A DNA stretch of 64,000 bases from Saliniradius amylolyticus (GTDB lineage: Bacteria; Pseudomonadota; Gammaproteobacteria; Enterobacterales; Alteromonadaceae). How positions within the stretch are numbered: the first letter of the stretch is position 1; each line of letters starts with the position of its first letter. Under the pieces are notes generated by a model. That model had not been told where the DNA came from. It did no database searches and was given only the letters and a program-made list of their open reading frames with translations. The DNA is taken from the NCBI RefSeq assembly GCF_003143555.1, contig NZ_CP029347.1, positions 2,728,001-2,792,000 on the forward strand. The letters are read 5' to 3'. Shown piece by piece: positions 1-64,000 of the stretch. The translations under genes were made by a program, and so were the position numbers.

Positions 1-2402
1 TCCAGTTCGGCGTTGCTGTCCACAAAGGTGGCATTCAGCTGTAAGCCGAATCCGCTGTCCAGAGTGTGGATCCAGTTGGCTTCAATACCGTCCACGGTGG
101 CGCTTTCACCATTGGTAGGGCGGTTGACATCAAAGTCAGACCATTGTCCACCGAAATCCAGGTCAAAGTTTTCCACGCTGTTAGTCCGGACAATGAAGTT
201 GTCCACTGACTTTTTAAAGTAAGCCAGTGACGCCATGCTTGCCTCGTCGTAATAGTACTCCAGCGATAAGTCGAAGTTTGTCGACTCAAAGGGACTCAGC
301 ATAGGGTTGCTGCCTTTGGCAGTGCGCAGATCCGTTGTTGTGGAAGTGACACTCAAGGAAGGCGCCAGATCGGTCAGCGTTGGTCGTGTAATAGTTTTTG
401 AGACACCGGCTCTCAAAACGAGTTCGTCGGTAATATTAAGGTTACCGCTAATCGAAGGCAGCCAGTTGTCATAGTCGTTCTCAATAGCTACAGCTTGATA
501 ACCTTCATAGCGAGGGACAAGGTTCACCGACTGCTCAACTGGCTTTTCGAGGCCTGCTAAGCTCTGAATTGTGCCATTGGAGGTCTGGTCTGTCTTAGAG
601 TAACGCAGTCCGGCAACAAGGCTCCATGTCATGTCCCCCCAATCCCCATTGAAGTAGGTGTCGGCATAGAATGAAGTGACATCCTCTTCAATCTCATAGG
701 CATCATTGGTTGCTCGGGCAGTAAAGCCGCCATTTGAACTGTGCAGCGCAATTAATGCGTCTTTAATGTCAGGGCTTTGAGTTAAGAGCTCTAGAGACGC
801 AGGGTCGTTGGCCAAATCCCACATGGCCGATTCATTCAACTCAAAGAATTGTGCGGCCAGATCGGCGGCCGGGAACACATTGCCATAATTACGCACCGTG
901 GCATGAGCACTGGTCGCCACAGGCCGTGAGCCACTATTCTGGTACATTTTTATCAACTCTTGAGGAGTTTGATAGGCAACATTCTGCTTAGATTTTGACA
1001 GATAATGCGCACCAAACTCCACCTTATTGAAGTACTCACCGTCCACAAGATAGGAGAAGTCTAGGCGAAGCTGCTGATTCTCTGCCTCTGTGTAGTTGCC
1101 ATAACGCTCCATATGACGCATTTGCAAATCGGACAGTTCCGCATTTTCAGGCAGCGTAACCGATGGATCTACGTGAATCATGGACGGCACCTGTCCCGTC
1201 GTATAATCCAAGATAATCCCTGGCTGATTCAATGCCTCTAACGTCTGGCGTGAATCTAGACCCTTATTGTCATTTTCTGCCTTCGACCACGCGAAGTCAG
1301 CATTAAGACTGAGTCGATCATTAATAATCCAGTCCGCATTCAAACCTAACACTTCTGTGGTCGACGGACGATGCTCTTCGAAGCGTAAATGAGCGTAGCC
1401 AGAGTAACCATCAGCGTGAGTCTGACGCACAACCGTATTGTTTGCATCCACCTCATCAATAGAGTGGGTAGCCCAGAACCAGTTATAAGCCTGGTTGTTA
1501 ACACTGTCCACATCCAGTTTGGAGTAAAGATAATCCCCGGACAGAATCAGATCATCGGAGGCCTGAAACTGCACCGCCAGATTGCCGCCGACCCGCTGAC
1601 GGTCCTCTTGGGTCACACCGCGACCTATCGCCTGATGAGAATAAAGCCCCTCGGCCACACCGAGAACCTTACGCCAACCATCATCAGGGCCGACATCACG
1701 ACGATGAGCGTACAAGTCGAGATCCCGCTGGATTATCCCATCATTATTCACTTCATAGCTCTGAGCTTCACGGTTCTGATAGGTAAATGACGCCAGCAAA
1801 CCAAGACGGTCATTCAAGAAGCGGTCTGTTACCAGGAACGATGCCTGAGGCGTAATGCCTCCCCGGTTTTGCTCACGCACACCCTCGATGCTGCCTGCGG
1901 CATGAAACCCTTCGAAGTCAAAAGGTTGAGCAGTACGAATATCGATATTGCCGCCAATGCCGCCTTCCAGCATTTCCGCTGTCGACGTTTTGTTCACATT
2001 GATATTACTGACAAGCTCAGAGGCCAGCGTATCGAACCCAAATGCACGACTCTGGCTCTCACTTGCGATCTCACGGCCATTCAGGGTTACACTGCTGAAG
2101 TCCGGGCCCATTCCTCGGATGCTCACAAAGCGGCCTTCACCACCACTGCGGTCGATAGACACACCGGTTATACGTTGCAACGACTCGGCTAAGTTTGAAT
2201 CAGGAAACTTACCAATGTCTTCGGCTGAAATGGTATCCACCACATTGTAAGCAAAACGCTTGTTGTTCATTGACTTCACCAGGCTGCCCTTAATGCCGGA
2301 TACCTGGATGACCTCAACGTCTTTTTCCTGTTCATTGGCCTGAACCGTCAAGCTCAGTGATGCCGCAACCGCAGCCGTAATCAGACTCTTATTGAATTTC
2401 AT
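1..2402 (-). CDS. TonB-dependent receptor, carbohydrate type (partial, C-terminus outside window)
   Basis: Outer-membrane receptor that probably imports oligosaccharides released by the locus enzymes, powered by TonB. About 800 residues are visible and the beta-barrel C-terminus runs off the left edge. The N-terminus (MKFNKSLITAAVAASLSL) is a signal peptide. The plug domain follows, with the motifs IGKFPDSNLAESLQRITGV and VSIRGMGPDFSSVTLNGRE that are typical of the large TonB-Xanth-Caul receptor group often found in sugar loci. The start is the ATG at 2402. A GTCTTCATA operator-like site lies about 80 bp upstream. Family assignment is secure. The substrate is inferred only from the neighbouring PL8, GH88 and TRAP genes. 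Confidence 0.9.
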   Translation of the reverse strand, partial: MKFNKSLITAAVAASLSLTVQANEQEKDVEVIQVSGIKGSLVKSMNNKRFAYNVVDTISAEDIGKFPDSNLAESLQRITGVSIDRSGGEGRFVSIRGMGPDFSSVTLNGREIASESQSRAFGFDTLASELVSNINVNKTSTAEMLEGGIGGNIDIRTAQPFDFEGFHAAGSIEGVREQNRGGITPQASFLVTDRFLNDRLGLLASFTYQNREAQSYEVNNDGIIQRDLDLYAHRRDVGPDDGWRKVLGVAEGLYSHQAIGRGVTQEDRQRVGGNLAVQFQASDDLILSGDYLYSKLDVDSVNNQAYNWFWATHSIDEVDANNTVVRQTHADGYSGYAHLRFEEHRPSTTEVLGLNADWIINDRLSLNADFAWSKAENDNKGLDSRQTLEALNQPGIILDYTTGQVPSMIHVDPSVTLPENAELSDLQMRHMERYGNYTEAENQQLRLDFSYLVDGEYFNKVEFGAHYLSKSKQNVAYQTPQELIKMYQNSGSRPVATSAHATVRNYGNVFPAADLAAQFFELNESAMWDLANDPASLELLTQSPDIKDALIALHSSNGGFTARATNDAYEIEEDVTSFYADTYFNGDWGDMTWSLVAGLRYSKTDQTSNGTIQSLAGLEKPVEQSVNLVPRYEGYQAVAIENDYDNWLPSISGNLNITDELVLRAGVSKTITRPTLTDLAPSLSVTSTTTDLRTAKGSNPMLSPFESTNFDLSLEYYYDEASMASLAYFKKSVDNFIVRTNSVENFDLDFGGQWSDFDVNRPTNGESATVDGIEANWIHTLDSGFGLQLNATFVDSNAEL

Positions 2403-2470
2403 AATCGTACCTTACTTGTGCTCTCAATGTGGTGTGCAAGCTACTGACTGCTCTCTAATAGCTGACACGT

Positions 2471-2495
2471 TAGTAATCAGTCTTCATACATCTTA
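2471..2495. promoter_or_regulatory. GntR-regulon operator-like site 1
   Basis: It contains CAGTCTTCATACATCTTAC, matching the GTCTTCATA core shared by six intergenic sites in this locus. It lies upstream of the TonB receptor at 2402. Binding by the GntR protein encoded at 25524 is inferred from co-occurrence. Confidence 0.5.
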
Positions 2496-2621
2496 CAAAC
2501 ATATATTCAGATGATCAACATTGCCGTAATTTTTTTTTAACAAAGATGAAATGAGTATCTGAACTGCAGAAGACTGAGGGCTCAGCCCTGGTCAGCCATT
2601 CAACTGAACTGGAAAAGGGAG

Positions 2622-4217
2622 TTACTTCGAGAGGCGAAGCTTTAATTGATTGGCTTCAATAAAATAAAAGTCAGCGTAGATAATGCCAGTGTCGATCTCA
2701 CCCGCGGCTGGCATATTGCCGGTTGCTTCCATCAGCAAAAAGCCCCGTTGATAAGCACTGGATTCTGGCGCTCTGTGACTCAGATAATTTTTGGTTAACG
2801 CAGCCATCACCCTATCAGCCAACGCAGTGACTTGCTGCTTTTCAGGCCAATCCGGGTTTAAGGCCAAACGATACAGCCCAGCCGCAATCAGAGCTGCCGC
2901 AGAAGTGTCTTTAGGAATAGCACGATCCCTCGCGTGCTTAATACTCTCCCGGCCGCATGGGTAAAAAAGATCGCCCTCTGACAGGGGCTTGCCTTCCGGC
3001 GTCTCCCACAGCATCAGACGTTCTCTGGCAGAAACCGTCAGCATTGCCGTCGACAACGCCAACGGCTGATAGCCCTTATACGGGAGGATATGTTCATCAA
3101 GTTGTCGTGGACACAAATCCTGCATTGGTGAATAGGTCAGTCCCCGGTCATCAATCACCAGGTTGTTCGCGTCTTCATCCGCAGCAAAAAAGTCCCAATC
3201 CGGCACCGGGTGCGAGACGAGTAAAGACTCCAGTGTGGACACTAAAGACTGCGTATGAGTCATAAAGTGAGAACGCTGCCTATTATGGTTAAACGCTTCC
3301 GGGTAGGCTAATAGTGTTGCGAACCCATAGAGCGACCAGCCCTGCCCTCGCGACCAGGCACTATGATTGCCTAAACCTTGCCAGTTTCCGGGTAAATCGA
3401 GCTGATGATCGTACAGATGATAGGCAATGGTGAGTGGTAAGCCCGGCTCTCTTTCAAGGGTAAAATAATGTTTGTCTATGGTTCGCTGACCATGACTGAT
3501 TGCGGCCTGCTGATGCTCGCTCTGTGAACTGGTGAGTAACAACTCTAAGTTCATCATATTATCGATGATCACGGGCAGCTGCCAGGGTTGAGCAATGTCA
3601 AAGGCCATCGGTTCAATGCCTTGAGCACCACGCACGGGAAACTTAATGGCAGGTAACCAATCCCACGACTGTACGACTCCATACTCAGGACGATACCGTT
3701 GATACAAGCTTTCGCGGGCCTGATTCAATGCTCTGGTGTAGCGATGTTTTAGCGGAGCGGGCAGGTCAGGATAGTCCAATGCTTCAGCAAACGAATCATA
3801 CGCAATGAAGCCGAGATCATGGGTATCGGTGCGCCAGACCTCTGGATATATTCGCTGCTGATAAGCCACAGCGTGGTTTTGCAAGCGCCGCCGTAATACC
3901 GTATCCGATTCATTCAATGCCTTGGACACGGACAACAATTTCCAGAAAGCCCCTGGGTAGAAACCATTCGTCCATTTACCCGGGACCGCCATTTGAATGT
4001 CGTCGCCGTGCAGTGCTCTGGGAGTGCACAGATGAAGTGATTCCTGACACAAAACAGGCAATTGCAGGTGCTGACGAGCCTCTACCTGCTGCATCATTTT
4101 AGTGTATTGCGTCAGGGCAAAGTTGAGATTGGCTTTGGCCTGACTGGGCGTAAAGACTTCAGCCTGACTGGCGCCCGATAACAAGCAAATCCCCAGTAAA
4201 TAGAAACGCCAACCCAT
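2622..4217 (-). CDS. GH88 unsaturated glucuronyl hydrolase, exported
   Basis: Predicted to hydrolyse the terminal 4,5-unsaturated uronic acid from oligosaccharides made by a polysaccharide lyase, releasing 5-keto-4-deoxyuronate for KduI. The 531-residue protein starts with a signal peptide ending near SQA (residue 19), so it should act in the periplasm. The two GH88 catalytic aspartates are recognisable in HDLGF (D134) and IIDNMMNLELL (D219). WSRGQGWSLYGFA and DTGIIYADFYFIEA are also typical of the family. It is about 100 residues longer than the classical Bacillus enzyme, mostly at the N-terminal side. It begins 9 bp after dctM and is the last gene of the kduD-kduI-dctPQM operon. Confidence 0.88.
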   Translation of the reverse strand: MGWRFYLLGICLLSGASQAEVFTPSQAKANLNFALTQYTKMMQQVEARQHLQLPVLCQESLHLCTPRALHGDDIQMAVPGKWTNGFYPGAFWKLLSVSKALNESDTVLRRRLQNHAVAYQQRIYPEVWRTDTHDLGFIAYDSFAEALDYPDLPAPLKHRYTRALNQARESLYQRYRPEYGVVQSWDWLPAIKFPVRGAQGIEPMAFDIAQPWQLPVIIDNMMNLELLLTSSQSEHQQAAISHGQRTIDKHYFTLEREPGLPLTIAYHLYDHQLDLPGNWQGLGNHSAWSRGQGWSLYGFATLLAYPEAFNHNRQRSHFMTHTQSLVSTLESLLVSHPVPDWDFFAADEDANNLVIDDRGLTYSPMQDLCPRQLDEHILPYKGYQPLALSTAMLTVSARERLMLWETPEGKPLSEGDLFYPCGRESIKHARDRAIPKDTSAAALIAAGLYRLALNPDWPEKQQVTALADRVMAALTKNYLSHRAPESSAYQRGFLLMEATGNMPAAGEIDTGIIYADFYFIEANQLKLRLSK

Positions 4218-4226
4218 GATGCTTCC

Positions 4227-5528
4227 CTATTGATACAACCCAGTTATGGTAGGCAGCCATTCACTGACGGCAGGCACGTAGGTGACAATCATTAGTGCCA
4301 CAAACATTGCCATATAAAGGGGTAATAGTGGTGGAATCACCCTGGCAATACTCGCCTTACCCACCGAGCAGCCCACAAACAGCACCGAGCCGACCGGCGG
4401 TGAGCACAACCCAATGGACAGGTTCATGACCAGCATAATGCCAAAATGCAAAGGACTCATGCCCAGACTCTCGGCCACCGGCAGTAATATCGGGGTAAAA
4501 ATCAGTACCGCTGGCGTCGTGTCCATAAAGGCGCCAATGAACAACAACATCAGGTTAATGATCAGCAGCAGGATAATGGGATTATCACTGATCCCCAATA
4601 ACGCCTGAGTGATCAACTGAGGAATGTTCTCATAAGCCAGTATCCAGGACATGGCTGAAGACACGGCGATCAGCATCATCACGATCGCCGTTACCTCGGC
4701 GGTCTTGAGTAACACGGCCGACAGTTCTGACCAACGAATCTGCCGGTATACGCCCATAGCAAGTGCCAACGAATAGACTACCGCTATAGCACCGGCTTCT
4801 GTGGCGGTAAACAGCCCTGAGATAATCCCCCCCATGACCAGGACCACCATAAACAGAGCAGGCATTGCTGCCCCCGTGCGCCTGATAACTTCCTTAAACG
4901 GCAATGCCGCCATAACCGGATAGCCGCGCACTTTAGCAAAGGTGGCACACACCAGCATGAGGGAAAAGGCCACCAATAGCCCGGGTAAATAGCCCGCCAC
5001 AAACAACGCCGATATCGATACACCACCACTGGCAATAGCGAATACAATCAATATATTACTGGGCGGAATGACCATCCCCGTCGTCGCCGCGGCAGTCGTC
5101 ACAGCGGTAGAAAAATTCCTGTCATAACCTTTCCTTTCCATCTCTGGAATCATAAAGCTGCCAATGGCACTGGTCGTCGCTACCGCTGATCCAGAGATTC
5201 CGCCAAACAGCGCACAGGAAACGACGTTAACCAGTGCCAGTCCACCCGGCAACATGCCGATATACGCCATCGCAAAATCTATCAAACGCCGGGCTATCCC
5301 CCCTTGTCCCATAATGACGCCAGACAAGACAAAAAACGGGATCGCCAATAGCGCAAAGCTATTGAGGCCATTCGCCATCCGCTGCGCCAACGTAGTGACC
5401 GCCGGCATGGCATCCATACTGAGCAGCATGGTTACCAGAGTCGCAAATCCGATGCTAAAGGAAATCGGTACACGCAATACCAGCAACACCAGGAACACCA
5501 CCAGCAGCACCAGCCCACCAAACTCCAT
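4227..5528 (-). CDS. dctM: TRAP transporter large membrane subunit (DctM family)
   Basis: Large integral-membrane permease of a tripartite ATP-independent periplasmic transporter, using an ion gradient to bring a carboxylate sugar, here probably an unsaturated or keto-deoxy uronate, into the cytoplasm. The protein has 433 residues and is almost entirely hydrophobic segments, with DctM signatures such as GGISGSAVATTSAIGSFMIP and TGMVIPPSNILIVFA. I start it at the ATG at 5528 (MEFGGLVLLV), just behind the dctQ stop at 5531, because a longer reading would overlap dctQ without need. It forms an operon with dctQ and dctP upstream and the GH88 gene downstream. Confidence 0.93.
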   Translation of the reverse strand: MEFGGLVLLVVFLVLLVLRVPISFSIGFATLVTMLLSMDAMPAVTTLAQRMANGLNSFALLAIPFFVLSGVIMGQGGIARRLIDFAMAYIGMLPGGLALVNVVSCALFGGISGSAVATTSAIGSFMIPEMERKGYDRNFSTAVTTAAATTGMVIPPSNILIVFAIASGGVSISALFVAGYLPGLLVAFSLMLVCATFAKVRGYPVMAALPFKEVIRRTGAAMPALFMVVLVMGGIISGLFTATEAGAIAVVYSLALAMGVYRQIRWSELSAVLLKTAEVTAIVMMLIAVSSAMSWILAYENIPQLITQALLGISDNPIILLLIINLMLLFIGAFMDTTPAVLIFTPILLPVAESLGMSPLHFGIMLVMNLSIGLCSPPVGSVLFVGCSVGKASIARVIPPLLPLYMAMFVALMIVTYVPAVSEWLPTITGLYQ

Positions 5529-5530
5529 GA

Positions 5531-6004
5531 CTAGGACTCCCTCAAAACAGAAATCAGCGCAGAACACGCATAAACGGATATAACGACACCGGATATCGGC
5601 AGCACGGCGTAGACCCAGGCCATATTGAGTTGCAGCGCAGAGGATTGCTGGCCTGGGTCAATGGCTAACGCCATCAGTTGAATGCCACCTAACACCATGA
5701 CAGACAGAGCAAAACTCAAAACGACGCCATGTACCAATACCGTCACACGCCGCTGCCATAGCTGTGACAATTGATTCACCAGCAAGTCCAGACCCAAATG
5801 TGCCCCGGTCCGGTAGGCATAGGATGCCCCTAAGATTCCGAGCCAGATCAACAAGAAACGAGCGATCTCTTCACTGTAAGCACTGGGGGTTTGTGTGACA
5901 TAGCGGGACAGGACTTGCCAGCAGACACAGACAACAATCGCTGCTGTCAAAGCCACCAACAACCGGCTCAGGCCCTTATCCAGCCAGGCTAGAGATAGCC
6001 TCAT
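5531..6004 (-). CDS. dctQ: TRAP transporter small membrane subunit (DctQ family)
   Basis: Small membrane subunit of the TRAP transporter, which pairs with DctM and receives substrate from DctP. The protein has 157 residues and four predicted membrane helices (around 15-35, 48-65, 88-108 and 128-148), and its length and topology are standard for DctQ. The motif RYVTQTPSAYSEEIARFLLIW is characteristic. The ATG overlaps the dctP stop codon (ATGA), indicating translational coupling. Confidence 0.9.
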   Translation of the reverse strand: MRLSLAWLDKGLSRLLVALTAAIVVCVCWQVLSRYVTQTPSAYSEEIARFLLIWLGILGASYAYRTGAHLGLDLLVNQLSQLWQRRVTVLVHGVVLSFALSVMVLGGIQLMALAIDPGQQSSALQLNMAWVYAVLPISGVVISVYACSALISVLRES

Positions 6005-6984
6005 TGTGATACTCCCATCGACTTAATGCGCTGCATTAGCGGCCCGACGGCGGAATCACTGAGACGCTGATGCAGCGGCTCAACAGCCTTATAGAACGGC
6101 GCTTTATCCGGACGAGTGATGGTCACTCCTGCCTCGGCCAATCTGGCTAACGCCTGTTGTTCCGCCTGTTCCCAAAGTTGACGCTGCTTCCGTACCGCAT
6201 CGTCCATAGCACGCTCCAGCCACCGGCGCTCTTTGGAATTCAGGCTATTCAGAACATGATTACTGATAATGATGACGTCAGGAATCGAAGCGTGTTCGTT
6301 CAATGAATAATGCTTCGCGATCTCGTAATGGCGCGACGAATAATAACTGGGCGGATTGTTCTCAGCCCCATCCACTACCCCCTGTTGCAAGGCGGCGTAC
6401 AGCTCACCCCAGGCCATGGGCGTGGCGGCGCCCTGCATCGTATCAATCAGCTGCACTGCCATAGGACTGTTCATCACCCGCACTTTCTTACCCTGAACGT
6501 CTTCTGGAACGGACACCATTGATTCGGTCATGTAGAAGCTGCGACTGCCTGCGTCCATGTAAGCCAGGCCGGTGAATCTGGCGGGTCGGGTGGCCCGTAA
6601 AATCTCCTCGCCAATGGCCGACTCCAGAACGCGCCAACGATGCTCATCGGAACGAAACAGGTAGGGCACACCAAAGACCCGCATTTCAGACACAAAGCCT
6701 TCCAGAGAAGCGGCGGAAACTTTGGTCATCGCCAGGCTGCCAATTTGGAGAAGCTCCACCATATCCCGCTCTGAACCAAGTTGGCCATTGGGATAAAGCT
6801 TCAGCTGCAGCTGCCCATTGGAGTAGATGACCAACCGCTCTGCCATATGCTGCAGAGCTTGATGCACAGAGTGATTAGTATCCAGAGTATGGCCTACCCG
6901 CAGAACCCGATGGGGACCTTCGGTCTGACAGGCCGATAAAGCCACCACCATTATTGCGATCAAAAGAGAAGAGTGTCGATACAT
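6001..6984 (-). CDS. dctP: TRAP transporter substrate-binding protein (DctP family), lipoprotein
   Basis: Periplasmic receptor of the TRAP transporter. About 327 residues. The N-terminus MYRHSSLLIAIMVVALSAC has a lipobox (LSAC), so the mature protein is probably a lipoprotein anchored to a membrane. DctP hallmarks include GQLGSERDMVELLQIGSLAM and the ligand-carboxylate arginine region KVRVMNSPMAVQLI, plus GVVDGAENNPPSYYS. The start at 6984 (ATG) is chosen over the GTG at 7005 because it gives a normal signal sequence. Its place between kduI and dctQ argues for a uronate-derived ligand. Many DctP proteins in such operons bind galacturonate or glucuronate. Confidence 0.92.
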   Translation of the reverse strand: MYRHSSLLIAIMVVALSACQTEGPHRVLRVGHTLDTNHSVHQALQHMAERLVIYSNGQLQLKLYPNGQLGSERDMVELLQIGSLAMTKVSAASLEGFVSEMRVFGVPYLFRSDEHRWRVLESAIGEEILRATRPARFTGLAYMDAGSRSFYMTESMVSVPEDVQGKKVRVMNSPMAVQLIDTMQGAATPMAWGELYAALQQGVVDGAENNPPSYYSSRHYEIAKHYSLNEHASIPDVIIISNHVLNSLNSKERRWLERAMDDAVRKQRQLWEQAEQQALARLAEAGVTITRPDKAPFYKAVEPLHQRLSDSAVGPLMQRIKSMGVSQ

Positions 6985-7022
6985 CACAGCCCCGCTAATA
7001 GGCACTCACCGATAACAATCTG

Positions 7023-7862
7023 TTAACGTATCTCGGCAGGACCATATTTGTCCATATCGTCATAATCCAGGTTTTCACCGGCCATCCCCCAGATGAAGGT
7101 ATAGTTAGCCGTCCCAGCTCCACTATGGATTGACCAGGCAGGAGAGATCACCGCCTGCTTATTTGCCATCCAGACATGCCGGGTTTCCTTGGGTTCACCC
7201 ATAAAATGGCAAACAGCCTGATCCTCTGGCACATCAATATAGAGATACGTCTCCATTCGACGATCGTGCTGATGTACCGGCATTGTATTCCAGATACTAC
7301 CGGGCTGCAGGCAGGTCATGCCCATCTGCAATTGACAGGTATCCACGATGCCGTTGATGATCATCTGATTGATGACGCGCTCATTACAGGTTTCTTTAGA
7401 GCCTAGCTCCAATACTTTGGCCTGATCTCGCCCCACCTTTTTCACTGGGTATTGAGCATGAGCGGGAGCGGAATTCAGATAGAACTCTGCCGGACGGGTC
7501 TCATCGGCGCTCTCGAAAACAACTTTTTCATTACCCGCTCCGATATAGAGCGCCTCTTTATGGCCCACTTCATATACCTCGCCATCAACCGTGACGCGCC
7601 CTGCACCGCCGACATTGATGGCACCTAATTCCCGACGTGCCAAAAAGTAGGGTGCTTTTAAGGGATCGATGCTCTCCAGCTCCAGCGCTCCCTTAACCGG
7701 CACAGCTGCACCGACGATAAAGCGGTCATAGTGGGTATAAACCAGCTTTATCTTATCTTCGACAAAGAGGTCAGTAAGCTGAAAGTGTTCACGAATCGCG
7801 TCGGTACCAAAACCTTTAAACTCATTATGGCCAACGGCGTACTTAACTTCGTAATCTACCAT
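7023..7862 (-). CDS. kduI: 4-deoxy-L-threo-5-hexosulose-uronate ketol-isomerase (KduI)
   Basis: Cytoplasmic isomerase (EC 5.3.1.17) that turns 5-keto-4-deoxyuronate, formed spontaneously from unsaturated uronate, into 2,5-diketo-3-deoxygluconate for KduD. The length of 279 residues matches E. coli KduI (278). The cupin metal site is visible as MPVHQHDRRMETYLYI (two His and a Glu) followed by VCHFMGEP. A clear ribosome-binding GGAG precedes the ATG. It follows kduD by 22 bp and precedes dctP by about 38 bp, forming one operon for uronate use. Confidence 0.97.
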   Translation of the reverse strand: MVDYEVKYAVGHNEFKGFGTDAIREHFQLTDLFVEDKIKLVYTHYDRFIVGAAVPVKGALELESIDPLKAPYFLARRELGAINVGGAGRVTVDGEVYEVGHKEALYIGAGNEKVVFESADETRPAEFYLNSAPAHAQYPVKKVGRDQAKVLELGSKETCNERVINQMIINGIVDTCQLQMGMTCLQPGSIWNTMPVHQHDRRMETYLYIDVPEDQAVCHFMGEPKETRHVWMANKQAVISPAWSIHSGAGTANYTFIWGMAGENLDYDDMDKYGPAEIR

Positions 7863-7884
7863 GATGGAATTCTCCTATTAGGGT

Positions 7885-8655
7885 TTATCGAGCCAGCCAG
7901 CCGCCGTCGACGGCTAACACGTGGCCATTGATGTAGTCACTGCCCTGAGAGGCTAAAAATACAGCGGCCCCACTAAGCTGCTCTGGCTCTCCCCATCGTC
8001 CGGCAGGGATGCGCTTTTCAATTTCTTTGTTGCGCTCAGGGTCGGCTTGCAGTGCGGCGGTGTTATCGGTACGGAAATAACCTGGTGCGATGGCATTCAC
8101 CTGAACATTGGCACTGGCCCATTCATTCGCCAGGGCCTTGGTCAGACCCACGATAGCGTGCTTACTGGCGGCATAGGCCGGAACGGTAATCCCTCCGGTG
8201 TAAGACAGCATTGAGGCAATGTTAATGATCTTGCCCTGGCCGCGCTGAACCATGTGTTTACCAATGATCTGGCTTAACAAAAAGGGCGCATCAATGTTCA
8301 CATCCATCACCCGCTTCCAGTCCTCAAACGGATAGTCAACGGCCGGACTGCGGGCAATGGTGCCGCCATTGTTAACCAGTACATCGACCTGACCCGTGAC
8401 GCCCAAGGCCTGCTCAGCCATTGCCCTGACCTGATCGGGTTGACTCAAGTCGGCGACAAGCTCGTAGCTTTCCCCATCAAACTCAGCAATGGATGCTCTG
8501 GTCGCATCGCAGCCCCCTTCTCGCGAACTGCTGCACACCACCACGGCACCGGCCTTTGCCAGACCAATAGCCATGGCCTGTCCTAACCCGCGACTGGCGC
8601 CGGTTACAAGGGCCGTTTTGCCTGCTAAAGAAAACACATTGTATTCTTGGCTCAT
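7885..8655 (-). CDS. kduD: 2-dehydro-3-deoxy-D-gluconate 5-dehydrogenase (KduD)
   Basis: Short-chain dehydrogenase (EC 1.1.1.127) that reduces 2,5-diketo-3-deoxygluconate to 2-keto-3-deoxygluconate, the substrate of KdgK. The 256 residues show the Rossmann motif VTGASRGLGQAMA, the N-x-G loop VNNGGTI, and the catalytic Tyr and Lys in YAASKHA. It is the first gene of the kduD-kduI-dctPQM-GH88 operon. An AGAGG ribosome site precedes the ATG and a palindromic GntR-type site lies about 40 bp upstream. Confidence 0.95.
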   Translation of the reverse strand: MSQEYNVFSLAGKTALVTGASRGLGQAMAIGLAKAGAVVVCSSSREGGCDATRASIAEFDGESYELVADLSQPDQVRAMAEQALGVTGQVDVLVNNGGTIARSPAVDYPFEDWKRVMDVNIDAPFLLSQIIGKHMVQRGQGKIINIASMLSYTGGITVPAYAASKHAIVGLTKALANEWASANVQVNAIAPGYFRTDNTAALQADPERNKEIEKRIPAGRWGEPEQLSGAAVFLASQGSDYINGHVLAVDGGWLAR

Positions 8656-8690
8656 CTTCTCAAAGCCTCTTTCTGGTTAATTGTTATGAC

Positions 8691-8718
8691 TTATGTTGTA
8701 AGTCTTCATACAACATAA
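8691..8718. promoter_or_regulatory. GntR-regulon operator-like site 2 (palindromic)
   Basis: Perfect 10-bp arms TTATGTTGTA and TACAACATAA flank AGTCTTCA. This is the most symmetric of six related sites and lies just upstream of kduD, so it is the likely operator of the kdu-TRAP-GH88 operon. Assignment to the local FadR-type GntR is inference. Confidence 0.6.
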
Positions 8719-8765
8719 CACCTGCTAAGTTAGTGTCAATAATTCGTTAACGATTTCTGGTGAAC

Positions 8766-9920
8766 TCAGTGGCTACATGGATGGATTTTCAGGGTTAATC
8801 CGTCCCCAATGTCGGCCTGGTAAATGTCTGCTTCCAGTCCAAACTGTTGGGGATATTCCCGTTTTATACGTCGATTCAGCGTTTCGACCCGATCATGGGG
8901 ACACAGGCACACAATGGCGCCACCGAATCCTCCGCCGGTCATACGTGCGGCGCCGGCTTGTCCTAACAAGTCATCACAAATGGCCACAAGGCCGTCGGTC
9001 GCCGGTACGGTCACCTCAAAATCGTGTTTTAATGACTGGTGAGAGGCTCGCATCAGGTTGCTCATCGCATTGATGTCTGAGGCGCCAAGTGCCTCCTCAA
9101 ACGCAAACACTCGTGCGTTTTCGGTAATCACGTGCCGCGCGCGGCGGTATTGGTCGGCCGTCATTGAAGCCCGGCACTGCTCAAGCATCGGCAAGGTGGC
9201 CTCTCTCAGGGAGCTTAACCCCATCGCTGCCGCAGCCTGCTCACAGTCCCGACGCCTTTGGTTATAAGCACTATCCACCAGTTTGCGAGGGTAGTTCGAG
9301 TTAATAATTAATAAGGAAAGACACTTGGGAATTGGCGTAAAACGTCGCTCCAGAGATTCGCAGTCAATTAACACCGCATGCCCGGCCTGGCCTGTGGCCG
9401 AAACGAGCTGATCCATGATGCCACACTGACAGTCCATGAAGTCATTTTCAGCCTGTTGACCGATAACGGCCAACTGCTGCGGAGAGAGCGTCAACGACAG
9501 TGCTGCATTGATGGCTCCGGCGACAGCGACCTCTAACGCGGCCGATGAGGACAGCCCCGCCCCCTGCGGCACATCACTGGCAATCACCAGCTCCATCCCC
9601 TTCAAGGCATACTCTCTTTGCTGAAAAACAGCAAACACAGCACGTACGTAGTTGCCCCACTGACAAGGCCCCGGCGCTAACTGATTCTGCACAGAAAACT
9701 GGTCTGACTCCTGGGGGTAGTTCTGTGAGTAGACGAAAACCTGGTCATCATTCCGCAAACGGAATGCCACCTGAGTGCGGAACTGCAGTGCGGCGGGGTA
9801 AACAAAACCTCCATTGAAGTCAGTAAACTCACCAATCAGATTGACTCGCCCCGGGGCACTGGCGATACCCTGAAGATCAGACTGGAAATGCTGACGAAAC
9901 GCTTGATACATATCAGTCAC
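8766..9920 (-). CDS. galK: Galactokinase
   Basis: Phosphorylates alpha-D-galactose with ATP to galactose-1-phosphate, the first step of the Leloir pathway in the cytoplasm. The 384 residues contain the galactokinase signature GRVNLIGEFTDFNGGFVYP, the GHMP ATP-binding loop GAGLSSSAALEVA and the third motif MTGGGFGGAIVCL. I use the GTG at 9920 as start because AAGGAG lies 7 bp before it, while the ATG at 9911 is too far from that site. It overlaps the end of galT by 8 bp, consistent with translational coupling. It is the last gene of the symporter-galE-galT-galK operon. Confidence 0.96.
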   Translation of the reverse strand: MTDMYQAFRQHFQSDLQGIASAPGRVNLIGEFTDFNGGFVYPAALQFRTQVAFRLRNDDQVFVYSQNYPQESDQFSVQNQLAPGPCQWGNYVRAVFAVFQQREYALKGMELVIASDVPQGAGLSSSAALEVAVAGAINAALSLTLSPQQLAVIGQQAENDFMDCQCGIMDQLVSATGQAGHAVLIDCESLERRFTPIPKCLSLLIINSNYPRKLVDSAYNQRRRDCEQAAAAMGLSSLREATLPMLEQCRASMTADQYRRARHVITENARVFAFEEALGASDINAMSNLMRASHQSLKHDFEVTVPATDGLVAICDDLLGQAGAARMTGGGFGGAIVCLCPHDRVETLNRRIKREYPQQFGLEADIYQADIGDGLTLKIHPCSH

Positions 9921-10953
9921 TGCTCGTCTCCTTGTAGTGAGTCAACGACGTCTGTCGCAATGCACCCGCTGCCTTCTCAGGGGTAAGATCCCGCTGGCTC
10001 TCTGCTAACATTTCATAGCCCACCATATGTTTTTTTATGGTCGCGGATCGAAGCAAAGGCGGGTAAAAGTGGGCGTGCAGTCGCCAATGGCAGTTATCCT
10101 GACCATTGGCGGGGGCATTGTGCCAGCCCATTGAATAAGGAAAGCGACACTGGAACAGATTGTCGTAACGGGTCGTAATATTCTTCAGGATAGAGGCCAG
10201 CGATGTCTTCTGGGCCTTGTCGAGATCACCGAAATCCCGGATATCGGCGCGTGCCACCAACAATATTTCAAACGGCCAGGCGGCCCAGAACGGGACGACC
10301 GCTAACCAGTCATCATTCTGCTCCACGATCCGTGTTTGCTCATTCAGCTCCCGCTCAACATAATCAGCCAACAATGGACGGTCGTGTTGCAGGTAATATC
10401 CGGCCTGATGCCTGTCTTCAGCTGACACCTCGGAGGAAAGGTGATGATGAGCCCAGATTTGACCATGAGGATGGGGCTGTGAGCATCCCATTATCTCGCC
10501 TTTATTCTCAAAAATCTGAATACAGGCGTAGCTTTGGCTGAGCTCCTGATATTGACTCTGCCAAGTATTAACTACCTGTGTAAGCTGCGGCACGGTCATC
10601 TCTGCCAGGGTCTTGTCGTGTTCAGGGGAGAAACACATCACCCGGGCACAGCCTTGCGCTGTCTCAACCTGCATCAACTCATCGGACGCGCTGCTCACCT
10701 CCGGCGAGTCTTCCAACAGCGCCGCAAAGTCATTGGTAAAAACGAAGGTCTCTGAGTAATCAGGATTACTGTCACCATTGGCACGTTCCACAGCGGGGCA
10801 TAACGGACAATCTGCCTTAAATGCCGGTAGGTCTGGCTCAAAGGCTGCTTCGGTCGCACCATGCCAGGGCCGGTTATTGCGATGAGGTGACACCAGTACC
10901 CATTGTCCGTTGAGGGGGTTTCGGCGTCGGTGAGGAAATTCCATAGGCTGCAT
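9913..10953 (-). CDS. galT: Galactose-1-phosphate uridylyltransferase
   Basis: Exchanges UMP between UDP-glucose and galactose-1-phosphate (EC 2.7.7.12), feeding the GalE cycle. About 346 residues, the same as E. coli GalT. The active-site His-Pro-His is in CSQPHPHGQIWAHHH, and the N-terminal RRRNPLNGQWVLVSPHR is typical. The ATG at 10953 is preferred over an upstream GTG because AGGAG sits 5 bp ahead of it. It lies between galE and galK in a tight operon. Confidence 0.97.
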   Translation of the reverse strand: MQPMEFPHRRRNPLNGQWVLVSPHRNNRPWHGATEAAFEPDLPAFKADCPLCPAVERANGDSNPDYSETFVFTNDFAALLEDSPEVSSASDELMQVETAQGCARVMCFSPEHDKTLAEMTVPQLTQVVNTWQSQYQELSQSYACIQIFENKGEIMGCSQPHPHGQIWAHHHLSSEVSAEDRHQAGYYLQHDRPLLADYVERELNEQTRIVEQNDDWLAVVPFWAAWPFEILLVARADIRDFGDLDKAQKTSLASILKNITTRYDNLFQCRFPYSMGWHNAPANGQDNCHWRLHAHFYPPLLRSATIKKHMVGYEMLAESQRDLTPEKAAGALRQTSLTHYKETSSD

Positions 10954-10961
10954 AACCACTC

Positions 10962-11987
10962 CTAAATGCCTTGTGGATATTTAGACTGCCAGTGCCAGCT
11001 GTCTGCCAGCATCTGCTTAAGATCTCGCGAGGCCTGCCAATTCAGGCGAGCTTTTGCCAAAGTAGGAGCCGCAATCGTCGTCGCCACATCTCCGGGACGA
11101 CGCTCGGCGATCGAATAAGGAACAGCCCGACCAGAAACCGCTTCAAAGGTGTTCACCACATCAAGCACTGACGCGCCCGTTCCGGTTCCCAGGTTAAACG
11201 CGTGAAAGCCATTGCTGGAGTAAAGCTGCCCCAGAGCCTGCACATGCCCCTCGGCCAGGTCCATCACATGCACGTAATCCCGAATCCCGGTGCCATCGGG
11301 CGTGTCATAATCGTTACCATAAATGTGCAGTTTCTCGCGCTGACCAACCGCGGTTTGGGTCACATAAGGGACCAGGTTGTTCGGGATCCCGGTAGGGTTT
11401 TCCCCCAACAGGCCGCTTTCATGAGCGCCCACCGGATTGAAATAACGCAGCGCAATGCTCAAGTCGTCTGAGTGCGCCTGGCATTGATCGCGCATCATCT
11501 GCTCGACCATCAACTTACTCCAGCCATAGGGGTTGGTGGGCGCCTTTGAGTGGTCTTCATCAATTGGCAGGTATTGCGGATCGCCGTATACGGTTGCCGA
11601 TGAACTGAATACCAGCCGTTTAATGCCCGCTTCGTGCATCTGCTTCATCAGGATGGCGCTGTCGCAAACATTATTTTGATAATACATCAGCGGCTGTGCC
11701 GTTGATTCTCCTACGGCTTTTAAGGCGGCAAAATGCAATACAGCTTCGATCGGGTAGTCGGCAAAGCATTGTTTCAGCGCCTGGGCATCGCCCACTTCGG
11801 CCTGAATTAAGTCAAACCGCCTGCCACAGATACGTGCCAGCTGCTCTGCGACGGCGGCGCTGGAATTACTGAGATTGTCGTAGATAATGGGCGTATAACC
11901 GGCCTGGTGAAGGGCAACACAGGTATGACTGCCTACATACCCCAGCCCGCCGGTGACCAAAACATTCGGTGACGTTATGTTATTCAT
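10962..11987 (-). CDS. galE: UDP-glucose 4-epimerase
   Basis: Interconverts UDP-galactose and UDP-glucose, completing the Leloir pathway. About 341 residues from the ATG at 11987. The NAD-binding loop is VLVTGGLGYVGSHT, and the catalytic Ser and Tyr-x3-Lys are seen in FSSSATVYGD and NPYGWSKLMVEQ. The shorter start is chosen because the symporter gene ends at 11990, so the two are nearly contiguous. Besides catabolism, this enzyme could also supply UDP-galactose for surface polysaccharides. Confidence 0.96.
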   Translation of the reverse strand: MNNITSPNVLVTGGLGYVGSHTCVALHQAGYTPIIYDNLSNSSAAVAEQLARICGRRFDLIQAEVGDAQALKQCFADYPIEAVLHFAALKAVGESTAQPLMYYQNNVCDSAILMKQMHEAGIKRLVFSSSATVYGDPQYLPIDEDHSKAPTNPYGWSKLMVEQMMRDQCQAHSDDLSIALRYFNPVGAHESGLLGENPTGIPNNLVPYVTQTAVGQREKLHIYGNDYDTPDGTGIRDYVHVMDLAEGHVQALGQLYSSNGFHAFNLGTGTGASVLDVVNTFEAVSGRAVPYSIAERRPGDVATTIAAPTLAKARLNWQASRDLKQMLADSWHWQSKYPQGI

Positions 11988-11989
11988 CT

Positions 11990-13549
11990 TTACCACCACG
12001 CCAGATAAAACACCCCAACGATAAGACATACCGCCAGTGAGCTCAGGTTAAATCCAAAGTGTGTATGAAAACTGACCGGTGCAGAGGGCTCGCTGACCTT
12101 GCTTTCAGAGGAGTCCAGTAACGACATCACAACGCCCAGTATCAGACAAAGTACAAACACCAGCCCCACCCGATCCATAAAGGGGAGCTCAGGCCAAAGC
12201 AGCTTGAATGCTAATGACAATAGTGCAGAGCCCAGTGCCGCCACTAAGGCGCCAATGGCCGTCGCTCGTTGCCAAAACATGCCTAATAAAAACAGCACTA
12301 CGATGCCGGGGGTGAAGAAGCCGGTGAATTCCTGAATGTACTGGAAGGCTTGATCAAACTGACCCAAGAGAGGTTTGGCGGTAATTAACGCCAGTGACAG
12401 GCCGACTAAGCTGACGATTCGCCCAACCTTCACATAGTGGTGCTGAGATCGGTCCTTTACCCGATGCTGATAGATGTCCATGGTGAAGATGGTGGCAATG
12501 CTGTTACTCATGGACGCCACCGATGACACGATAGCGGCGACCAGAGCGGCGAATACCAGCCCTTTTAGTCCTTCAGGCATCAGTGTCATCAGCTGAGGAT
12601 AGGCCTGATCAGGTCGGTCCAGGCCAGGAGCCAGAAGCACCGCAGCCACTCCGGGCAAGACCACGATAACGGGCATCAGAATTTTCAAAAACGCCGCGAA
12701 AACAATGCCTTTTTGGCCTTCTCTCAGGCTGCGTGCTCCAAGCGTGCGTTGAATGATGTACTGGTTGAAGCCCCAGTAGGACAGATTCATCACCCATAAG
12801 CCGCCCAGCAGTACCGACAGGCCCGGTAAATCAGCGTAGTGGGGGCTTTCTTCGGACAAAATCATATCAAACTTAGAGGGTAGCTGTTCGGTGAGCACAC
12901 CGAACCCGGTCAGAGCCCCTTGCCCATCACCAATCATATTCAGCGCGGTATACGTCAGGAACAGCCCGCCGGCTACCAGCAACACCACCTGAATAATATC
13001 CGTAAGCGCCACCGCTTTAAGGCCGCCATACAATGAGTAAGCGACCGAGAACAACGCCAGAAACACCATCGCCGCAACCATATTGACCCCGGTAATGGTG
13101 TAGATAGCCAGCGCTCCCAACCACAGGATTGCAGTCAAATTGACAAAGACATAAACGCCTAGCCAGAAGATAGCCATCAAGGTTCTCACCCGATGATCAA
13201 AGCGTTGTTCCAAAAATTGCGGCATGGTGTAGATACGGCGTTTGAGAAAAATAGGCAGGAAGAACTTGGCAACGATAATCAGGGTTACTGCGGCCATCCA
13301 TTCATAGGACGCAATGGCCAGACCGATTTGATATCCGGAACCTGACATACCGATGATTTGCTCTGCTGAGATATTCGCCGCTATAAGAGAGGCGCCAATC
13401 GCCCACCAGGGCAGTGATTTACCGGCAAGAAAATAATCATTCGTGTCTTTATCATGACCTGCTTTTTCTCGTGAAACCCATAAAGCAAGGCCTATCAGGC
13501 CAATGACATAGGCAAAAAAGACGGTCATATCGAAAGCGGTTAACTGCAT
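11990..13549 (-). CDS. Sodium/galactose-type symporter (SSS family, vSGLT-like)
   Basis: Inner-membrane Na+/solute symporter of 519 residues with about 14 membrane helices. The segment NISAEQIIGMSGSGYQIGLA followed by ASYEWMAA closely resembles Vibrio SglT, the Na+/galactose transporter of known structure. Being first in the operon with galE, galT and galK supports galactose, or possibly glucose, as the substrate. A GntR-type site and the lacZ terminator lie in the 120 bp upstream. The SSS family is broad, so the substrate is inferred from the local motif and the context. Confidence 0.92.
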   Translation of the reverse strand: MQLTAFDMTVFFAYVIGLIGLALWVSREKAGHDKDTNDYFLAGKSLPWWAIGASLIAANISAEQIIGMSGSGYQIGLAIASYEWMAAVTLIIVAKFFLPIFLKRRIYTMPQFLEQRFDHRVRTLMAIFWLGVYVFVNLTAILWLGALAIYTITGVNMVAAMVFLALFSVAYSLYGGLKAVALTDIIQVVLLVAGGLFLTYTALNMIGDGQGALTGFGVLTEQLPSKFDMILSEESPHYADLPGLSVLLGGLWVMNLSYWGFNQYIIQRTLGARSLREGQKGIVFAAFLKILMPVIVVLPGVAAVLLAPGLDRPDQAYPQLMTLMPEGLKGLVFAALVAAIVSSVASMSNSIATIFTMDIYQHRVKDRSQHHYVKVGRIVSLVGLSLALITAKPLLGQFDQAFQYIQEFTGFFTPGIVVLFLLGMFWQRATAIGALVAALGSALLSLAFKLLWPELPFMDRVGLVFVLCLILGVVMSLLDSSESKVSEPSAPVSFHTHFGFNLSSLAVCLIVGVFYLAWW

Positions 13550-13593
13550 GCTTGCTCACTCCATATCATGACACTGATAGTATAATGACATCA

Positions 13594-13614
13594 TCTCATA
13601 TGATGACTTATGTT
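13594..13614. promoter_or_regulatory. GntR-regulon operator-like site 3
   Basis: On the minus strand it reads ATAAGTCATCATATGAGAT, related to the GTCTTCATA core with one central change. It lies about 50 bp upstream of the symporter-galETK operon and touches the lacZ terminator. It is the weakest of the six sites. Confidence 0.4.
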
Positions 13615-13646
13615 ATTAAAAAGCGCCCCACTGATAGGTGGGGCGA
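13613..13646 (-). terminator. Rho-independent terminator of the GH105-lacZ operon
   Basis: On the minus strand CGCCCCAC, loop CTATCA and GTGGGGCG form an 8-bp stem followed by CTTTTT. It lies 25-55 bp beyond the lacZ stop codon and separates this operon from the symporter operon. Confidence 0.85.
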
Positions 13647-13669
13647 AACCCAGTCCAGAGAGAATTGCA

Positions 13670-18110
<4,441 letters not shown>

Positions 18111-18133
18111 TTTATTCCTCAACGATACTTATC

Positions 18134-18147
18134 AGTCTTCATACAAC
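18134..18147. promoter_or_regulatory. GntR-regulon operator-like site 4
   Basis: The sequence AGTCTTCATACAAC is identical in its core to the kduD and kdgK sites. It lies about 25 bp upstream of the GH105 start and would cover its ribosome or promoter region. Confidence 0.55.
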
Positions 18148-18242
18148 TATAGATAAAAACGATTTGATTAACAATAGCCAAGGCAGGAAAAATGACAGGT
18201 TAAAAATTAAAAACATTTTATATCAACAAGATAAGAAATATC

Positions 18243-18258
18243 AGTCTTCATATATGTT
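18243..18258. promoter_or_regulatory. GntR-regulon operator-like site 5
   Basis: The sequence AGTCTTCATATATGTT shares the same core and lies in the AT-rich divergent region between GH105 and the PL8 gene, about 135 bp before the PL8 start. Together with site 4 it could control both directions. Confidence 0.5.
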
Positions 18259-18392
18259 ATGTGAAGTTGAATGATTTTTAACCTCGTGCTAACAATTTAA
18301 AGGCTTTGCATGAGCTCACCAAAAAGTAACATTCTCGGAACAATAACGCTGGACGCCCTATTGCTCCCCCAATAACAATGGAGCGACATACG

Positions 18393-21300
18393 ATGATCTT
18401 TAAAAACAACTCGTCGACCTGCAGACGAATGTCTCTGCAGTTGACATTACTTTCTATAATTGGGCTTGTACTCATGATCAGCAGCCAGCCAGCCCAGGCG
18501 CAAGCCAATGAAGTTGACACCCTTAAAGCTCGCTTAATACCCGACTTTGTTAGTGATGAACAGCAGCGAGCCCAAGAGGACAACACGACCGTCAATGCTC
18601 TGGCGACCAGTTACTTCAACAACCAGCAAGCTAACGGCAGTTGGAATGACATCAACTACAACGACACGTCCCGCTCCGACTGGGCCCCCTCAGAACACCT
18701 GTCCAGGCTCAGAACCATGTCGGTCGACTACTACCAGACCCCAACAGCGGCAAAAATGAATCAGCTCTCTGATGGCATCGACTATTGGTATCAGGTCAAC
18801 CCCACGAGTAATAACTGGTGGTGGAATGATATTGGCAAACAAAAATATCTTGGGGCTATCAGCTTGATTCTGGAAGATCAGCTTCAGCCTGCTCAGGTCA
18901 CTAACATCCTTGGCGATTTCCCCTCAACGCCCTCTATGACAGGAGCCAACCGCACCGATATCTCACAATCAGTGATCTATGGCGGCCTGCTGGACAATGA
19001 TGAAGCTCGTGTGCAAGCCGGCATCGACGGCATAGGCGACAGCATCATTCAAACGACTGGGGAAGGCATTCAGGCCGATAACTCCTATCATCAACACGGC
19101 CCCCTGCTGCATAACGGTTCCTATGGCAAGGTGTTACTGGGAAGCTCGCTCTACTGGGCTTATCAGGTGCGCGATCTTCAGTGGGCTTACTCCCAGGCTA
19201 AAATTGACATTATCACCGACTATTTTCTGGATGGGGATCGCTGGATGACTCGCCATGGCCGCATGGATTACAGCACAGGCGGCCGCTCGATTGCACGCCC
19301 CGGTCCCGCGGTACTCAGCAACGAGACCATGCTTAAGCGCATCGATTATACCGAAGCGTTAGTGCCTGCCCGAGCCAGTGACACTCAGGCTTTTCGCAAC
19401 CATGTTAACGGCGCATCATCGGGTTTGGACCAGCATAAGCATTACTGGCGTTCCGACTATGGTGTCAATGCGCGTCCTGATTACCTTTTCACCGTCCATA
19501 TGAGCTCCAACCGGATTCTTTCCAGTGAAACAGGTAATGGCGAGAACTTACTCGGCTTCTGGCTGGGTCTGGGCAACACCTTTTTGTACCAGAGCGGTCA
19601 AGAATACCGGGATATTTTTCCGGTCTGGGACTGGACCCGGCTACCAGGAGTCACAGGCCCGGACTACGAAGGCCCGAGCCGCACATGGGGAGGACCATCA
19701 CTACAAAACACCACATTCGTTGGCGGAGTCAGTAACGGTAGCGCTGGCATCAGCACCATGAAACTGGACGTCCTCTCTACTCAGGCGAATAAATCCTGGT
19801 TCCACTTTGATGACCTTGTTGTTGCACTGGGCAGCGGCATCACGTCGTCGCATACCAATGATGTCTTTACGACCGTTGAACAAAACCTGCTTAGCGGCAA
19901 TGTAACGGTGGACGGCAATGCACTGACTTCAGGCAGCCATGCTCTGGTTAACGCCGGTTGGGTGCACCATAACGATGTGGGGTATATTTTCCCACAGAGT
20001 TGGTCTGGTACGGTAAGTCTGCAAGCCCAGAGCGGCAGTTGGAAGCGTATTAACGAGAGTAAGTCTGACACCTTAATCAGTGAGGACGTGTTTAAACTAA
20101 CCATAGACCACGGTAATCAACCTTCGGGCGCGGACTATGCCTATCTGATTCTGCCGAAGGCCTCTGCTGCTGACACTCAAGCTGCAGCCCAGTCGTCTAA
20201 TGTCAGCATTCTGACCAATAGTGATACCCAGCAGGCGGTTTACCACTCAAGTAGCCAAACGACCGCTATAGTCTTTTATCAGCCAGGCAGCCTGACACTG
20301 TCAGGGGGGGAAATCATCAGCGTGACCCATTCCAGCGCCGTTCTGATCGATCAGAGCCAGGCGACGCCGTCGATCACCATAGCAACACCGGGAAGTGGTG
20401 GCATGGACATGGGAGTATGCTGGACCGATACCAGTGGCATCACCCAAAAGAGCACGGTCACTATATCCGGTGATGCTGCCGATCTCGGTCGGAGTCATAC
20501 GGTGACCCTGGATGGCACCACAGGTGATTGCACGCCGACCCCCGCGTTATTGCCGGAACACGATGCCTATACGCGAAACGGCGCCTACGCCGACACCAAC
20601 TATGGCAGTTACTCGTATCTTGCCATTAAAGACAGTGCCCCTGGTTATCAACGGTCAGGCTTCTTACAGTGGGACCTCAGCCAACTGGCAAGCGCCGCTG
20701 TGCAATCAGCAGAGCTTAAGCTGCATGTGCGCAACAGCGACCCCACGACCATCGGGCTATATCAAACGGCTGACAATTGGGACGAGCAGTCATTGACGCA
20801 CAACCTCGCACCCAGCCCCGGAAGCCTGGTGGCGCAAGCTAATATTAGCGGGGACGACCAGTGGCTCAGCCTCGACCTGACCAACTATGTCAATGCCCAA
20901 CTTGGCACCGACCAACGGCTCAGTCTTATGCTTCAGGGCGCGACGGCTGAGGCCTATACCGCCATCGACAGTAAAGAACACATCAGCGCCCCGAAACTTG
21001 TATTGAGCCCCCTGGCTTTGCTACCGAGCGATGACGCCATGGTGCGAAACGGCAGTTATGCCGATACAAACTACGGGTCCTGGTCTTACCTGGCTGTGAA
21101 GCAAAGCAGTAATAGTTACTACCGTAAGGCCCTGCTGAAGTGGGATCTGAGTGATATCAGTAGCGACAGCGTCAGCGAGGCCATGCTTAAACTGCATGTT
21201 CGAAACACGGACGCAACAACCAGTCTTAAGCTCTATAAAAGTGGTGATAACTGGAGTGAACAGAGCGTGACCTGGAATACTGCCCCGGCCAACGGATGGA

Positions 21301-21488
21301 TGTTTGCCGAGCCAAGCGTTTCGGGCAACAACCAGTGGATAAGCGTGGATATCACCGATTTTGTCAACGCTGAGCTCAGTGGTGATAAACAACTCAGCTT
21401 TATTATCGAAGGTAGCAGTGCTGAAGTTTATACCGCCATTGATAGCAAGGAAGACAATAACCGTCCCTATATTACGATTAACCTCTAA
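18393..21488 (+). CDS. Secreted polysaccharide lyase family 8 with two DNRLRE domains
   Basis: A beta-eliminating lyase for a uronate-containing polysaccharide. The family contains hyaluronate, chondroitin AC/ABC and xanthan lyases. It has 1031 residues from the ATG at 18393 (GGAG 8 bp upstream) and a signal peptide ending near AQA. The PL8 alpha/alpha toroid carries the catalytic set with textbook spacing: Asn186 (GANRTD), His235 (YHQHGPLLHNG), Tyr244 and Arg298 (MDYSTGGRSIARPG). It is followed by ETGNGENLLGFWLGLG and WDWTRLPGVT. Residues about 714-874 and 875-1031 are two DNRLRE/CBM96-like beta domains (DTNYGS...SYLA, TAIDSKE in each), probably glycan binding. It is the presumed entry enzyme of the locus and stands alone, divergent from the GH105-lacZ operon. 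Confidence 0.9.
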   Translation: MIFKNNSSTCRRMSLQLTLLSIIGLVLMISSQPAQAQANEVDTLKARLIPDFVSDEQQRAQEDNTTVNALATSYFNNQQANGSWNDINYNDTSRSDWAPSEHLSRLRTMSVDYYQTPTAAKMNQLSDGIDYWYQVNPTSNNWWWNDIGKQKYLGAISLILEDQLQPAQVTNILGDFPSTPSMTGANRTDISQSVIYGGLLDNDEARVQAGIDGIGDSIIQTTGEGIQADNSYHQHGPLLHNGSYGKVLLGSSLYWAYQVRDLQWAYSQAKIDIITDYFLDGDRWMTRHGRMDYSTGGRSIARPGPAVLSNETMLKRIDYTEALVPARASDTQAFRNHVNGASSGLDQHKHYWRSDYGVNARPDYLFTVHMSSNRILSSETGNGENLLGFWLGLGNTFLYQSGQEYRDIFPVWDWTRLPGVTGPDYEGPSRTWGGPSLQNTTFVGGVSNGSAGISTMKLDVLSTQANKSWFHFDDLVVALGSGITSSHTNDVFTTVEQNLLSGNVTVDGNALTSGSHALVNAGWVHHNDVGYIFPQSWSGTVSLQAQSGSWKRINESKSDTLISEDVFKLTIDHGNQPSGADYAYLILPKASAADTQAAAQSSNVSILTNSDTQQAVYHSSSQTTAIVFYQPGSLTLSGGEIISVTHSSAVLIDQSQATPSITIATPGSGGMDMGVCWTDTSGITQKSTVTISGDAADLGRSHTVTLDGTTGDCTPTPALLPEHDAYTRNGAYADTNYGSYSYLAIKDSAPGYQRSGFLQWDLSQLASAAVQSAELKLHVRNSDPTTIGLYQTADNWDEQSLTHNLAPSPGSLVAQANISGDDQWLSLDLTNYVNAQLGTDQRLSLMLQGATAEAYTAIDSKEHISAPKLVLSPLALLPSDDAMVRNGSYADTNYGSWSYLAVKQSSNSYYRKALLKWDLSDISSDSVSEAMLKLHVRNTDATTSLKLYKSGDNWSEQSVTWNTAPANGWMFAEPSVSGNNQWISVDITDFVNAELSGDKQLSFIIEGSSAEVYTAIDSKEDNNRPYITINL

Positions 21489-21501
21489 GAGGCGTTGTTA
21501 G

Positions 21502-21533
21502 AAAAAGCCCCGGGCAAACCGGGGCTTTTTTAT
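21502..21533 (+). terminator. Rho-independent terminator of the PL8 gene
   Basis: AGCCCCGG, loop GCAAA and CCGGGGCT are followed by TTTTTT, 14 bp after the PL8 stop codon. Confidence 0.9.
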
Positions 21534-21732
21534 TTGCTAAACGCTCCGCGCACCGCTTTACATATTTGTACTGTTACCCTTCCATAGGGCGATATTCCAG
21601 CTCGGCCTTATTGCTTTCGGCGTCCTGTCTTCAGCAAAATCCAGGTCGGGCATCCTCTGTCCTCTCGCTCACCACTCTATTGGCTGCGCACGCTCGCCAA
21701 TAGCTGGCGTGCTTCGCCCACGGCCTCGCGTT
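21534..21732. other. Intergenic stretch before repeat copy A
   Basis: No gene is supported here. The segment around 21578-21607 resembles 59054-59083 in repeat region D (shared CGATATTCCAGCT), and 21678-21706 contains the inverted repeat CTATTGGC / GCCAATAG. It looks like the outer part of the mosaic intergenic repeat rather than coding sequence. Confidence 0.4.
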
Positions 21733-21840
21733 CATCCCTGACATCGCCTCGAGTCGCTCCTGCACTCTCGGCATACCGTCCATCCCTGACATCGCCTCGA
21801 GTCGCTCCTGCACTCTCGGCATACCGTCCATCCCTGGACA
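21733..21840. repeat. Mosaic intergenic repeat, copy A (two 48-bp tandem units)
   Basis: Two identical 48-bp units start at 21733 and 21781 (CATCCCTGACATCGCCTCGA at each), followed by a truncated third start at 21829 that runs into GGACATAAAAAAGCC. The phrases CGGCATACCGTCCATCCCTG and GACATCGCC..GCTCCTGC also occur in copies B, C and D. The array sits just beyond the terminator of the DUF2264 gene. Because 48 is divisible by three, it creates a spurious 16-residue repeating reading frame. Confidence 0.85.
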
Positions 21841-21841
21841 T

Positions 21842-21865
21842 AAAAAAGCCTCCGCTAGGGAGGCT
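21842..21865 (-). terminator. Rho-independent terminator of the DUF2264 operon
   Basis: On the minus strand AGCCTCC, loop CTAGC and GGAGGCT are followed by TTTTT. It begins about 20 bp beyond the DUF2264 stop codon. Confidence 0.9.
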
Positions 21866-21883
21866 GTTATGGACATGCCCGGG

Positions 21884-23113
21884 TTAATCTTTTAACGACG
21901 TATCTCTGCGCACATCACTATCCCCTCCCCAGACTTTCTTCGCAGTCCAGGGTTCTGCCGGGCTGGTCCAGAATGAATGCTGCTCAGGTAACCCGAGGGG
22001 CAGGAACCCCAGTGAGGCCATATACAAACTGCCTGTGGAGATATAGGGTTCTGCCAGGCCTGTTTGCTCACCGACGACGCCGATTTTTAACCAACCTTCA
22101 TCATCATAACTCTCACCACTGAGCAGTCGCTTCATGACAGCGGTCATTGCCGAACGCACCTGCCCCTCGTTAAGTCCCTTCGGCAAACGCTCCATTAAGG
22201 CCATTTGGGCTAACGTCTGAAAGGCACCAAAGCGGTAAATAGCGGAACGCCCGACGATAGGATAGGTTCCCTCTGGCGAGATTTGCCGTTCTAATATCGC
22301 TGCATAGCGCTGGGAACGGGCCATGACCTTGTCTTGCAATGCGTTCAGACGATGGCCTGTTTTGGCCTTCAGAACCCGGTGCACATCCACCAGCATGGGC
22401 TGGATAACGTATGAGTTGTAATAGTCCCAATGATAGGGCTCGCCGTCGGAATACACCCCATCTCCTACATACCAGTCCTTATGTTTATGCAACCCAAACT
22501 CAATGCGCGGCATATTGGTGGGGTAATCAAACTTTAAGTAAAACGCCTCCAGTGTCGCCGGAAACATAAGCCAATTGCTGTAGGGGATGTCGGCAATGTG
22601 GCGCGTTTTTTCAAAGGCAGCCAGCACGTCTTCCTTTACCCCATCAGACAAGCCGTACCAAAGCTGCTTCGGTGCCCGAATAAAAGCCTGGGCCAGGTAA
22701 GCCACATCAACCAGTGGCTGATGACCATTATTAAAATTCAAATAGTCTGGAGATTCAGGGTTCACACCATTGGCAATGGCTTGACGGGCCAATTGGATAT
22801 ACTCAGCCCTGAGTTTACCTTCCTCAGTGTCTGATGGTCCCAACTCTAGCCATGGCGCCATGCCAGCCATCAGCCGCCCCAGAGACTCTAAAGGTGCATA
22901 TTTAATACGCTGGCCATACTCTGCTTCAAACTCTCCTTGCTTGTTGGGGAGGTTAGTACGGAGCGTTTCATCGGCAAGATTACGCAGCACCGGATCCGCC
23001 ATAGCTGTCAAATGCCCAACCCATTGTTGACGAACATTATCATCAGCGACTGAATTTACGGCTATAGCCAACCAAAGCACGAGAGTTAGTATCAGTTTCC
23101 CACTATCTAACAT
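21884..23113 (-). CDS. DUF2264 family protein, exported (possible glycoside hydrolase)
   Basis: 409 residues with a signal peptide ending near VADD (about residue 23). The sequence matches the DUF2264 family, alpha/alpha-barrel-like proteins found in sugar loci. Visible conserved stretches are RLMAGMAPWLELG near the N-terminus, NNGHQPLVDVAYLAQAFIR, GDGVYSDGEPYHWDYYNSYV, and PIVGRSAIYRFGAFQTLAQM. As far as I recall, related proteins have been linked to beta-glucuronidase family GH154, but I cannot confirm that this member belongs there. It is the last gene of the kdgK-DUF4861-DUF2264 operon, starting 11 bp after DUF4861. A role in trimming uronate-containing oligomers in the periplasm is inferred. 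Confidence 0.8.
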   Translation of the reverse strand: MLDSGKLILTLVLWLAIAVNSVADDNVRQQWVGHLTAMADPVLRNLADETLRTNLPNKQGEFEAEYGQRIKYAPLESLGRLMAGMAPWLELGPSDTEEGKLRAEYIQLARQAIANGVNPESPDYLNFNNGHQPLVDVAYLAQAFIRAPKQLWYGLSDGVKEDVLAAFEKTRHIADIPYSNWLMFPATLEAFYLKFDYPTNMPRIEFGLHKHKDWYVGDGVYSDGEPYHWDYYNSYVIQPMLVDVHRVLKAKTGHRLNALQDKVMARSQRYAAILERQISPEGTYPIVGRSAIYRFGAFQTLAQMALMERLPKGLNEGQVRSAMTAVMKRLLSGESYDDEGWLKIGVVGEQTGLAEPYISTGSLYMASLGFLPLGLPEQHSFWTSPAEPWTAKKVWGGDSDVRRDTSLKD

Positions 23114-23123
23114 GTCTATTTCC

Positions 23124-24377
23124 CTAATGTTCTACTTGCACGAGTAGCGGCTGGTTAAGCTTAATCAGCTCGTGCTCGAGCATGTCCTGAAATTGCGCTT
23201 TACTGCCAATAGCATCGGGGCCTTGCTGCCAGTAACCCCCGAAGTAGTATTCCAAGGTCTGCAATGAAGGCTTCATCACCACCAAATGATTGTGCTCGTC
23301 TTGAGTAAGGGTCTGAACATCCGTTTGACGATAAAACACCACCATTCCCAAACCATCATTGATATAGCTTTGGTCGCCATAGGTCGCTATATAGCGCCAT
23401 GGCCCGGCTTGATGATCCCCTGACTGCATTAGCTGAGACTCATGTTTGACTATGCCGGTAACCCACTGTGGTAGTTCACCTTCTGCCGAGACTGTTACCT
23501 GTGTTAACGCACTGCCGGCCTCAATACCGTAACGAGCATCAATATCGGCTTGTCCGGTTTCTCCGACAAAGCCTTGATGAGACACCTCAACTTCACTGTA
23601 CAGGGGAGTGCTGTGGCGGATGCTCACGGTCATTTGTTCGCTGTTATCAATACGTCTTGCCCGCTTGTCCTGATACACAGCCAGGCTGCCCAAACCAATA
23701 GATGGGCCTGTTTTCAGGATATCCATGCCCCATGGCTGTAACTCGTGATAAGAGGGCGCATCGACGTTACCGACCTGTGGCAGGGTGAGCTCCGGTTGGC
23801 GCTTGCCGAAGATATCGATCACATTACGCTTATCAAAATAGAGTCGGTACGCCACCTTGTCCGATTCCCATCCTGGTCCTTCATATTTAAATAAGCCGTC
23901 GCCAATTTCGTGCTGCTCCGGTAACGTCATTGCTTCCACTGCCTTAAAACTGCCACCGGTATACACCCCATCTTGCCGCTGAGCGTCATAACGCTTGCCC
24001 AGCTCCGCATAAGTACGCGTCTGAAGACTGATTTTATCCGCTTCTCGCAGTCGGTAGCTCGCCTTCCCATTGGCTTCCAGCGACACACTGAATAACAGCG
24101 TATCCGGTTGACTATCCAGATCCTCATCCAGCCACTGCCCCGGTACTATTTTCCGCCCGTTGTCCAGGACCACGGCGGCCCCTCGAAGGGGCTGTCCTGG
24201 TTCGCCCAGTTCGGTTACAGAAACCCGGACAATTTCATCCCGTCTTTCTGTTGGTGATGGATTTGAGATAGTAATCTGGGGGGCCGACTCGACTGAGGGC
24301 TGACACCCTGTGACCACCGCACTCAATAGAAGAGAAGCGGCGCAAAACGTCCAACGGGTTTGAAAACTAGACTTCAT
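23124..24377 (-). CDS. DUF4861 family lipoprotein of unknown function
   Basis: 417 residues with a lipoprotein signal (lipobox VVTGC, Cys at about residue 25). It is beta-rich and resembles the DUF4861 family, which is repeatedly found in Bacteroidetes and gammaproteobacterial glycan loci but has no function I can state. Features include ISNPSPTERRDEIVRVSV at the N-terminus, YEGPGWESDKVAYRLYFDKR in the middle, and LEYYFGGYWQQG near the C-terminus. It sits between kdgK and DUF2264 in one operon, preceded by AGGAGA. Co-occurrence with PL8 and GH105 suggests an esterase, lyase-like or binding role on the same glycan, which is only a guess. Confidence 0.75.
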   Translation of the reverse strand: MKSSFQTRWTFCAASLLLSAVVTGCQPSVESAPQITISNPSPTERRDEIVRVSVTELGEPGQPLRGAAVVLDNGRKIVPGQWLDEDLDSQPDTLLFSVSLEANGKASYRLREADKISLQTRTYAELGKRYDAQRQDGVYTGGSFKAVEAMTLPEQHEIGDGLFKYEGPGWESDKVAYRLYFDKRNVIDIFGKRQPELTLPQVGNVDAPSYHELQPWGMDILKTGPSIGLGSLAVYQDKRARRIDNSEQMTVSIRHSTPLYSEVEVSHQGFVGETGQADIDARYGIEAGSALTQVTVSAEGELPQWVTGIVKHESQLMQSGDHQAGPWRYIATYGDQSYINDGLGMVVFYRQTDVQTLTQDEHNHLVVMKPSLQTLEYYFGGYWQQGPDAIGSKAQFQDMLEHELIKLNQPLLVQVEH

Positions 24378-24420
24378 TATTTGTGTTCTCCTGGGTTATG
24401 AGTTTTAGCCGATAGCCGGG

Positions 24421-25356
24421 CTAAGTATGAACTGACGACACTGCAGGCGTGACGTTGACGGGAATGATAGCCCCGGGATGTTGGATAACGCTCGCAGCTA
24501 ACGTCTGACCCTTTGCGACCCTCTGTTCTGGGGGCTGCCCGGCAAGCAAGGCAGACAGGTACCCCGCATTAAATGAATCCCCCGCAGCCGTGGTGTCCAC
24601 CACCGAGCCCACAGGTTCAACCGGGAAGTGCTGGCGCTCGCTTTGAGTCAGCCGCATCACATGGTCAGCCCCCGCTTTGATCACCAACTCAGGAATACAA
24701 AGAGGAGCCAAAAGGTCGGCCACTTCTTGAGAGGTGATATCTTCACGCCCCAACAGGCTCGCCATATCCTCACGACCTGCAAATACCAGGTCACAAGACT
24801 CCATAAAGGCGTAGATATCTGTCTTCGCTTTGTCTCTGCTTTCCCAAAGCACAGGTCTGAAGTTAGTATCAAACACTAACTTTACGCCTTGACGACGCAG
24901 ATCAGTCAGCTTTTCTAACAAGCGGCTTCGGTCATTGGCGGATAAAATTGCTAACGAGATACCAGAAAGAAACACCCAGTCCACCTGTTCGGCGATGGCG
25001 GAAAAGTCGTTGTCACTAAAAGTATCGAGCAAAGTGCGGGCCGCAGAGTTCTCGCGGTAATAGGTAAATTGGCGCTCACCCGCAGTATCAGTCTGAATAA
25101 AATACACACCGCAAGATCGACTTTCGTGCGACTTCAGCCAACGCGTATCCAGACGCGACTGTTCGCAGTAGTGACGTAAGTCCTGACTGAACATATCGCG
25201 GCCCAATACCGACGCGAAAGCCACCTCACACTCTTCTGATATTCGCTTCATGTAAACCGCAGTATTGAAAACATCACCTGCAAAGGCTTGATGCCACACG
25301 CCGGCTTCCCCCTGACGAAATTCAGCCATACATTCACCAATAAACAGGATTTTCAT
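24421..25356 (-). CDS. kdgK: 2-keto-3-deoxygluconate kinase (KdgK), PfkB family
   Basis: Phosphorylates 2-keto-3-deoxygluconate from KduD to KDPG, which Eda (not in this window) would cleave to pyruvate and glyceraldehyde-3-phosphate. About 311 residues, normal for KdgK. The PfkB C-terminal signature with the catalytic Asp is DTTAAGDSFNAGYLSALL, and the N-terminal MKILFIGECMAEFRQG is typical of KDG kinases. The ATG at 25356 is preferred over two preceding GTG codons. It heads the operon kdgK-DUF4861-DUF2264 and is divergent from gntR with a shared operator. Confidence 0.92.
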   Translation of the reverse strand: MKILFIGECMAEFRQGEAGVWHQAFAGDVFNTAVYMKRISEECEVAFASVLGRDMFSQDLRHYCEQSRLDTRWLKSHESRSCGVYFIQTDTAGERQFTYYRENSAARTLLDTFSDNDFSAIAEQVDWVFLSGISLAILSANDRSRLLEKLTDLRRQGVKLVFDTNFRPVLWESRDKAKTDIYAFMESCDLVFAGREDMASLLGREDITSQEVADLLAPLCIPELVIKAGADHVMRLTQSERQHFPVEPVGSVVDTTAAGDSFNAGYLSALLAGQPPEQRVAKGQTLAASVIQHPGAIIPVNVTPAVSSVHT

Positions 25357-25367
25357 CACCACTACTC

Positions 25368-25388
25368 ATATGTCTTCATACAACATAT
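25368..25388. promoter_or_regulatory. GntR-regulon operator-like site 6 (kdgK/gntR)
   Basis: ATATGT and ACATAT arms flank CTTCATACA, giving a 21-bp symmetric site just upstream of kdgK and about 140 bp upstream of gntR. It suggests both autoregulation and control of kdgK. The core GTCTTCATACAACAT is the same as at site 2. Confidence 0.6.
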
Positions 25389-25523
25389 GACATTACCTAT
25401 GTTTTAGGGTAATATCAAATATGTAAACTTTCGGTTGCTGGTCACAACTCGTTCGCTACCTTGTTCCGACTGTGTATCAGCTATAGTATTATCTTCAGAT
25501 CAGATGACAGAGAGAGTCATAAC

Positions 25524-26267
25524 GTGGAAAACAGTACTTTCAGCCTTTCACAGTTACAGAGTTCAAGGAGTCTTTCGAACGACCTGACCAACTCATTACG
25601 ACAGAAGATTCTGGATGGCAATTTACCTCCCGGAACTAAACTGCCTACGGCGAAGGAAATAGAAGAGCAGGCTGGAGTCAGCCGTAGCGTTGTCAGAGAA
25701 GCCATCGCCGCGCTCAAGGCCGAAAAGCTGATTGTCAGCCGTCAGGGCATTGGGGTGTTTGTGGCCGCGGGTGCCAACAGTCGCCCCTTTGAGATCGATA
25801 CCAATGAGTTTGCCTCTATCGAGGACGCGATCCAAATCCTGGAGTTACGTATGGCTGTCGAGCTGGAAATGTCAGCCATGGCGGCACGCCACCGCAAGAA
25901 GTCCCATTTAAAGCGCCTTTGGAAATGCATCAGCGAATTTGAAACCAAGAAAAATCAGGGCGAAGATGCCGTGAAAGAGGATTTGGCGATTCATCTGGCC
26001 ATAGCAGACGCATCCGGCAACCCTTATTTTGCACGCTTTATCAAGTACATCGGCTCGGGCGCCATTCCCTCTAGAGACTTAATCAGCAAATACGATGAAA
26101 AGTCCAATAAGCCGGAGTATTTACAACAACTGCATGAAGAACATCGTCAGTTGGCTCAGGCAATTGAGGATAAGGACGAGGAAGCAGCAAGAGAGGCCGT
26201 ACGACAACACCTGGGCAATAGCCTGAAACGTCACAAAGCCCTTGCCAGAAAAGCCATCGCCCAATAA
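25524..26267 (+). CDS. GntR-family (FadR subfamily) transcriptional regulator
   Basis: 247 residues from the GTG at 25524, which has AGAGAG upstream. An upstream in-frame extension lacks any ribosome site. The N-terminal winged helix-turn-helix (about residues 10-80) shows LRQKILDGNLPPGTKLPTAK and EEQAGVSRSVVREAIAALKA. The FCD effector domain follows, with ELRMAVELEMSAMAA, DLAIHLAIADASGNPYF and HEEHRQLAQAIEDKDEEAA, including the metal-ligand Asp and His pattern. Local GntR/FadR proteins in kdu loci sense uronate intermediates and repress. Six similar palindromic sites around this cluster fit that model. The ligand is probably a KDG-type intermediate, by inference. Confidence 0.9.
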   Translation: MENSTFSLSQLQSSRSLSNDLTNSLRQKILDGNLPPGTKLPTAKEIEEQAGVSRSVVREAIAALKAEKLIVSRQGIGVFVAAGANSRPFEIDTNEFASIEDAIQILELRMAVELEMSAMAARHRKKSHLKRLWKCISEFETKKNQGEDAVKEDLAIHLAIADASGNPYFARFIKYIGSGAIPSRDLISKYDEKSNKPEYLQQLHEEHRQLAQAIEDKDEEAAREAVRQHLGNSLKRHKALARKAIAQ

Positions 26268-26526
26268 AGCGCCAAGGACAGCAGACTATGGCACTAGCGG
26301 AGCCTTACCAAAACTGGTTTCTGTCCTTGTGCTGTATTTCAACACCTCTGTTAGAGGAAACCTGAAAAAGGGGTTGGCAATTGCCCCCCTTATTGGGTTA
26401 GAATCGCCCGCTTTTTAACCACCCCAGCTAAAGCTCTGATTAATTTCGCGACTTAAGGCGAGTATTTAAGCGTTTTTTCTTGTATACTTGCGCGCGATTT
26501 TTTAGACCGACTTTGTGAAGGAAACT
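26268..26526. other. Intergenic region between gntR and fusA2
   Basis: No reading frame is supported. A TATACT hexamer at 26483-26488 is a reasonable -10 element for fusA2, but I see no convincing -35. Inverted pairs such as AAGGACAG/CTGTCCTT (26273 and about 26322) enclose a long loop and are not a clear terminator. Confidence 0.3.
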
Positions 26527-28611
26527 ATGTCAGATTTATCTCTTTACAGAAACATTGGTATTTTTGCCCACGTTGACGCGGGCAAAACCACCACGACAGA
26601 ACGAATTTTGAAACTCACCGGTAAAATTCACAAAACCGGTGAGGTACACGATGGCGCGGCAACCACCGACTTTATGGAACAGGAAGCCGAGCGTGGTATT
26701 ACTATCCAGTCAGCAGCAACCACTTGCTTCTGGAAAGACCACCGCCTGAACATCATCGACACTCCCGGACACGTTGACTTCACCGTTGAAGTATACCGTT
26801 CACTGAAGGTTCTGGACGGCGGTATCGGTGTATTCTGTGGTTCTGGCGGTGTTGAGCCTCAGTCAGAAACCAACTGGCGCTATGCGAACGAATCGGGCGT
26901 ATCTCGTCTAATCTTCGTTAACAAGCTGGACCGTGTCGGTGCTGACTTCTATCGCGTTGTCGATCAGGTTAAGAAAGTATTGGCCGCTAACCCATTGATT
27001 ATGACTCTGCCAATCGGTCGTGAAGACCAGTTCTCAGGTGTGGTAGACGTACTGGAGAAGAAGGCTTACGTATGGGATGACACGGGTCTGCCAGAAAACT
27101 ACGAAGAAGTAGAGATCCCTGCCGACATGGTCGATGACGTTGAAAAGTATCACGAGCAGCTGGTTGAAACTGCCGTTGAGCAAGACGACGACCTGATGAT
27201 GGCGTACATGGATGGTGAAGAGCCGTCTATTGAAGACCTGAAGCGTTGTATCCGTAAAGGAACTATCAACCTGGATTTCTTCCCCACTTTCTGTGGTTCA
27301 GCCTTTAAGAACAAAGGTATCCAGCTGGTACTGAACGCCGTTAACGATTACCTGCCTAGCCCAACCGAAGTTAAGCCTCAGCCGCTGACTGACGAAGAAG
27401 GCAACGAAACTGGCGAAGTCGCCACCGTTTCTGTTGACGAGCCTTTCCGTGCCCTGGCATTCAAAATCATGGACGACCGTTTCGGCGCCCTGACTTTCGT
27501 TCGTGTTTACTCAGGTAAACTGAACAAAGGCGAAACGATTTTGAACGCTGCCACCGGCAAGACCGAGCGTATCGGCCGTATGGTTGAGATGCACGCTAAT
27601 GACCGTACCGAGCTGAGCTCAGCTCAGGCGGGTGACATCCTGGCCATCGTGGGCATGAAGAACGTACAAACCGGTCATACTCTGTGCGATCAGAAAAACC
27701 CTTGTACTCTGGAGCCCATGGTATTCCCTGATCCAGTAATCTCTATCGCGGTAACGCCAAAAGACAAAGGCGCGTCCGAGAAGCTGGGTAACGCACTGGG
27801 TAAGATGATCGCTGAAGATCCTTCATTCCAGGTTGAGACCGATGAAGACTCTGGCGAAACCATCCTGAAAGGTATGGGTGAGCTGCACCTGGACGTTAAG
27901 GTAGACATCCTGAAGCGTACCTTCGGTGTTGAGCTTGAAGTCGGTCAACCTCAGGTTGCTTACCGTGAAACCATCACTCAGGAAGTTGAAGATTCCTACA
28001 CTCACAAGAAGCAGTCTGGTGGTTCCGGTCAGTTCGGTAAGATCGATTACCGCATCAAGCCAGGTGAAACTGGCAGCGGCTTTACCTTCTCGTCGACCGT
28101 TGTTGGCGGTAACGTACCTAAAGAATTCTGGCCTGCTATCGAAAGCGGCTTCAAGAAGATGATGGCAGAAGGTGTTCTGGCTGGCTTCCCAGTACTGGAC
28201 GTTGAGATCGAACTGTACGACGGTGCCTTCCACGCGGTTGACTCCTCGGCCGTTGCCTTCGAAATCGCCGCTCGTGGCGCTTTCCGTCAGTCAATTCCGA
28301 AAGCCGGTCCTCAATTGCTTGAGCCAGTGATGAAGGTTGACGTGTTCTCACCTGAGGACAACGTGGGTGATGTGATCGGTGACCTGAACCGTCGTCGCGG
28401 TATGATCAAAGACCAAGAGCCTAACGCTACTGGCGTTCGCATCAAGGCTGACGTACCTCTGTCTGAGATGTTCGGCTACATCGGTCATCTGCGTACCATC
28501 ACTTCAGGCCGTGGTCAGTTCTCTATGGAGTTCTCACACTACGCTCCTTGCCCTAACAATGTGGCAGAAGAAGTGATCGAAGCGGTTAAGGCGCGTAAAG
28601 CGGCTCAGTAA
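26527..28611 (+). CDS. fusA2: Translation elongation factor G, second paralogue (EF-G2/FusA2 type)
   Basis: Ribosomal translocase GTPase of about 694 residues with the five EF-G domains. The G motifs are [21 protein letters not shown] and NKLD. The sequence [20 protein letters not shown] differs from the usual EF-G1 segment and is typical of the second EF-G found in Pseudomonas, Shewanella and relatives. The ATG at 26527 has AAGGAA 5-10 bp upstream, and it is not in a str operon with rpsL, rpsG and tuf, which also supports a paralogue. Codon choice looks strongly biased, suggesting good expression. A terminator follows. Confidence 0.9.
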
Positions 28612-28635
28612 TGCCCTCGCGTTAAGCCATCTAAT

Positions 28636-28663
28636 AAAACCCGGCCTCGTGCCGGGTTTTTTA
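28636..28663 (+). terminator. Rho-independent terminator of fusA2
   Basis: ACCCGGC, loop CTCGT and GCCGGGT are followed by TTTTT, about 25 bp after the stop codon. Confidence 0.9.
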
Positions 28664-28783
28664 TTGCCCATAGATCAGCCACTTCCCTCGTTCGCAGGGC
28701 CCGCCATTTGACAGTCCCCCCCGCCGGTCTGTTACCGTGCTTATGTAACCTTTGAATTTATCTGATTTCCGACAGGAGTTTCT

Positions 28784-29440
28784 ATGTCCTTATTTTCGGC
28801 TACCGCCAGTCAGGCAATTATCACAGCAGTTCTGGCAGCCACTTTCACCTTTTCCGCCAGTAGCGTTCAGGCACAGCAACTGGGGCAGGCTCAGAGCCAG
28901 GCACAAAAACAAGGCCAGATGGCAGCACAAGCCGCACCCGCCATGCAGCTGTCTCAGGTTCGTCAGAAGATCCAGAATCTGAACAGTGAGCTGCAGGAAA
29001 TTCAGCAAAACACGCTGGCCAACAACGAAGATTTACAGGCCCAGCGCGATGATTATCAAACGCTTCTGGACGACACCATGAAAGGCAACGGCTTTGAAGC
29101 TGCCGCCACGCGCGACCGTTTGAATACCATCGTCGAAAAGGTACAAAGCGGTGAAGCCAGTCAGGAAGAACAGCAAAGTCTGCGCAAAGAGTATCAGCAG
29201 AAAAGCCAGAAGCTGAGCCAGGCGCAACAACAAGCTATGCAAGATACCGACGTGCAGGATGCACGCACCAGCTACGGTGACGCGCTGGTAGAAGCCATGA
29301 AAGAGCAAAACCCCAAAACGAAGCAGCTGATCACTCAGTTAAATCAGGCTCAACAACAATATCAGGCCATGATGCAGCAGATGATGCAATCACAGATGCA
29401 GGGGCAGGCAAAAGCCAAAGGCACTGGCTCTAACGGCTAA
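28784..29440 (+). CDS. Exported glutamine-rich coiled-coil protein, unknown function
   Basis: 218 residues with a signal peptide ending near VQA (about residue 29) and an AGGAG ribosome site. The mature protein is extremely rich in Gln and Ala and is predicted mostly helical and coiled coil. It has a low-complexity N-terminus (QQLGQAQSQAQKQGQM) and a C-terminus of QAQQQYQAMMQQMMQSQMQ. There are no cysteines and no recognisable enzyme motif. I do not recognise a family. The composition recalls periplasmic chaperone-like or matrix proteins, but that is only an impression. It is monocistronic, with terminators on both sides. Confidence 0.75.
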   Translation: MSLFSATASQAIITAVLAATFTFSASSVQAQQLGQAQSQAQKQGQMAAQAAPAMQLSQVRQKIQNLNSELQEIQQNTLANNEDLQAQRDDYQTLLDDTMKGNGFEAAATRDRLNTIVEKVQSGEASQEEQQSLRKEYQQKSQKLSQAQQQAMQDTDVQDARTSYGDALVEAMKEQNPKTKQLITQLNQAQQQYQAMMQQMMQSQMQGQAKAKGTGSNG

Positions 29441-29453
29441 GCTTCACAACTGA

Positions 29454-29485
29454 TAAAAAACCCGGCAACTGCCGGGTTTTTTATT
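29454..29485. terminator. Bidirectional terminator between the Gln-rich protein and aldo/keto reductase genes
   Basis: AAAAAACCCGGC, loop AACT and GCCGGGTTTTTT form a symmetrical stem with A and T tracts on both sides. It can serve the two convergent genes. Confidence 0.88.
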
Positions 29486-29488
29486 GCC

Positions 29489-30547
29489 TTAATACGGCAT
29501 GGGGTATTGATGCAGAATTTTACCAATAGCATCGAGCTGCTCTTGAGAAAGGGTGAGCTCGAAGGCATCCATATCCTCTTTTAATTGCGTCATATCAGTA
29601 GCACCAATGATGGTCGAAACAACCCCATCCACCTGGTTACACCAGGCCAACGCAAGCTGAGCCGGGGTGATGTCAAACTCTCCCGACAGCTCTACCAACG
29701 CCCTTATTGCGTCTCTCGATGCCTGAGTATCCCTGAATAAGCCATTGCGGTGATTCGCCATCAGCGTCCAGCGGGAGCCTTCCGGCATTTTGCCATCCAG
29801 ATACTTACCGGTCAGTGCCCCCGACGCCAATGGCGACCAAGGCAGGTAGGCAATGTCTGAGTGAACACACTGCTCGATCAGATAAGGCCAGTCTTTCCAG
29901 TGCAAGAGATTAAATTCATTTTGGATCGACACTGGCTTAGTAAACCCGTGCTGTTCGGCCAAGCTGAGATATTGTTGAATGCCCCAGGGAGTATCGTCGG
30001 ATAAACCCCAGTGCCGGATCTTACCGGCCTTAATGGCCCCCTCCAGAGATTCAAGAATACCTAACATCTGCTCCGTCTGCTGCTGAGCATCGACGCCAGA
30101 AAGTGCCAGCATCCCAGGCCATTGCTTGCCAAAATGGGGCGAGGTGCGATTGGGCCAGTGGAGCTGATACAGATCGATATAGTCGGTGTTAAGGCGCGCC
30201 AGCGAGCCGTCGATAGCTTCACCAACGGTCTTGGCGCTGATATCACTGCCACCACGGATGTACTTTAGGCCATTACCGGCGATCTTTGAGGCGATAATCA
30301 CTTTATCGCGCGCGCTGCCATGACGCTCTAGCCAGTTGCCGATAATACGCTCGGTGGCCCCATAGGTGTCCTGAGTTGGGGGGATGGCATAAAGCTCGGC
30401 GGTGTCGATAAAATTCACCCCACGCTCAAGCGCATAGCCCAATTGCTGATCGGCATCAGCCTGGTCATTTTGCTTGCCCCAGGTCATGGTGCCCAGACAG
30501 ACTCTTGAAACCTTGAGGCCGCTACTACCTAGTCGGCTATAGTGCAT
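29489..30547 (-). CDS. tas: NADP(H)-dependent aldo/keto reductase (Tas-like)
   Basis: Cytoplasmic oxidoreductase of 352 residues, close to E. coli Tas (346). The catalytic tetrad is visible: Asp and Tyr in FIDTAELYAIPP, Lys in IIASKIAGN and His in YQLHWPNR. The N-terminus MHYSRLGSSGLKVSRVCLGT and the insert around TSPHFGKQWPG are typical of the Tas subgroup. The physiological substrate is unknown for the family. GGAG precedes the ATG. It is monocistronic and has no link to the sugar locus. Confidence 0.9.
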   Translation of the reverse strand: MHYSRLGSSGLKVSRVCLGTMTWGKQNDQADADQQLGYALERGVNFIDTAELYAIPPTQDTYGATERIIGNWLERHGSARDKVIIASKIAGNGLKYIRGGSDISAKTVGEAIDGSLARLNTDYIDLYQLHWPNRTSPHFGKQWPGMLALSGVDAQQQTEQMLGILESLEGAIKAGKIRHWGLSDDTPWGIQQYLSLAEQHGFTKPVSIQNEFNLLHWKDWPYLIEQCVHSDIAYLPWSPLASGALTGKYLDGKMPEGSRWTLMANHRNGLFRDTQASRDAIRALVELSGEFDITPAQLALAWCNQVDGVVSTIIGATDMTQLKEDMDAFELTLSQEQLDAIGKILHQYPMPY

Positions 30548-30656
30548 AACAACTCCAATATTGAGTGGTGTTTAGAAGAGTAAACCATAGTGGTAGGCAG
30601 GAAAAGACAGGCTGAGTTCCAGGCACTGAAAGTCACTCTCATTGTTCTACCCCCGG

Positions 30657-30829
30657 GGTACCTGCTTTCGCAGGTACGACATATCCCACGAATTGCTCCC
30701 TGCATTCGTCTAATATGCTCCGACATATCCCTCGAATTGCTCCCTGCATTCGAGGGATACCATACGTCCCTGGACATCGCCGCTCCTGCGCTTCCATGCG
30801 CTCGCGGCATACCGTTCGTCCTGAACATA
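30657..30829. repeat. Mosaic intergenic repeat, copy B
   Basis: The left end is a hairpin GTACCTGC-TTTC-GCAGGTAC (30657-30676). Two 44-bp-spaced units follow, starting GACATATCCCACGAATTGCT at 30678 and GACATATCCCTCGAATTGCT at 30722. The second closes as a hairpin with ATCCCTCGAA and TTCGAGGGAT. The right part, TGGACATCGCCGCTCCTGC and CGGCATACCGTTCGTCC, runs into the mdh terminator. The 30548-30656 segment before it holds the tas upstream region and no gene. Confidence 0.85.
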
Positions 30830-30855
30830 AAAAAGGCTGCCCGGGGGCAGCCTTC
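30829..30855 (-). terminator. Rho-independent terminator of mdh
   Basis: On the minus strand GGCTGCC, loop CCCG and GGCAGCC are followed by TTTTTT, about 30 bp beyond the mdh stop codon. Confidence 0.9.
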
Positions 30856-30882
30856 TATGAGCCTGGGTAACGTAATAACGGA

Positions 30883-31818
30883 TTAACCGTTAACGAAGTC
30901 TTCGCCAAGCTTGATATCACCGCGCAGGCCTTCAAGCATATCCGCCTTGGCTTTCTGCTCGAAGTCGCTCAGTTCACCATAAGGCAGAATTTCTTCCACA
31001 CCGTTTGGACCTAAGCGAACCGGGTGCGAGAAGAAGCGCGCATCGTCGCTGTTGGTTTCTACATAAGTGTATTCAACCACATTTTCACCTTTCATGGCTG
31101 ATACCAGAGACAGACAGAAGCGTGCTGCCGCCTGACCCATAGACAGAGTAGCCGAGCCGCCACCCGCTTTGGCTTCGACAACTTCGGTACCAGCATTCTG
31201 AATGCGATGCGTCAGCTTCTCTATCTCGTCGTCACTGAAGTCAACGCCTTTCACCTGAGACAACAGCGGCAGGATAGTGGTACCTGAGTGACCACCGATA
31301 ACCGGCACGTGTACATTAGAGGTGGACAGCCCTTTCAGCTCAGCCACAAAGGTTTCGGAACGAATCACATCCAGCGTGGTGACACCGAACAGCTTGCTCT
31401 TGTCGTAAACGCCTTTGGCCTTCAACGCCTCGGCGGCAATCGCTACTGTGGTGTTAACCGGGTTTGTGATAACACCAATGCAGGCCTTGGGGCAGTTATC
31501 CGCACAGGCTTCTACCAGGTTCTTAACGATACCGGCGTTCGTATTAAACAGATCGGAACGATCCATGCCAGGCTTACGAGGCACGCCCGCAGGGATAAGA
31601 ACAATATCAGCGCCACTCAGTGCCGAGGCCAGATCGTCTTTACCAAATCCCTCTACCTTTACGTCGGTAGGAATGTGACTCAAATCTACAGCAACGCCAG
31701 GAACCACTGGGGCTACATCGTACAGTGACAGCTCAGAGCCTGCGGGAAGCTGAGTTTTCAGCAAAAGTGACAAGGCCTGACCGATACCCCCGGCCGCGCC
31801 CAAAACGGCTACTTTCAT
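30883..31818 (-). CDS. mdh: NAD-dependent malate dehydrogenase
   Basis: Tricarboxylic-acid-cycle enzyme oxidising malate to oxaloacetate. About 311 residues from the ATG at 31818 ([20 protein letters not shown]), the same length as E. coli Mdh. It shows the NAD-binding GAAGGIGQ, the substrate-binding arginines in [14 protein letters not shown] and NPVNTTV, and the catalytic His in [12 protein letters not shown]. An upstream in-frame extension of 30 codons has no ribosome site. CAGGAGACG precedes the chosen ATG. It is divergent from argR, the arrangement found in E. coli and many gammaproteobacteria. Confidence 0.97.
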
Positions 31819-31943
31819 ATTCGTCTCCTGTGGGATTATGTGAATAAATACGCGAGCAAATACTAATGGCTGACGCCCCTTATAGCAAGAACTCAGGCCA
31901 AGAAACACTTACCCCCTAGCGCCAGATCAAGTATCATGTCCAA

Positions 31944-31961
31944 CTTAGATAATTATGCATT
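31944..31961. promoter_or_regulatory. Probable ARG box (ArgR operator)
   Basis: The sequence CTTAGATAATTATGCATT matches the 18-bp ARG box pattern (WNTGAATWWWWATTCANW) with three mismatches, keeping the central AT-rich dyad. It lies 16 bp before argR, consistent with autoregulation. The call rests on the match and position alone. Confidence 0.45.
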
Positions 31962-31976
31962 TTAAGGCGGAGGATT

Positions 31977-32441
31977 ATGGCCACCAAACAAGACGAGCTG
32001 GTTAAATATTTTCGTGAGATTCTAAGGGCGGAGAACTTTGGCTCTCAGGGCGAGATTGTGGATGCACTTAAGCAGCAAGGCTTTGACAACATTAGCCAAT
32101 CCAAGGTTTCACGGATGCTCAGCAAGTTTGGTGCGGTCAGAACCCGCAACGCGCGTGGCGAAATGGTTTACTGTCTGCCTCCGGAGCTCGGCGTTCCCAC
32201 TGCCAAGAGCCCGCTGAAACAGTTGGTGCTGGATATCACCCATAACAATGTGATGATCATTATCAGGACCAGTCCGGGCGCCGCTCAGTTGATTGCCCGC
32301 TTATTAGACTCGCTCAGCCTGGCTGACGGCGTGCTCGGCACCATCGCCGGTGACGACACCATCTTTATCGCTCCCAGCGATGTGAATCGCATCGATAAGA
32401 TCTGTGATCACGTTCAGGATATGTTTGAAAACGTGAGCTAG
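31977..32441 (+). CDS. argR: Arginine repressor ArgR
   Basis: Hexameric arginine-dependent repressor of arginine biosynthesis and cofactor in recombination at some sites. The 154 residues match E. coli ArgR (156). The winged-helix N-terminal domain contains [16 protein letters not shown] and [20 protein letters not shown]. The C-terminal hexamerisation and arginine-binding domain contains [16 protein letters not shown] and [13 protein letters not shown] with the conserved Asp-Asp pair. GGCGGAGG precedes the ATG. It is divergent from mdh. Confidence 0.97.
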
Positions 32442-32470
32442 AAACTATTTCCAGCCTATCGGCAAGTTAA

Positions 32471-32504
32471 TAAAAAACCCGGCATTTGAAGCCGGGTTTT
32501 TATT
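32471..32504. terminator. Bidirectional terminator between argR and the Oar-like receptor
   Basis: AAAAAACCCGGC, loop ATTTGAA and GCCGGGTTTTTAT form a stem flanked by A and T tracts and serve the two convergent genes. Confidence 0.88.
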
Positions 32505-32537
32505 AAGCGTCGTCCTCCCTGACGGACAGTCCATTAA

Positions 32538-35500
32538 TTAAAAGCTATAACGAACACCCAGCTTAATGCTCCAACTTGAACTGTTCAGATCTATCTGATC
32601 ATAGTTACGCACATCGTAACCATCGAATCGGGCATCGATTTGATAACGGCCATCGTCCGATACGCCACCAAAGTCGTACAAGTTCTGGTTCCAGAACCCT
32701 AAACGGCGCTCCTGCCCCCAGTCGTCATTAAGAAGGTTCGCCAAGTTGTCTATTGTGACGAACAATGTGCCCTTGTGACCTTCAACAAATCCGGGGATCT
32801 CTTGTTTCACGCTCAAGTCCAGCTCGGTAACCCATGGCTGCGTTTCCGTATTGCGGCCTAAAATGTAGCCACCAGGCTCTATACCAGCTTGCGCCAGAAG
32901 TGTAGACAGCTCGTCCCAGCTGATGGAGTTTTCCCAGTCGACATTAGGATCGTTCGGCCCTGTAGGAATATAAGGCAGATACGCGCCGTTGCTGTAAAAG
33001 TCTTCTGTATCCCCCAGGTCGCGGTCTTGATACATTCCCATGGTGTAGCTGAATGGGCGGCCAGATCTACGCTCAAAGAACAGATTGATGCTGGTTTCAT
33101 ACCCGCTGAAAAATTCCTTTTCGTAACCCAGGTTTAACTTAAACATATGTTCAACTTCGTAATGTCCGCGCCCCGCAAACGGGTGGTTACGGTTTTTAAC
33201 GATGTAATGTTTATAGTTGCTTTGAGCTCTGGAGGAGGAGCCCGGTGTGTTTTCTTCAATATTTTGATTGGCATAGCTGGCAGTGAAATGCAGCCCGTTG
33301 TCCCACTCTTTAGCCAGCTTGGCCGTGAAGATAATGCTCTTACCATCTTCTTCGGCATTGGTCATCATGATATCGAAGTTCTCTGCCAGGTCACCTTCGT
33401 AAATACTGTCTTGAATCAGGCGCTCACCGTCAGTCATAGTGCCTACAGGTTCAATCGCCGTGTTTAACCACACTGGCTCATCCTTTTTGATCATGTAGAG
33501 CAATTCAGAGCTGAGCTGGAAGTTGTTGCCTATGCCGGCAATATCGAAGCTGTAATCAACACCAATTTGAGCTCGCCAGTCCGATGGCAAGTCAAAATTT
33601 GGATCGGTGTAATTGGTACTACCCGCACCTCTCATCAGAGAGTCCCGGATCGTCTGAGGCACTTGCGTGAAATCGGCAGGTGCGCTGGTGTTGGCGAAAT
33701 AGTCGTTCACCACACTCTCAGGCGCTGATACAAGGGTGATACCGTCCTTTGTAAAGGGGTTGTTGTACCAAACGTTTGGTACACCACCGTAGAACCGGCC
33801 AATACCACCACGAACAGTAATATCATCAGAGGCATAGTAGCGGAAGCCTACACGGGGCATGAGGATATCCAGCCCGTCCAGGTTCTCCTGATTGCTGAAC
33901 CCGTAGGTATCGACAAAGCTCTGGTTCAACGAAGGCTCGTCATCTGAAGACAGACGTTCGTAGCGTAGACCAGCTGTTAGCTCCAGATAGTTCGAGGCGT
34001 AGAACGTATCCTCGGCGTAAAACGCCATCGTGTGGCGAACGGCATCGTACGCGGCATCGGTGGGATCATTAGTGTAGGCATTGGCATATGAGAAATCATA
34101 GTTGCCTCTGAAGTTACCTACCTCTCTTTCTTCAAACCCGTCCAGACTGTCGAATTCCCATGAGCCAAGCGAGTTTTCGACGAACATGTTATACAAGCGA
34201 AGGCGTTCGAATTCGGCCCCGAATTTGATCTCATGCTCACCCAATAACCATGTCGCATCTAAATTGAACTTTAAATTTTGGTTATCGGAGGCATTCGCAT
34301 GACGATAAACATCACGACCAAATTCATATGAAGGGCCTCGGTAATACTCATCCACAGTGACAGAACCAAAGCCAACGCGAGTCAGCGACTGAGATTCAAC
34401 ATCTTTATAACTCACGCCCATCTCAGTCACAAAGCTGGGTGACCAGTCGCTGTATAAACGCGCAGAGATGTTATTCATGCGCGTGTGATAGACGTAACGA
34501 CGAGACTCGAGCATAACGTCATCGCCCCCCGTGCCAAATTCGCGCTCGTCTTTGTTATCCTGCCACTGATAGGTAATATCAAGACGATGACTATCACTGG
34601 CATTCCAACTCAGTTTGGTCAGCCATTTGCGATCATTATCTTCCGGGTTGCCGCCCAGGGAGTCCTCAAAGCCATACGTGTCTTCAAGAATACTCAGGAA
34701 GCGGTCAAAATTCTCTCGGGAGGTATTGTAGCGATGAGTCGCATCACTGCCTAAAAACCCATAGTCCATTTCCAACTCACGCTTCCACTCTTCGTAGTTG
34801 GTAAAGAAAAACAACTCATCTTCAATGATAGGTCCGCCCAGGGTCAGACCGAATCGACTCTCTTTTTCAATCGGCTCGACTTGTTCCGTATCAAACACCC
34901 GGAAGCCATTCTCGTCAGTAGCCTTACCCCCCTCGTCAATCAGGCGAACGATGCGCTCTACATCACCTTGCATTTCCGGGGTGATGAACTCATAAAAAAC
35001 GGAGCCCTTGAATTCGTTGGTGCCCGATTTGGTAACAGCGTTAATGGTACCGCCAGAAAAATCCCCTTTCTTGGCTGAAAATGGCGCCGCTGATACAGAA
35101 ACCTGCTCAATCGCATCTAATGATACCGGAGGCTGCTCAGTGGGGTAACCACCATAGTTGAGACCAAAGTCATCATTTTGGCCGATACCATCCACAGTAA
35201 TGCTGTTAGTCCGCGGGTTACCGCCAGCAATGCTCAATTCGCCACTGCCATTAATACTCGCGAGAGGGTTAAGGCGAGCGACATCTTTCAGATCACGATT
35301 CAAGCTGGGAACATTGTCAATAACGTCTTCACCGAATACGCTGTTTGCGCCGCCAGTATCCATCATCATTGCCCGGCCGGTCACAACAACGGTTTCCACG
35401 TCTTGGCTCTCTAACTGGCGTTGTAACCGATAAGTTTCCCCCAAATTCAGGTAAACACCTTCGACCATGGCATCACGAAACTGGTCTGAATCGATTACAA

Positions 35501-35750
35501 CAGTGTACGGGCCGCCGACACGCAGACCTTTGGCGATAAAAGTACCCGATTCATTGGTCACGAACTCACTGACCGTGCCAGAGGGCTGGTGTAACACGGT
35601 TATTTTCGTATTACCCGCAGGATTACCTTCGGGTCCTTTGATCACCCCCCGCATAGACGATGAGGTCTCTTGTGCGACTGTGGCTGTTGAAAGTCCAACA
35701 GAAAGCGCGACTCCAAGTGCGATCTTGTTAAGCTTGTTACTCGACAACAT
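32538..35750 (-). CDS. TonB-dependent receptor, Oar-like, with N-terminal carboxypeptidase-regulatory-like domain
   Basis: Outer-membrane protein of 1070 residues. A signal peptide (cleavage near VAQ) is followed by a carboxypeptidase-regulatory-like beta domain (about residues 30-115, SSSMRGVIKGPEGNPAGNTK). The plug comes next (TVVVTGRAMMMDTGGANSVF, then SITVDGIGQNDDFGLNYGG), and a large barrel ends with the canonical terminal aromatic (VRYSF). This architecture matches Oar-type receptors, which Alteromonadales often use for peptides or complex glycans. The substrate is unknown. AGGAAC precedes the ATG. The 5' region is shared with the divergent membrane pair at 36017. Confidence 0.92.
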   Translation of the reverse strand: MLSSNKLNKIALGVALSVGLSTATVAQETSSSMRGVIKGPEGNPAGNTKITVLHQPSGTVSEFVTNESGTFIAKGLRVGGPYTVVIDSDQFRDAMVEGVYLNLGETYRLQRQLESQDVETVVVTGRAMMMDTGGANSVFGEDVIDNVPSLNRDLKDVARLNPLASINGSGELSIAGGNPRTNSITVDGIGQNDDFGLNYGGYPTEQPPVSLDAIEQVSVSAAPFSAKKGDFSGGTINAVTKSGTNEFKGSVFYEFITPEMQGDVERIVRLIDEGGKATDENGFRVFDTEQVEPIEKESRFGLTLGGPIIEDELFFFTNYEEWKRELEMDYGFLGSDATHRYNTSRENFDRFLSILEDTYGFEDSLGGNPEDNDRKWLTKLSWNASDSHRLDITYQWQDNKDEREFGTGGDDVMLESRRYVYHTRMNNISARLYSDWSPSFVTEMGVSYKDVESQSLTRVGFGSVTVDEYYRGPSYEFGRDVYRHANASDNQNLKFNLDATWLLGEHEIKFGAEFERLRLYNMFVENSLGSWEFDSLDGFEEREVGNFRGNYDFSYANAYTNDPTDAAYDAVRHTMAFYAEDTFYASNYLELTAGLRYERLSSDDEPSLNQSFVDTYGFSNQENLDGLDILMPRVGFRYYASDDITVRGGIGRFYGGVPNVWYNNPFTKDGITLVSAPESVVNDYFANTSAPADFTQVPQTIRDSLMRGAGSTNYTDPNFDLPSDWRAQIGVDYSFDIAGIGNNFQLSSELLYMIKKDEPVWLNTAIEPVGTMTDGERLIQDSIYEGDLAENFDIMMTNAEEDGKSIIFTAKLAKEWDNGLHFTASYANQNIEENTPGSSSRAQSNYKHYIVKNRNHPFAGRGHYEVEHMFKLNLGYEKEFFSGYETSINLFFERRSGRPFSYTMGMYQDRDLGDTEDFYSNGAYLPYIPTGPNDPNVDWENSISWDELSTLLAQAGIEPGGYILGRNTETQPWVTELDLSVKQEIPGFVEGHKGTLFVTIDNLANLLNDDWGQERRLGFWNQNLYDFGGVSDDGRYQIDARFDGYDVRNYDQIDLNSSSWSIKLGVRYSF

Positions 35751-35943
35751 TCTTGTTCCTAGCTTTTAAAATAATGTATGGTCATCGGCTGCCCCGCACC
35801 AAATTGGTTTTCTGCTGTGGCATCAGCCGTACTTAAAATACCGGCCATATTCTGAGCACTTTATGCCAGAAAAAAAGCACTTAAAGCCATTCATAATCAG
35901 TTGTTCATATAGTCCTGTAATCAACAAGTTACAGCCATAAAGT

Positions 35944-35971
35944 AAGCTTACTTATTGCGATAAGTAAGCTT
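35944..35971. promoter_or_regulatory. Perfect 12-bp dyad with TGCG loop, possible operator or hairpin
   Basis: AAGCTTACTTAT and ATAAGTAAGCTT are exact inverted copies separated by TGCG. It lies in the divergent region between the Oar-like receptor and the PhnD-like protein, 45 bp before the latter. It has no T-tract and low GC, so a DNA-level operator is more likely than a terminator. Confidence 0.5.
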
Positions 35972-36016
35972 TACTGGTGAAATACGGCTATCTTGGTCCG
36001 CCCAGAACTAGAATTG

Positions 36017-36871
36017 ATGCCCGTACTTCGAAAGCCCTGGCTGATAGCCTTAGTTACCTCAGCCCTCGCTATTGTGTTAATGGTCGTCGCTTACCGGCAG
36101 GCCTATCAGAGTTACCTTCCTCTCGCTCCGGTACTGCAGCGTCATTACGAGTGTTCTACCGGGAACGATTCTCAGCAAGTATTTACTCTCATCACCTCTC
36201 AGCCTGAACAAGCCCGGCATTTACCATCCAGGCTCTGCCAGGCACAAGACGTCATTAAACAGTTTGGGCGGGTAGAAGCCCTGTGGCTGAACGACGACGC
36301 TGAAATCATGCAGTATGTGGGTAAAGGACAGGCCAATTTAGCACTAGTGAAAAAGCATCTCATGGCCGTAACTCAGGCTTCAGAAACCTACAACTACCAA
36401 CGTATCGCCAGCTATCCGGATTACCGGGCTTTTTTCATTGCTCTTAAAGAAAAGCCCGAGTTAAGTAAGGGTTACCTAATGGATAAGTCAATGGGGTTGG
36501 TGGATTCCCCGACAAGCCGTTCAGGCTATATTCTGCCACTGAGTCTCCTCAATTCACTGGATCTTCCTCCTGAAAACATGCAGCTGACTTACGCCAGCAG
36601 CCATGATGAGCTCCGGGAACTGCTGAGCCGCGGGGAGGTGGACATTATTTCCAGCTACTGGAAGCAAAGTGATGAGCAGCGTTTTTCACTAAACTATGCC
36701 ACTGCCATTGGTGACACTATCAGTGGCAGTCACTGGTATCTGAAATTACCACAAAACAATATTAATCTGCGCTGCGCCATACAGGATGCCCTCAGCCAGC
36801 AAGCAGCCGAAGCTTCAAGCTCTTACTACCAGCAGCTTGAGCTGGAGGGAGACTGCAATGCAGCTGAGTAA
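36017..36871 (+). CDS. Membrane-anchored periplasmic binding-protein-like protein (PhnD-like fold)
   Basis: 284 residues from the ATG at 36017. A TTG start at 35993 would add 8 residues. One membrane helix at about residues 8-28 (LIALVTSALAIVLMVVAY) is not followed by an obvious cleavage site, so the protein is probably anchored. The periplasmic part resembles type-2 solute-binding proteins of the PhnD group, with a two-lobe pattern and the hinge-like motif GLVDSPTSRSGYILPLSLL. No transporter genes are adjacent. It overlaps the next gene by 14 bp, so the two are translationally coupled and probably act together, for example as a sensor. Confidence 0.65.
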   Translation: MPVLRKPWLIALVTSALAIVLMVVAYRQAYQSYLPLAPVLQRHYECSTGNDSQQVFTLITSQPEQARHLPSRLCQAQDVIKQFGRVEALWLNDDAEIMQYVGKGQANLALVKKHLMAVTQASETYNYQRIASYPDYRAFFIALKEKPELSKGYLMDKSMGLVDSPTSRSGYILPLSLLNSLDLPPENMQLTYASSHDELRELLSRGEVDIISSYWKQSDEQRFSLNYATAIGDTISGSHWYLKLPQNNINLRCAIQDALSQQAAEASSSYYQQLELEGDCNAAE

Positions 36872-37802
36872 GCTAAAACCACGTCTGCCTGTGCTGTGCT
36901 TTATGGCCATCTACCTGATACTTCAGTTTGGTTATAGCACCAGCTGGCACTATGCCAACACAAATACAATGCAAAATGCGGAAACACTGATAAAGCAGAG
37001 ACTGGCACTCGATCTGCCTCAGCTCAAGCTAACCGATCCACGACTGAGTATCTCCGTAGATGATTCATTACTGCAGCGTTATATTCACCAACTCAACAAG
37101 CAGCTGCAAAAAGAGCAGTGGCCATTGCGCGTGTTGTCGATACAGGGTGCCGATGTAGCCCTTCCCATTCACTCTAGTCTGCGAACCGAGCACCAGCTGA
37201 TGCTGTCTCAGGGTCCGGTTCCCGTTGTTATTGCCTCTTATCCGAAACCTCTTTGGCAATCCCTCTCTGCGCTTACAGTGCTTGTTGCTGCGTTTCTAAG
37301 CTGGCTAGTGAGCGCCAGCACCATGCTAAAAAACGAGCAGGAAGCCGAAACCCCGGATACATCCTCAGAAGACACCTTATACCTAACCATTGATCTTAAC
37401 CAACGCAGCATTGTTAACCGTATTAATGGCCACGATGTGCAGTTGCCCAATAAACCATACTGCTTTTATCTGGCTCTGCTGGAATACTGTCAGAAAAACC
37501 CGGAGCAACGTCTGCACCACCACAAGCAGGTACCGGAGGAATTGGTGGAGCTGGCGAATAAATACTTTCAGCGACTGATAGAACTGGGCCATACCATTCG
37601 TAAACGCCCAGACTTTAACGCCAACCTGGATAAGATGCTAAGCGAGATCCGTGCGGCTCTCGATGAAGTGTTTTTCGATACGCCCGAATTGAAAGCGAGC
37701 TTTTATCCCCCCAAGGCGCGCGGCGAAGGCTCTCGTTCCAAATTACACAGCTATGCACTGCCAGCACTGGATGACACGCGCTATGAGGTGATAGGTAAGT
37801 AA
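36858..37802 (+). CDS. Two-TM membrane protein with periplasmic domain and cytoplasmic winged-helix-like domain
   Basis: 314 residues from the ATG at 36858, which has GGAGGGAG just upstream. Membrane helices lie at about 10-27 and 134-156 and enclose a periplasmic domain of about 100 residues. The cytoplasmic C-terminal half (about 175-314) starts LYLTIDLNQRSIVNRINGHD and continues with helices around YLALLEYC and LDKMLSEIRAALDEV. This recalls an OmpR-type winged helix, but I cannot confirm DNA binding. Coupling to the PhnD-like protein suggests a transmembrane signalling pair. I do not recognise a named family. Confidence 0.6.
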   Translation: MQLSKLKPRLPVLCFMAIYLILQFGYSTSWHYANTNTMQNAETLIKQRLALDLPQLKLTDPRLSISVDDSLLQRYIHQLNKQLQKEQWPLRVLSIQGADVALPIHSSLRTEHQLMLSQGPVPVVIASYPKPLWQSLSALTVLVAAFLSWLVSASTMLKNEQEAETPDTSSEDTLYLTIDLNQRSIVNRINGHDVQLPNKPYCFYLALLEYCQKNPEQRLHHHKQVPEELVELANKYFQRLIELGHTIRKRPDFNANLDKMLSEIRAALDEVFFDTPELKASFYPPKARGEGSRSKLHSYALPALDDTRYEVIGK

Positions 37803-37819
37803 TTACGTAAAGCAAACTT

Positions 37820-37842
37820 ATGCCCGGTGCTGGCATTTTTTA
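37820..37842 (+). terminator. Weak terminator after the membrane pair
   Basis: ATGCC, loop CGGTGCT and GGCAT are followed by TTTTT. The stem is only 5 bp, so it is tentative. Confidence 0.4.
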
Positions 37843-37888
37843 ACCACACTGGTAAGCTTGCCGCCCTAATTCACCGCCTTGTTTTGTC

Positions 37889-38515
37889 ATGTCTGTGTCT
37901 TGTGTCATTGCTATCGCCGGAGCGTCCGGCTCAGGCAAGTCGCTGTTTACCCAAACCCTGATTCAGGAAGCCTTGGGTGATGGTCTGGATGTTCGTACTC
38001 TGTGCGAGGACCACTACTATCGGGACCAATCCCACCTGAGCATGGCTCAGCGACAGCAGACCAATTATGACCATCCGCAAGCTTTCGAGCACGAGTTGCT
38101 CGAACAGCATCTGCACCAACTCAAGGCCGGTGAGTCCATCGACTATCCTCAGTATTGCTTTAACACTCATACCCGGAAACCGAAAACACACGCCGTTGAG
38201 CCAGCCCAGATCATACTGGTGGAAGGCATCATGCTGCTGGCCAGTCCGGAACTGCTGCCGCTTTTCGATATCAAGGTCTTTATGGATACCCCACCGGATA
38301 TTTGTCTGATCCGTCGAATCAAGCGTGATATGCAGGAGCGCGGACGCAGTCTGGACTCCATCACCGAGCAATACGAAGCCACCGTCAAGCCTATGTATCA
38401 TCAGTTTGTGGAGCCCAGTCGCTTTAAGGCTGATGTAGTCGTTACGCAGGGCGGTGAGAACCGTATCGCGCTGGATATTCTTAAGTCCCACATCCAGCAG
38501 CTATTAAATCAGTAG
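37889..38515 (+). CDS. udk: Uridine kinase (Udk family)
   Basis: Phosphorylates uridine and cytidine in pyrimidine salvage. The 208 residues compare with 213 in E. coli Udk. The P-loop is IAGASGSGKS, and CEDHYYRDQSHLS followed by TNYDHPQAFEHELL are the nucleoside-binding signatures of the family. It ends only 9 bp before nupC. Co-location with the nucleoside importer supports salvage of imported nucleosides. The ribosome site is not obvious, but the ATG is the only sensible start. Confidence 0.93.
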   Translation: MSVSCVIAIAGASGSGKSLFTQTLIQEALGDGLDVRTLCEDHYYRDQSHLSMAQRQQTNYDHPQAFEHELLEQHLHQLKAGESIDYPQYCFNTHTRKPKTHAVEPAQIILVEGIMLLASPELLPLFDIKVFMDTPPDICLIRRIKRDMQERGRSLDSITEQYEATVKPMYHQFVEPSRFKADVVVTQGGENRIALDILKSHIQQLLNQ

Positions 38516-38524
38516 GTTACTATC

Positions 38525-39733
38525 ATGATGAGTTTAATCGGCATTTTGCTGCTGTTTGGCCTTGCGCTGCTACTGTCGAAGCAACGCCGTGCCATCAACT
38601 GGCGCACGGTACTCGGCGCTTTTATTATTCAGGCTGGTATTGGCTTGCTGATTCTTTATGTGCCCGCAGGAAAGCGTGCGCTGTTATCCATATCAGAAGC
38701 GGTGGGTCATGTTCTGAGTTACAGCGACACTGGCATTGAGTTTCTGTTTGGTAAGGTGGGTGACAAATCACTGGGCTTTATCTTTGCCTTTAACGTACTG
38801 CCGGTGATCATCTTTTTCTCGTCTTTGATCAGCGTGCTTTACCACCTCAGTATTATGTCGTGGATCATTCGTTTGATTGGTGGCTTCTTACAAAAAGTAC
38901 TTAAGACCAGCCGACCGGAGTCTATGTCGGCGGCCGCAAATATTTTCATCGGCCAGAGCGAAGCCCCGCTTGTGGTCAGGCCCTTTATCCGCCAGATGAC
39001 TAGTTCCGAGTTATTCGCGGTGATGGTAGGAGGGCTTGCCAGTATCGCTGGCTCGGTAATGGCCGGTTATGCGGCTCTGGGTATTGAGCTTAAATACCTT
39101 ATCGCGGCCAGCTTTATGGCTGCTCCCGGTGGTCTGATGATGGCAAAGCTCATCTACCCGGAAAGCGATAAACCCCGCAATGATATTGAAGAGCTGGAAG
39201 ACCCGGGCGAAAAATACGTCAATATCTTCGATGCTGCAGCGTCGGGCGCGGCCGCAGGCCTGCAAATCGCGGTCAATGTCGGAGCCATGTTGCTGGCCTT
39301 TATCGCGCTGATCGCGCTGCTTAACGGCTTGATTGGCTGGATTGGTGGCCTGCTCGGTTACGAAGCGCTCACCTTCCAGATGATCCTGGGCTACATTTTC
39401 CAGCCATTAGCCTGGGCCTTGGGTATTCCATGGGAAAACGCCCATTTAGCGGGCAGCTTCATTGGTCAGAAAATGGTGGTGAACGAGTTTGTCGCTTACC
39501 TGGACTTTATTGATCACAGACAACAACTGACCGAGAGCAGTCAGGCTATTATTACCTTCGCCCTGTGTGGCTTTGCCAACTTCTCGTCCATCGCTATTCT
39601 GATGGGCGGGTTGGGTGCCATGGCACCCAACCGGCGTCAGGATATCGCCCGGCTTGGCCTTCGCGCCGTACTGGCTGCCACCTTATCGAACCTGATGAGC
39701 GCCGCACTGGCGGGCTTTTTCCTGTATCTGTAA
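38525..39733 (+). CDS. nupC: Concentrative nucleoside transporter (NupC/CNT family)
   Basis: Inner-membrane cation-coupled nucleoside importer of about 402 residues with multiple helices. CNT signatures include [16 protein letters not shown], the [17 protein letters not shown] region and [10 protein letters not shown]. Two adjacent ATG codons (38525 and 38528) are possible starts, with AGG nearby. It sits in an operon between udk and a 2-oxoglutarate oxygenase gene. Confidence 0.94.
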
Positions 39734-39751
39734 TTGCCTAACGAGGATCAT

Positions 39752-40591
39752 ATGCAACTGCAAGCTGTTGACTTTAATGCCCCTGACGCAGCAGAGCACT
39801 TTGTTCAGTCTCTGCGCGAGACCGGCTTTGGCGTATTAAAAAACCATCCGATTCAACAACAGCAGGTAGACAGCATCTACCAACACTGGCTGGACTTTTT
39901 CGGCAGCGAGCGTAAACACGACTTCGAATATAAAGTTGAGACCCAGGACGGTTACTTCCCCCCCACGGTGTCGGAAGTGGCCAAGGGCAATCAGGTCAAG
40001 GATATTAAGGAGTACTTCCATTACTACCCCTGGGGTCAGTGCCCGGAAGAACTCAAAGCCGAGTTGGCAGACTACTACACAAACGCCAATCAGTTCGCCG
40101 CGACGTTACTCGGCTGGGTAGAAGCCCATTCACCAGCCGATGTTAAAAGCGGCTTTAGTCAGCCACTGTCTGAAATGATCCGCGACAGCCAGAAGACCTT
40201 GCTACGGGTGCTGCACTACCCGCCCATTACCGGCGAGGAAGAGCCGGGTGCCATTCGCGCCGCCGCCCATGAAGACATTAATTTGCTCACCGTCCTGCCA
40301 GCGGCCAATGAGCCGGGACTACAAGTGAAGGCCAAAGACGGAAACTGGCTGGATGTGCCTTGTGATTTTGGCAACCTGATCGTCAATATCGGCGATATGC
40401 TGCAAGAAGCTTCTGGTGGTTACTTCCCGTCTACCACTCACCGGGTCATCAACCCGGACGGGGGACGCCGCACTCGGTCACGGATTTCTCTGCCGTTGTT
40501 TTTGCACCCCAGACCGGATGTAGTGCTGTCCGAACGTCATACCGCCGACAGCTATTTAAATGAGCGCTTACGGGAGCTGGGCGTACTCTAG
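39752..40591 (+). CDS. 2-oxoglutarate/Fe(II) dioxygenase, isopenicillin-N-synthase-like
   Basis: Non-haem iron dioxygenase of 279 residues from the ATG at 39752 (GAGG upstream). The iron triad is visible as AAHEDINLLTVL (His and Asp) and STTHRVINP (His). The RSRISLP motif (Arg-x-Ser) binds 2-oxoglutarate. The N-terminal region FVQSLRETGFGVLKNH is the usual DIOX_N pattern. It lies 18 bp after nupC, so it is probably co-transcribed with udk and nupC. Its substrate is unknown, and a nucleoside or nucleobase is suggested only by the operon. Confidence 0.88.
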   Translation: MQLQAVDFNAPDAAEHFVQSLRETGFGVLKNHPIQQQQVDSIYQHWLDFFGSERKHDFEYKVETQDGYFPPTVSEVAKGNQVKDIKEYFHYYPWGQCPEELKAELADYYTNANQFAATLLGWVEAHSPADVKSGFSQPLSEMIRDSQKTLLRVLHYPPITGEEEPGAIRAAAHEDINLLTVLPAANEPGLQVKAKDGNWLDVPCDFGNLIVNIGDMLQEASGGYFPSTTHRVINPDGGRRTRSRISLPLFLHPRPDVVLSERHTADSYLNERLRELGVL

Positions 40592-40597
40592 CCGTTT

Positions 40598-41521
40598 TTA
40601 TGAGCCCCGCGCCTGACGTTTGATGAAGCTCACCGAGGGCGCAAAGAAAGCGGCACCGGTTTCTGCGCTGGTGTAATCCAGCAGCTTATCGTAGGTGCCC
40701 TCGTCATCGCCGTAGATCATGGATTCCAGCATGCGAGTGAAAGGCTTGGGGCTGGCCGCACAGGACACAAAAAACAGCCCCTGTTCCTGCATATCACCAT
40801 AGGGCATACTCTGGCGCAATATTTCCTGTGGCTGACCGTCCTGTGCCTGTGAAGTCCGTTGAAAGTGAGAGCCGCTGTCGAGCAGACTTTCTGGCAGCGG
40901 TACACCGTCGGCCTTGGTACGGCCCATCACCACTTCCTGTTCGGCTTCAGACAGTTGCTCCCACCTATCCATATTATGTCGATAGCGCTGGATATGCAGA
41001 TAACTGCCACCGGCGAAGTCGGGATCATTGTCACCCACAATCGCCACATCCATCTTGCGCAGGCCTCTGGGGTTGCCGTTGTCATCGCGAAACCCATTCA
41101 GGTCACGACCATCCAGATAACGAAAGCCTTTCACCTGCTCCACCAACTCGACATAGGGCTTCAACAGCTCATACACAGCCATACCGAGGCCAAAGCAGAC
41201 ATCGGCCCGATCGGCGCGAATTTGAATATAAAGATCGCAAGGCACCGCCGGGGCATGACGGTCGCCACAGTGCATATCGGGGAAGGGTGCCAGTTCGATG
41301 GGAATCAGGCCGGGGTACAACTCCAGCCAATAGTTGCTGCCCACCGCCACTACGCCGGAAACCATGGCTTCGTAATGCTCTTCATCATAGTGGTCAAACA
41401 GCCCCAGTATCCGGGCCAGTTGACGACGGATCAACGCCGGGTCGTCTTCCACTACATTGAATAACAAAAACAGTCCGTGCAGATTGGCCTCAGCACAGAT
41501 CCCTTTTTGCGGTTGCGACAT
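40598..41521 (-). CDS. DyP-type haem peroxidase (YfeX-like) with altered GxxDG motif
   Basis: Haem-dependent dye-decolourising peroxidase family protein of 307 residues. The sequence follows E. coli YfeX: GSYLHIQRYRHNMDRW contains the candidate proximal His (about 182) and EVVMGRTKADG is conserved. The family motif GxxDG appears as GFRDDNGNP (residues 143-151), keeping the catalytic Asp146 but with Asp in place of the final Gly. There is no signal peptide, so it is cytoplasmic. AGAGGGG precedes the ATG. It is convergent with the dioxygenase gene, 6 bp apart. Confidence 0.9.
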   Translation of the reverse strand: MSQPQKGICAEANLHGLFLLFNVVEDDPALIRRQLARILGLFDHYDEEHYEAMVSGVVAVGSNYWLELYPGLIPIELAPFPDMHCGDRHAPAVPCDLYIQIRADRADVCFGLGMAVYELLKPYVELVEQVKGFRYLDGRDLNGFRDDNGNPRGLRKMDVAIVGDNDPDFAGGSYLHIQRYRHNMDRWEQLSEAEQEVVMGRTKADGVPLPESLLDSGSHFQRTSQAQDGQPQEILRQSMPYGDMQEQGLFFVSCAASPKPFTRMLESMIYGDDEGTYDKLLDYTSAETGAAFFAPSVSFIKRQARGS

Positions 41522-41561
41522 GCCATCCCCTCTGGTGCGTGCCTACGATAGCGGACACGCT

Positions 41562-43247
41562 CTAATAACCGGCGGCCTGTCCATCCTTGCGGCTTTCAGA
41601 CGCACCAATAAACGTATTGTTCTTATGATCGCGCATAATAGCCTGATAGCCCCCGAAAGCGCCAGTGGTATCCTGCAGAGTGTGACCCATCTTCATCAGC
41701 TTGCGCCTTACTTCAGGCCCGAAGCCGTTTTCCAGGCTGATCACTCCGCCATCGGCCATCACTTCACCGGTAGGCTGACTGGAGCCGGTATGCAAAATAC
41801 GCGGCGCATCACCCGCTTCTTGCAGATTCATGCCAAAATCGATGATATTCATCAGCACCTGAGCGTGCATTTGCGGCTGGGCCGCTCCGCCCATTACCCC
41901 AAAGCTGAGCCAGGGCTTACCATTACGGGTCACAAAGGCTGGAATAATGGTATGGAACGGGCGTTTACCGGGTTCATACTGATTAAAGTGCCCCTCCTCC
42001 AATGAGAACAGTTCGCCGCGATCCTGCAAAATAAAGCCCAGACCCGTCGGTGTCATGCCCGAGCCCATGCCTCGATAGTTACTCTGGATCAGCGATACCA
42101 TATTGCCGTGCTTATCGGCCGTGGTCAGATAGATGGTATCGCCATGCTGAATACCAGCATCATAGCGTTTAGCGGCCTTGCCGCGATCAATCAACTGACG
42201 GCGCTTTTCGGCGTAGTCTTTAGAAATCAGCCAATCCACCGGAATATCGTTAAAGTCCGGGTCGGCGTAGAACTTAGCCCTGTCTTCGAAAGCCAGCTTC
42301 TTGGCTTCCACAAAGGCATGCACATAGTCGGCCGAACCAAATCCCATCCCGGCCACATCGAAGCCTTCCATGATATTGAGGATTTGCAGCGCGGCGATGC
42401 CCTGACCATTAGGCGGCAGTTCCCAGACATCGTAACCACGGTAGTTAGAGGAAACCGGCTCGACCCATTCAGACGTATGGGAGGCCAGATCCTCATAGCT
42501 TAAAAAGCCCCCTTGCTGCTCCATGTAATCGGCAATAATGCGGGCGATATCGCCTTTGTAGAAGGCATCCCGGCCACCGGTGGCAATCTTCTCCAGAGTT
42601 GCTGCCAGATCCGGGTTTTTAAAGATCTCGCCCTTACGAGGCGCGCGGCCATCCGGCATATATGTCTCTTTAAAGCCTTCGTATTTAGACAGCCTGGGCA
42701 CACTGCGCTGAATGTAATAGGCGATGAGCTCCGAGACAGGAAAGCCCTGTTTAGCGTACTCGATGGTGGGAGCCAGAATCTCGGTCATGGGCAGGCCGCC
42801 AAACTTATCGTGCAGTTCAAACCAACCGTCCACCGTGCCCGGTACGGATACCGGCAGAGGCCCGTACGCAGGGATCTTACTCATGCCCTGCTCGCGGAAA
42901 TACTCCAAAGTCAGGCTCTTAGGCGAGCGACCCGAGGCATTCAAACCATAGAGTTTCTGCTCTTCAGCATTCCAGACAATGGCAAAGAGATCGCCGCCAA
43001 TGCCATTGCCAGTGGGCTCCACCAACCCCAGCATAGCGTTGGCCGCGATGGCAGCATCTACGGCGTTGCCGCCTTGCTTGAGGATATCCAGAGCCACCTG
43101 GGTAGCCAGAGGCTGACTGGTGGCCGCCATACCATTTTGAGCGATTACCTCGGAGCGACTGGCAAACATCTTTCCAGTCACACGATCAAAGGCGAACGTC
43201 GGCAGGCAGGTCGACAGAGCCAACAGCAAGGTCAGAGTTCGAATCAT
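41562..43247 (-). CDS. ggt: Gamma-glutamyltransferase (exported Ntn hydrolase)
   Basis: Periplasmic enzyme that cleaves or transfers the gamma-glutamyl group of glutathione and related peptides. 561 residues with a signal peptide (MIRTLTLLLALSTCLPTFAF). The N-terminal SQPLATQVALDILKQGGNAV, then DAAIAANAMLGLVEPTGNG is the family signature. The autoprocessing site and nucleophile Thr lies in DTIYLTTADKHGNMVS, and GSGMTPTGLGF forms part of the oxyanion region. AGGA precedes the ATG. It is a single gene. Confidence 0.95.
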   Translation of the reverse strand: MIRTLTLLLALSTCLPTFAFDRVTGKMFASRSEVIAQNGMAATSQPLATQVALDILKQGGNAVDAAIAANAMLGLVEPTGNGIGGDLFAIVWNAEEQKLYGLNASGRSPKSLTLEYFREQGMSKIPAYGPLPVSVPGTVDGWFELHDKFGGLPMTEILAPTIEYAKQGFPVSELIAYYIQRSVPRLSKYEGFKETYMPDGRAPRKGEIFKNPDLAATLEKIATGGRDAFYKGDIARIIADYMEQQGGFLSYEDLASHTSEWVEPVSSNYRGYDVWELPPNGQGIAALQILNIMEGFDVAGMGFGSADYVHAFVEAKKLAFEDRAKFYADPDFNDIPVDWLISKDYAEKRRQLIDRGKAAKRYDAGIQHGDTIYLTTADKHGNMVSLIQSNYRGMGSGMTPTGLGFILQDRGELFSLEEGHFNQYEPGKRPFHTIIPAFVTRNGKPWLSFGVMGGAAQPQMHAQVLMNIIDFGMNLQEAGDAPRILHTGSSQPTGEVMADGGVISLENGFGPEVRRKLMKMGHTLQDTTGAFGGYQAIMRDHKNNTFIGASESRKDGQAAGY

Positions 43248-43578
43248 AAAAAATCCTAAAAATGTAAATGGCTTAAGTGCTTCAAGCTAGCAGAGGCAGA
43301 CCAGATTAAGAAGTGTCCTACGTCAAAGTTAGCCAAATCGACGACCATTGTCGATGGAGTGTTGGAGTTACATACGTATTCATTTTCCCTGGCATTGTGC
43401 AAATGTTAAACATCGCAACCGAGTCAGTTACAAAATATTAACAATGAACACCAGCGACTCCGTCAAATTAAAATGGACACGGAGGGCTCTCTTCCATCAA
43501 TTCTGATGAAAGACCTGTACGCCCCTCTGAATGGCATCGAATTGGGACGGAGCTGCAATTCAACCGAAAGAGGACACC
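43248..43578. other. Divergent intergenic region between ggt and the alpha-amylase gene
   Basis: It holds the promoters of both genes. A short dyad ATCGAC..GTCGAT lies around 43333-43352. The AT-rich stretch 43420-43445 may hold a promoter. I see no gene and no recognisable regulator site. Confidence 0.3.
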
Positions 43579-45336
43579 ATGCATCCATCACATTTAACCC
43601 GAATACTATACAAAAAGATAAACGCTGCCTTATTGGGGTCTGCCACGCTGTTAAGCAGTTTGACACTTGGCGCGCAGGAGCTGCCACAGATTCCCGAGTC
43701 TGAGGTTAACGACACCCTGTACCAGGCCTTTTATTGGGATGCCTACCCTGGGCTTTGGACGGAGCTGGGTACCATGGCTCGGCCTCTGGCCGACGCGGGT
43801 ATCACCGCCATGTGGTTGCCTCCGGCGGCGAAGGCCATGAATGGAACCAACAGTGTCGGTTATGATGTATACGACTTCTGGGATCTGGGTGAGTTTAATC
43901 AAAAAGGCACCATCCCGACTCGTTACGGCACTCGGATGGAGCTTGAGCAAGCACTGTCGAAACTGGACGCACTGGGCATCGATGCGTATTTCGATGTGGT
44001 GTTTAACCACCGTATGGGCGCCGATGCACAGGAAGCCGTACCCGGTTGGGGAGATGCCTGGACCGAGTATCAATTACAAGGTCGCCAGACTCATTACACC
44101 AATAGCCGTTGGGGCGTACTGTGGCACGACTTTGACTGGAACTGGCAGGCCTTTGATGCTTCCGGGGGTAACCTGTTTCCCGATAAAGGCTGGGATTATA
44201 CCTACTCTTATGACTATCTGATGGGCGAGGATGTGGACTGGGGCCGCCAGGATACTCGTGACGAAATGAAGGCCTGGGGCCAGTGGGTCATCGATACTGT
44301 AGGCTTTAACGGCTTTCGCATGGATGCCACTGCCCATATCGACACTGACTTTACCCATGAATGGGTCGAGCATATGCAGGCCAACACGGCTGAGGACCTC
44401 TTCTTCGTGGCCGAGTCCTGGGTCGGCAATATCGGTGGCTATCTGGATCAAGTGGGTTCAGAGCACCTGAATGCGTTTGATTTTGGCTTACGCGATGACT
44501 TTGTCGCTTTGAGCAGTGGCAGTAAGGATATGCGTTGGTGGGGAGGCCTGATTAACTCCGCCTATGCCGACCAGGCAGTGACCTTTGTCGATAATCACGA
44601 CACCAGCCGTGAGGGGAACCCGTATAACAAACCGCAAGTCACTAATTTTAAGAACCAGGCCTATGCCTATATTTTAATGCGGGAAAAAGGCACCCCCACG
44701 GTGTTTGCCCGGGACTATGACGAGTTCGGCATGGCACCCACACTGACCCCCCTGATCGAAGCCAGACGCTACTTTGCCTATGGCCCCGGTCATGAGTTCT
44801 CCGGCAACACCGAAGCGATCTATGCCTACGTTCGGGAAGGCCTGCCCAATGTAAAGGGTACCGGTCTGGTCATGCTTATTTCTGGTCGTGACTGGGGTAC
44901 TCAGCAAAGCTTTAGTATTAATTCCCGTCAGCCCAATACCACTTTTTACGATTACACCGGCAATGTAGACGGTACCGTCACCACTGATGCTAATGGTATG
45001 GGCCAGTTTCCGGTGAGTGTATCCGAAGCGGACGGCTGGTCAATTTGGGTGCCACAACTGAGCACTCAAAACACCATCACCTTAAAAATGACCAAGGATG
45101 TGGGCATGGGCAACTCACTGTATTTCACTGGCAACACCTCCGAGTTAACCAATTGGGGTGGGGGTGTGGAAGGCACCTGGACGGAGGGCAATGTCTGGAA
45201 GGTAACAATCCAGGATCCGGGGCAGTTTGAGTGGAAAGTTCGCAAGGGCGCCACCGGCAGCACCGGAGAGCAATGGGAATCGGGCGCCAATCACGATCAC
45301 ACTAACTTACACCCATTATTTAACGGCGGCTTCTGA
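43579..45336 (+). CDS. Secreted GH13 alpha-amylase with C-terminal CBM20-like module
   Basis: Extracellular starch endohydrolase of 585 residues from the ATG at 43579 (AAAGAGGA upstream). The signal peptide ends near LGAQ. The four conserved GH13 regions are present: DVVFNHRMG, GFRMDATAHI (nucleophile Asp), FFVAESWVG (acid/base Glu) and FVDNHDTSREG. After the barrel and the C-domain, the last ~95 residues (from about ITLKMTKDVGMGNSLYFTGN) form a small beta domain like CBM20, with the starch-binding tryptophans in WGGGVEGTW. No other maltose genes are nearby. Confidence 0.93.
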   Translation: MHPSHLTRILYKKINAALLGSATLLSSLTLGAQELPQIPESEVNDTLYQAFYWDAYPGLWTELGTMARPLADAGITAMWLPPAAKAMNGTNSVGYDVYDFWDLGEFNQKGTIPTRYGTRMELEQALSKLDALGIDAYFDVVFNHRMGADAQEAVPGWGDAWTEYQLQGRQTHYTNSRWGVLWHDFDWNWQAFDASGGNLFPDKGWDYTYSYDYLMGEDVDWGRQDTRDEMKAWGQWVIDTVGFNGFRMDATAHIDTDFTHEWVEHMQANTAEDLFFVAESWVGNIGGYLDQVGSEHLNAFDFGLRDDFVALSSGSKDMRWWGGLINSAYADQAVTFVDNHDTSREGNPYNKPQVTNFKNQAYAYILMREKGTPTVFARDYDEFGMAPTLTPLIEARRYFAYGPGHEFSGNTEAIYAYVREGLPNVKGTGLVMLISGRDWGTQQSFSINSRQPNTTFYDYTGNVDGTVTTDANGMGQFPVSVSEADGWSIWVPQLSTQNTITLKMTKDVGMGNSLYFTGNTSELTNWGGGVEGTWTEGNVWKVTIQDPGQFEWKVRKGATGSTGEQWESGANHDHTNLHPLFNGGF

Positions 45337-45341
45337 GCCAA

Positions 45342-45366
45342 CTCCCCTGCCGTTGGCAGGGGATGC
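45342..45366. terminator. Hairpin between the convergent amylase and PsiE-like genes
   Basis: CCCCTGCC, loop GTT and GGCAGGGG form a strong 8-bp stem. The T-tract is weak on both sides. It is the probable shared terminator. Confidence 0.6.
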
Positions 45367-45387
45367 TTCTATTATACAGCGTCGTGA

Positions 45388-45849
45388 CTAAGTTCTGGCT
45401 GTCCGGGAGACCAAATAGTAGGTCACTCCTAACGCCAGGACCACCGCGGCAACGCCATACAGGTACTCGGGCTTGATAATGCTGAAGTCAAGCACGATAA
45501 CTTTCCGCGCGATGGCCATCAGAGCCGTTGCCACCACCAGCTTGACGTGAATCACATCATCTCGCAGGTAGAGAGTGATATTGGCAAAGATCTCCACCGC
45601 GATTAATACCGCCAGGAAAGCAGCAAACACGACGAAAATATCATTCAGCTCCAGCAAAAAGTGCGGCGGCTTACTGAGCTTGCTAAACAGCACCAGCACC
45701 ACATCGGCAATACACCAAAAGATGACTCCGACCATCAGCACGGCCAGAATTCGGATTGCCAAACGGATAAGCCGATTCAGGCCGGATATCAACTTGTCAT
45801 CTGAGTGCTCGCTCAGGTGATTGTCTTTTTCTTGATGATCTCCGTGCAT
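45388..45849 (-). CDS. PsiE-like small membrane protein
   Basis: 153 residues with four predicted membrane helices and a charged N-terminus (MHGDHQEKDNHLSEHSDDK). It resembles the phosphate-starvation-inducible PsiE family in length, topology and the motif LMAIARKVIVLD. The function of the family is unknown. GGAA precedes the ATG. No Pho box was identified. It is monocistronic and convergent with the amylase gene. Confidence 0.75.
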   Translation of the reverse strand: MHGDHQEKDNHLSEHSDDKLISGLNRLIRLAIRILAVLMVGVIFWCIADVVLVLFSKLSKPPHFLLELNDIFVVFAAFLAVLIAVEIFANITLYLRDDVIHVKLVVATALMAIARKVIVLDFSIIKPEYLYGVAAVVLALGVTYYLVSRTART

Positions 45850-45963
45850 AGATATAGTTCCGGTGCTGTGTTGTCCGGAGACTATAGCGACTTTTAATAA
45901 CCTCTGTCATCCTTCCGTAAGCGATGAGCGCATTCGCACCGGACCGCCATGGATGGCGGAAAT

Positions 45964-46180
45964 GCAGAAAACGCAGGAGCGGTTTTCTGCCGAGTCACCC
46001 TGGACATCGCCGCTCCTGCATTCGTGACGTATCCGCTAACATATCCCACGAATTGCTCCCTGCATTCGTGACGTATCCGCTGACATATCCCACGAATTGC
46101 TCCCTGCATTCGTGACGTATCCGCTGACATATCCCACGAATTGCTCCCTGCATTCGTGGGATACCGTTCATCCCTGAACA
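45964..46180. repeat. Mosaic intergenic repeat, copy C (tandem 44-bp units)
   Basis: The left end is a 9-bp perfect hairpin, GCAGAAAAC and GTTTTCTGC (45964-45990). Exact 44-bp spaced units then begin TTCGTGACGTATCCGCT at 46021, 46065 and 46109. A closing unit at 46153 (TTCGTGGGATACCG) pairs back with TATCCCACGAA, giving an 11-bp stem. The end CCGTTCATCCCTGAACATAA runs into the amtB-side terminator. Units 2 and 3 are identical and unit 1 differs by one base. Confidence 0.88.
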
Positions 46181-46208
46181 TAAAAAAGCCCCGCAAAGCG
46201 GGGCTAAA
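46181..46208 (-). terminator. Rho-independent terminator downstream of amtB
   Basis: On the minus strand AGCCCCGC, loop TTT and GCGGGGCT are followed by TTTTTT. It is about 145 bp beyond the amtB stop codon, and the interval (46209-46350) holds only the minor hairpin GTTCTC-TTTA-GAGAAC and no gene. Confidence 0.85.
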
Positions 46209-46350
46209 GGACACAGCGAAAGATCAGACTGCATGGTATTCACACAGTTGATGGTGGGGCCTCGCAGCCCCTGTTCTCTTTAGAGAACGAGGAGGTCGGG
46301 AATGCCTTATGATTGTTATTGGATTGACAGACCCGACAGTTCGTTAGCGC

Positions 46351-47619
46351 TTACTTGCGCGATCCGGTGAAATCTGGGTAGGCTTCCAAACCGCAATCTA
46401 CCGTATCCAGTCCTTCGTATTCATCTTCTTCACTGACTCGAATACCCATCACCGCTTTCAGGATGCCCCAGACAACCAGACTGGCAACAAACACCCAGAC
46501 GAAAATGGTTAACGCGCCAATGATCTGACCGAAGAAGCTGGCGCCAGAGTTGGTCAAAGGCACGATCAGCAGACCGAACAAACCCACTACCCCATGCACA
46601 GAAATAGCACCTACAGGGTCATCAATTTTGGCCTTATCCAGAGCCACGATGGACAGCACCACAATTACGCCGCCAATGGCGCCAAAGATAGTAGCCTGCA
46701 ACGCGGTCGGGGTGGAGGGTTCTGCAGTGATTGCCACCAGGCCAGCCAGTGCGCCGTTTAGCGCCATTGTCAGATCCGCTTTCTTGAACAGAATCTTTGC
46801 CAGCACCAGTGCTGCAATCGCACCGCCTGCCGCTGCCGCATTGGTGTTCAGAAAGACCATGGCAACCGCATTGGCATTAGCGATGTCACCCAGTTTTAAT
46901 ACCGAGCCACCATTAAAGCCAAACCAGCCCATCCACAGAATAAAGGTTCCCAGTGTTGCCAAAGGCAGGTTGGCACCCGGAATGGCGTTGATCTTGCCGT
47001 CCTTAGTGTATTTACCTTTACGGGGGCCCAATAGCAATACTCCGGCTAAAGCGGCAGCAGCACCAGCCATATGCACGATTCCAGAGCCTGCAAAATCGGA
47101 AAAGCCCAGGTCGCCGAGGTTGTAAGCACCGAACACGTCGGCACCACCCCAGGTCCAGCTGCCTTCTAAAGGATAAATAAAGCCAGTCATAACCACGGTG
47201 AAGGCTAAAAATGCCCACAGTTTCATACGCTCAGCCACGGCACCTGAGACAATCGACATGGCAGTGGCCACAAATACCACCTGGAAGAAGAAGTCCGACG
47301 CTCCCGAGTAGATAGCGCCCCCTTCAAAGCCATCTTCACGAGCGGCAAAGTCGCCAAGTGTTGAGGCAACATCGACATTCTCGATCCCGCTTAAGAAGAT
47401 CCCGCCACCGTACATAATGGCGTAACCGCACACCAGATACATGGTGCAAGAGATGGCAAACAGCGCTACGTTCTTTGTTAATATCTCGGTGGTATTCTTA
47501 GCCCGAACCAGGCCCGCCTCCAGCATTGAAAAGCCGGCGGCCATCCACATCACTAACGCCCCGCACACCAAAAAGTAAAAGGTGTCGATGGCGTACTGCA
47601 AATGAAATGCTTGTTCCAT
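46351..47619 (-). CDS. amtB: Ammonium transporter AmtB
   Basis: Inner-membrane ammonium channel of 422 residues with an 11-helix Amt fold. Family signatures are GAGIVHMAGAAAAL-like DFAGSGIVHMAGAAAALAGV, with the twin-His pore partner in SVHGVVGLFGLL, and LGTFILWMGWFGFNGGS. GGAGATCG precedes the ATG. It follows glnK by 15 bp, so GlnK can bind and block the channel when nitrogen is plentiful. Expression is probably NtrC and sigma-54 dependent, from the candidate promoter upstream of glnK. Confidence 0.96.
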   Translation of the reverse strand: MEQAFHLQYAIDTFYFLVCGALVMWMAAGFSMLEAGLVRAKNTTEILTKNVALFAISCTMYLVCGYAIMYGGGIFLSGIENVDVASTLGDFAAREDGFEGGAIYSGASDFFFQVVFVATAMSIVSGAVAERMKLWAFLAFTVVMTGFIYPLEGSWTWGGADVFGAYNLGDLGFSDFAGSGIVHMAGAAAALAGVLLLGPRKGKYTKDGKINAIPGANLPLATLGTFILWMGWFGFNGGSVLKLGDIANANAVAMVFLNTNAAAAGGAIAALVLAKILFKKADLTMALNGALAGLVAITAEPSTPTALQATIFGAIGGVIVVLSIVALDKAKIDDPVGAISVHGVVGLFGLLIVPLTNSGASFFGQIIGALTIFVWVFVASLVVWGILKAVMGIRVSEEDEYEGLDTVDCGLEAYPDFTGSRK

Positions 47620-47634
47620 AACGATCTCCTCAGT

Positions 47635-48048
<414 letters not shown>

Positions 48049-48200
48049 TCAATAAGTTAAATATTTTACTGAACAGTTTCGCTCCCTTATTCGCACCATA
48101 AGAGTGCCCAGCCACCCTATTGCACTTTATTGGGGCGTTTTCCTTATCTGACTCTCAGTGGTATACACTGGGGGCGTGAATGAGCAAGGAAACAGAAACG

Positions 48201-49154
48201 ATGAAAACAGGGTTATTACTAGTGTTGCTATTGGTTGCAACTAACGTATCAGGCCAGCAGACTTCGGCCACCGGTAAAAAAGAAGCGACCAGTCTGGCCA
48301 ACAAGATACAACTGCCAGAGGACATCTATACCGGGCCTGCCTGGTCAATCATGGATAAACGCCTGCTCTCTGACCAGCAAGCTTTGAACAACCCTTACGC
48401 CATCAGTCAGCATCGTCAGAATTATTTGTTGCCGGTGAGTTATCAGACAAACCCCAATCAGATTGGCAGCGATGATTTTACTCAGGGCCGGGTGGACCAC
48501 TTAGAATCGCGCTTTCAGGTCAGCGTTAAAATGCCTATTTTTCTGGACAGCCCTGGGAAGGATTTAGAAGGTCTGTATTTTGGCTTTAGCGCCATGTCCA
48601 ACTGGCAAGTGTATAACTCAGAAGTCTCTAAGCCTTTTCGCGAAACCAACTATGAGCCGGAACTGTTTTATATCTTCCACACCGACCTGGACCTGTTTGG
48701 CTTTACGTTTAATACCGCTCAGCTTGGCTTTAACCATCAGTCTAATGGGCAGGATCAACTGCGTTCACGCAGTTGGAATCGCCTATTTGGCTCCATCCTG
48801 TTCAGTGATGAAGATTCGGCCTATTACCTGAAAGCCTGGTATCGACTGCCTGAAGACGCAAAAGACTCGCCACTGGACCCTGACGGTGATGACAACCCGG
48901 ACATTACTCATTATCTGGGCCATTTTGAGTTTGGCTACGGCACCAAGCTGGGCGCATTTAACATTCTGGCTTTGGTTCGTAACAACCTGAAAACCAGCGA
49001 TAACAAGGGTAGCCTGGACCTCACTCTCGGCTATCCCATTTCAGAGCGCTACGATCTGGTATTGAAATACTTTAACGGCTACGGCGACTCATTGATTGAT
49101 TACAACCGCCACCAACAACGTTTTAGCATCGGTGTGCAGTTAGCTTTCTTTTGA
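48201..49154 (+). CDS. pldA: Outer-membrane phospholipase A (PldA)
   Basis: Outer-membrane beta-barrel phospholipase A1 that removes phospholipids mislocalised to the outer leaflet and supports lipid asymmetry. 317 residues from the ATG at 48201, with a signal peptide (MKTGLLLVLLLVATNVSG). The catalytic triad is visible in GFNHQSNGQ (His and Ser) and RSWNRL (Asn), followed by the calcium-site-like region with repeated Asp (DPDGDDNPD). AAGGAA lies upstream. The gene is single and convergent with the M28 gene, with which it overlaps by a few bases. Confidence 0.93.
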   Translation: MKTGLLLVLLLVATNVSGQQTSATGKKEATSLANKIQLPEDIYTGPAWSIMDKRLLSDQQALNNPYAISQHRQNYLLPVSYQTNPNQIGSDDFTQGRVDHLESRFQVSVKMPIFLDSPGKDLEGLYFGFSAMSNWQVYNSEVSKPFRETNYEPELFYIFHTDLDLFGFTFNTAQLGFNHQSNGQDQLRSRSWNRLFGSILFSDEDSAYYLKAWYRLPEDAKDSPLDPDGDDNPDITHYLGHFEFGYGTKLGAFNILALVRNNLKTSDNKGSLDLTLGYPISERYDLVLKYFNGYGDSLIDYNRHQQRFSIGVQLAFF

Positions 49155-50074
49155 GCCAGGACAACCAGAGAGGGTCTGATCCAAGCTCATAAGCGTTGTC
49201 TTAGCGACGTCCACGGCTCGGAAAAAATAGTCCCGGTCGATCCGCGCAAGCGTATCTCGTGGCGAATGGTAATACTTATGGTCAGCACCATTTAGGAAGA
49301 TGAAAGGAATCCCTGCCCTATCGAAAACCGCATGGTCGCTGGCATTGCGGTAGTCGATACGCCGGCTGCGATCATAATTAAAGCCACGACCATCACGACC
49401 TTCCTTCACAAAGCTCGAAAAACGCCCAAGAACCAAGCGCTTGGCCTGATTCAGCTCCGGGTAGTGACGCGGTCCCCCCAAGTAAAGAACATCCCGACGG
49501 CCACTGTGGCCCAGCATATCGAGGTTCAAATTGGCTTTGATGTGCTCTTTCGCTACAGGCCCTTGGTATAAGAACGCCTTAGCCCCGTATAAGCCTTTCT
49601 CCTCGGCATCGGTGGCTACAAAGGCAATGGAGTGGCACGATTTCACCTTACGCATAAAATCGGCAAGCGTTAATAGTGTCGAGACACCACTGGCATTATC
49701 ATCGGCACCGGGATGCACCCGCCCCCCGTGACGCCCGAGATGATCATAATGAGCCGTCACGACAATAAAGGCTTCCGGCCGCTCCCCCCCTTAAGCCACC
49801 CCGCCACATTGACCCCCTCGGTAGTACCGATAAGGTGCTCATGGCGAAAAGGCTGGAAGTAGCCATCATGAAAAGGGGTCAACGCCATTAACTCAAACTG
49901 CCGGTGGATATAATCCCGAGCCTTCCTGGCCCCGTCGCTGCCACTTTTTCGACCTGCCATCTCGGGAGCCGTCAGAGCCTGCATATGTTGCCAGGTTGGC
50001 TCATTGGCGTGCACCATCGCCGGGCGCCACAGTAACAAAGCCGAAAACAGTAACACCTGAGGCCACAACCTCAC
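49140..50074 (-). pseudogene. M28-family metallopeptidase broken by a frameshift in a G7 tract
   Basis: Two adjacent frames together make one exported M28 aminopeptidase-like protein. The upstream part (49757-50074) carries a signal peptide and ends prematurely after GGSGRKPLLS. The downstream part (49140-49760) carries the zinc site: AHYDHLGRHG, HPGADDNASGVST, DAEEKGLYGAK and YYHSPRDT. The break falls at seven Cs on the + strand (49784-49790). One more base would join the frames as GWLKGGERPEAFIVVTAHYD. Homopolymer slippage, phase variation or a sequencing indel are all possible. Its start overlaps the stop of the TPR lipoprotein by 4 bp. Confidence 0.8.
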
Positions 50075-51231
50075 AGCGAGACCCGACTTAACAGATTAAG
50101 CTTATTATCGTAGCGACGCTCTTCGTCCTGGTAATCCGCGTATTGCCGCGCTTTTTTCAAATAGCGACGAGTGGCATCCATATTACCCAATTCGGCAAAA
50201 GCCCGAGCCAGGCCGAAGTAAAAGACATGCTTATTGCGATCCAGCTTTAATGCATCACGATAATGGTCAATAGCTTCCTTGGGATGGCTTTCATCCAGCG
50301 CGATCTCACCCAACAAGAAGTGATAATAAGGATTATCCTGCCGTTGCCGCTCAATCCGTGCCAACATAACTTCGGCCTGCTCATCGCGGCCGGTCATCTG
50401 ATAAAGCAGAGCCAGGTTTTCCAGTGCTGTGTGATTTGGTGCCAAATTCAACGCTTGGTGATAAGCGGCTTCTGCCTCACCCAGAAGATGATTATATCGA
50501 TACAGTACCCCTAGGTTTACCCAGCCCTCCGGTAACTCAGGATCGGTCATCAGGGCCCGCTTTAAATAGGCATAGGCCGTCACATAATCATCTTTCACCA
50601 GCGCATCGGCAGCCTTGTTGTTGTAAAACATGGCCAATACCCTTTGTTTGGAGATTTTCTCGCTTTCAAAAACATCACGATACTCCGAGGGGTCAAAATC
50701 TACCTCCAGTCCCGGACGGCTAAAGTACATATAACGACTATCATCGCCCGGATAAATGCGCAGATTCACATGGCCGTTTAGCAAACTGACGCCATCGCGC
50801 CGTTCCCAAAACTCCGGCACTTCCACCTGCTGGAAATGCACCTGCATACCGGCGTAATCAGCCAGGGCATAGGTCATTATGGTCATAGACAAGCAGTTAG
50901 CCTGGCCTTGAGCAAAGGTCTGCGAGGCAGTGTTATTGGCAGTGGAGTTATAGACCAAGTTCATATTGGCGCGGCCAAAAATGCCTTTTACCAGCTCCTG
51001 AACCTGCTCTTTCGGTGACTCAGCGTAACGTCGGCGTTGCTCAATAAACCGAACCATGGACGGTGAAATGGCGAAGACCTGCTCTTCAGTTTCGATAGCC
51101 ACCTCTTGATAGCCCTCAAAAAACCGATCCTGAAAGCCAGCGTCCATCTCAGCATAGCGGTGAGTGTTGGTGGTCTCACATCCCAGTAAAAAAACCAGCA
51201 GCACCCCTACAATCATAGGATGCGTCATCAT
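50071..51231 (-). CDS. TPR-repeat lipoprotein with a transglutaminase-like region
   Basis: 386 residues with a lipobox (LLGC, Cys about 18). The first half (about 60-190) resembles a transglutaminase-like or DUF1570-type papain-fold domain, with a Cys in GQANCLSMTIMTYALADYAG and a His in NGHVNLRIYPGDD. The second half (about 205-385) holds several TPR helices (YLKRALMTDPELPEGWVNLG, AYHQALNLAPNHTALENLAL). AGGAG precedes the ATG. Translational overlap with the M28 peptidase suggests a shared envelope role. The function is unknown. Confidence 0.75.
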   Translation of the reverse strand: MMTHPMIVGVLLVFLLGCETTNTHRYAEMDAGFQDRFFEGYQEVAIETEEQVFAISPSMVRFIEQRRRYAESPKEQVQELVKGIFGRANMNLVYNSTANNTASQTFAQGQANCLSMTIMTYALADYAGMQVHFQQVEVPEFWERRDGVSLLNGHVNLRIYPGDDSRYMYFSRPGLEVDFDPSEYRDVFESEKISKQRVLAMFYNNKAADALVKDDYVTAYAYLKRALMTDPELPEGWVNLGVLYRYNHLLGEAEAAYHQALNLAPNHTALENLALLYQMTGRDEQAEVMLARIERQRQDNPYYHFLLGEIALDESHPKEAIDHYRDALKLDRNKHVFYFGLARAFAELGNMDATRRYLKKARQYADYQDEERRYDNKLNLLSRVSL

Positions 51232-51348
51232 TATTCTCCTCTGTCTTGCCTATTGAGTATAGTGAAACAACGCTAAGCTGACGAAGACCCGCGTTAGCGA
51301 AACTCAAAGACACAGAAGATTGGACCGCCCGAGGAGTGATTTAATTCC

Positions 51349-51756
51349 TTATTCGGTCACAGCCATGAGCTGCTGCCCCAACCATTGTCTGGCAGAGGAT
51401 TCGTCGTCAAAATAGGCGTTGGGCAGTTTGGCCTGCTCATAGACCTTATCCCATATGCCTTTCACCAATGACGGGCAGCTACAGTCCAAAATGCGGATAG
51501 CCACCGCACACATCCCGGCGGCCTTGGAGCGGGCGATAGACTCCTGCAACAAATCCAGGGCATCGGCCGTCAACAGCACATCACCATTGAAGTTCATTAA
51601 TAGCCCCCAGGGTTGACCTGATAGTTGTTCGCGATAAGCGGCCACCTGTAGCTGATATTCTTGCAACAACTCAGCATTACCGGGCCCGTCGGCGTCGATC
51701 ACCAACAGCTCCGGTTCTGCACGGACCTGCACTCGTCCATGGGCCTGAAACTTCAT
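51349..51756 (-). CDS. Small STAS/SpoIIAA-like protein, hypothetical
   Basis: 135 residues, cytoplasmic and without membrane helices. The mixed alpha/beta pattern (VRAEPELLVIDADGPGN, PWGLLMNFNGDVLLT, AVAIRILDCSCPSLVKGIW) resembles SpoIIAA-like/STAS proteins often encoded singly in Alteromonadales. No catalytic motif is apparent. GGAGAAGTAGG precedes the ATG. It lies 36 bp after the ABC exporter gene and may share its transcript. Confidence 0.6.
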   Translation of the reverse strand: MKFQAHGRVQVRAEPELLVIDADGPGNAELLQEYQLQVAAYREQLSGQPWGLLMNFNGDVLLTADALDLLQESIARSKAAGMCAVAIRILDCSCPSLVKGIWDKVYEQAKLPNAYFDDESSARQWLGQQLMAVTE

Positions 51757-51792
51757 CCTACTTCTCCTTTACGGATTTTATCCACATTGCTC

Positions 51793-53622
51793 TTACTCGA
51801 GCCCCAGGAAACCTCCGGTCTGATGCGCCCAGAGCCGCGCATAGATGCCCTTACGGGCCAATAACTCCTGATGGGTGCCGGACTCCACAATCCGCCCTTG
51901 ATCCAGAACCACCAGACGATCCATCTTGGCAATCGTCGACAGGCGATGCGCGATGGCCAGCACCGTTTTATCATCCATCACCTTCTTCAGCCCATCCTGG
52001 ATCGCCGCTTCCACCTCTGAGTCCAATGCCGAGGTTGCTTCATCCAATACCAGTATAGGCGCATCTTTTAGCATCACTCGGGCGATAGCGATGCGCTGGC
52101 GCTGACCACCGGACAGTTTAACCCCGCGCTCGCCTACATGGGAGTCGTAACCGGTCCGACCATAGAGATCGGACAGATGCTGAATGAAACCATGGGCTTC
52201 GGCCCGACTGGAGGCCTGAATCACTTCCTCGTCGGTGCTATCCAGTCGCCCGTAACGAATGTTCTCTTTCACCGAACGGTGCAATAAAGAGGTATCCTGG
52301 GTCACCATACTGATATTGGCTCGCAGACTCTCCTGTGACACCTGACTGATATCCTGTCCGTCGATAAGAATACGGCCCGAATCCAGGTCATAAAAACGCA
52401 GCAGCAGATTCACCAACGTGGACTTACCGGCCCCGGAGCGCCCCACAATACCGATGCGCTCACCGGGCCTGATGGTGAGGTTAAGGTTTTCAAACACCGG
52501 ATTGCGGGCATCGTAATTAAAACACACATCCTGAAAACGGATTTCACCTTGAGAGACGTCCAGTTCGCGGGCGCCTGGCTTGTCGGTTACCGAAACCGGC
52601 TTGGCCAGAGTGTTCATACCATCTTGCACTGTGCCGATATTTTCAAACAGAGCCGAGACCTCCCACATCACCCACTGAGACATGCCGTTGATGCGCAGCA
52701 CCAGGCTCACTGCCACAGCAATATTGCCGGGGCTGGCGATACCTTCAAGCCACAGCGAGACCGCCAACGCACTGGTACTGAAGATCAACAGCGCATTGCT
52801 CAACCAGACGCACACGTTCAGCACCGTCACCAGACGCATCTGTGGGTAGACAGTGTGCAGAAACTCGTCCATGCCTTGCTGCGCATAGCTTTGCTCGGTT
52901 CGGGTATGCGCGAACAACTTGACGGTGGAGATATTGGTATAGCTGTCCACCACCCGTCCGGTCATCATGGAACGTGCGTCGGCCTGTGTCTGGGACACTT
53001 TCTTAAGACGTGGTAAAAGTACTCTTAAGATCAAACCATAGACCACCAGCCAAATCACCAGTGGCAGGCTCAGGCGCCAATCGATGGCGACGATAGTGAC
53101 CATGATGCTGATAAAGTACACCGCCATATAGACCATCAGGTCCAACATCTTGCGCACGGTTTCCCGCACCGACAACGCCGTTTGCATCACCTTGGTGGCA
53201 ATACGACCAGCGTATTCTTCATGGAAGAATGCCAGACTCTGCCCCAGCAAGTATCTATGCGCCTGCCAGCGAATACGCATGGGGAAATTAGCCATCACCG
53301 TCTGATGATTAATCAACGAGTGCAACATAATGGCCAATGGCAGGAATACCAGCACCACTGCGCCCATCCAGATCAGGCTGTTTTTTTCCTCCTGAATAAA
53401 GGTCTGGGGATCCCGGGTAGCGAACCAGTCCACTAACTGGCCCAGGTAGCTCACCAAACTGACTTCCAGCACCGCCACAATGGCACTTAGTATCGATAAA
53501 CCGAACAAGGCGCGACGGGAGCCTTTGGCATAATGCCAACAAAAGGCCAAGAGGTTTTTTGGCGGCGCCTCAGGCGCCGATTCCGGGAAGGGATCGATGC
53601 GGCGTTCAAACCACGAAAACAT
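51793..53622 (-). CDS. ABC exporter, fused permease and ATPase (MsbA-like)
   Basis: 609 residues of a homodimeric type IV exporter: six predicted membrane helices in the first ~330 residues, then the ATPase. The Walker A motif is GRSGAGKST, the ABC signature LSGGQRQR and Walker B VLDEATSALD, and the switch His lies in IAHRLST. The substrate is unknown. Similar proteins export lipids or drugs. AGGAG precedes the ATG. The N-terminus MFSWFERRIDPFPESAPEAP is an extra cytoplasmic leader seen in a subgroup of such exporters. It lies 8 bp downstream of the dbpA stop and is probably co-transcribed. Confidence 0.9.
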   Translation of the reverse strand: MFSWFERRIDPFPESAPEAPPKNLLAFCWHYAKGSRRALFGLSILSAIVAVLEVSLVSYLGQLVDWFATRDPQTFIQEEKNSLIWMGAVVLVFLPLAIMLHSLINHQTVMANFPMRIRWQAHRYLLGQSLAFFHEEYAGRIATKVMQTALSVRETVRKMLDLMVYMAVYFISIMVTIVAIDWRLSLPLVIWLVVYGLILRVLLPRLKKVSQTQADARSMMTGRVVDSYTNISTVKLFAHTRTEQSYAQQGMDEFLHTVYPQMRLVTVLNVCVWLSNALLIFSTSALAVSLWLEGIASPGNIAVAVSLVLRINGMSQWVMWEVSALFENIGTVQDGMNTLAKPVSVTDKPGARELDVSQGEIRFQDVCFNYDARNPVFENLNLTIRPGERIGIVGRSGAGKSTLVNLLLRFYDLDSGRILIDGQDISQVSQESLRANISMVTQDTSLLHRSVKENIRYGRLDSTDEEVIQASSRAEAHGFIQHLSDLYGRTGYDSHVGERGVKLSGGQRQRIAIARVMLKDAPILVLDEATSALDSEVEAAIQDGLKKVMDDKTVLAIAHRLSTIAKMDRLVVLDQGRIVESGTHQELLARKGIYARLWAHQTGGFLGLE

Positions 53623-53630
53623 GCAGGCTC

Positions 53631-55010
53631 CTATTTGAGTTTGGTCGCTTTAACGCGCTTGCCTTTGACCTTACCTTCACGAAACTGGGCCAGAGCGCGT
53701 TTCACACTGCGTTGCTTCACCGCCACATATGCATGGTTGGCGGCGACTTTGATATCACCCAGATCTTCGGCGGGAATGTCCGCCTGCTGAGTCAGGGTGC
53801 CGACGATGTCGCCGGGCCGGATCTTGCTTTTCTTACCGGCGTTAAGCTGCAAGGTCACATAGGGCGCAGGCAGGATATTACGGCGATTGAAGCGCACCTG
53901 CGTAATACGCTTCTCGGGAAGCGTTTGATCCAAATGATCCTCAATCACCTCCAGCAGGCGCCGCTCGGATTCGTCAAATAAGCTGATGGCCATTCCCGTT
54001 GCTTCGGCCCGCCCGGTACGGCCAATACGGTGAATATGGGTATCGGCATTGGCGCTCATCTGCGCGTTCACGACAAGACCAACTCCACTGATATCAAGGC
54101 CTCTGGCTGCAACATCCGTAGCCACCAGCACCGTTGCACTGCCATTGGAAAACCGCACCAGTGCGGCCTGACGTTGATGCTGCTCCATATCTCCCTGAAG
54201 CTCTGCCACCGAGAAGCCTTGCTGAGCCAACTCGTCAGCCAGTTCGGCACAATCCTTCTTGGTATTGCAAAACACCATGGCCGAGTCTGGGGTGAAATGA
54301 GTTAACAGGTTGATCACCGCCTGCCAGCGAAACTCAGGCTCAATTTTGTAGCACCACTGCTGAATCTTGTGTTCCTGATGTACAGGTTCCAGGCGCACCC
54401 GCTTGGGCTGGTGCTGCAACCGGGCCGATATCTTCTCAATATCCTGCGGATAAGTGGCTGAGAACAGCAATGTCTGATGCTGGACAGGTAAGTGCTCACT
54501 GACGGCAATAATCTCATCCCGAAAGCCCATATCCAGCATCCGGTCGGCCTCATCCAGCACAAACTGGTGGCATAAGGACAGGTCCAGCTTGCGCTTACTG
54601 AGCAGATCCTGAACCCGCCCGGGAGTGCCCACAACGATGTGCGCCCCGCTTTGCAGCGATTTGATCTGAGGGCCGATGGCCTCACCACCGTACACCGCTA
54701 ATACTCTTAAATTAGCCAGAGAGCGTCCCAGACGCCGCAGCTCTTCGGACACTTGCTCGGCAAGCTCACGGGTGGGACAGAGCACCAGAGCCTGCACCTC
54801 GCGCGGCTCTATATGAATAGCGTTAAGCAGGGCGAGGCCAAAGGCGGCGGTCTTACCGCTGCCCGTTTGTGCCTGAGCCAACATATCGTGCCCCTCCAGC
54901 ATCGCCGGTAAGCTTTGCTGCTGAATAGGGGTCATTCGTTGATATTCCAGCCTCTCCAGACTGCTTTTGAGCTCAGGTTTTAATGGCAACTGAGAAAATA
55001 ACTGCGACAT
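53631..55010 (-). CDS. dbpA: ATP-dependent RNA helicase DbpA
   Basis: DEAD-box helicase for 23S rRNA maturation, 459 residues from the ATG at 55010 (E. coli 457). The Q motif is MTPIQQQSLPAML, motif I AQTGSGKT, motif II DEAD in FVLDEADRMLDMGF, and motif VI HRIGRTGR. The C-terminal ~75 residues form the RNA-recognition-like domain that targets hairpin 92 (KKSKIRPGDIVGTLTQQADI, RSVKRALAQFREGKVKGKRV). AGGA lies upstream of the chosen start, and longer readings are unsupported. It is divergent from the channel gene. Confidence 0.95.
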   Translation of the reverse strand: MSQLFSQLPLKPELKSSLERLEYQRMTPIQQQSLPAMLEGHDMLAQAQTGSGKTAAFGLALLNAIHIEPREVQALVLCPTRELAEQVSEELRRLGRSLANLRVLAVYGGEAIGPQIKSLQSGAHIVVGTPGRVQDLLSKRKLDLSLCHQFVLDEADRMLDMGFRDEIIAVSEHLPVQHQTLLFSATYPQDIEKISARLQHQPKRVRLEPVHQEHKIQQWCYKIEPEFRWQAVINLLTHFTPDSAMVFCNTKKDCAELADELAQQGFSVAELQGDMEQHQRQAALVRFSNGSATVLVATDVAARGLDISGVGLVVNAQMSANADTHIHRIGRTGRAEATGMAISLFDESERRLLEVIEDHLDQTLPEKRITQVRFNRRNILPAPYVTLQLNAGKKSKIRPGDIVGTLTQQADIPAEDLGDIKVAANHAYVAVKQRSVKRALAQFREGKVKGKRVKATKLK

Positions 55011-55096
55011 AAGAGTATTTCCTAAAGAACACGCCCTAATGACGCGCTTGCAAATTCGGGCAAAGCCCATATTCTAACACGCCAGTCAGAACTCTC

Positions 55097-55981
55097 TTGT
55101 GGAAAACCTCTGTGACGTCTCAACATGCCGATATAGCCGGAGTCCCTGCTTCACGCACGCCTCTCATTCGCCTGGTGGAAAGCCGCTGGTTCAACCGCTT
55201 AATTATGGCTCTGATCATCATCAACGCGGTCACGCTGGGCCTTGAAACCGAGCTGGCTTATCACCCGACATGGGGCTCGATGCTCTACTGGCTGGATAAA
55301 GCCTTTCTCAGCGTATTTACCATCGAAGTTGCACTGAAATTAGTGGCTTACCGGCAGCGCTTTTTTTCCTCAGGCTGGAACTGGTTTGATTTCATTATCG
55401 TTGGAGCCTCTTGGCTGCCCGCCAGTGGCCCCTTGGCGGTGTTACGTGCATTCCGGATTTTCCGGGTTTTGCGTTTATTCTCCGTGGTACCGCAAATGCG
55501 CAAGGTTATCGGCGCACTGGGGCATTCCCTGCCCGGCATCGGTTCGATTTTAAGCGTGCTGGGGATACTGTTTTATGTCTCTGCGGTGTTGGTGACTAAA
55601 CTTTTCGGCCAACACCCGGACCCAAACATGCAGGAGTGGTTCGGTACCATAGGAGCCTCAGCCTATACCCTGTTCCAGATTATGACACTGGAGAGCTGGT
55701 CCATGGGCATTGTCCGCCCCACCATGGAGTTGTTCCCATACTCTTGGCTGTTCTTTGTGCCCTTTATCATCGTGACCAGTTTTGCGGTATTAAACCTGTT
55801 TATCGGTATCATCGTGGATGCCATGCAGGTAATGCAGGATGAAGAAAAGGCCGAACACCCGGAAACCCAACCCGCCAGCAAAGAAGATATGGTCGCGCTG
55901 CAACAGCAGCTTATTGAACTGCGTCGCCTACTGGAGGCTGATAGCGGTCAAGCGGCGTCGAAGCCTGGGACCAGAGATTGA
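55097..55981 (+). CDS. Bacterial voltage-gated sodium channel (NaChBac family)
   Basis: Tetrameric inner-membrane channel of 294 residues with S1-S6. The selectivity filter is TLESWSM, equivalent to TLESWAS in NaChBac. The S4 sensor contains regularly spaced arginines (LRAFRIFRVLRLFSVV), and S6 ends in NLFIGIIVDAMQVM. The C-terminal helix (DMVALQQQLIELRRLLEA) should form a coiled-coil tetramer. The start is uncertain: a TTG at 55097 or a GTG at 55112. Its last 71 bases overlap the convergent binding-protein gene at 55911. Confidence 0.92.
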   Translation: MWKTSVTSQHADIAGVPASRTPLIRLVESRWFNRLIMALIIINAVTLGLETELAYHPTWGSMLYWLDKAFLSVFTIEVALKLVAYRQRFFSSGWNWFDFIIVGASWLPASGPLAVLRAFRIFRVLRLFSVVPQMRKVIGALGHSLPGIGSILSVLGILFYVSAVLVTKLFGQHPDPNMQEWFGTIGASAYTLFQIMTLESWSMGIVRPTMELFPYSWLFFVPFIIVTSFAVLNLFIGIIVDAMQVMQDEEKAEHPETQPASKEDMVALQQQLIELRRLLEADSGQAASKPGTRD

Positions 55982-56762
55982 TAATCCCCTCGGTCAGATC
56001 CATGTGCAGCTTCATGCCGTATTGGTTCTGATAGATCGTTTCCCAGCGCTGGGCCATCTTACGGTAATGAGTACTGTTTTTATAAACTCTGGCCGCCTGC
56101 TGCCAGCGCTGAGCCACTCTGGCGTCGACACCGTGTTTTGGCATGGCCATATAACTGGTGACGGTTTGGTGTTGGTAGACGGAGTGCATGGCACCGCAGG
56201 CTAACTGCCTGGCTCGGCAAAAGTGGGCAATCCCCGCCGGTGAGAAGAACAAGCGCTCGACTCGTCCTAATACCAGGGCCTCTACCGCCTGGGCCCAGTG
56301 GGTATAAGAAACGATGTTATCCAGCCCGGCCTCAATCAGTAGCTGCTCGCGAAAGTCGCTGCGCTCTACACCAATTAAAGCCTCAGCCTGAAGTTCTTCA
56401 AGCCGTGAGAACGTTTTCTCGGGCGGGGTCAATTGATAGACGCCGTGAACATTTCGGCTAAGCGGTGTAATCCAGAAAAAGTCGTCTTCACGCTCGTCGG
56501 TGCGTACCACGGAAAACGCCAGAATGTCTTTATCGTGTGCGGCCCGATAGTAAACCCGGGCCCAGGGGTTAATCTCGATATCAGACTGGTTACCTAACCG
56601 CTCTTGCAGCGCACGGGTAAGCTGCACCAGATAACCATCCAGCTCCCCTTGTGCGTTATAGTAGGTAAAGGGCGGCTCTTCGCCGGTCACTATACTCACG
56701 TCGGCTGCGGCGCTCACCGTGGTAAGCGCCAGCAACAATAACGCCAGCCGCCGGAGCTTCAT
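55911..56762 (-). CDS. Periplasmic solute-binding-like protein (SBP_bac_3 type)
   Basis: 283 residues with a signal peptide ending near VSAAA. It resembles the amino-acid-type binding-protein family: VSIVTGEEPPFTYYNAQGEL followed by DGYLVQLTRALQERL, and FFWITPLSRNVHGVYQL. There are no adjacent ABC-permease genes, so it may be an orphan sensor or chaperone-like receptor. It begins 2 bp after pyrC, but I see no clear ribosome site of its own. Its 3' end overlaps the channel gene by 71 bp in the convergent direction. Confidence 0.75.
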   Translation of the reverse strand: MKLRRLALLLLALTTVSAAADVSIVTGEEPPFTYYNAQGELDGYLVQLTRALQERLGNQSDIEINPWARVYYRAAHDKDILAFSVVRTDEREDDFFWITPLSRNVHGVYQLTPPEKTFSRLEELQAEALIGVERSDFREQLLIEAGLDNIVSYTHWAQAVEALVLGRVERLFFSPAGIAHFCRARQLACGAMHSVYQHQTVTSYMAMPKHGVDARVAQRWQQAARVYKNSTHYRKMAQRWETIYQNQYGMKLHMDLTEGIINLWSQASTPLDRYQPPVGDAVQ

Positions 56763-56764
56763 GA

Positions 56765-57796
56765 TTATTTCAGCTGCCAGTTCACCGTCTGACCGGCAAA
56801 GAAAGGCACAATGGGTTCACCATTGGGCAGGGTGATCTCATCAGGCACCTGCCAGGGCTCGCGCACCAGAGTTACGCTGCCCTCATTACGGGGCAGGCCG
56901 TAGAAATCGGCGCCGTGTTCGCTGGCAAAGCCCTCCAGCTTATCCAGGGCATTGAGCTCTTCGAACACCTGAGCATACAACTCCAACGCCGACCAGGCAC
57001 TGTAGCAACCAGCGCAGCCACAGTCCGATTCTTTACGATGTTTGGCGTGAGGAGCCGAGTCGGTGCCTAAGAAGAACTTGCTATTCCCCGTGGCCACCAT
57101 TTCGCGCAGTGCTTGCTGATGAGTATTGCGTTTTAACACCGGCAAGCAATAGTTGTGGGGACGAATCCCACCCACCAGCAGGTCATTACGGTTTAACAAC
57201 AGATGCTGCGGGGTAATGGTGGCCGCCACGCGCTCCGGTGCGCTGGCCACAAACTCCACCGCATCTTTGGTGGTAATGTGTTCAAACACCACCTTCAGAT
57301 TGGCAATACTATCGACGATACGCTTGAGGTGAGTGTCGATAAAGGCTTTTTCCCGATCGAAGATGTCGATGTCGGCACTGGTGACCTCACCATGAATCAA
57401 CAGCAACATACCCTCGTCGGCCATAACCTCAAACACGGGGTACAGCTCATCGAGCGCAGACACCGCCGCATCCGAGTTGGTCGTGGCGCCAGCGGGATAA
57501 AGCTTTGCAGCCACAACGCCGTTTTGCTTGGCTTCTCGGATATCCTCAGCGGTGGTGTTGTTGGTCAGATACAACGTCATTAACGGTTCGAAGGTGCTGC
57601 CCTCAGGACGCGCCGTCAGGATCTGCTCCCGGTACTCATTGACCATCTGCGTACTGGTGACCGGTGGGATCAGGTTAGGCATCACAATGGCTCGCTGGAA
57701 GCAGCGTGCCGTGGCCGGCACGGTCTCAGGCAGCATGTCACCATCGCGAAAATGCAGGTGCCAGTCATCGGGAGTACGCAAGGTCAGTTGGTCCAT
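56765..57796 (-). CDS. pyrC: Dihydroorotase (class II, PyrC)
   Basis: Pyrimidine-biosynthesis enzyme that closes carbamoyl-aspartate to dihydroorotate. About 343 residues from the ATG at 57796 (E. coli 348). Zinc ligands are in DDWHLHFRDGDML, the conserved carboxylated Lys is in VVAAKLYPAGATTNSD, and HGEVTSADIDIFDREKAF, KVVFEHITTKDAVEF and GTDSAPHAKHRKES are all typical. GAGGA sits close to the start. It shares a tight junction with the downstream binding protein. The lipocalin gene lies 40 bp upstream. Confidence 0.96.
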   Translation of the reverse strand: MDQLTLRTPDDWHLHFRDGDMLPETVPATARCFQRAIVMPNLIPPVTSTQMVNEYREQILTARPEGSTFEPLMTLYLTNNTTAEDIREAKQNGVVAAKLYPAGATTNSDAAVSALDELYPVFEVMADEGMLLLIHGEVTSADIDIFDREKAFIDTHLKRIVDSIANLKVVFEHITTKDAVEFVASAPERVAATITPQHLLLNRNDLLVGGIRPHNYCLPVLKRNTHQQALREMVATGNSKFFLGTDSAPHAKHRKESDCGCAGCYSAWSALELYAQVFEELNALDKLEGFASEHGADFYGLPRNEGSVTLVREPWQVPDEITLPNGEPIVPFFAGQTVNWQLK

Positions 57797-57836
57797 GAAA
57801 TCCTCAATCAAACAAAATCAGTCTGTTCTTATTTTA

Positions 57837-58382
57837 TCAGGGATTGGTCTTAGCCGCAGTAGCGTCGTTAGAATGCTGAACCCAGATAAGTTGCTCGGTG
57901 GCATAGCCAAGTTGACGGGCCTTACTAACCAGAGACTGCTTGATGCCATCGTCTAACTGTGGCTCGCGGGCCAGTATCCATAAATATTCGCGATCCGGCC
58001 CGCTGACCAGCGCATAGCGATAATGGTCCTTATCCAGTTCGACGATCACATACGCCCCATAAAACGGCCCGAAGAAGGACACCTTCAAATGGCCGACATC
58101 CGGCGACTGAACAAAGTAGGCTTTGCCTTCGGCTTGTTCCCATTGCTCTGTTTGTACATTAAAGCCTCGGTTAAGTACCCTAACTCCCCCATCGTCTTTA
58201 AGACGATAATCGGCCGTGACCTGTTGCAGATCTTCTTCAAAAGAATGAGGGAGGCGGGCGACTTCGTACCATTTGCCCAGATAGCGACTCAGCTCAAAAC
58301 CGGTGACCGGCTTGACGCCTTCAGGCACCGAGGTGCAACCAGTTACCAGCACAGCCAGTACCAACGCGATAATATTTTTCAT
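57837..58382 (-). CDS. blc: Bacterial lipocalin (Blc-like) lipoprotein
   Basis: Outer-membrane lipoprotein that binds fatty acids or lysophospholipids during envelope stress. 181 residues (E. coli Blc 177). The lipobox is VTGC. Lipocalin motifs are YLGKWYEVARLPHSFE (the G-x-W signature), GKAYFVQ and PDREYLWILAREPQLDD. AAAGGAG precedes the ATG. The C-terminal tail (HSNDATAAKTNP) is an unusual low-complexity extension. Confidence 0.93.
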   Translation of the reverse strand: MKNIIALVLAVLVTGCTSVPEGVKPVTGFELSRYLGKWYEVARLPHSFEEDLQQVTADYRLKDDGGVRVLNRGFNVQTEQWEQAEGKAYFVQSPDVGHLKVSFFGPFYGAYVIVELDKDHYRYALVSGPDREYLWILAREPQLDDGIKQSLVSKARQLGYATEQLIWVQHSNDATAAKTNP

Positions 58383-58455
58383 AGCCCTCTCCTTTGTATT
58401 GCCGCCAACAAGATTCCGCCGTTAGGGGAAAACGGATCACAAAGCACTACCTGAT

Positions 58456-58794
58456 TCAGTGTCCGGCCAGGCGACGACTCCAGTTTCCACCCTGTTCACG
58501 TTCACAAGCCTGTTCACTGTCCCACTGAATCTGTTTATCTGGCTGAGGCAGCCGGATATCTATGTCCTTTAAAACCCCGACGACCAAGGTATGCAGCTGC
58601 GACAACGCCTGTGAGTCTTCTAAGTGCTGATCGGTGCTGAATACACAGATCACAACCAGGCTATCGGGGAAATTCTGGTAATTCACTTTATGGGTCAGCC
58701 ACTGAAATCCCTCGACACTATCGAGGGCGCTTTCACATGCCTGAGTCAACGCCTTACGTATGGCGTTATTGCGCTTCTTATCGGTTTTGCGCAT
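58456..58794 (-). CDS. Conserved hypothetical protein
   Basis: 112 residues, cytoplasmic, starting MRKTDKKRNNAIRKALTQAC and containing EGFQWLTHKVNYQNFPDS and IQWDSEQACEREQGGNWSRR. Similar short proteins are found in Shewanella and Alteromonas, where I recall them as often labelled Fis-family regulators without good reason. I see no helix-turn-helix. Its function is unknown. The ribosome site is weak. Confidence 0.65.
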   Translation of the reverse strand: MRKTDKKRNNAIRKALTQACESALDSVEGFQWLTHKVNYQNFPDSLVVICVFSTDQHLEDSQALSQLHTLVVGVLKDIDIRLPQPDKQIQWDSEQACEREQGGNWSRRLAGH

Positions 58795-58950
58795 AGCAAT
58801 ATGTGCTCTCGCTGTGATTCAAAAGGCCAAGGTCGCGTATTTACAGCTGTAACTCAAGTTATTCGCATGCAACATCAAGGAATCAGGGCTGTCGCCAACA
58901 GGCGACAGTCGCAAGGTAGGCGAGTCGTGTAATTAGACATTATGACCGTC
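58795..58950. other. Intergenic stretch without a gene
   Basis: I see no supported reading frame, RNA or terminator here. It leads into the left hairpin of repeat copy D. Confidence 0.3.
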
Positions 58951-59215
58951 ATGCCTGCCAACGAGCAGGCATCCATGACCAGGGAAATATTGGCAGAGTG
59001 GGTACCTGCATTCAGACATATGTTCTGACATATCCCTCGATATTTGCATTGTCACCCCTCCATGAGACGATATTCCAGCTTGGACATCGCCGCTCCTGTA
59101 TTTGTGACATACGCCCCGACATATCCCTCGAATTGCTCCTGGCGTTCAAAACATATGTTCTGACATATCCCTCGAATTGCTCCTGCATTCGAGGGATACC
59201 GTCCATCCCTGGACA
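58951..59215. repeat. Mosaic intergenic repeat, copy D
   Basis: It begins with a hairpin, ATGCCTGC-CAACGA-GCAGGCAT (58951-58972). TGACATATCCCTCGA occurs at about 59027 and 59161, GACATATCCCTCGAATTGCT at 59119 and 59162, and TGGACATCGCCGCTCCTG at 59081. The last unit forms ATCCCTCGAA and TTCGAGGGAT, an exact 10-bp stem, then CCGTCCATCCCTGGACAT runs into the terminator. It is more degraded and longer than copies A-C. Confidence 0.85.
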
Positions 59216-59245
59216 TAAAAAAGCCCCGCGAGGCGGGGCCAAAAA
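59216..59245 (-). terminator. Rho-independent terminator of the DUF4382 gene
   Basis: On the minus strand GCCCCGC, loop CTC and GCGGGGC are followed by TTTTTT, about 25 bp beyond the stop codon. Confidence 0.9.
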
Positions 59246-59268
59246 CTCTCAGGGAGAGGGACAAAAAG

Positions 59269-60243
59269 TTATTGGCTTGTCTCTGCTTCGAAGTTAGCTT
59301 CGGCGGTTTCCTCTGCTGTAATGGTCACCGTTTGGCTGGTAAGGAACTCAAAGCCGTCTTCGGCATTTTCATCACTCTCAGGCTCGTCCAACTGAGCCTG
59401 ACAGGTGAAAGCCACTGTGTAATCACCGGCAGGGACAAAACCCACTTCGTAGTTATAACTTTGACCTTCTTCATCGAAGCTGACTTCGGCCGTTGTAAAG
59501 GGACTCACTTCCTCAGCATCGGCGGGCTCATCGGCATCGTCGCCTAAAACAGACAGGGCCAGGTCAGCCCCTTCATACAGATACACCACATTGCCCAGCA
59601 TAGGGTCGTCTTTGTTGGAGCAGGAGTCGTCCAGAATTAGGGCCTCAGCCACTGTGCCTTCCAGTGCGCCAACACTGTCATTACCAACCAAGCGAACACC
59701 GCGTGGCTTGAGTTTAATATGATCGAAGTTATTGCCTGGTTTCACCAATGACTTACGCAAGTCAAACTCCACAGTAAAAGCTGCAGTGACACCGGCCTGA
59801 GCCTCGAAACCATCCAGCTTTAACTCATTGCTGGGGACTTGCAGTGGAAAGGTTCCCTGATCCATAACAATATAGGAATCACTGGTGACCTGGAGTCGTA
59901 ACTGACCATAAGTACCGGCGGGGATTTCTTCCTCTGAAACAATAGTTTCGAAACTTTGACCTTGTAGGGTCAGCAGATCGATCATCCTTGGATCGCCGTT
60001 GTCATCGGTCACATCAAACTCAATGGGGTCGCCATCGGCATCTTCGCCAGGCACCAACTCCACACCATCAAAATACACAACAACCTCGCTGGCATTATCA
60101 ACAGGGGCGTCGGAGACTCCCAACGAAAAGGTGGCGGTATCAGGCTGCGGTTCAGTTCCTCCACTGGAGTCATCAACACTATCGGAGCCGCCACCACAGG
60201 CAACAAGCAGACCAGTCAAACCGACCAAAACTAATTTTTTCAT
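59269..60243 (-). CDS. DUF4382 family acidic lipoprotein
   Basis: 324 residues from the ATG at 60243 (AGAGGT upstream). An upstream in-frame extension lacks a ribosome site. The lipobox is LVAC (Cys16), followed by a Gly, Ser, Asp and Glu-rich linker. The DUF4382 domain is visible as TFSLGVSDAPVDNASEVVVY, GTYGQLRLQV and FDLRKSLVKP. The second half is a beta-sandwich-like region (NYEVGFVPAGDYTVAFTCQA). The protein is very acidic. The family occurs in surface or periplasmic lipoproteins of marine gammaproteobacteria and its function is unknown. Confidence 0.85.
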   Translation of the reverse strand: MKKLVLVGLTGLLVACGGGSDSVDDSSGGTEPQPDTATFSLGVSDAPVDNASEVVVYFDGVELVPGEDADGDPIEFDVTDDNGDPRMIDLLTLQGQSFETIVSEEEIPAGTYGQLRLQVTSDSYIVMDQGTFPLQVPSNELKLDGFEAQAGVTAAFTVEFDLRKSLVKPGNNFDHIKLKPRGVRLVGNDSVGALEGTVAEALILDDSCSNKDDPMLGNVVYLYEGADLALSVLGDDADEPADAEEVSPFTTAEVSFDEEGQSYNYEVGFVPAGDYTVAFTCQAQLDEPESDENAEDGFEFLTSQTVTITAEETAEANFEAETSQ

Positions 60244-60459
60244 AATTACCTCTATGTCGTAATGTGTTGTCAGCCTCCGTGCTAACAAAATCAGTGCCAA
60301 TAAGTATAGCTTCCGCTGAAAGCCTGATGGTTATGGGCGTCCAAGCCCTATTATGATTCCGGATACTGGCTCACTTGCATCCAATCTGTCGCTGAATACC
60401 GACAGAGCGATAGAGCAAAGTTCCGTTTATTATCTTAACACACCCCCTTTATATGCATT

Positions 60460-60478
60460 GATAATCATTCTCATTATC
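60460..60478. promoter_or_regulatory. Fur box upstream of the siderophore receptor
   Basis: The sequence GATAATCATTCTCATTATC matches the 19-bp Fur consensus (GATAATGATAATCATTATC) closely and is palindromic at the ends. It lies 46 bp before the receptor start, so iron repression is expected. Confidence 0.85.
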
Positions 60479-60523
60479 AGTAGTATCCGCATTTTATTTA
60501 CTCCCATTCGTTAAAGGAACAAT

Positions 60524-62677
60524 ATGAATCATTATCGACTCTCTGTGATCGGTGCCGCCGTCATCACTACCCTTTTACCCGCTACCGTGATGGCCGCCGA
60601 AGCCGACTGGGACAACGTAGAGCGCTTGACCGTTGAAGGCACACAACAGGATTCATACTTGTCGGAATCCAGCTCTGTGGCCAGCAAGATGGACTTGTCC
60701 ATTCTGGAAACACCACAATCCATTACCGTCTTCAGTCGGGAACAGATGGATGACTTTGCCCTTAATGACTTAAACCAGGTACTCGAAAACACCAACGCCA
60801 TCAATGTGGAGCAGGTGGAAACCGACCGCACCTATTTCACCGCCCGCGGCTTCAAGATCAATAACTTCCAGTTGGACGGTCTGGGCCTGCCGCTGATCAA
60901 CGATAACGCCCATGGCTCTATCGACACTGCGCTGTATGAGCGGGTTGAGATCGTCCGCGGCGCCAATGGACTAATGACGGGCGTGGGTAATCCATCGGCC
61001 ACCATCAATCTGGTGCGAAAGAAGCCCAACGATAAGCTGTACGCTAATGTGACCGGCACTCTGGGCTCATGGGATAAAAACCGCATTCAGGCCGATGTGT
61101 CTGCCCCTTTGGCTGACAACATTCGTGGTAGAGCTGTACTGATGAAAGAGGACAAAGCGTCCTATTTGAATCGCTATAAGACGGATAAGACTCTGGCCTA
61201 TGCGGTCATGGATTTTGCTTTATCAGGCGACAGCCTGCTAACCGTCGGTCACAGCGAGAGCCGTAACGACGCCGATGGCAACCTTTGGGGCGCACTCACC
61301 TTGTATTATGGTAACGGCACCCCCACCAACTTCGACGCTTCTACGAATACCGCCGCCAAATGGTCTTACTGGAATGTGGATGAAAGTCGCAGCTTTGTCG
61401 ATTTCAGTCAGCAGCTCGGCGAAGACTGGGTCTTGCGCGCCGCCTATAACCGGGTAAGAACAGATGAAGACTCAGAGCTGTTTTATACCTATTTGGCTGA
61501 TCCGGCTGTGGGCCTTAATCCAGAAACCGGCCTGGGCCTGATAGGCTATGGCAGTGAATACGACCTGGATGATAAGCAGGATATGCTGGACATCTACATC
61601 AGTGGCCAGTTTGACGCTTTTGGCCGCCAGCACGACCTGGTCGTAGGTGCAAACTGGGCAAGGCTGGATTACGCCGATACATCCCTATACGACTTCACCA
61701 CAGGCCATGGCTTTCCAGTCATGCCGGCCATGGAAAACTGGGATGGCGACACTCCTTACCCCACTTTTTCGGACGGTCTGACAGGCAGTGACATCGACAA
61801 TAACCAAAGAGCCCTCTACGCCTCGGCACGTTTTAACCTGGCCGATCGTTTGTATCTCTTAACGGGTGCGCGCCTGAACCAATGGGAGACCTCCGGCACT
61901 TCATATGGTGAGGATGAATACCGCGACGACAGCGAAGTAATCCCTTACTTTGGCCTGACCTACGGTATCACCGAAGATATCACTACCTACGCAAGCTACA
62001 CCGAAACCTTTGTGTCTCAAACCGAGCGTGATCGCAACTTGGAGTTGTTAGCGCCATTAACCGGCAAGAGCAAAGAGGTCGGTGTTAAAGCCAATGTATT
62101 TAATGGCCGTGCCTTAGTGAGCCTGGCTTACTTCGATGTCGAACAAGCGAATCTGGCCGTCAGCGATGGTGAAGTAGTCAACCCGGACACTGGTGTGCCT
62201 GAGCAAGTGTACAAAGGTTCAAAAGGCATTAATAGCCAGGGATTTGAGTTCGAGCTGGCCGGCGAGATTACCCAGGGCCTGCAAGCCTCCATCGGTTATA
62301 CCCAGTTCGATATCGACGGTGACGAGGTGGTCGAGGCCTATACCCCGGAGAAAACCCTGGATATGGCGTTAAGCTATCGAGTGCCCCAGCTGGAGGCCTT
62401 GAAATTTGGCGTCAGCGCTCAGTGGCAGGATGATATCTACCGCGAGCAAGGGACGGTATCGGCGGCATACCCGAATGCGGACGAGGCTATTATCACCCGC
62501 CAGGATGCCTATAACCTGGTGAACCTGATGGCCAGTTACGATATTAATGAATCGCTGACCCTCAGCGCCAATGCCAACAATATCACCGACGAGAAATACC
62601 TGAACAGTCTTTATTGGGCTCAGGGGTACTATGGCGCGCCGCGTCACTACTCGGTATCACTGAGCTGGACGCTTTAA
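60524..62677 (+). CDS. TonB-dependent siderophore receptor (FhuE/FpvA-like)
   Basis: Outer-membrane ferric-siderophore receptor of 717 residues with a signal peptide ending near VMAAEA. The plug motifs ETPQSITVFSREQMDDFALND and TARGFKINNFQLDGLG, then GANGLMTGVGNPSATINLVRK are typical of the hydroxamate/pyoverdine-type group. It ends HYSVSLSWTL, with a barrel terminus close to the usual aromatic. It has a Fur box upstream and a PepSY membrane protein gene directly downstream. The siderophore itself is unknown. Confidence 0.93.
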   Translation: MNHYRLSVIGAAVITTLLPATVMAAEADWDNVERLTVEGTQQDSYLSESSSVASKMDLSILETPQSITVFSREQMDDFALNDLNQVLENTNAINVEQVETDRTYFTARGFKINNFQLDGLGLPLINDNAHGSIDTALYERVEIVRGANGLMTGVGNPSATINLVRKKPNDKLYANVTGTLGSWDKNRIQADVSAPLADNIRGRAVLMKEDKASYLNRYKTDKTLAYAVMDFALSGDSLLTVGHSESRNDADGNLWGALTLYYGNGTPTNFDASTNTAAKWSYWNVDESRSFVDFSQQLGEDWVLRAAYNRVRTDEDSELFYTYLADPAVGLNPETGLGLIGYGSEYDLDDKQDMLDIYISGQFDAFGRQHDLVVGANWARLDYADTSLYDFTTGHGFPVMPAMENWDGDTPYPTFSDGLTGSDIDNNQRALYASARFNLADRLYLLTGARLNQWETSGTSYGEDEYRDDSEVIPYFGLTYGITEDITTYASYTETFVSQTERDRNLELLAPLTGKSKEVGVKANVFNGRALVSLAYFDVEQANLAVSDGEVVNPDTGVPEQVYKGSKGINSQGFEFELAGEITQGLQASIGYTQFDIDGDEVVEAYTPEKTLDMALSYRVPQLEALKFGVSAQWQDDIYREQGTVSAAYPNADEAIITRQDAYNLVNLMASYDINESLTLSANANNITDEKYLNSLYWAQGYYGAPRHYSVSLSWTL

Positions 62678-62703
62678 CAACGTCTGCTCTAAATCAGGAT
62701 GAA

Positions 62704-62730
62704 TCGGGCGCGGCCTGACACCGCGCCCGA
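62704..62730 (+). other. GC-rich 10-bp intercistronic hairpin
   Basis: TCGGGCGCGG, loop CCTGACA and CCGCGCCCGA form a perfect stem between the receptor and PepSY genes, 26 bp after the receptor stop. There is no T-tract, so it is unlikely to be a full terminator. It could stabilise the receptor mRNA or reduce read-through. Confidence 0.6.
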
Positions 62731-62749
62731 TAAAAGACCGGAATTCACT

Positions 62750-63898
62750 ATGCGCAAGCAACTCTTTAAACTGCACGGCTGGCTGGGGCTGATCTCCCTG
62801 CTGCCCTTTTTACTCATCTGCCTGACCGGCAGCCTGTTGGTGTTTAAGCAGGAACTCGACGGCCTGCTTATGCCCGAAGTGGCCGAAATCACTCCCGGCC
62901 AGAAACGACTGGACTACAACGTCTTAATTGAGCGTATTAACCTGCAACTGACCGATTATGAGCTCGGTAGCTGGGAGGTGTTCAACAATAGCACGGAGGC
63001 CGACCGACTCTATGTGATCAAGCAGGGCACCGATATCTGGCACAAGGCTCATTTAAATCCATACACCGGCGAGTTACTCAGTGAGCCTACTGCAGGCGGG
63101 CACTACCTAACCGACTGGCTGCTGGATCTGCATTACACCCTGCTACTCAACGACATCGACGGTCTGGACGAGCACCTGGGGCTGCTTATTACCAGTACCT
63201 TTGCCATTTTCCTGATCTTCTTAGGTATCTCGGGACTCATCATTTATCGCAAATTCTGGAAGCGACTGTTCACCCTGCGCTGGAACCAGCGTCTGTTAGT
63301 GGTGTTTAGTGATCTGCATAAAATGGTGGGCACCCTCGCCTCGCCCATTTTACTGATTCTTGGCATTACTGGCGGCTATTACACCATCAGCATGTACGTG
63401 CATGAGACACTGGAGCATGCCGACGGGGCCGAGCACCATAAAATCACCGAGCGGCTGTATAACGATCAGCTCGATTTTCAGCAGCTTTTTACCCAGGCCG
63501 ACCAATACATTGAGGGTTTTGAGCTCACCTATATCGTGATGCCCTTCGAGCCTGACTTACCCATCACCCTCTATGGTCGTGTGCCCAGCGGCAATCCGCT
63601 GTTGAGTAACTATGCCAGTGTGATTAACTTTGACGGAACAACCGGTGACCATCAGCTCAGCTACGACATCCGCCAGCAAGGCATTGGCGCCAAAATCATC
63701 GACAGTTTCCGCCGTCTGCACTTTGGCACCTTTGCTGGCATAACCAGTAAGCTCATCTGGTGTGTAATGGGGCTGGCACCTTTGCTACTGGGCGGCACCG
63801 GCACCTACTTGTGGTTTAAACGACGCCAGAAGCGTCACGGGCGCCGGCGTCAGCGCCGCACTGGGTCTGCATTTCGGCAAAAGTCTGTTTCACAATAG
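62750..63898 (+). CDS. PepSY-associated TM domain protein (ferrisiderophore-reductase-like)
   Basis: 382 residues from the ATG at 62750. It has four to five membrane helices (around 12-34, 140-165, 190-215 and 335-360) and PepSY-like periplasmic regions (VNQLGSWEVFNNS-like LGSWEVFNNSTEADRLYV, YTGELL). Such proteins often follow siderophore receptors and are thought to reduce ferric-siderophore in the periplasm or inner membrane. Conserved helix histidines (KLHGWLG, DLHYTLLL, DLHKMVG, LHFGTFAG) may bind haem. The C-terminus is Arg-rich (KRRQKRHGRRRQRR). Confidence 0.9.
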   Translation: MRKQLFKLHGWLGLISLLPFLLICLTGSLLVFKQELDGLLMPEVAEITPGQKRLDYNVLIERINLQLTDYELGSWEVFNNSTEADRLYVIKQGTDIWHKAHLNPYTGELLSEPTAGGHYLTDWLLDLHYTLLLNDIDGLDEHLGLLITSTFAIFLIFLGISGLIIYRKFWKRLFTLRWNQRLLVVFSDLHKMVGTLASPILLILGITGGYYTISMYVHETLEHADGAEHHKITERLYNDQLDFQQLFTQADQYIEGFELTYIVMPFEPDLPITLYGRVPSGNPLLSNYASVINFDGTTGDHQLSYDIRQQGIGAKIIDSFRRLHFGTFAGITSKLIWCVMGLAPLLLGGTGTYLWFKRRQKRHGRRRQRRTGSAFRQKSVSQ

Positions 63899-64000
63899 GT
63901 AAAAAGCTATCTGCCGGTTGGCTGGATCCCGGCAGATAAGCGGCGCTGAGGGATTTGGCTATTCCGGCTGGCCCTAAGGGGCGGGACACCAGAAGTTGAT
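63816..64000 (-). CDS. Possible C-terminal end of a LysR-type regulator (partial)
   Basis: The minus strand from the right edge stays open for 61 codons to a TAA at 63816, overlapping the PepSY gene end by about 80 bp. The translation reads LLVSRPLGPAGIAKSLSAAY, then LPGSSQPADSFLPIVKQTFA. This pattern resembles the last helix region of LysR effector domains. Only the tail is visible, so identity is uncertain. An inverted repeat TATCTGCCGG / CCGGCAGATA (about 63909-63938) lies inside it and could instead be a hairpin. Confidence 0.35.
   Translation of the reverse strand, partial: QLLVSRPLGPAGIAKSLSAAYLPGSSQPADSFLPIVKQTFAEMQTQCGADAGARDASGVV

Follow-up and report, generated by a model that had tools for sequence, protein, structure and literature searches.

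Repressors of the FadR subfamily of GntR proteins, such as UxuR, ExuR, LldR, PdhR and NanR, combine a GntR head with an FCD domain, and those that respond to sugar acids share local control of a catabolic locus and a site before their own gene. Operators of the FadR type carry TKGT and ACMA boxes 2–3 nt apart, with exceptions listed in PMC4494728, a spacing that is typical of the subfamily but does not strictly define it. Predicted GntR regulons described in PMC5507952 include those of UxuR for glucuronate and GguR for galactarate and glucarate; PMC7953866 and PMC13390454 provide context only. Closer to the locus described here are chondroitin-type loci of other Alteromonadaceae (genomes G328, G406 and G421), which share with it the regulator type, the operator, kduD/kduI, a TRAP transporter, kdgK, PL8, GH88 and DUF4861; these loci have sulfatases, whereas ours has instead lacZ, an SSF symporter, galE, galT, galK and galM. 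A gal operon in genome G542 shares galT, galK, SSF, galE and a galM-like gene with our locus, but adjoins a LacI-like gene, with GTAAACGTTTAC-type palindromes between the two (identified by eye), and is not under an FCD regulator. Against this background we describe a real, locus-confined regulon that is well formed, mostly conventional and of a known kind, but with two departures from the usual: its galactose arm, which is unusual for a uronate regulon, and its operator, in which TTGT and ACAA boxes lie 10 nt apart and not 2–3 nt (PMC4494728). Neither the operator nor a uronate–galactose regulon was recognised in the literature searched, a scope outside which most subscription papers and RegPrecise fell.

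The DNA analysed, hereafter the window, is a 64,000-nucleotide stretch of Saliniradius amylolyticus (G000:C1:2728001-2792000) from a single-contig genome of 3.21 Mb. The closest named relative found is Lacimicrobium sp. SS2-24 (Alteromonadaceae; G295, with which G331 was treated as one genome because their contig coordinates coincide). Its GntR protein is 85% identical over the best segment, four long blocks of its DNA match the window at 70–75% identity, and the locus is present with gene order kept both there and in genome G362, the exception being that no galE match was found in G362. Genes were assigned with Pfam, and with NCBIfam as well for the kduD unit. On the minus strand lie a TonB-dependent receptor gene (1–2402) that is cut by the window edge (its Pfam TonB barrel spans L075:7652-9997), the unit of kduD, kduI, dctP, dctQ, dctM and a GH88-like gene (2622–8655), the unit of the SSF symporter, galE, galT and galK (8766–13549), a GH88/GH105-type hydrolase followed by a GH2 beta-galactosidase (lacZ; 13670–18122), and the unit of kdgK, DUF4861 and DUF2264 (21884–25362), in which the DUF4861 and DUF2264 proteins are encoded at 21884–24377. 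The label GH105 is that of the initial annotation; a single Pfam model covers GH88 and GH105. The plus strand carries a PL8 lyase with two CBM96 stretches (18378–21488) and the GntR/FCD regulator (25524–26267). To the left of the window, after the TonB receptor, galM (aldose 1-epimerase; L075:6476-7429) completes the galactose set. A terminator-like hairpin stands 3′ of lacZ (13624–13645, minus strand), in a scan that is weak by itself (25 sites vs. 19.1 in shuffles). The PL8 protein scores 429.6 bits with the chondroitinase-AC model, under the cut-off of 1000, and the kdgK product 274 bits with the KdgK model, under the cut-off of 400. None of the scanned locus proteins proved to be a sulfatase.

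The word GTCTTCATA occurs five times without mismatch in the window, all on the plus strand (2480, 8702, 18135, 18244 and 25372) and never on the minus strand, and all five copies are intergenic and upstream of locus units. The initial annotation had proposed six operator copies, one for each unit, the one before kduD with perfect 10-bp arms. The arms of the kduD site are indeed perfect (TTATGTTGTA/TACAACATAA, from 8691), and the five exact words lie upstream of the named units, but the sixth site, at 13594, is GTCATCATA on the minus strand (13599–13607), with one mismatch to the word and a core that is not conserved. We therefore rejected a set of six equal sites in favour of five credible ones and a doubtful one. 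The operator cannot be equated with the 9-mer itself, or with 10-bp arms around an 8-bp gap, as relatives show a different register, STTGTATG-N4-CATACAAS. Next to orthologues of the FCD/GntR protein, this 20-bp palindrome occurs ahead of kduD, kdgK and gntR, and it is free of mismatches in G328, G508, G430 and G411; the sites of the last three contain TTGT-CAT-ACAA within the palindrome. Read in that register, GTCTTCATA corresponds to the four-base centre plus its left neighbour and the inner right half-site. Within the genus of the window, the operator's centre reads TCTT and its left half is degenerate, and the sites of the window depart from the palindrome at one (S2), two (S5), three (S3) and five (S1) positions.

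A matrix was built from 13 sites of 10 relatives, with none from Lacimicrobium-type loci. The training sites were hand-picked at no more than two mismatches, with sites of 3–4 mismatches excluded; for G653 10235, one of the 13, no adjacent gene was recognised. Left out at the same threshold were G443 1575 (a near-duplicate of G406), G496 4550 and G1028 8811, both likewise lacking a recognised adjacent gene, and the sites of G295 and G362. Across 63,981 window positions, this relatives-only matrix places S2 first, S5 second, S3 third, S1 fourth, S6 eighth and S4 sixteenth. S2 (8695–8714), before the kduD unit, becomes a perfect palindrome with 12-bp arms in G295 and G362; S5 (25365–25384) lies between kdgK and gntR, and S3 (18128–18147) before the GH105-type gene and lacZ. 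S1 (2473–2492), before the TonB receptor and hence galM outside the window, has an exact core and is the weakest of these four (7.1 bits in the window, 6.7 in G362 and 1.0 in G295), in strongly conserved surroundings with a footprint of more than 20 identical bases in G295. S4 (18237–18256), before the PL8 gene, also has an exact core, with p 0.12 in the window (first-order Markov resamplings, as for S6 below), and we accept it as an operator because it reaches 13.2 bits in both G295 and G362 (p 0.003 and 0.002). S6 (13595–13614), before the symporter unit, is weak and doubtful at 4.2 bits. In alignments with Lacimicrobium sp. SS2-24 the cores of S1–S5, which are also present in G362, are unchanged amid drifting intergenic DNA, and the sixth core is altered. 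S3 and S4 are spaced by exactly 109 bp in a common orientation in the window, G295 and G362, with drifted DNA in between. Six relatives (L112, L113, L115, L116, L118 and L119) have in common ATCAGTCYTCATG just before TTATCATACAA or TCATCATACAA upstream of kduD, which resembles ATCAGTCTTCATA of S1 and S3 in another register.

With up to one mismatch, the genus form AKTCTTCATACAWC has four matches in the 3.21-Mb genome, namely S1, S2, S3 and S5; allowing two mismatches adds 49 places, S4 among them, for a total of 53 vs. 31 with the reversed control. For a longer form of the word, five places match with up to one mismatch: four belong to the locus, and the fifth, at 1422311, falls within an open frame elsewhere. 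Many unlinked matches, which by the initial annotation would have told against the regulon, are thus absent at this stringency, with a single unlinked place for the longer form. At up to three mismatches, the palindrome barely exceeds its control across the genome (29 places vs. 22); S2 and S5 head these 29, 2236579 is third (two mismatches) and S3 fourth. Taken together, the genome scans suggest that the regulon is confined to the locus. The unlinked near matches at 2236579 (in what is presumably fliK), 1422311 and 1364091 were rejected as members, each lying in a long open frame.

The regulator protein matches PF00392 (69.8 bits) and PF07729 (85.7 bits), both above cut-off, and consists of a GntR winged-helix head and an FCD domain. 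D153, H157, H207 and H229 are invariant in 31 of 31 aligned proteins; we take this quartet to be the Asp/His metal site of the FCD domain, which would suit a carboxylate ligand such as KDG. Similarity to the NCBIfam models for LldR, PdhR, NanR, ExuR and UxuR is weak and in every case under cut-off, the best being LldR with 98.3 bits vs. a cut-off of 311. The initial annotation had it as the only regulator present, and a scan of 17 proteins from 2622 to 26267 likewise found no other. The genome encodes four FCD proteins, and we assume the other three to be one beside prp (methylcitrate) genes, one beside aceE and one that is FadR-like; the top operator scores within 19-kb stretches around these three genes are 3.1, 7.8 and 2.9 bits.

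Orthologues of the regulator (E ≤ 1e-30) are present in 26 of 395 sampled family genomes, its own included, and kduD or kduI matches of at least 60% identity occur in 17 of 30 loci around GntR relatives, within the stretch examined. Upstream of kduD, gntR or kdgK beside GntR relatives, 43 of 62 regions hold a site at p ≤ 0.05 and 19 do not, against first-order Markov resamplings and with each genome's own sites withheld from the matrix. These 62 exclude the window and any region under 200 bases; a divergent gntR/kdgK pair, with its single shared site, contributes two entries, and four GntR paralogues of 27–31% identity are included, one of which passes. For one GntR of 38% identity (G209), none of three tested regions has a significant site. 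The tight palindrome is found in 11 of the 26 genomes with an orthologue vs. 19 of the 369 without (p 2.6e-7, uncorrected for kinship). As the reversed-pattern control is itself slightly skewed towards orthologue-bearing genomes (3/26 vs. 9/369, p 0.037), a small part of this excess may be due to composition. The 11 genomes have 20 listed tight-palindrome places, 18 of which are no more than about 22 kb away from gntR; the other two are one in G496 and one in G508. Regulator and operator are, by these sequence comparisons, conserved together before uronate genes, which marks a local uronate regulon, and the FCD/GntR protein, to which the sites had originally been attributed, is likely its cognate regulator. 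In genus g103, four genomes in which no GntR orthologue was detected have TTATATGYTGTCATACAA (L193, L194, L195 and L197), perhaps for another regulator with the same sign.

With approximate promoter weights, the predicted −10 box on the transcribed strand extends into the operator by two or three bases at S1, S2 and S3 in the window, G295 and G362, i.e. in all nine promoter stretches (top-scoring in eight and tied in one). The predicted −10 of kdgK lies five bases before the S5 operator in all three genomes, and no convincing promoter placement was found for S4. A generic promoter scan lists the S2 and S3 promoters among 18 promoter-like sites in the region, vs. 18.3 in shuffles. The overlap between operator and −10 suggests a repressor that blocks transcription start. 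We consider it probable that the FCD/GntR protein is a local repressor that binds the 20-bp palindrome, and would thereby cover the predicted −10 and transcription start of the TonB receptor, kduD and GH105–lacZ units; S5 would act from just after the predicted kdgK −10 and also in front of gntR itself. Judging from gene content, the repressor would be released by an intermediate of uronate breakdown, KDG or its precursor being the most likely one, upon which import, the lyase, unsaturated-uronide hydrolysis, the kdu/kdgK route and lacZ would rise together for use of what may be a polymer with galactose and uronic acid. Within this model, computation shows where the sites are, how far they are conserved, that they are confined to the locus and that they are linked to the regulator; binding, sign of control, effector and substrate are what we infer. 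Very probably, such a local repressor switches at least five of the six gene groups.

Three other readings of the sites are less likely. The repeated word could be due to chance or constitute a general promoter feature, given that the 9-mer with one mismatch is just mildly enriched (18 window matches vs. a shuffle mean of 10.5, with at least 18 in 3 of 100 shuffles); however, its five exact copies compare with 0.43 expected from composition on both strands, and core conservation, the ranking by an independent matrix and confinement to the locus make this highly improbable. A regulator encoded elsewhere might bind the palindrome, with the gntR gene a passenger under its control, and the tight pattern does occur in the 19 of 369 genomes mentioned above in which no orthologue was detected. 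Against this, the linkage between site and gntR spans genera and none of the sites around the other FCD genes is strong, so that we regard a foreign regulator as improbable, though not to the same degree as chance. Finally, the GntR protein may be an activator or may loop S3 to S4 instead of being a simple repressor. The constant 109-bp spacing of these two sites in three genomes and the lack of a convincing promoter placement at S4 would fit such behaviour, but the overlap of S1–S3 with predicted −10 boxes does not, and we deem it unlikely.

The extent of the galactose arm is less clear-cut. The initial annotation had the GntR protein control both the uronate and the galactose branch, and this holds up in part: the operator is good for lacZ (S3, shared with the GH105-type gene), fair for TonB receptor–galM and only weak for SSF–galE–galT–galK. 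As judged from sequence, coupling of the operator to galactose genes therefore appears well supported for lacZ, fair for the TonB-receptor unit and weak for the symporter–galETK unit, which is about as likely to be inside the regulon as outside. The terminator-like hairpin separates lacZ from the SSF gene, so the latter unit probably needs its own promoter. With a chance only just short of even, the GntR protein may control the uronate units, lacZ, PL8 and the TonB receptor, leaving SSF–galETK constitutive or under another regulator elsewhere. This would agree with the hairpin, with the weakness and unconserved core of S6, with predicted promoters at S6 that do not show the −10 overlap typical of S1–S3, and with the gal genes of G542, which stand alone beside a LacI-like gene (by eye). 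On the other hand, S6 has p 0.045 in the window, 0.023 in G295 (at another position) and 0.004 in G362 (at the same place) with the relatives' matrix, and 0.013, 0.24 and 0.096, respectively, with a genus matrix; none of 293 outside tiles of the window scores as high, and no LacI-like palindrome was seen by eye before SSF in the window. The wider alternative is that in Lacimicrobium and its nearest relatives a uronate repressor, which in related genera runs chondroitin-type loci, took over the galactose route as a whole, including the single galactokinase match in the genome (galK of the symporter unit); we put this possibility somewhat below even. In that case, a uronate signal would gate growth on free galactose, and such gating would be matched to a polymer whose amino sugar is replaced by galactose. 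Ahead of SSF, the window and G295 share an identical sequence, GACATCATCTCAT (13580–13596), that lies outside the GntR operator register; it is perhaps a promoter or the site of another factor. G362 and G388 (L188 and L189) have a second SSF gene, 67% identical, beside lacZ and another GntR-like gene, and by eye the genes next to it look like an oxidative galactose route.

In the wider family, operator sites precede PL8 lyases in G328 and G406 (ABC-type) and in G421 (AC-type), GH88-type genes in G328 and G406, and sulfatases and a gene read as a TonB receptor in G328. A chondroitinase-B-like gene lies beside gntR in G406 and a heparinase-II/III-like gene in G328, neither directly preceded by a site. 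In this setting, the regulator is most simply one of glycosaminoglycan-type uronate loci, and the exchange of sulfatases for galactose genes would be explained by a polymer in which galactose substitutes for the amino sugar. An operator and a regulator can now be given for uronate-polysaccharide loci in many Alteromonadaceae, making their regulons readable from sequence; the locus itself lends itself to testing whether a uronate repressor extends to galactose genes, and the box spacing of its operator departs from the usual FadR-type rule. DUF4861 recurs in the loci of relatives (L223:3034-4293), and in G421 operator sites stand before DUF4861 as well as before kdgK/kduD.
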